From an uncultured Eubacterium sp. (GTDB lineage: Bacteria; Bacillota_A; Clostridia; Lachnospirales; Lachnospiraceae), in NCBI GenBank assembly GCA_947653505.1, contig CANTHI010000008.1:1-19615 (forward strand): a DNA stretch of 19,615 bases, in the 5' to 3' direction. The notes under the pieces were generated by a model, which saw only the letters and a list, made by a program, of their open reading frames with translations, did not search any database and was not told where the DNA came from. Both the position numbers and the translations under genes were made by a program. Below, in pieces: positions 1 through 19,615 of the stretch; within the stretch, counting starts at the first letter, position 1; the number at the start of each line of letters is the position of its first letter.

Positions 1-33
1 GCCTACATAGATAGGAACAACAAGCGAAAATAA
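1..33 (+). CDS. C-terminal end of a small peptide, possibly a type I (holin-like) toxin; cut by the window edge
   Basis: Reading from base 1, the frame gives AYIDRNNKRK followed by TAA at 31-33. A short hydrophobic peptide ending in a basic, lysine-rich tail is typical of the small membrane toxins of Firmicute type I toxin-antitoxin loci. Only the tail is visible, so the hydrophobic helix cannot be checked. Support comes from context: two hairpins follow at once (34-71 and 83-116), and a good promoter points back towards the gene from 155-127, as expected for an antisense RNA. The frame could also be chance, since ten codons are weak evidence alone. Confidence 0.4.
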   Translation, partial: AYIDRNNKRK

Positions 34-71
34 ATAAGCCTACCTTGTACTTGGCAGTCGGGTAGGCTTAT
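34..71 (+). terminator. 11-bp hairpin directly after the small ORF
   Basis: ATAAGCCTACC (34-44) pairs perfectly with GGTAGGCTTAT (61-71) around a 16-base loop. It begins one base after the stop codon. No long T-run follows, so it may be a 3' stability structure or an RNA-RNA recognition element rather than the terminator itself. Confidence 0.5.
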
Positions 72-82
72 ATAGCATGCTG

Positions 83-116
83 GGAGGTCAACCACTTTGT
101 GGGCGGTTGCTCCTTT
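83..116 (+). terminator. Hairpin with short T tract, terminator of the left-edge transcript
   Basis: GGAG (83-86) plus CAACC (89-93) pair with GGTTG (105-109) plus CTCC (110-113), with a small bulge, followed by TTTAATT. This is the likely rho-independent stop for the small gene at the left edge. Confidence 0.55.
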
Positions 117-126
117 AATTGTCTAT

Positions 127-155
127 AATATAGCATATCTTGAATTTGATTGCAA
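127..155 (-). promoter_or_regulatory. Leftward promoter, probably for an antisense RNA
   Basis: Read on the minus strand: -35 TTGCAA (155-150), 17-base spacer, -10 TATATT (132-127). A transcript would run leftwards through both hairpins into the small ORF. This is the arrangement of type I antitoxin RNAs that overlap the toxin mRNA 3' end. Spacing and matches are good, but the antitoxin role is inferred. Confidence 0.5.
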
Positions 156-467
156 GAGTCTTTTTTGTCTGTCATATGTTTGACATTATTTCACAATTCT
201 ATATTATTAAGTGTTTACCCTTATTAGTTATGCTTAATTATGCGCTATTCAGAATCAGATGAGTTTGTATTATCTGGCAAGACAGAGTTGTCTCTCTCCA
301 TAGTTTCATCTATGGCATGATTGATAAAACGTGATATTTAGCCGGCATACACTTTTCCGCTACCAGTACCCAAAGCGTAAAGGACAAGCTAAACAGGGCC
401 GCTTCCCTCATCCAGCCTCCGGATAGCCAAAACGTAACACATAAATCAAAAAAGTAACAGAAGAAGC
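156..467. other. Intergenic stretch with small hairpins and one diverged repeat; no gene seen
   Basis: AT-rich DNA with no convincing coding frame. Two small perfect hairpins lie side by side: AGACA/TGTCT (280-293) and CCATAG/CTATGG (298-315). The part from about 375 to 440 resembles, in inverted orientation, sequence at the right end of the window (see the repeat entries). A short minus-strand frame across 408-644 overlaps the first real gene and has no ribosome site. Confidence 0.6.
412..440 (-). repeat. Diverged intergenic repeat, left copy (inverted relative to the right copy)
   Basis: Read on the minus strand, these 29 bases match 19418-19446 on the plus strand at 24 of 29 positions, including the shared cores TTTTGGCT and TCCGGA. 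Weaker similarity seems to continue for about 40 bases beyond. The two copies bracket every gene in the window except the left-edge fragment. Confidence 0.55.
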
Positions 468-495
468 TTGAAAATCTTTGTTATTTGTATAAAAT
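468..495 (+). promoter_or_regulatory. Candidate promoter for the PRTase-StiP genes
   Basis: TTGAAA (468-473), 16-base spacer, TAAAAT (490-495); each box matches the sigma-A consensus at five of six positions. It lies about 55 bases before the ATG at 549. Other boxes in this AT-rich DNA are possible. Confidence 0.45.
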
Positions 496-510
496 TTAAT
501 AAGAAGACAC

Positions 511-522
511 TGCAAATTTGCA
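511..522. promoter_or_regulatory. 12-bp perfect palindrome, possible operator
   Basis: TGCAAATTTGCA is a perfect palindrome lying just after the expected transcription start of the 468-495 promoter and before the ribosome site GGAG (539-542). It is well placed for a dimeric repressor. No regulator gene is seen nearby and short AT-rich palindromes can be chance. Confidence 0.3.
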
Positions 523-548
523 GCCAGTAAAAAGAAATGGAGTAGTTT

Positions 549-1694
549 ATGATAAACCAGAATACAGATCTGATCAGGATCGCAAAAAGAGAAAATAACA
601 AAAAGAGAAATTACCTGGTCATCAACCGTCTGCAGGGAAAACATATTCCGGTAGAACCAGCGAAAGCGCTTGATATGTTCGGGCAGCTGGCGGACTGCCT
701 GAGGGAAAGCAATGCCGGCAAAAAGATTCTTGTCATTGGATTTGCAGAGACGGCGACAGCGATCGGTGCGGTTGTGGCAGTAAAATCAGGCGCTTATTAT
801 ATACAGACGACGCGGGAAGAGATTGCTGGCGTTTCGTATATCTGTTTTTCGGAGGAGCATAGTCATGCCACGCAGCAGAGACTGGTAAAGGAGGATCTGG
901 ACCAGGTGATGCCTGGGATTGAGCGTGTTGTGTTTGCCGAGGATGAAGTGACGACGGGACATACGATCCTGAATCTTGTGGATGCGCTGGAACAGGAATA
1001 TCCGGGTCAGGCGGAGTATGCAGTGGCTTCGATTCTTAACGGCATGGATGAGACGTCGCTGGAGGTTTTTAAAGAGCGCGGTATCTGTCTGTATGCACTT
1101 GTAAAGACGGGACAGGAGGATTATTCTGCAGCTTTGCAAAACTATGTCCGGAAAGGGGATTCGGTCAGTCTGATGCGGGAAAAGTCTGGTGCGGTGTGGG
1201 AGAACCAGGAGGCAGTGCATGCGTCAGAACATCCTGCGCTGGCAGAAATTAAGATCATCGGCTGCATGGATGCGAGAAGGCTGGTATCTGCAGATGCATA
1301 TCAGAATGCGTGTGAAAAACTGTACCGGGAAATAGAAAGACGCCTGCAGGAGCCGCTGGCGGGCAGGATTCTTGTATTAGGTACGGAGGAATTTATGTAT
1401 CCGGCGATGTATGCGGCAGACAGGATGGCGCAGGCAGGCGTTCAGGTCTGGTTTCATGCGACAACGAGGAGCCCGGCTGAAGTATATAAAGAAGCAGAAT
1501 ATCCGCTGCATGTACGGTATGAGCTTCCCAGCCTGTATGATCCTCACAGACGGACTTTTGTATATGATATTGGTACGTATGATATGGTTTTTATCATAAC
1601 AGATGCTTCCTGTGAGGACCGGACAGGTCTGGATGCGCTCATACAGGCTGTTGCTGTAAAAAACGACAAAATAGTAATTGTCAGGTGGTGTTGA
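549..1694 (+). CDS. PRTase-TRSP domain protein of the Ter-associated biosynthetic module
   Basis: 381 aa, cytoplasmic. Residues about 20-200 form a phosphoribosyltransferase fold. The strand-plus-loop FAEDEVTTGHT (about 129-139) is the PRPP-binding motif, with paired acidic residues and TTG. Residues about 230-381 match the TRSP domain; its name-giving TRSP tetrapeptide is present at 306-309. This architecture (PRTase_2 plus TRSP) belongs to the enzyme set found beside tellurium-resistance (Ter) genes and proposed to make a nucleoside-like metabolite by moving ribose-phosphate units; no reaction has been shown. The ATG at 549 has GGAG six bases upstream. The downstream StiP-like gene starts within or just after the 3' end, so the two are translationally linked. 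Family assignment is firm; substrate unknown. Confidence 0.85.
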   Translation: MINQNTDLIRIAKRENNKKRNYLVINRLQGKHIPVEPAKALDMFGQLADCLRESNAGKKILVIGFAETATAIGAVVAVKSGAYYIQTTREEIAGVSYICFSEEHSHATQQRLVKEDLDQVMPGIERVVFAEDEVTTGHTILNLVDALEQEYPGQAEYAVASILNGMDETSLEVFKERGICLYALVKTGQEDYSAALQNYVRKGDSVSLMREKSGAVWENQEAVHASEHPALAEIKIIGCMDARRLVSADAYQNACEKLYREIERRLQEPLAGRILVLGTEEFMYPAMYAADRMAQAGVQVWFHATTRSPAEVYKEAEYPLHVRYELPSLYDPHRRTFVYDIGTYDMVFIITDASCEDRTGLDALIQAVAVKNDKIVIVRWC

Positions 1695-1695
1695 T

Positions 1696-2784
1696 TTGAA
1701 AAGTTCTTATAAAAAGGAAGACGTAGTTTTACTGTTAAAAGATATTACAGGACTTGTTGAACCGCAGCCGGCAGAAGAACGGGAGCGGCTCATACAGTCC
1801 GGCAGGCATTATTGTGAAATGCTGCCAAAAGAGTATGTTCCGACAGAAACATATATGCAGGTATATGAGCAGGCACTGCGGATCTATGCGTTGCCGACAG
1901 CGGCAGCAGTGGCCAGTCTGGCAGAAAAGATTTTAAAGAAAAGAGGGCGTGGGGTAGTGCCTGTCTCACTGGCCCGTGCAGGGATTCCGGCGGGAATCCT
2001 GCTGAAACGGTATATCAGGCAGAATTATCAGCTGGAGCTGCCGCATTATGCGGTTTCGATTATCAGGGGGAGGGGGATCGATAACAATGCCATGCACTAT
2101 CTGCTGCAGCGGTATGAGCCGCAGCAGCTGCTGTTTGTGGATGGATGGATTGGAAAAGGTGCGATAGCAGATGAACTAAAAAAAGAAATGGCTGCTTATG
2201 CAGGGGTATCGCCGGAGATTGCGGTACTGGCGGATCCTGCTAACGTGACCGGATTATATGGGACGCGGGAAGATCTGCTGATTCCGAGTTCCTGCCTGAA
2301 CTGTACGGTATCCGGTCTGATCAGCCGGACGTTTTTAAGAAGTGATGTGATTGGAGAACATGATTTTCATGGCGCGGTTTATTATGGGGAACTGGAATCG
2401 TCCGATTTGTCTTACGCATTTATCCGTGAGATTGAAAAATATTTTGAAAAGCCGGAAGCATTACGGACAGAAACAGATGCTGCAGGACTGGAAGCAGGAA
2501 ATGAAAAAGCAGCTGTGCCAGGGACCGGACTGGAAGAAGTGCATGCGGTTGCGCAGGCATTTGGGATTACGGACATTCATCTGATCAAGCCGGGCATCGG
2601 GGAAACGACAAGGGTTCTGCTAAGACGTGTTCCGTGGAAGGTGCTTGTAGATGAACGCTGGAAATCCGATGCTGCGCTTATGCATATTTTCCGGCTGGCA
2701 GAGGAAAAAAATGTTCCGGTGGTCTGCTACCCGCTGCAGCATTATAAGTGCTGCGGGCTGATAAAAAAGATGGGGGATGTCTGA
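1696..2784 (+). CDS. StiP-family protein with C-terminal PELOTA-type RNA-binding domain
   Basis: 362 aa from a TTG start at 1696. I prefer it because AGGTGGTG (1683-1690) sits five bases ahead; an in-frame TTG at 1678 would add six residues but has no such site. The start lies just after the stop of the PRTase-TRSP gene (TGA 1692-1694). The N-terminal opening (EDVVLLLKDITGL, then ERERLIQSGRHYCEMLP) and the segments VSLARAGIPAG, IIRGRGID and FVDGWIGKGAI are typical of the StiP family, annotated as a putative cysteine protease. Cysteines in the SSCLNCTVSGL stretch are candidate active residues, not confirmed. Residues about 283-362 (KPGIGETTRVLLRRVPWKVLV) form a PELOTA_1-like domain. Family known from Ter-linked gene clusters; function there is unproven. 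Confidence 0.82.
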   Translation: MKSSYKKEDVVLLLKDITGLVEPQPAEERERLIQSGRHYCEMLPKEYVPTETYMQVYEQALRIYALPTAAAVASLAEKILKKRGRGVVPVSLARAGIPAGILLKRYIRQNYQLELPHYAVSIIRGRGIDNNAMHYLLQRYEPQQLLFVDGWIGKGAIADELKKEMAAYAGVSPEIAVLADPANVTGLYGTREDLLIPSSCLNCTVSGLISRTFLRSDVIGEHDFHGAVYYGELESSDLSYAFIREIEKYFEKPEALRTETDAAGLEAGNEKAAVPGTGLEEVHAVAQAFGITDIHLIKPGIGETTRVLLRRVPWKVLVDERWKSDAALMHIFRLAEEKNVPVVCYPLQHYKCCGLIKKMGDV

Positions 2785-3744
2785 CTACTCTATGCCGTAG
2801 ACTTCTGACAGCCATAAAGTCTGCCTGGCCCAGTTTGTGTGCGTTTTTTTCTCATTCATGCGTTCCCTGGAAGGGTTTGCGGATACATCACGGGTGGATG
2901 TGTGGTCCCAGTTTAAAATGCTGTATGCATCGTCATAGTCTTTTTGCGTGACGCGGTACGCGCGGTTAACGACTTCGATCTGGTTTGGGTGGATGACTGT
3001 TTTTCCGATAAATCCGCACAGCTTATCATCGGCAAGCTCCTTGCGAAGACCTGCTTCCCATCCTTCACCATTGTAATATTCCCATACCGGACCAGATACG
3101 ACATAATCCATGCCGTAAACAGTCAGAATGTCCGAAAAAATATCGGAAACCGGACGGATTTTATGAATCGATTCATTTTCATGGCGCCGGAAGGAAAACA
3201 GATGACACAGATCGTTTCCGCCGACGCGGATATTCAGTACGCGATCTTCTACCGCAGCAAGCTTTTCCCTGAGCTGATAGAGTGTATCAATACGGGTGCG
3301 CAGATCGACGATGCAGGCGCTTTCATAAATGGGCATCAGGTAAACCGGCTGGTCAGACTGTTCGTTGGCAGCCATGACGGCCTGTATGTAAGCATCCGCG
3401 TTTTCAGGTGAAAATTTCGGGATGATAAATCCAAAGATCAGCTTCCGGCTGCTGCCAGACAGAGCGATCATCCGCTGAATCTGCTGCGGGCAGCGTACCC
3501 GGATAAAGATTTTAGGAAGATAAAAAGAAGCATACTCCGCTGCGTGCCGGATTTTATGGAGGGATGCGGCAAGCGTGTGCTCCGCTGCTTCTACATGCTG
3601 GTCACTAATTGTATCTTCCAGACACAGGGATAAGGAAAACCGGGTGCCAAACTGTTGCTGTATGACAGACGGCGCAATCGTTTCCCGGTTAGCAGGACAG
3701 TATAACAGAGGTCCTACGCTGTAATAAATGGATGAATTTTTCAT
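2785..3744 (-). CDS. HpcH/HpaI aldolase / citrate-lyase-beta-like C-C bond lyase (Ter-associated type)
   Basis: 319 aa from the ATG at 3744, chosen because AAAGGAGC (3758-3751) lies six bases upstream; an ATG six codons earlier lacks a ribosome site. The protein has features of the citrate-lyase-beta TIM-barrel superfamily: CLEDTISD near the N-terminus, an acidic active-site strand MPIYES, the metal/substrate motif RVGGNDL, and GKTVIHPNQIEVVNRAY near the C-terminus. This divergent branch (C-C_Bond_Lyase) accompanies PRTase-TRSP and StiP genes in Ter clusters and is proposed to cleave or form a C-C bond in the same metabolite pathway. It converges on StiP, and the two stop codons are directly adjacent (2784/2785). 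It has its own promoter at 3815-3787. Confidence 0.85.
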   Translation of the reverse strand: MKNSSIYYSVGPLLYCPANRETIAPSVIQQQFGTRFSLSLCLEDTISDQHVEAAEHTLAASLHKIRHAAEYASFYLPKIFIRVRCPQQIQRMIALSGSSRKLIFGFIIPKFSPENADAYIQAVMAANEQSDQPVYLMPIYESACIVDLRTRIDTLYQLREKLAAVEDRVLNIRVGGNDLCHLFSFRRHENESIHKIRPVSDIFSDILTVYGMDYVVSGPVWEYYNGEGWEAGLRKELADDKLCGFIGKTVIHPNQIEVVNRAYRVTQKDYDDAYSILNWDHTSTRDVSANPSRERMNEKKTHTNWARQTLWLSEVYGIE

Positions 3745-3771
3745 GAAGCTGCTCCTTTTCATGGGCTGTGA

Positions 3772-3791
3772 ATACTATATTTTTATAGTAT
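3772..3791. promoter_or_regulatory. Perfect inverted repeat over the start of the lyase transcript
   Basis: ATACTATA (3772-3779) and TATAGTAT (3784-3791) flank a four-base TTTT. The right arm overlaps the -10 box of the minus-strand promoter, so a bound protein could block it. Role inferred from position only. Confidence 0.35.
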
Positions 3792-3815
3792 ATCGGTTTT
3801 GGAAAGATATAACAA
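3787..3815 (-). promoter_or_regulatory. Promoter of the C-C bond lyase gene
   Basis: On the minus strand: -35 TTGTTA (3815-3810), 17-base spacer, -10 TATACT (3792-3787). It lies 43 bases before the ATG at 3744. Box matches and spacing fit sigma-A. Confidence 0.6.
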
Positions 3816-3859
3816 TGAATTTATGATTTTTTTAGAAAAACAGTCTAACAGTTCAGGCA

Positions 3860-3885
3860 GGTCTTTGCACTCCGCTGCAAAGACC
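3860..3885. repeat. 10-bp perfect hairpin between the divergent transcripts
   Basis: GGTCTTTGCA (3860-3869) pairs perfectly with TGCAAAGACC (3876-3885) around a six-base loop. No T-run follows on either strand, so it is not a standard terminator. Its right arm runs into a 24-base element found again at 12128-12151, so it may be part of a dispersed intergenic repeat. Confidence 0.5.
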
Positions 3886-3904
3886 GTGAGAACATGATTC
3901 AGGA
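3881..3904 (+). repeat. 24-base element, copy 1 (before the main operon)
   Basis: Begins AGACCGTGAGAA and ends ATGATTCAGGA. It matches 12128-12151 at 22 of 24 positions. Both copies lie in non-coding DNA upstream of a gene of the main module. Confidence 0.55.
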
Positions 3905-3940
3905 GTGAGGGGCGATTTTGCGCGAAACGCCCAACTCATG

Positions 3941-3969
3941 TTTACAACACTCAAAAGGTATGATATCAT
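3941..3969 (+). promoter_or_regulatory. Extended -10 promoter of the main module
   Basis: TTTACA (3941-3946), 17-base spacer, TATCAT (3964-3969) with the extended TG at 3961-3962. Each box is one base off consensus. A start near 3976 would give a leader of about 26 bases with the ribosome site. It is the strongest plus-strand promoter I see in the window, and the genes to 19260 then follow mostly with short gaps. Confidence 0.6.
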
Positions 3970-4001
3970 TAACAGAAAAGAAAAAGGACGTGATCAGACA
4001 A

Positions 4002-4280
4002 ATGACAGAAATCATTTTACTTATCATGGGCTGTTCTCTCGCTCTGTTGTTTTTTATATGGCTGGTATTTGGAAAAAAGATAACTTCCAAAACAGCTGCA
4101 CTTCTTATGGATATCGGACTGGTAGCGCTTTGCGCCGCCACGATCGTCTGTGGCCTGCTGCTGCGGCAGGAAAAATATCAGGATGCCGGCGCCGGGATCG
4201 TCACACCAATGAATCAGCAAACAGAAATACAGACACATACAGATACAGATCCCACAGTGGTTACACAAAGAGAAAGATAG
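4002..4280 (+). CDS. Small two-helix membrane protein, unrecognised
   Basis: 92 aa from the ATG at 4002. AAGGACGTGAT (3984-3994), one base off the ideal 11-base Shine-Dalgarno, sits seven bases before it. Longer in-frame starts at TTG 3918 and ATG 3960 precede or overlap the promoter and are unlikely. Residues about 3-23 and 33-54 are hydrophobic helices separated by a short basic GKKITSK loop, which predicts the loop in the cytoplasm and both ends outside. The C-terminus (about 57-92) is polar and rich in Gln and Thr. No family recognised. The gene ends 12 bases before the vWA gene, so it may be a small partner of that membrane protein. Confidence 0.7.
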   Translation: MTEIILLIMGCSLALLFFIWLVFGKKITSKTAALLMDIGLVALCAATIVCGLLLRQEKYQDAGAGIVTPMNQQTEIQTHTDTDPTVVTQRER

Positions 4281-4292
4281 GGGGCCAGAGGT

Positions 4293-6311
4293 ATGAAAAC
4301 TATAAGGAAAGCAGTCTTTGTGCTGCTGTTATCTGCCGTATTGCAGATACTGGCATGGCCGGCCGGGACCGTGTCTGCATCCGGAGCAGGCGGCGTGAAC
4401 AATATGAATGTCGTATTTGTACTGGATGGCAGCGGTTCTATGTATACGACGGATAAGGACCAGCTGCGGTTTGAGGCATTGGAGCTGTTTCTGGGTCTTT
4501 CAACGGAATCCGGCAATTATATGGGTGCAGTCGTTTTTGACGATGCGGTTATTTTAAAGCAGGAGCTTGTCCCGATTCATGGCAAAGCAGATAAGAGTGA
4601 GCTGTCAGGGAAAGTCCGCAAAGCGGTCAGCAATGGCGATACGGATATCGGCAGCGCGCTGCTGGAAGCCGTGCGGATGCTCAAACAGTCCGGCAGTCCG
4701 GATCTGCCGTCTGCGATTATTCTGTTGTCGGATGGGAATACGGATCTGCCTAAAGACCGGACGGGTGCAAAGCTGGCGGAGTCCGCGCACCGCAAGGCGG
4801 CAGCGATTGATTATGCCAGACAAAAAGAGATCAGCGTGCACGCGGTCTGCCTCAACGCTAATGGCAGGGCAAAGAAAGAAGAGCTGCAGGAGATCTCGGA
4901 TGCGACAGGCGGTACCTGCGTGGAAGTAAAGCGGGCGAAGGATCTCAAGGATGTATTTAATCAGTTTTACAATATTATCTATTCTACAAAGACGATGAAT
5001 CTCGTCGATACGAAAATACCGAAAAGCGGGGAATTAAAAGTACCGTTTTCGATTCCGGTCATAGGCGTGAAGGAAGCGAATATTATTATCAATACGCTGA
5101 ATCCGGATACGACCTACAACCTTTTTCATCCGCAGGGGTATGGGTATACGAGGGCAGAGCTGGATGATATGGTCATTCAGGCAAAGACGTTTACCGTGAT
5201 TAAAATCGAAAAGCCGGAGCCTGGGGACTGGGAGCTTGTAGTGCGTGGAGCGCGCAGGGATCAGGTCAAAATAGACATGGTTTATAATACCGATCTGTCA
5301 CTAAAGCTGCAGCACAAGGAACTGCAGTCCAGCGGACAGAAGGTCCAGTGGGAGCTTACCGTACAGGCGGCAAATGAAGGGGAGGCTGTGCCGAATGAAA
5401 AGGTCTACCAGCAGTATCCGTTCTGGGCCGTCATTACCGATCCGTCCACCGGGGATACCAGGAAGCTGGAGCTGGCGGCAGATGGGACATGCTGCAGCGG
5501 TCAGTTTGAAACAGAAGGCTATGGAAAATACAAAGTGCAGGCATTTTGTGAGATCGAGGATATGAAAGTAAGGTCTAATACCCTGAAGGTGCAAAAAGCC
5601 AATACGCCTCCGGAGTGGAAGCAGGATCCGGTCGTAATTGACAAAAAGATCCATCTGTTTTCCAGAAAGCTGTATACGCTGGATCTGAACACACTTGCAA
5701 AAGATGCGCAGGACAGCAGTCTGGAGTTTCGGATTGCGGATTCGGAGTTTGAAAAAGGGCAGGTACAGATTGCGGATGGTTCCGAATTAAAAATAAAGAT
5801 CCGCTCCTGCGGCAGCGGCAGTCTGACGGTAGAAGCGGTTGATCAGGCCGGGGCATCTGCACAGGCCAGGATACAGATTCAGACTACTTCTGTGACCGGA
5901 TGGATTGTGCTGGCAGTTATTCTGGTATTGCTGCTGGCAGCGTTGATTGTGTGCCTGCCGCTGATCCGTTCTTATCTGAGCATTGTGCGGGGCACGGTTC
6001 AGATTCTGACCTTTGGAGAAGATGGCACGGATCTGCCGGTTACATTTGATGGGGAAAAAGGCAGGATGTATCTGGCAAGACAGATTCATCCGTCGCAGGA
6101 TATCGGGATCCGGCTGGACAAGTGCTATCTGACTGCGGGAGAGAAAAACAGCTGGATTTATCTCATATCGGCAGACGGGTATTATTCCGATCAGGATGGG
6201 GGACAGAAGAAAAAGAAAATCCGTATCCGTGCAGGAATAGAAGTAACGATTAGCGGTGATGCTGATTTTGCGGATGGAATGCGGATTACGTATCTGCCGT
6301 ATCAGGACTGA
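4293..6311 (+). CDS. Secreted, membrane-anchored von Willebrand factor A (vWA) domain protein
   Basis: 672 aa. A signal peptide covers about residues 1-29 (basic start, hydrophobic core, VSA-S cleavage site). The vWA domain (about 38-215) has a complete MIDAS metal site: DGSGSM (45-50), Thr117 and Asp147 in LLSDGN. Beta-rich regions follow. About 440-533 resembles a cadherin- or Ig-like module (LAKDAQDSSLEFRI to VEAVDQAGASAQARI). A single membrane helix (about 535-557) leads to a cytoplasmic beta-rich tail of about 110 residues, possibly the part that contacts cytoplasmic partners. The vWA domain should therefore face outward and bind a ligand through a metal ion. The ribosome site (AGAGG) is weak, consistent with coupling to the small gene 12 bases upstream. 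Ligand unknown. Confidence 0.85.
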   Translation: MKTIRKAVFVLLLSAVLQILAWPAGTVSASGAGGVNNMNVVFVLDGSGSMYTTDKDQLRFEALELFLGLSTESGNYMGAVVFDDAVILKQELVPIHGKADKSELSGKVRKAVSNGDTDIGSALLEAVRMLKQSGSPDLPSAIILLSDGNTDLPKDRTGAKLAESAHRKAAAIDYARQKEISVHAVCLNANGRAKKEELQEISDATGGTCVEVKRAKDLKDVFNQFYNIIYSTKTMNLVDTKIPKSGELKVPFSIPVIGVKEANIIINTLNPDTTYNLFHPQGYGYTRAELDDMVIQAKTFTVIKIEKPEPGDWELVVRGARRDQVKIDMVYNTDLSLKLQHKELQSSGQKVQWELTVQAANEGEAVPNEKVYQQYPFWAVITDPSTGDTRKLELAADGTCCSGQFETEGYGKYKVQAFCEIEDMKVRSNTLKVQKANTPPEWKQDPVVIDKKIHLFSRKLYTLDLNTLAKDAQDSSLEFRIADSEFEKGQVQIADGSELKIKIRSCGSGSLTVEAVDQAGASAQARIQIQTTSVTGWIVLAVILVLLLAALIVCLPLIRSYLSIVRGTVQILTFGEDGTDLPVTFDGEKGRMYLARQIHPSQDIGIRLDKCYLTAGEKNSWIYLISADGYYSDQDGGQKKKKIRIRAGIEVTISGDADFADGMRITYLPYQD

Positions 6312-6392
6312 CAGAACTGTATGAACAGTATCGTATCGGCAGAATCGTATGAATGGTACGGTATTGACAGAATCATATTGAAAAAATTGTTT
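6309..6392 (+). repeat. Imperfect 28-bp direct repeats starting at the vWA stop codon
   Basis: Three units begin at 6309, 6337 and 6365, exactly 28 bases apart. Each starts with a TGACAGAA- or CGGCAGAA-like core followed by a TATGAA- or TATTGAA-like core. Units 1 and 2 agree at 20 of 28 positions; units 2 and 3 agree only in their first 17 (12 of 17). It may be a regulator-binding array or a decayed tandem duplication. Confidence 0.45.
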
Positions 6393-6402
6393 TACGGGAT
6401 AT

Positions 6403-6430
6403 TTGAATATCTACGGCTGTACTGTATAAG
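6403..6430 (+). promoter_or_regulatory. Possible internal promoter before the tubulin-like gene
   Basis: TTGAAT (6403-6408), 16-base spacer, TATAAG (6425-6430). The boxes match consensus at four and five positions. The 167-base gap between vWA and tubulin-like genes would leave room for separate control. A TTGACA at 6364-6369 lacks a matching -10. Confidence 0.3.
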
Positions 6431-6478
6431 CCGCAGAAAACGGGGAGCATTTTGGGTGATCAGAAAGGAAGAATATTT

Positions 6479-9400
6479 ATGGCGACATATGGACAGCTGC
6501 TGATCGATGCCGGCGGTGGGATTATTGACCGCGGCAGACAGTCTGACAGACAGGAAGGGGCATCGGTGATTCTGGGCCTTGGAGGAACCGGCGCAGATGC
6601 GGTGATCAAATTAAAACAGGAAGTATACAAACAGCTGCGGCCGGATGATACCGACGCGGTGATTCCCAGATATGATGCGGTCCGGTATCTGATTATCGAT
6701 GCGGATGATTCGCAGATACCGCGGACTTCCAATATTTCCGATATTGATAAAAGTACAGAGTTTTTTGCGCTTTCCAACAGCTCGATTAAGAGCACGTTTG
6801 AAGCGAAAGAGATCTTAAAGACAAGGCCGGAGCTGTACTGGCTGGACTATGAGAATATTTCCATTGATGAGGCCAGCAAAGGGGCGGGAGGTATCCGGCA
6901 GGTCGGCAGATTTCTGCTGGTGGATAAGGGGCAGGCGCTGTTTGCAAAGATAAAATCCATAATAGAAAGCGCGCTGGTTGCAGCCAGAACCGGAGAACTG
7001 GATATTCATATCTGCGCAGGACTGTCTGGAGGGACAGGCAGCGGCATTTTTCTGGACGTCTGCTATCTGGTGCGGGCGATCTTAAGACAGATCGGCAAGC
7101 AGGATGCGCGGGTCAGCGGATATTTTTTCCTGCCGGATGTGAATCTGTCCGTGCCGGTGATTCAGGAAAATCCGCTGATATCGGCTTATATTAAGGTAAA
7201 TGGCTATGCGTCCCTGCAGGAGCTGGATTACTGTATGAATTTTGGAAAAAATAAAGACAGCTTCCGGATGAATTATGGATTTATGACGGTAGATTCCGCG
7301 ATGAGTCCGGTGGATCTGTGTTATCTGATCTCGACTACGGATGCTTCGGGAAACCGTGTGCAGAACGGGTATCAGTATGCGATGGGAGTTGTCACGGATT
7401 ATATTATCAGCTTTCTGGCAAAGGAGACCAGCGGGTTTACCCTGCAGAGCCATATTGCCAATCTCAACTCCATGAAGGAAGGCATTCATGTACAGCATGG
7501 CGCAAATGTGGATTATAATATTCTGGGCGCGTCGGTTGCGGAGATGCCGCTGTCTGAGATCGCGACTTATCTGGGATGCCTGCTTTTTGAAAGCTACCAG
7601 CCGATGTATCAGAAAGTGCCGGTGGAAAAGGAACGGGATGAGTTTCTGACGAAAATGCGGCTCCAGTATGAGGATATCCAAAAAGAGCTGACACACGGAT
7701 GCACGGCGTCGCTTACCTTTGGCAAGGCTTATGACGCCAAAATGTATGAGCAGGGTGGCGATCATGCGTTTGTGAAACGGGCGGAACAGTTTCTGGCAGA
7801 CAATGCCGGTGTGATGGAAGATCATGCGAAGGCTCTGATACAGGAAATGGATGAATTTATGGTTCCAGGGCCAGGCACTTCCTTAATCAGCAGGACGTAT
7901 CGGGGCCTGTTTGATTCCTTTGCCACAAGGCTGGATTATGGTCCGATTTATGCGGGGCGGATGCTGGCTGGAGGAGATAACCAGAATCTGATCCACGCGG
8001 CAGATGGGTTTTTAAAGAAGAATGAAGAACTGCTTGCCCATGAGCTCAGCCAGACCGGACAGCGCGAGGATGAATACCGCGAAGCAAAGCGCAAGATGGA
8101 AAACACGAATTTCCTGAACAAAAAGTCCAGGATGGAGAACTATCTGCAGGCGCTGGGACAGCTGTATATGAGCCGTTACCGGATAGAACTGTATAAAAAT
8201 ATGGACATGGTGCTGCAGGAGTACAAACGGCAGCTGCGCAGGCTGCACCAGAATCTGTTCCGGATTCTTATGAACGTCATGGATACCCTGCGGGAGACCT
8301 TTGAGGTCAATAAAACCGTCCTGTCGCAAAGAGGGGTACAGGACCATCTATACACATGGAAAATACTGTCCATACCGGATGTGAAAGAAAGTCTGGAGCA
8401 GGAGATGAAGGAGCATGATCTTGGCCAGACGCTGTATCATCTGATGATGACCCTGTCTGAGCACTGCAGGGCATGGATCAATCAGGATGAAAACGAGATC
8501 CGCAAGCTGATTTCAGATTTTATTTTGCAGGAGTTTGAGAGCGCGACCAGACGGACCATGACGGATTACCTGAAAGAAAAATTCCGTGTGGATAATCCGG
8601 CTCTGCTTGCGGAAGCGGTAGAAAAGGAAATTATCAAAGACAAACTGGGCAGGGATTCCACGCCGTTATTCTGGAAAAATCCGATGTATAAAAACAGCAT
8701 GGGCATACACAGCTACCTGACTGTACCGTTTGACGCGGCAGAGATGAAAACCGCGGCGAAAAATTTTACCGACCGGGAGAAAGAGTTTACCGTACGGGAA
8801 TCCCATATTACAGACAAGCTGTCCATGATGCGGTTTTACAGCGGCATACCTATTTTTGCCTATCAGGGCATTATGGAGCTGCAGCGTGCCTATGAGGATG
8901 ATAAAAAAGCAGGCCGCCATCTGTTTGAGCGCGGAGATGTCAACTGGAACAGACTGCCGTCCCCGGTTCCGGAGAGTTTTAAAATCGATCTGCCGATAGA
9001 GCGGATCGCGCAGCGGAATCAGGCGCTGCTGCAGGAATTTGAACAGGCAGAGGCGGTTGGAGTCGTTGTAAAAGATGAATTTATGAACTGGCATATTCTC
9101 AGAACGCTGAATCTGGACGTTGCATCCTGGGTCCGGCTGATGGGCGGAGTCGAGTCCGATGGCAGGACCAATCCGAAAAAAATACAGGAGATACTCCCTC
9201 AGATCAGACAAAGACTGGAATCAGAAGTGAAAAATGCCTCCAGACTGCGGATCGAATATCTGAATACGGTAGCAGGCAGCGAAAGGCAGGTCATGCTGGA
9301 CTTTTATCTGCAGGCTCCGGTCTTGCATGAAATGGTCCATACCGAGTTGCAGAAGAGGCTGGAAGCGGACCGTCAGATCAGCCGGCTGGAGCAGCTGCTG

Positions 9401-9820
9401 CAGGATACCGTGGCAGAAAAAAGAGGAAAAAATGATTTTTTCAATGCGTTGTTTACCGGTGCGATTGCGTATGGCAGAAAAATCGTATTTCATTACGAAG
9501 AGTTCGGAATGGAAAAAAGCATCGAACTTCAGAACAGCAGTATGAAATACGGCCAGTCCGGCGCCTATCAGGCATTTCTGACTTACAGTACACTGGACGA
9601 AGCGCTGAAAGAAAAAATCAACAGCCGTACCAGACAGCTGCTGGATGAGGAAGATTCCAGTCAGGTACAGGAGACTGTGGATGCGCTGGAAGCAGCCATG
9701 CCGAAAAAAATACAGGGATATCTGGGTATTTATGACGAACTGGATCCCTTACATGAAGAGATTGAGACTTTTTACAGGGACTTTATGAAAACACTGGAAA
9801 GCTTTAAGCTTAATATGTAG
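6479..9820 (+). CDS. Large tubulin-like (Tubulin_2 family) GTP-binding protein
   Basis: 1113 aa from the ATG at 6479, which has AAAGGAAG seven bases upstream; an in-frame TTG at 6452 lacks a ribosome site. The N-terminal third is a tubulin/FtsZ-type nucleotide-binding fold. It shows a first glycine-rich strand-loop GLGGTGADA (about residues 33-41), a family hallmark RQVGRFLL (about 140-147), and the tubulin signature GGTGSG (184-189) inside CAGLSGGTGSGIFLD. The remaining roughly 750 residues are mostly charged and helical, with no membrane segment. This family is large for a tubulin homologue and often sits beside vWA genes. It is likely to bind GTP and may polymerise; that is inferred from the family. 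Its final residues LESFKLNM are the first unit of the tandem repeat that follows, and TAG interrupts that unit. Confidence 0.88.
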   Translation: MATYGQLLIDAGGGIIDRGRQSDRQEGASVILGLGGTGADAVIKLKQEVYKQLRPDDTDAVIPRYDAVRYLIIDADDSQIPRTSNISDIDKSTEFFALSNSSIKSTFEAKEILKTRPELYWLDYENISIDEASKGAGGIRQVGRFLLVDKGQALFAKIKSIIESALVAARTGELDIHICAGLSGGTGSGIFLDVCYLVRAILRQIGKQDARVSGYFFLPDVNLSVPVIQENPLISAYIKVNGYASLQELDYCMNFGKNKDSFRMNYGFMTVDSAMSPVDLCYLISTTDASGNRVQNGYQYAMGVVTDYIISFLAKETSGFTLQSHIANLNSMKEGIHVQHGANVDYNILGASVAEMPLSEIATYLGCLLFESYQPMYQKVPVEKERDEFLTKMRLQYEDIQKELTHGCTASLTFGKAYDAKMYEQGGDHAFVKRAEQFLADNAGVMEDHAKALIQEMDEFMVPGPGTSLISRTYRGLFDSFATRLDYGPIYAGRMLAGGDNQNLIHAADGFLKKNEELLAHELSQTGQREDEYREAKRKMENTNFLNKKSRMENYLQALGQLYMSRYRIELYKNMDMVLQEYKRQLRRLHQNLFRILMNVMDTLRETFEVNKTVLSQRGVQDHLYTWKILSIPDVKESLEQEMKEHDLGQTLYHLMMTLSEHCRAWINQDENEIRKLISDFILQEFESATRRTMTDYLKEKFRVDNPALLAEAVEKEIIKDKLGRDSTPLFWKNPMYKNSMGIHSYLTVPFDAAEMKTAAKNFTDREKEFTVRESHITDKLSMMRFYSGIPIFAYQGIMELQRAYEDDKKAGRHLFERGDVNWNRLPSPVPESFKIDLPIERIAQRNQALLQEFEQAEAVGVVVKDEFMNWHILRTLNLDVASWVRLMGGVESDGRTNPKKIQEILPQIRQRLESEVKNASRLRIEYLNTVAGSERQVMLDFYLQAPVLHEMVHTELQKRLEADRQISRLEQLLQDTVAEKRGKNDFFNALFTGAIAYGRKIVFHYEEFGMEKSIELQNSSMKYGQSGAYQAFLTYSTLDEALKEKINSRTRQLLDEEDSSQVQETVDALEAAMPKKIQGYLGIYDELDPLHEEIETFYRDFMKTLESFKLNM

Positions 9821-10033
9821 AAGATACAGGAAAGCTTTAAACTTCATATGCAGAAGATATAATGGGAAAGCTTTAAACTTCATATGCAGAAGATATAATG
9901 GGAAAGCTTTAAACTTCATATGCAGAAGATACAGGAAAGTTTTAAACTTCATATGCAGAAGATACAGGAAAGCTTTAAACTTCATATGCAGAAGACACGG
10001 GAAAGCTTCACCTTCAATATGCGGAAGACACCG
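9797..10033 (+). repeat. Seven-unit in-frame tandem repeat spanning the 3' end of the tubulin-like gene
   Basis: Units start at 9797, 9830, 9866, 9902, 9935, 9968 and 10001. Units 2 and 3 are 36 bases, the others 33, so every unit is a whole number of codons in the tubulin frame. The consensus encodes ESFKLHMQKIQ. Unit 1 is the real C-terminus and carries TAG at 9818-9820. Units 2 and 3 end in TAA-TGG. Units 4-7 are open, and unit 7 has drifted. Each early unit carries the palindrome AAAGCTTT and CATATG. There is no other feature in the 251-base gap to the next gene. Confidence 0.9.
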
Positions 10034-10071
10034 GGCAGCAGTATGCGCAACAACATGGAGAAAAGGAAAAC

Positions 10072-12126
10072 ATGCAGCAGAATCAGAATAAGATATTTCA
10101 AAACGGAAAACAGCTGCTGGAAAGCTGCGTCCGCAGGTTAAATGAAAAACAGCACGGGGAAACAGGCGGTAATGTGGCGCTCTGCCCGACCGTCCTGATC
10201 ATGCTCGGCACGAAAAGCAGATGCCATGCAAAGCATGTGAAGGCTACACTGGAGGATAACTGGAACAACGCCCGCTTTTTACAATATATAAATGTAGTAA
10301 AAACAGACGACGGCTGGCAGTGCTTTTATCCTGTACAGGTGCAAGTGCAGAAAGAGCCGGAAGTGCAGACAGCATCCGGACAGGAATTACAGGCAGCTGT
10401 ACAGAATACGAATGAACAGGAAGTGCAGACAGCTGCGTGGGACGGATATGTCTGGCAGGCAGCGGGCGTGGACTGGACGGAAGCGCTGAATCACGCGATT
10501 GTGACGATGCTGGAGACGGAGGAAAAAATCTTTTCCAGACGGACGATGATAAAAATGGAGTATCTTCTGGATGCTTCTGAAGAGAATGGTACACAGTATG
10601 CGGATCTGTATCTGCAGACGTCCAACGCGCTGCAGTCCGACGAACAAAAGGCGCTGTATCTGATGCTCGACCAGCGTCCGGGTGCAGGGCGTGTGGAAGC
10701 GTCGGATGCGCTGCTGCAGTATCTGGTTGCAAAAAGCGGTACGTGTGCGTGTATGGGAACGGTCTGGCTGCTGAGCAATTATCTGCAGTCTGGTCAGATG
10801 ATCGGGGATGCCAGAATCTGGCAGAACTACCGGCTGGCGGCGGATATCATGCTGCTGGGAGGCAGCCGGATGGAAGGAAACGGCGCCGCGGACCGGCTGT
10901 CCGGCGGATTCCGGACAGTTTCTTATGCACTTGTGACGAAGCCGGTAGAAGAGATCGCGGCAGTATCTTTGCGGACGCTGCTGCAGGAAATCTACCGCAA
11001 CGCGCAGAAGCAGCAGTATCGGGAACTGCCGGTCAGTGAGATTTCTGAAAAGCTCCAGATGGACCGCTATTATGGCTTCGCATTTCTGGAGGAGCTGTTT
11101 CAAAAGAAAATCTGTCCGAAGCTGCCGTTAGAAACAGACTGGAGCTATCTGCCGTTTGCGGGCGTACAGGAATACCGCAGGTTTATAAAAAGTCCGAATC
11201 TGACGATGGATGATGCGAATGCGCTTACGATGGGTGCGGCAGGAGAATTTTTAAACAGACAGTATCTGGAGCCGGCAGAGGATTTTTTATCAGATGAAAA
11301 AGAAATGCAGCAGTGCAGGGAAGAGATCTTTCAGCTTCTCCAGTCGCGGTTTACTTATTTTGAGCTGTTATATTTCCATGAGCATCCCGACCAGCTGAAC
11401 AGCATTCTGTCAGCAGAGTATCAGCCTGCAGGCATGGGGCCGGGGCGTGGAGTCTGCGCCAGACTGCACAGGCAGGGAGTTTATGAGTGCAGACGGATTT
11501 ATTACAGGAAAATGAAGCAGGTGACAGCTGACCAGATGCACCGGCTGATAACATATGCGCTGGATTTCCGGGATATGTATGCCGCGTGCGAAAAGGAAAT
11601 CCGTCACGAATGTATCATAACCGGTGATGAGTCGGAGTCTGTGGAGAAATTTTACAGTGGAATCGCGGCGGAATATGCAGCCCGGTCCGGATGGGAATCT
11701 GTTTTTTGCGTGACCAGTAAAAAGCAGGATCTGCTCAGGGATATCTGGGACATTTATCTGGGTCTGATTGGAGAAACGGTCTATGACTGTGACTTTGAGC
11801 AGGAGGTCGATTACCGGATGGACGGTATGGATGAGAAGCAGCGGCACGCATTTGTGGAAAAAGAGCTCCGGAAAAAGCTGGAGGGCAGCAGGAGACTAAA
11901 AAACAGTATCGAGATACCGATGACGCAGGCAGGATGCTTTTATATGGTCAATGCACGGGCGGATTATGCGAAAACGCTGGAGCAGGCGGAGCATGGCGCA
12001 TATGTGCTGTTTGACTTAAGCCGAACAGACTGCATCGAGCAGCTGGAAATCTATGAGATCTTAAAACCACAGCAGCTGCATCTGTATCTTGCCGGCAGAA
12101 GTGAACTGTATACAGATAAAGGGTAA
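10072..12126 (+). CDS. 684-aa cytoplasmic protein, family not recognised
   Basis: The ATG at 10072 has AAAAGGA (10061-10067) just upstream. No signal peptide or membrane helix is visible. The N-terminus contains a hydrophobic strand ending in glycine, CPTVLIMLG (about 38-46), followed by basic residues and then HVKATLEDNW. This could be a degenerate alpha/beta nucleotide-type fold, but no classical P-loop or tubulin signature is present. Residues about 85-125 form a Gln/Glu/Val-rich linker with a duplicated 14-base stretch (10360-10373 and 10420-10433). The rest is predominantly helical, ending in an alpha/beta segment (AYVLFDLSRTDC). Placed directly after the tubulin-like gene, it is a candidate binding partner or regulator of that protein. 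That is inference from position only. Confidence 0.75.
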   Translation: MQQNQNKIFQNGKQLLESCVRRLNEKQHGETGGNVALCPTVLIMLGTKSRCHAKHVKATLEDNWNNARFLQYINVVKTDDGWQCFYPVQVQVQKEPEVQTASGQELQAAVQNTNEQEVQTAAWDGYVWQAAGVDWTEALNHAIVTMLETEEKIFSRRTMIKMEYLLDASEENGTQYADLYLQTSNALQSDEQKALYLMLDQRPGAGRVEASDALLQYLVAKSGTCACMGTVWLLSNYLQSGQMIGDARIWQNYRLAADIMLLGGSRMEGNGAADRLSGGFRTVSYALVTKPVEEIAAVSLRTLLQEIYRNAQKQQYRELPVSEISEKLQMDRYYGFAFLEELFQKKICPKLPLETDWSYLPFAGVQEYRRFIKSPNLTMDDANALTMGAAGEFLNRQYLEPAEDFLSDEKEMQQCREEIFQLLQSRFTYFELLYFHEHPDQLNSILSAEYQPAGMGPGRGVCARLHRQGVYECRRIYYRKMKQVTADQMHRLITYALDFRDMYAACEKEIRHECIITGDESESVEKFYSGIAAEYAARSGWESVFCVTSKKQDLLRDIWDIYLGLIGETVYDCDFEQEVDYRMDGMDEKQRHAFVEKELRKKLEGSRRLKNSIEIPMTQAGCFYMVNARADYAKTLEQAEHGAYVLFDLSRTDCIEQLEIYEILKPQQLHLYLAGRSELYTDKG

Positions 12127-12127
12127 C

Positions 12128-12151
12128 AGACCGTAAGAATATGATTCAGGA
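12128..12151 (+). repeat. 24-base element, copy 2 (between two operon genes)
   Basis: Matches 3881-3904 at 22 of 24 positions. It fills most of the 37-base gap between the 684-aa and 225-aa genes and ends a few bases before the ribosome site AAAGGAG (12153-12159). It lacks the hairpin present beside copy 1. Confidence 0.55.
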
Positions 12152-12163
12152 TAAAGGAGCAGT

Positions 12164-12841
12164 ATGATCATAGAACCAATGACCCGCGACCATATCGTGC
12201 GGGAACTGACGTACAGCAGAGAGGCAGGAAATATCCGGCTCCGCTGGAGATATAAAGAGGCGTCTGATTTTCTTGTTTTTATATATGACGGACGGCAGAA
12301 ATTTGATCTGGAAGCGGTCTGCGCGCAGCTGGCTGACGCGGGATATGACGATGCGCAGCTGACGGGACAGACAAAGAGATTCCAGCCGGCCGGCGCTGAT
12401 GCGCGCTGCCGGCTGGCGTATATCCGCAAGGCAGAGTTTCAGCGGGAAGGCAGGTCGTTTTCATTTCCGGCCAGTGAGCTGAAAAAAGACCGCCCGTATG
12501 GAATACGCGTATATGCCTGCGTCATGGAGGACGGTCTTCGCGTTTTTCCGGCGGAGGCAGAGTACAATACCTGTTATTTTCCGGTAAAAATCAGGGCCGA
12601 TATCCGTTATCATACAAAGCCTTTTTCCAAAGAAAAATACTGTGTGCTGCGGTTGCCACAGATGGAAGATTATGCGGATGGCTCGCTCCGGTATCATGTG
12701 GAAGGAGCGTCCTGTGACATTCCGCTGCCGCAGTCCTGTCTGGGCAGGGAGCTGACGATCCGGATCCCCAAAAAGTCCGGTGTCAGCATCCGTGTGCAGG
12801 AAGCATATAAAAAATACTACAGCATAGCCCATTTAAAATAG
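12164..12841 (+). CDS. 225-aa beta-rich protein, possibly fibronectin-III-like N-terminal half
   Basis: The ATG at 12164 follows AAAGGAG by four bases. No signal peptide or membrane segment is seen. Residues about 12-145 alternate hydrophobic and polar residues in strand pattern. They include a tryptophan strand IRLRWRYKEASDFLVFIYDG and a late strand YGIRVYACVMEDGLRVFP, both reminiscent of fibronectin type III sandwiches. Residues about 146-225 look like a second beta domain (VKIRADIRYHT to GVSIRVQEAYKKYYSI). This suggests an adaptor or binding protein rather than an enzyme. It lies 17 bases before the GTPase gene, in tight operon spacing. The fold call is by eye and uncertain. Confidence 0.75.
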   Translation: MIIEPMTRDHIVRELTYSREAGNIRLRWRYKEASDFLVFIYDGRQKFDLEAVCAQLADAGYDDAQLTGQTKRFQPAGADARCRLAYIRKAEFQREGRSFSFPASELKKDRPYGIRVYACVMEDGLRVFPAEAEYNTCYFPVKIRADIRYHTKPFSKEKYCVLRLPQMEDYADGSLRYHVEGASCDIPLPQSCLGRELTIRIPKKSGVSIRVQEAYKKYYSIAHLK

Positions 12842-12858
12842 GAAGGAGTGAGTCCGGA

Positions 12859-14172
12859 ATGGAGATGGCAGACTGCAGGTGTCCGTTCTGCTTTCAGCTG
12901 TTTAGTCCGCAGAAGGCGGCATTTAAGGCAATGACCGTGTATGTCGGACAGGATTTTGAAGCAGGTATGATGGAAGAAGACGAGTTTGTACTGAAAAAAG
13001 GATACGAGATGGCAACGGATGAAAAATATGAGGAATTTTGGAACCAGTATCCAAACAGTGAGCCGGAAAACAGCTACAGGGATTATCCGGTCATTGACAA
13101 TCTCAGCGACCGGTATCTGCACGGGACTTATGAGGAGGATTCCAGCGGATTTATCTACCGGGCGGTAGATGCGTTCGGGGCGGCTACCAAAGTACGGATC
13201 TGCCCGCACTGTCATAACGTGCTGCCGTCTGAGTTTGGAAAGTATCCGGTGAAATATATCTCGATCGTAGGAATTACAAGCTCTGGCAAGACGGTCTATC
13301 TGTCCCAGCTGCTGAACCAGATCGAGGAATTTTTTGTCAGGGCGGGGCTGACGGTCGTAGGCACGTATGAGGAGGCAGAGCGGTTTCTGGAATACCATAA
13401 GATCCAAAAGGATCTCCCGCTGCCGCGGGGCAATGCGGCAGACGGGCTGATGCCGCCACTGGCGCTCAATGTCAAATGCAATCAGACGCAGCAGATTTAT
13501 ACGCTTGTCTTTTATGATATCGCAGGGGAAAACTGTGTCCGGCCGCTCCAGATGGAAAAATATGGGCCGTTTATCCGCAATTCGGACGGGATTTTGTTTA
13601 TGATCGATCCGGAGCAGTTTCTGGGCAGTCTGACAAAAGATGGAGAATTTGAAAAAGAAGCGCACAGTCCGGATAAAGTCATAGCGGCGATGTGGAACGC
13701 GTTTGTAACATCGGAAAATAAAGAAGGGCGGAGCAGCATTCCGCTGGCAGTCATCCTGTCCAAAAGCGATACGCAGACCGAAGTGCTGGATTACCGTTCT
13801 GCCCTGTTTTCCAATATCAGTTATCAGAACTATCCGGACCATGAGATCCCGCTCAAAGCATTTGCGGCTACGGATATGGAAGTGCGGCGGCTCCTGACGC
13901 AGCTAAACCGGAACAAGACAGAGATTTTGTGTAATAAACTAAACGAATGCTTTCCGACGCATTCCTTTTTTGCAGTATCCGCGCTGAACGCAAAGCCGCA
14001 GGAGCAAAAAGCCGCATACGACGGGGACTGCTATATGCTGGATGAAGATCCGGAGACCGTACGTGTGGAGGAGCCGGTCTTCTGGATCCTGTACCGGCTG
14101 GGCATCCTTCCGGTAAAAGAAGCGGAAACAAAACGGAAACGGGGCGGTCTGCTGCGGAAATTTTTTGCGTGA
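12859..14172 (+). CDS. Zinc-ribbon small GTPase (TRAFAC-like, possibly DO-GTPase2 family)
   Basis: 437 aa, cytoplasmic. The ATG at 12859 follows AAGGAG (12843-12848). Two CxxC pairs, C8/C11 and C115/C118, form a probable zinc ribbon, with an acidic insertion of about 100 residues between them. A complete GTPase core follows: Walker A GITSSGKT (138-145), switch II DIAG (220-223) in LVFYDIAGEN, a G4-like SKSD (301-304) in place of NKxD, and a G5-like SAL (374-376). I see only one GTPase domain, although related systems carry paired ones. The C-terminus is strongly basic (KRKRGGLLRKFF), suitable for contact with acidic lipids or nucleic acid. The gene precedes a GAP1-N2-like gene, the partnership proposed for GTPase-centred prokaryotic conflict systems. 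GTP binding is strongly supported; the exact subfamily is less sure. Confidence 0.83.
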   Translation: MEMADCRCPFCFQLFSPQKAAFKAMTVYVGQDFEAGMMEEDEFVLKKGYEMATDEKYEEFWNQYPNSEPENSYRDYPVIDNLSDRYLHGTYEEDSSGFIYRAVDAFGAATKVRICPHCHNVLPSEFGKYPVKYISIVGITSSGKTVYLSQLLNQIEEFFVRAGLTVVGTYEEAERFLEYHKIQKDLPLPRGNAADGLMPPLALNVKCNQTQQIYTLVFYDIAGENCVRPLQMEKYGPFIRNSDGILFMIDPEQFLGSLTKDGEFEKEAHSPDKVIAAMWNAFVTSENKEGRSSIPLAVILSKSDTQTEVLDYRSALFSNISYQNYPDHEIPLKAFAATDMEVRRLLTQLNRNKTEILCNKLNECFPTHSFFAVSALNAKPQEQKAAYDGDCYMLDEDPETVRVEEPVFWILYRLGILPVKEAETKRKRGGLLRKFFA

Positions 14173-14285
14173 TGGATATCAGCAAAGTGACTGGCTGCAG
14201 AAGCTGTCTGCGCTGCCGCAGGAATAAGATTTCGCATATAATAAAAACGCAGAATCAGGAAAAAGACAGGAGGAGATGTGGATGA
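14172..14285 (+). CDS. Possible 37-aa cysteine-rich peptide, translationally coupled at both ends
   Basis: The ATG overlaps the GTPase stop (TGATG at 14170-14174), and the stop overlaps the start of the next gene (ATGA at 14282-14285). The peptide therefore fills the whole gap in this otherwise compact operon. It contains GCRSCLRCRRNK, a CxxCxxC motif next to basic residues (Cys 9, 12, 15), a possible metal-binding knuckle. It has no ribosome site of its own and would depend on ribosomes terminating on the GTPase gene. No family is recognised. It could equally be a chance frame or remnant of a lost 3' extension. Confidence 0.35.
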   Translation: MDISKVTGCRSCLRCRRNKISHIIKTQNQEKDRRRCG

Positions 14286-16816
14286 AACTGTATCAGGCAG
14301 GATATTTCCGGCTGGGCGGGCGTGGGAGCGGCGCGGGATGGAAGCTCGTGGCACCATCTGCCGGCATGTCCGAGATTGCAAAGGCCGGATTTCGCGGCAT
14401 TGCGTCCAGGCTGGCAGATTTAAGACAGACGGTACAGGTACCGCAGACGGCTATGGGACTCTTCCGGCACGAACGGTTTGTGTATCTGATGCATGTAAAT
14501 TACGCGGCAGCCGGAGAAGACAGCCGCGGCGTGGCTTATGTGCACGGGTACTGCTTTAATCTGGCGGAATATTATCAGATGGCGGTCCAGCCGCAGCTGC
14601 TGTTTGGCGTGCCGCAGCAGGAGTTTGACATGGAATACCAGCCGCAGCTGTCTGCCTATCCGGTGCGGGAAGCGCTGGATTACCGCAACCTGAACGAACG
14701 CAGGCTGCTGGATCAGTATCATTTATCCGCGGAGCAGTATAAAAAGCTGATTCTGGGAGCCATCTGCGCACTGGAAGGCTATACAGGCCCGATGTGTATC
14801 CGTTGCGGCGTGCGTCAGGAACAGGGGATACAGACCTGGCAGGAGCTGATGTATCTGATTATGAAAGGACTGCCCTATCATCTGCGGCAAAAGCTGCTGT
14901 CTTTTTCGTGTCAGGGAATGAAGACGGCGGTTTACTGTTCTGACCAGGTGCAGGGGGAAAATTATGCGGATCTGGATACGGGGAATTTTTCCTGTGACTA
15001 TTCCAGACTTGCCGGATATCATTTTACAAAACTCTATCAGATGGAGCTGTTTTACAGCAGCAGGGACAGCAGGGAACAGATTTTTCAGAATATGGCAGGC
15101 TTTATCGGAGAGGTCTGGACAGATCCGCTCAAAGAAGCCGGATGCGCGATGATCGAGGCCGCGTTTCAGAATATCGTAAAAAAAAATGACGACGGCATTG
15201 ATCCGCAGCAGGCAGCCGGTCTGCTGCAGGATTTTCTGGGCAGTGAGATATCCTATGGCAGCCGCACGGCTGAATATGTGGCGGCGCTGCTGGATGCCAT
15301 AAATGAGGGCGGGATTCCGCTTACCGATCCGAAGCTGTCTGCCGCTGTCCGGCAGGCGTATGGGAAATGCCCGCACGATCTGCTGCTGGAGCCGGTGGCG
15401 CTGTGGTATGCCCGCAGTATCCGGGACCAGTATGCGGGGAGCCGGAACAAGGATGCGGGCTTTGCCGTCCTGATCGGACTCAGGGAAAGCGGCGGCAGCG
15501 ACCTGTATCCGGCAGTCTGCCGCTGTCTGGAGCGACTGGATCCGGATTATTTTTCAGACTATTTCTGGAACTGTTTTTTGCCGGGCGAGCTGACGACGCT
15601 CAAAAAAGCAGAGCGGTTTTTCAAAAAGAACGGACAGACGTTTACGGCAAAAGAGCACCAGCAGTTTCAAAAGCTGCTGAAAGAGCTGACAGAACGCGAG
15701 ATGAAGGAAGCAGGCAGCTTTGAAGAGCTGTGCATCGCAGCTCAGGTCACAGACCGGATCCGGTGCTCTTTAGCTGCGCCAGACCGCTATCAGCAGCTGT
15801 GGAAAGAGGTCTGCCGGATGCTGTGGGATCATTTTACAATGGACTGGTTTGAAACAGACAGCATCCGGGCTTACCGGCAATATGAAGTACAAAAAACCGC
15901 GTGCCCGAACGCGAAAAAAGTCAGCCGGCTGGCGGAGCTGGCAGAATCTGCCGCGGACTGTATGGATGCATGCCGTCTGTGGGAGATGCTAAACACCGGC
16001 CAGACCAGCGAAGACAGGAAATACGGGCGCATGATCCGGCGCGGGCTGCGGGAAGCGTTTTTCGCAGGCGCGCCCGTTATGAATACAGACTCCCTGGACC
16101 GCTCCCTTGTTTTCTTTTACGATCCTGAAAAAAAGCAGTTTGATCTGGTAAAATGGATTACCTGGTGGAAAAAACAGACAGATCTGGCACAGGCATCCGC
16201 AGACTTTGCGGTGTTTGGCACAGAATCCGCCCTGCTGGCAGACGGGGATCGCAGGGCATGTGTCCGGCAGTATTTAAAACAAACCGCGTACAACCATCTG
16301 CAGCCAGACGTCAGGCAGGCGCTGCGTTGTCTTTCCGACAGCCTGAACGACAGCCGGACAGGCGGCGCTGGCACGGGATATCTGCTGGCAGATTACCTGC
16401 ACCGGGAAATACTCAGCCTGTTTGTACTGCTGACACTGGCAGTCTGCGGCATCTGTCTGAGAAGGTATGGCAGCGGGGATATCGTGATTTCGATGGTTTT
16501 TGTGGTCTTTACAGCAGTCGGACTGGCCGTGTCTGCTGCGCTGCGGATGATGACCGGTGTGGGCAGCAGTCAGTCCCATATGGCGGATGCAGATGTGATC
16601 CGCCGCAGGATCGGTACAGTGGGAGCAGAGTCAGAAGGCGGACGGGAAAAAGTTCTTTCCGGGTGTCTGTCTGCTGTCGTGCTGGCTGCATTTACAGCAG
16701 CAGCGGTACTGGCGTACCGGTATGGCGGATTTACGGAAAAAGCAGTGTGCCTGATGGTGTTTCTGGCACTGACGGCAGGGATGGTACTGGTTTCCGGATT
16801 GCTGATGCGGGAGTGA
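14282..16816 (+). CDS. GAP1-N2-like GTPase-associated protein with four C-terminal membrane helices
   Basis: 844 aa from the ATG at 14282, eight bases after AGGAGG (14268-14273); an ATG at 14276 is too close to that site. The N-terminal region (about 1-200), opening MKLYQAGYFRLGG with GWKLVAPSAGM soon after, resembles the N-terminal domain of GTPase-associated protein 1 (GAP1-N2). The GAP1 family is described from clusters with TRAFAC-type GTPases. The middle is long and helical without an obvious catalytic motif. Four hydrophobic helices lie at about 711-727, 733-754, 791-812 and 819-841, giving a hairpin pair, a charged cytoplasmic loop and a second pair. It probably anchors the GTPase system at the membrane. 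The domain call is from remembered family appearance and needs a profile search. Confidence 0.7.
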   Translation: MKLYQAGYFRLGGRGSGAGWKLVAPSAGMSEIAKAGFRGIASRLADLRQTVQVPQTAMGLFRHERFVYLMHVNYAAAGEDSRGVAYVHGYCFNLAEYYQMAVQPQLLFGVPQQEFDMEYQPQLSAYPVREALDYRNLNERRLLDQYHLSAEQYKKLILGAICALEGYTGPMCIRCGVRQEQGIQTWQELMYLIMKGLPYHLRQKLLSFSCQGMKTAVYCSDQVQGENYADLDTGNFSCDYSRLAGYHFTKLYQMELFYSSRDSREQIFQNMAGFIGEVWTDPLKEAGCAMIEAAFQNIVKKNDDGIDPQQAAGLLQDFLGSEISYGSRTAEYVAALLDAINEGGIPLTDPKLSAAVRQAYGKCPHDLLLEPVALWYARSIRDQYAGSRNKDAGFAVLIGLRESGGSDLYPAVCRCLERLDPDYFSDYFWNCFLPGELTTLKKAERFFKKNGQTFTAKEHQQFQKLLKELTEREMKEAGSFEELCIAAQVTDRIRCSLAAPDRYQQLWKEVCRMLWDHFTMDWFETDSIRAYRQYEVQKTACPNAKKVSRLAELAESAADCMDACRLWEMLNTGQTSEDRKYGRMIRRGLREAFFAGAPVMNTDSLDRSLVFFYDPEKKQFDLVKWITWWKKQTDLAQASADFAVFGTESALLADGDRRACVRQYLKQTAYNHLQPDVRQALRCLSDSLNDSRTGGAGTGYLLADYLHREILSLFVLLTLAVCGICLRRYGSGDIVISMVFVVFTAVGLAVSAALRMMTGVGSSQSHMADADVIRRRIGTVGAESEGGREKVLSGCLSAVVLAAFTAAAVLAYRYGGFTEKAVCLMVFLALTAGMVLVSGLLMRE

Positions 16817-16869
16817 CAGGGCTTTATAGGGACAAGGAGTATCAGGAAAAAACAGGCAGGAGAAAAGGA

Positions 16870-18039
16870 ATGAGCAAAAGCCACTATTCGATAAAGATGC
16901 TGATTGGAAGTATTCTGGCAGGTGTACTCTGTGGACTGGCCGGAGAGCTGTTTTATCAGCAGGTGGAACGCACTATGTCACATATCATCATGACAACCAT
17001 CTATTTTACAGGCATGTATCTGCTGCTGGGACTTGCCGTATATGGCATAGGAAGGCTGGGATATGCCAGCTTTGGAGGTTCTGTAAACCGCAGGCAGTGG
17101 ATGACAGCTTTTATACTGATGGCGCTGCTTTCCGCGTTGTTTGCATGGATCTATGGATGGATCGGGACAGGCGGGAGAGAGCGCGTGTCTTCCTATTTAT
17201 TTGTCATCGACAATTCCGGCTCTATGGACCAGACGGATCCGTCCGGCATGCGTTATCAGGCGATTGAAAAGCTGCTGGAGAATAAGGACCCGGATTTTTC
17301 GTACGGAATCTATCATTTTTCAGATTCCGCGCAGCTGGTCAGAAAGATGGCTCCGGTCAGCGCGGGCGGGCCTGTGCAGGAACCGGAAAACGGCGGCGGT
17401 ACAGCCGTCATACATGCGCTGGATACGATACTGGACGATCTGGATACAGGCACACTGCAGCTGGATCACCATTGCAGAATGATCCTGCTCAGCGATGGCT
17501 ATGCCACGGACGTCAGTGATACGACCCGTTATGAATGCATTCGCAGACTGGAACAGTTTGCAGACCGCGGTATATCGATCAGTACTGTCGGAATGACAGG
17601 CGGCGTGGACACACAGCTGCTGATGCTGGCAGCGGACAAGACAGGCGGGACTTATGTCAGCGTACAGAATGTAGAGCAGCTGGAAGAAGGCATGCGGCAG
17701 GCGGCGCAGGCAGAGGAAGGCAGCAGAAATCTGCTTGGCTACCGTAGTGAGAAAGACACCGGACTTTTGTTTTCTGCAATGCGGATCTTTTTTGTAATCG
17801 TTCTGGGTATGCTGATCGCTGTGGAAAAGACCGTATTGTGCGAGCGGTTTTTAAATACCAATTCCGTACTGGCCAGTTCAATGATCGGCAGCGCGCTGGC
17901 CGGCATCTGTCTGGAAGCCGGCATGAATACGCTGGGGCTGCATCCATCCGCGATGCGGATTGCAGTCTGCGTGCTGACAGCATTTACCCTGCTGCGGGAA
18001 GATGCGGTGCCGCCGGAATCTGCAGAGGGGCTTTATTAA
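16870..18039 (+). CDS. Polytopic membrane protein with an outward-facing vWA domain
   Basis: 389 aa from the ATG at 16870, with AGGAG (16858-16862) seven bases upstream. The frame stays open far upstream inside the previous gene, but that part is a shadow. Three membrane helices (about 10-27, 38-60, 78-97) come first. Then comes a vWA domain (about 107-285) with an intact MIDAS: DNSGSM (114-119), Thr178 in GGGTAV and Asp209 in LLSDG. Helices follow at about 299-318, 332-350 and 360-376. The basic loop GRLGYASFGGSVNRRQW between helices 2 and 3 should be cytoplasmic, which puts the vWA domain outside. This is the second outward vWA protein of the operon. The next gene starts 18 bases on. Similar in plan to BatA/BatB-type vWA membrane proteins, but not assigned to them. 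Confidence 0.83.
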   Translation: MSKSHYSIKMLIGSILAGVLCGLAGELFYQQVERTMSHIIMTTIYFTGMYLLLGLAVYGIGRLGYASFGGSVNRRQWMTAFILMALLSALFAWIYGWIGTGGRERVSSYLFVIDNSGSMDQTDPSGMRYQAIEKLLENKDPDFSYGIYHFSDSAQLVRKMAPVSAGGPVQEPENGGGTAVIHALDTILDDLDTGTLQLDHHCRMILLSDGYATDVSDTTRYECIRRLEQFADRGISISTVGMTGGVDTQLLMLAADKTGGTYVSVQNVEQLEEGMRQAAQAEEGSRNLLGYRSEKDTGLLFSAMRIFFVIVLGMLIAVEKTVLCERFLNTNSVLASSMIGSALAGICLEAGMNTLGLHPSAMRIAVCVLTAFTLLREDAVPPESAEGLY

Positions 18040-18057
18040 ATCAGGAAGGAACCAAAA

Positions 18058-19260
18058 ATGAAAAAAGTTATTCATGTACTGTTGTATGGCCTGCTGCTGA
18101 CAGTTACGATTACAGGAATGCTTGGAATCCGGTATTTTATCATTCAGGAATCCGGGCGTATCGGGCAGGAAGCGGAGCGGCAGCTGGCCGCCAAAAAGGC
18201 TGAGGCAGACAGGCTTCTGGAGCAGGAAGCGGCCAGACAGGCGGAAAACAGCCGTATGGTTCTTGTAAAAAGACTTCCTATATATAAAGATAGAAAGATC
18301 GTAAAGATCAAAGCGGATGAAAAAACACAGATGCCCGTATATGGCGATACAGTTACCCTGCTGCAGGAGGACAGCCTGTACGCACAGATCCGGACAGAAA
18401 ACGGGCAGACTGGTTATGTATGGAAGGACTGTATCGGAAAGCTGCCAGCTGGAAATGCGCAGCCGGAGGGAAATGTACAGTCAGAAGGAAGTGCACAGTC
18501 AGAAGGAAATGCCAGGCCGGAGGGAAATGAGCAGCTGGAAGGAAATGCGCAGCCGGAGGGAAATGAGCAGCTGGGAACAGGTGGTAGTGTGCACCAGTCA
18601 GAAAAGGTAGTTTTGATAGCAGTAGAAGATTCAGCCATATCCGCAGATCAGAGTCAGTTGTCTGAAGAACAGGGTGGGGAACAGCAGCCATCTGAAAGTA
18701 CACAGCCGGAAGTATCCGGGGAGATGTCAGAACACACGCAGGCGGATCCGGGGCAGGATTTGCTGAGCCGGCAGGTAGCGCTGAGACTGGAAAAAAGGCT
18801 GGAAGAACGCGGGTATACTGTGATTATGGCTGTGGGATCAAAGACAGATGCGGTCAGCGGTACAAAGAGTGCGGAACTGGCCAGTCAGATTCTGGCAGAT
18901 GCCATGATCCGGCTCTGTGCCGACGCCAGCGCGGAGCCTGCGGTCTGTGGAGCGTCTGTATGCTGCAGCGCCAGCGACGGCAGTTCTGCGGCTGTCAGAA
19001 CTTATGCTGACAGCAGAAAACTTGGAAAATACGTATTGAAATATTATACAAAGGCTACTGGCTTCACGAATGCAGGGATTTGGGAGAGTGATGCGGATCC
19101 GGCTCTGCAGCGCAGTAAAAGACCGGCAGTTGTGTTAAAGCTGGGGGATCTGATACATGAAGAGGAAAGCCGCAGGATGAAAAAGCCAAAGTTCCAGGAA
19201 AAAATGGCGAAAGGGATTGCGGATGGCCTGGATGCGTATTTCCGGAAGCTTCTAAGATGA
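18058..19260 (+). CDS. Membrane-anchored SH3b protein with a degenerate N-acetylmuramoyl-L-alanine amidase (Amidase_3) domain
   Basis: 400 aa; AGGAAGGA (18043-18050) is seven bases before the ATG. Residues 7-29 form a signal-anchor helix and about 36-63 a charged, coiled-coil-like stalk. About 68-128 is an SH3b domain (YGDTVTLLQEDSLYAQIR, then GYVWKDC). Residues 132-172 are hexapeptide repeats. About 182-398 follows the Amidase_3 layout: LASQILADAMIRLCADASAEPAVCGASVCC aligns with the usual ADxxVSIHxNA strand (first part only quoted as pattern), SRKLGKYVLKYYTKATG with the helix after it, and PAVVLKLGDL with PAVLVELGFL. The zinc histidine of SIH is Cys287, the catalytic Glu is Lys361, and the N-terminal DPGHGG is absent. 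It is therefore predicted to bind peptidoglycan without cutting it. Last gene of the operon. Confidence 0.8.
   Translation: MKKVIHVLLYGLLLTVTITGMLGIRYFIIQESGRIGQEAERQLAAKKAEADRLLEQEAARQAENSRMVLVKRLPIYKDRKIVKIKADEKTQMPVYGDTVTLLQEDSLYAQIRTENGQTGYVWKDCIGKLPAGNAQPEGNVQSEGSAQSEGNARPEGNEQLEGNAQPEGNEQLGTGGSVHQSEKVVLIAVEDSAISADQSQLSEEQGGEQQPSESTQPEVSGEMSEHTQADPGQDLLSRQVALRLEKRLEERGYTVIMAVGSKTDAVSGTKSAELASQILADAMIRLCADASAEPAVCGASVCCSASDGSSAAVRTYADSRKLGKYVLKYYTKATGFTNAGIWESDADPALQRSKRPAVVLKLGDLIHEEESRRMKKPKFQEKMAKGIADGLDAYFRKLLR
18451..18573 (+). repeat. 18-bp repeats encoding a hexapeptide linker
   Basis: Nearly seven units with consensus GNAQPE, including GNVQSE, GSAQSE, GNARPE and GNEQLE, between the SH3b and amidase-like domains. 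A flexible acidic spacer in the extracellular region; copy number may vary between strains. Confidence 0.85.
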
Positions 19261-19311
19261 TAACTAAATTCGTAAGCAATGAACCAGAATTGTATGTATA
19301 GAAAGAATAAT

Positions 19312-19352
19312 GCCTGTTTTGTGGCTGGATGCCGGTCACAGGCAGGCTTTTT
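19312..19352 (+). terminator. Rho-independent terminator of the main operon
   Basis: GCCTG (19312-19316) pairs with CAGGC (19343-19347), with an inner TGTG/CACA stem (19320-19323 and 19337-19340), followed by TTTTT (19348-19352). It lies 51 bases after the last stop codon and is the only terminator-like element I see after 4000 on the plus strand. Confidence 0.65.
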
Positions 19353-19395
19353 GCTGTGTTTGTGTGCAGGGGCGCATAGGAGCGAATTTAAGAGC

Positions 19396-19428
19396 AAATG
19401 CAACAATTACATAAAAAGTGTTGCATTT
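19396..19428. repeat. 9-bp inverted repeat in the right flank
   Basis: AAATGCAAC (19396-19404) and GTTGCATTT (19420-19428) flank 15 bases. The right arm leads into the diverged repeat at 19418-19446. Possible operator or hairpin; no gene in view uses it. Confidence 0.4.
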
Positions 19429-19446
19429 TGGCTGTCCGGACGCCGG
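19418..19446 (+). repeat. Diverged intergenic repeat, right copy
   Basis: Matches the minus strand of 412-440 at 24 of 29 bases. Within and after it lie a GTCCGGAC palindrome and an ACGCC/GGCGT hairpin (near 19440-19457). Confidence 0.55.
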
Positions 19447-19615
19447 ATAGGAGGCGTTAGCCTGTCTGCCTGTGACTTTTCCAGAATGTAAGAAGCTCTA
19501 AATATTCTGCTTCCAGTCTGTGGTACCGGACGGGCGCGACACCTAATTCGCTTCTGGCTGCCGCCAGCAGCTAAAGGTGCCGCTTCGGCTACGCCGCCTG
19601 TGTATCGTGCAGAAT

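Follow-up and report, generated by a model that had tools for sequence, protein, structure and literature searches.

What kind of system is encoded where genes for a tubulin-like GTPase, a small GTPase, two vWA proteins, and a degenerate amidase share one strand? This question arises from a 19,615-nucleotide stretch of DNA from an uncultured Eubacterium sp. (hereafter, the window), for which a sequence-only reading knew of no experimentally described system with exactly this set. Passages of Kaur et al. 2020 (PMC7159879), however, describe GAP1-N2 systems of this kind in Firmicutes. Judged by its genes and their profiles, the operon, which is of a gut-bacterium type, carries this published kind of GTPase-tubulin system in a divergent form. 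The gene set, the conserved gene order, the tubulin GTP motifs and their absence in the neighboring protein P684, the GAP1 homology, and the loss of amidase zinc ligands were all obtained from sequences and profiles.

Gene content and layout of the window

The run from 4002 to 19260 lies entirely on the plus strand, as had been claimed, but it is broken where 167, 251, and about 109 bp separate neighboring genes (Table 1). The earlier gene list holds for the members that it named; it overlooked P684 and P225, both of which belong to the conserved core. Two gene starts were also corrected: the tubulin begins not at TTG 6452 but at ATG 6479, since its closest relatives have 1113 aa, and vWA2 begins near 16870 instead of 16153.

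Table 1. Features of the analyzed operon and the evidence used to assign them
Feature	Position	Strand	Evidence
Small membrane protein with predicted TM segments	4002..4280	+	hydropathy; homologues
vWA1, N-terminal signal-type segment, one C-terminal TM segment	4293..6311	+	Pfam VWA, hydropathy, MIDAS
Tubulin/FtsZl1 (Tubulin_2)	6479..9820	+	Pfam
Tandem repeat between tubulin and P684	9796..10028	+	by eye; TRF
P684, second protein with a predicted tubulin fold; GTP-binding motifs absent	10072..12126	+	
P225, small cytosolic protein, fast-evolving	12164..12841	+	
DO-GTPase2	12859..14172	+	Pfam; alignment of 20
Divergent GAP1, four C-terminal hydrophobic segments	14282..16816	+	leave-out profiles, hhalign, hydropathy
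vWA2, TM segments either side of vWA	16870..18039	+	Pfam VWA, hydropathy
Pseudo-amidase	18058..19260	+	Pfam, ligand comparison with L004, hydropathy
Terminator-like hairpin and T run, after last gene	19318..19342	+	

The proposal of one strong promoter could not be upheld, as the window contains 21 promoter-like sites vs 21.7 expected by chance. Terminator-like sites exceed chance over the whole window (30 vs 16.5 expected, sd 4.3), in which neither an Rfam family nor a tRNA was detected. The tandem repeat, with a unit of 33-36 bp by eye and a TRF period of 33, copies the last codons of the tubulin gene downstream of its stop. Homologues of the small membrane protein occur in L001-L005 alone among 68 loci, i.e., in a close clade.

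Conservation of the six-gene core

Recurrence of the genes elsewhere had been suggested as a check, and it was borne out: a six-gene core is found uninterrupted in 37 of the 68 loci, and only 7 of the 68 depart from it without a DNA end in the way. More specifically, vWA1 is followed by tubulin in 50 of the 52 loci able to show it, P225 by DO-GTPase in 44 of 45, and DO-GTPase by GAP1 in 41 of 48. Six of the seven misses in the last comparison (all except L066) come from loci that do have GAP1 and are among the 37; they apparently arise where the called start of GAP1 lies within the GTPase gene. An extra ORF keeps L002, L017, and L045 out of the 37, although each has all six genes. The core order is shared by Clostridia, Coriobacteria, Bifidobacterium, and Lactococcus.

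The membrane end of the system is variable among loci, in that GAP1 is followed by a different family of ~340 aa in 28 loci (27 distinct) and by vWA2 in 6. A comparison of this ~340-aa family with vWA2 gave no support for its being a diverged vWA2. Upstream Ter-type genes (PRTase-TRSP, StiP-PELOTA, and C-C lyase) were also considered as a part of the system, and this link was rejected: they were found in none of the 68 loci, in which the sequence flanking the tubulin match extends to 10 kb at most. A literature search on Ter genes found nothing. Among viral contigs with the GTPase, three stretches matched a pattern and none encoded a relative.

Tubulin and its predicted tubulin-fold partner

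The tubulin-like GTPase is confirmed by a match to Pfam Tubulin_2 (PF13809; E 4e-54), and its T1 and T4 GTP motifs are intact. Under a strict pattern, both motifs are kept in 65 of 83 long tubulin ORFs of the loci; the misses are mostly extra paralogues or genes cut at an end, together with the core tubulin of L050. The tubulin alignment comprised 72 chosen sequences. In the predicted model, the C-terminal subdomain carries a helical insertion, plus an additional C-terminal region.

Structure prediction also assigns a tubulin fold to P684, with a helical insertion that the model predicts in both proteins. None of 49 P684 relatives displays T1/T4 under the strict pattern (5 of the 54 matches, those shorter than 550 aa, were left out), and the family consensus is acidic at the expected T4 position. 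Since these motifs are absent, we refer to P684 as a tubulin-fold partner and not as a tubulin GTPase. Comparison of the P684 and tubulin profiles gave probabilities of 1.7 and 0.3 percent, which do not support kinship, and the proposed relationship therefore rests on the predicted fold. A Foldseek search with the P684 model was weak, with a single match at E <= 0.001 (TM 0.21/0.39, rmsd 12.4) and dynamin-like chains among the next rows. P684 has no above-cut-off match in Pfam and none in NCBIfam or PADLOC, and neither its profile nor that of the tubulin matched PDB sequences convincingly. The ~650-aa gene that follows other tubulins (L069-L073) was considered as a homologue of P684, and the comparison gave no support. 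In this variant, one member of the tubulin-fold pair thus seems to escape sequence libraries, and a literature search turned up no report of a comparable inactive tubulin partner.

Conserved acids at the T7 loop suggested by the models are absent in both proteins, and therefore, polymerization and GTP hydrolysis by tubulin and P684 may be unusual or absent.

DO-GTPase2, GAP1, and P225

The small GTPase of the earlier reading matches DO-GTPase2 (PF19993), scoring 37.4 bits where the cut-off is 27. It has a P-loop, Walker B AGE, and SKSD, and the Walker B glutamate E224 (motif YDIAGE) is invariant in 20 aligned sequences. Two CPxC pairs (C8/C11 and C115/C118) precede the P-loop, an arrangement that fits one ribbon or two.

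The assignment of its neighbor as GAP1-like held by profile bridging and not by direct search, as a Pfam search with the window protein gave no match up to E 1. For 29 relatives, 25 of 41 matched Pfam families were listed and include no GAP1 model, and families outside those 25 match one relative each at E above 0.18. A profile of 47 relatives from which L053, L055, and L065 were left out finds the Pfam-positive GAP1 proteins of these three loci at E 5e-11 to 3e-9 (best 5.4e-11), with an alignment that covers parts of both the N2 and M domains. A profile from the 18 first-round relatives alone reaches bona fide GAP1 at 5e-8 to 7e-7 (best 5.4e-8), and hhalign of GAP1-like against known GAP1 gave E 7e-14. 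By these profile comparisons, the protein encoded downstream of the GTPase is homologous to known GAP1. It has no NCBIfam or PADLOC match, and its profile gave unconvincing results against PDB sequences. A simple hydropathy count places four hydrophobic segments at its C-terminus; a predicted TM segment is absent in 32 of 43 long GAP1-like proteins, that of the window included.

P225 of the window has no match in Pfam, NCBIfam, PADLOC, or PDB sequences, and a Pfam scan of 40 family members gave scattered weak matches (best E 0.0024).

Membrane proteins with predicted outward domains

Both vWA proteins match Pfam VWA (E 5.9e-14 for vWA1 and 1.1e-10 for vWA2), and a simple count of hydropathy segments backs their proposed outward topology. 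In vWA1, which has the MIDAS DGSGS, there is a single segment at either terminus, and vWA2 has three segments before the vWA domain, one after it, and the MIDAS DNSGS, with the vWA domain predicted outside. The pseudo-amidase comprises one N-terminal TM segment, an SH3 match below cut-off, a repeat-rich linker, and Amidase_3 (E 5e-19). Its description as a dead enzyme stands: the relative L004 keeps the motifs at what we take to be the zinc-ligand positions of Amidase_3, whereas the proteins of the window, L002, and L005 have lost them.

A proposed membrane switch and its alternatives

The sequence-only reading envisaged a transmembrane switch that controls a polymer, which fits the anatomy of the operon; it overlooked the second tubulin-fold protein and the earlier description of the system. 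We give about even weight, for and against, to the operon being a divergent GAP1-N2/DO-GTPase tubulin variant that functions as a membrane switch with outward sensors, a GTPase relay, and a two-tubulin filament. In such a switch, envelope sensing would fall to the outward vWA proteins and the SH3/pseudo-amidase, with an envelope ligand (phage attack or wall damage) as the presumed stimulus. The signal would then pass through DO-GTPase and GAP1, presumably anchored at the membrane by the four C-terminal segments of GAP1, and these two would gate the polymer. Since P684 is a predicted tubulin-fold partner, it would likely assemble with the GTP-motif tubulin into a filament controlled by the outward membrane proteins. 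A stricter version, i.e., a filament alternating GTP-binding tubulin with a tubulin whose nucleotide site is erased, switched externally via a Ras-like GTPase, seems to us rather unlikely. If true, it would represent a prokaryotic receptor-to-GTPase-to-cytoskeleton pathway; if the pair co-assembles, it would provide a natural tubulin polymer with nucleotide control on one subunit only, and a small GTPase would give bacteria a way to link events at the cell surface to a polymer of the cytoskeleton. A literature search on the GAP1-N2/DO-GTPase tubulin class found no experiment. For this predicted class, the operon offers a concrete biochemical handle: a defined pair of tubulins, of which one has an erased nucleotide site, encoded next to a switch GTPase and putative outward sensors.

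Alternatively, the operon may be a conflict system, a role that passages of Kaur et al. (PMC7159879) propose for the class in general; the tubulin polymer would then be the effector of an infection-triggered response, and the outward parts would sense attack by phages or neighbors. Its presence is patchy: of two genome panels that included their own center genomes, one had strong P684 matches in three genomes out of 299 and the other in two out of 391. All five share a contig with a Tubulin_2 gene, four of the five genomes are already among the 68 loci, and two borderline matches (E 8e-4, partial) belong to panel genomes for which Tubulin_2 was not listed. The rates are uneven as well, with identities between the window and L002 of 80% for tubulin and 77% for DO-GTPase vs 58, 51, 49, and 46% for P684, GAP1, P225, and the amidase. 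However, rapid divergence does not by itself prove an arms race, none of eight window proteins (that of 4002-4280 left out) matched a PADLOC model with an E of 0.1 or less, and no toxic enzyme was recognized in the operon. We consider a conflict role possible and lean somewhat against it.

P684 could also be a tubulin-fold adaptor or cap, bound to the filament end or to the GTPase, rather than a polymer subunit. Its missing T1/T4 motifs, the acidic T4 consensus, and an evolution faster than that of tubulin agree with this, whereas the near-strict adjacency of the two genes across loci, their mirror correlation (r 0.96, shared ancestry left in), and the common helical insertion fit a structural pair and are still compatible with a cap; on balance, we doubt that capping is its role. 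Less likely is membrane remodeling or envelope maintenance, in which the tubulin would shape or repair the membrane. Parts of Makarova & Koonin 2010 (PMC2875224) propose such a role for FtsZl1 operons, which combine vWA and P-loop GTPase genes with membrane and peptidoglycan partners, and the amidase and weak SH3 wall domains of the window, together with the ligands kept in L004, would suit it. Yet of the 44 loci in which >1.2 kb of sequence follows GAP1, only 3 in addition to the window were found to carry the amidase, the ligands are lost in two of these three, and an accessory, patchy presence argues against housekeeping. Finally, two separate systems, with the tubulin/P684 and membrane halves as distinct transcription units with their own roles, are improbable given the widely conserved core order, despite the 167- and 251-bp gaps, the second of which contains repeats and two promoter-like sites within its tandem repeat, and lower mirror correlations of vWA1 with other genes (0.72-0.81, shared ancestry left in).

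Comparison with known systems

Clostridium carboxidivorans L055 (as well as L053 and L065) displays the same order of vWA1, tubulin, P684-type partner, DO-GTPase, and GAP1. L055 differs in having vWA2 between the partner and a small protein that weakly matches P225 (probability 24), extra upstream DO-GTPase and GAP1 genes, a Pfam-positive GAP1, and no amidase found. Two tubulin-fold proteins also characterize the BtubA/BtubB and Asgard AtubA/B pairs, whose members are encoded together; unlike these, the window has a partner without GTP motifs, and both of its proteins are predicted to carry large helical insertions.

As in the FtsZl1 operons outlined in parts of Makarova & Koonin (PMC2875224), the window has Tubulin_2 with T1/T4, a vWA gene, and a P-loop GTPase together; its GAP1, tubulin-fold partner, and pseudo-amidase set it apart from that description.

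According to passages of Kaur et al. (PMC7159879), Firmicutes GAP1-N2 systems carry two tubulin and two vWA genes. Their tubulin theme includes a DO-GTPase2 with a Walker B glutamate and two N-terminal zinc ribbons, a GAP1 of N2 and M domains encoded downstream of DO-GTPase, a vWA pair (one multi-TM with an outward vWA, the other fused to YtkA), and an FNIII-repeat component. The window shares DO-GTPase, GAP1, tubulin, two vWA proteins (one being multi-TM with its vWA predicted outside), and a predicted near-membrane location, and it has two tubulin-domain genes, the second visible by predicted fold only. It differs from these passages in its added pseudo-amidase, in a vWA1 without a Pfam YtkA match (that of L055 is weak, E 3.6e-5, under its cut-off), and in the lack of a detected FNIII; P225 is a possible counterpart of the FNIII component, to which neither Pfam nor PDB sequences matched it. 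In the same passages, a polar C-terminal extension of GAP1 marks the Firmicutes subtype and not the whole class, and C-terminal TMs are reported in other GAP1-N2 systems. Since the window GAP1, beyond the reach of Pfam, has four hydrophobic segments in place of that polar tail, we classify this operon as a variant of the class and not as a member of its Firmicutes subtype.

Conserved gene order of the operon

Nine genes, all on the plus strand, run from 4002 to 19260 of the window. Pfam recovered the two vWA proteins, Tubulin_2, DO-GTPase2 and Amidase_3 listed in the sequence-only reading, which had omitted the core members P684 and P225. The tubulin start was corrected because the closest tubulin relatives are 1113 aa long.

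Features of the operon in the window
Feature	Position	Strand	Basis
vWA1	4293-6311	+	Pfam vWA
Tubulin	start ATG 6479 (corrected)	+	Pfam Tubulin_2
P684	10072-12126	+	core gene by conserved order
P225	12164-12841	+	core gene by conserved order
DO-GTPase	12859-14172	+	Pfam DO-GTPase2
vWA2	start near 16870 (corrected)	+	Pfam vWA
Amidase	last part of run	+	Pfam Amidase_3, SH3 match weak

Using a profile of 27 tubulins, we gathered 68 loci from genome records and then scanned them with profiles for every window gene. The six-gene core, vWA1-tubulin-P684-P225-DO-GTPase-GAP1, was uninterrupted in 37 of the 68; the complete core occurs, among others, in Clostridia, Coriobacteria, Bifidobacterium callimiconis, and Lactococcus hodotermopsidis. 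Among the remaining 31 loci, 21 have their outermost core gene <300 bp from a sequence end, 3 (L002, L017, and L045) contain the whole six-gene set plus an additional ORF in between, and 7 break the core order (L053, L055, L058, L065, L066, L067, and L068). Counted over loci whose DNA continues past the gene, adjacency was 50/52 for vWA1 to tubulin, 48/58 for tubulin to P684, 46/46 for P684 to P225, 44/45 for P225 to DO-GTPase, and 41/48 for DO-GTPase to GAP1, the last two steps counting one operon twice because L015 and L046 overlap. Three of the 10 tubulin-P684 misses are Clostridium loci with a P684 homologue in that position. Core order and stepwise adjacency are thus kept among the relatives, rather than the scattering that the sequence-only reading had named as counting against it.

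Its claim of a single promoter was not supported, as promoter-like sites numbered 21 vs 21.7 at chance, and two sit within the tubulin-P684 tandem repeat. Here, the tubulin's last codons are repeated in tandem 3' of its stop codon (9796-10028); a 28-bp tandem repeat (2.5 copies, 6310-6378) also lies between vWA1 and tubulin. The tubulin-P684 gap of locus L001 holds a distinct 40-bp repeat (6100-6244), and no tandem repeat was found in that of L002. Upstream of the operon is a Ter-type set (PRTase_2-TRSP, StiP-PELOTA, and C-C bond lyase; 549-3762), probably an unrelated neighbour, since it was found in 0/68 related loci.

A divergent GAP1 protein

The GTPase partner had been called GAP1-like. 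Pfam gave no match for the window protein at an E of up to 1. A scan of 29 family members matched 41 Pfam families, and none of the 25 listed is a GAP1 model. Three Clostridium loci link window-type proteins to Pfam-positive GAP1; in one of them, L055, the 893- and 369-aa proteins match PF20013 (E 9e-40 and 1e-39) and PF20014 (E 1.4e-14 and 2.9e-16). A profile of 47 window-type proteins, with these three loci left out, matched the 369-aa GAP1 trio at E 5e-11 to 3e-9, spanning parts of both domains. Because the 47 came from rounds in which Clostridium proteins had taken part, the test was repeated with only the 18 proteins that the window protein had matched in the first round, a set free of Clostridium sequences (E 5e-8 to 7e-7). 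Profile-profile comparison of window-type proteins with GAP1 gave E 7e-14. Together, this bridging and the profile-profile match indicate that the window protein is, on sequence grounds, a divergent GAP1, which bears out the label.

By hydropathy, four hydrophobic segments close its C-terminus, a minority trait (32 of 43 long GAP1-like proteins, a set including the window's, have none). A Ruminococcus operon (L066) encodes a 1127-aa divergent GAP1-type protein (17914-21294; hhalign E 7e-8) with hydrophobic segments at its end; any P684/P225 counterparts there are too divergent for the profiles used.

vWA proteins, amidase, and the position after GAP1

Hydropathy favours the predicted outward vWA domains proposed earlier for vWA1 and vWA2, and the MIDAS motif is retained in both (DGSGS and DNSGS, respectively). 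A quick N-terminal pattern search on 54 long vWA1 proteins found this motif in 45; of the nine without it, several have a poorly called start. An amidase gene also occurs in L002, L004, and L005. Its zinc-ligand motifs are retained in L004, an active-type relative, and lost in L002, L005, and the window, as expected of the dead amidase previously proposed; judging from these losses, the pseudo-amidase probably binds wall material rather than cutting it. An 18-bp repeat (18451-18571) codes for a polar repetitive linker from SH3 to pseudo-amidase and is absent from L002, L004, and L005. The position after GAP1 is occupied by a ~340-aa family in 28 loci (27 distinct), with no Pfam match in two members tested, and by vWA2 in 6 loci.

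Occurrence and divergence of P684 and tubulin

Strong P684 matches were found in 3/299 and 2/391 genomes of two panels (the family of L005's genome and the class of L015's, respectively), and Tubulin_2 exceeded the cut-off in 16/299 and 11/391. Four of the five strong-match genomes were already in the locus set, and two of them are the panel centres; the sole new one, G204, carries these core genes as well (L079). One further P684 match per panel was borderline and partial (E 8e-4), in a genome absent from the Tubulin_2 list. Since all 5 strong matches share a contig with a Tubulin_2 gene, none was seen without tubulin in these panels; tubulin is often present without P684.

Identity between the window and L002 was 80% for tubulin, 77% for DO-GTPase, 70% for vWA1, 68% for vWA2, 66% for the small membrane protein, 58% for P684, 51% for GAP1, 49% for P225, and 46% for the amidase. 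With shared ancestry left in, the tubulin and P684 identity matrices gave the highest correlation of 15 gene pairs (r 0.96; 741 pairs, 39 loci), P684-GAP1 gave 0.95, and vWA1 the lowest values (0.72-0.81).

Relation to known systems

We take the operon to be a divergent variant of the GAP1-N2/tubulin class, most likely working as a membrane switch. Outward sensors at the membrane would receive a presumed stimulus, DO-GTPase/GAP1 would relay it and gate the output, which would be a filament or scaffold in which tubulin may co-assemble with P684, a partner without GTP motifs. The purpose of this switch may be conflict, the role put forward for GAP1-N2, as a proposal only, by Kaur et al. 2020 (PMC7159879), or it may be envelope maintenance.

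The same paper describes tubulins in ~52% of GAP1-N2 system neighbourhoods and Firmicutes versions with two tubulin and two vWA genes; the second of these tubulins may or may not belong to the P684 family. In L008, L036, L042, and L045, extra tubulin paralogues precede the core tubulin, and in L011 they form an array; several of these paralogues retain T1 and lack a strict T4 motif. A different Tubulin_2 operon (L069-L073) comprises a ~735-970 aa gene, tubulin, a ~650-690 aa gene, and a 1100-1450 aa gene whose product begins hydrophobic; the first product matches the vWA profile in L072 and L073, and no DO-GTPase or GAP1 was detected in these stretches. This may be a sister system. For FtsZl1 operons, in which they describe vWA and GTPase genes, Makarova & Koonin 2010 (PMC2875224) advance membrane remodelling as a proposal only.
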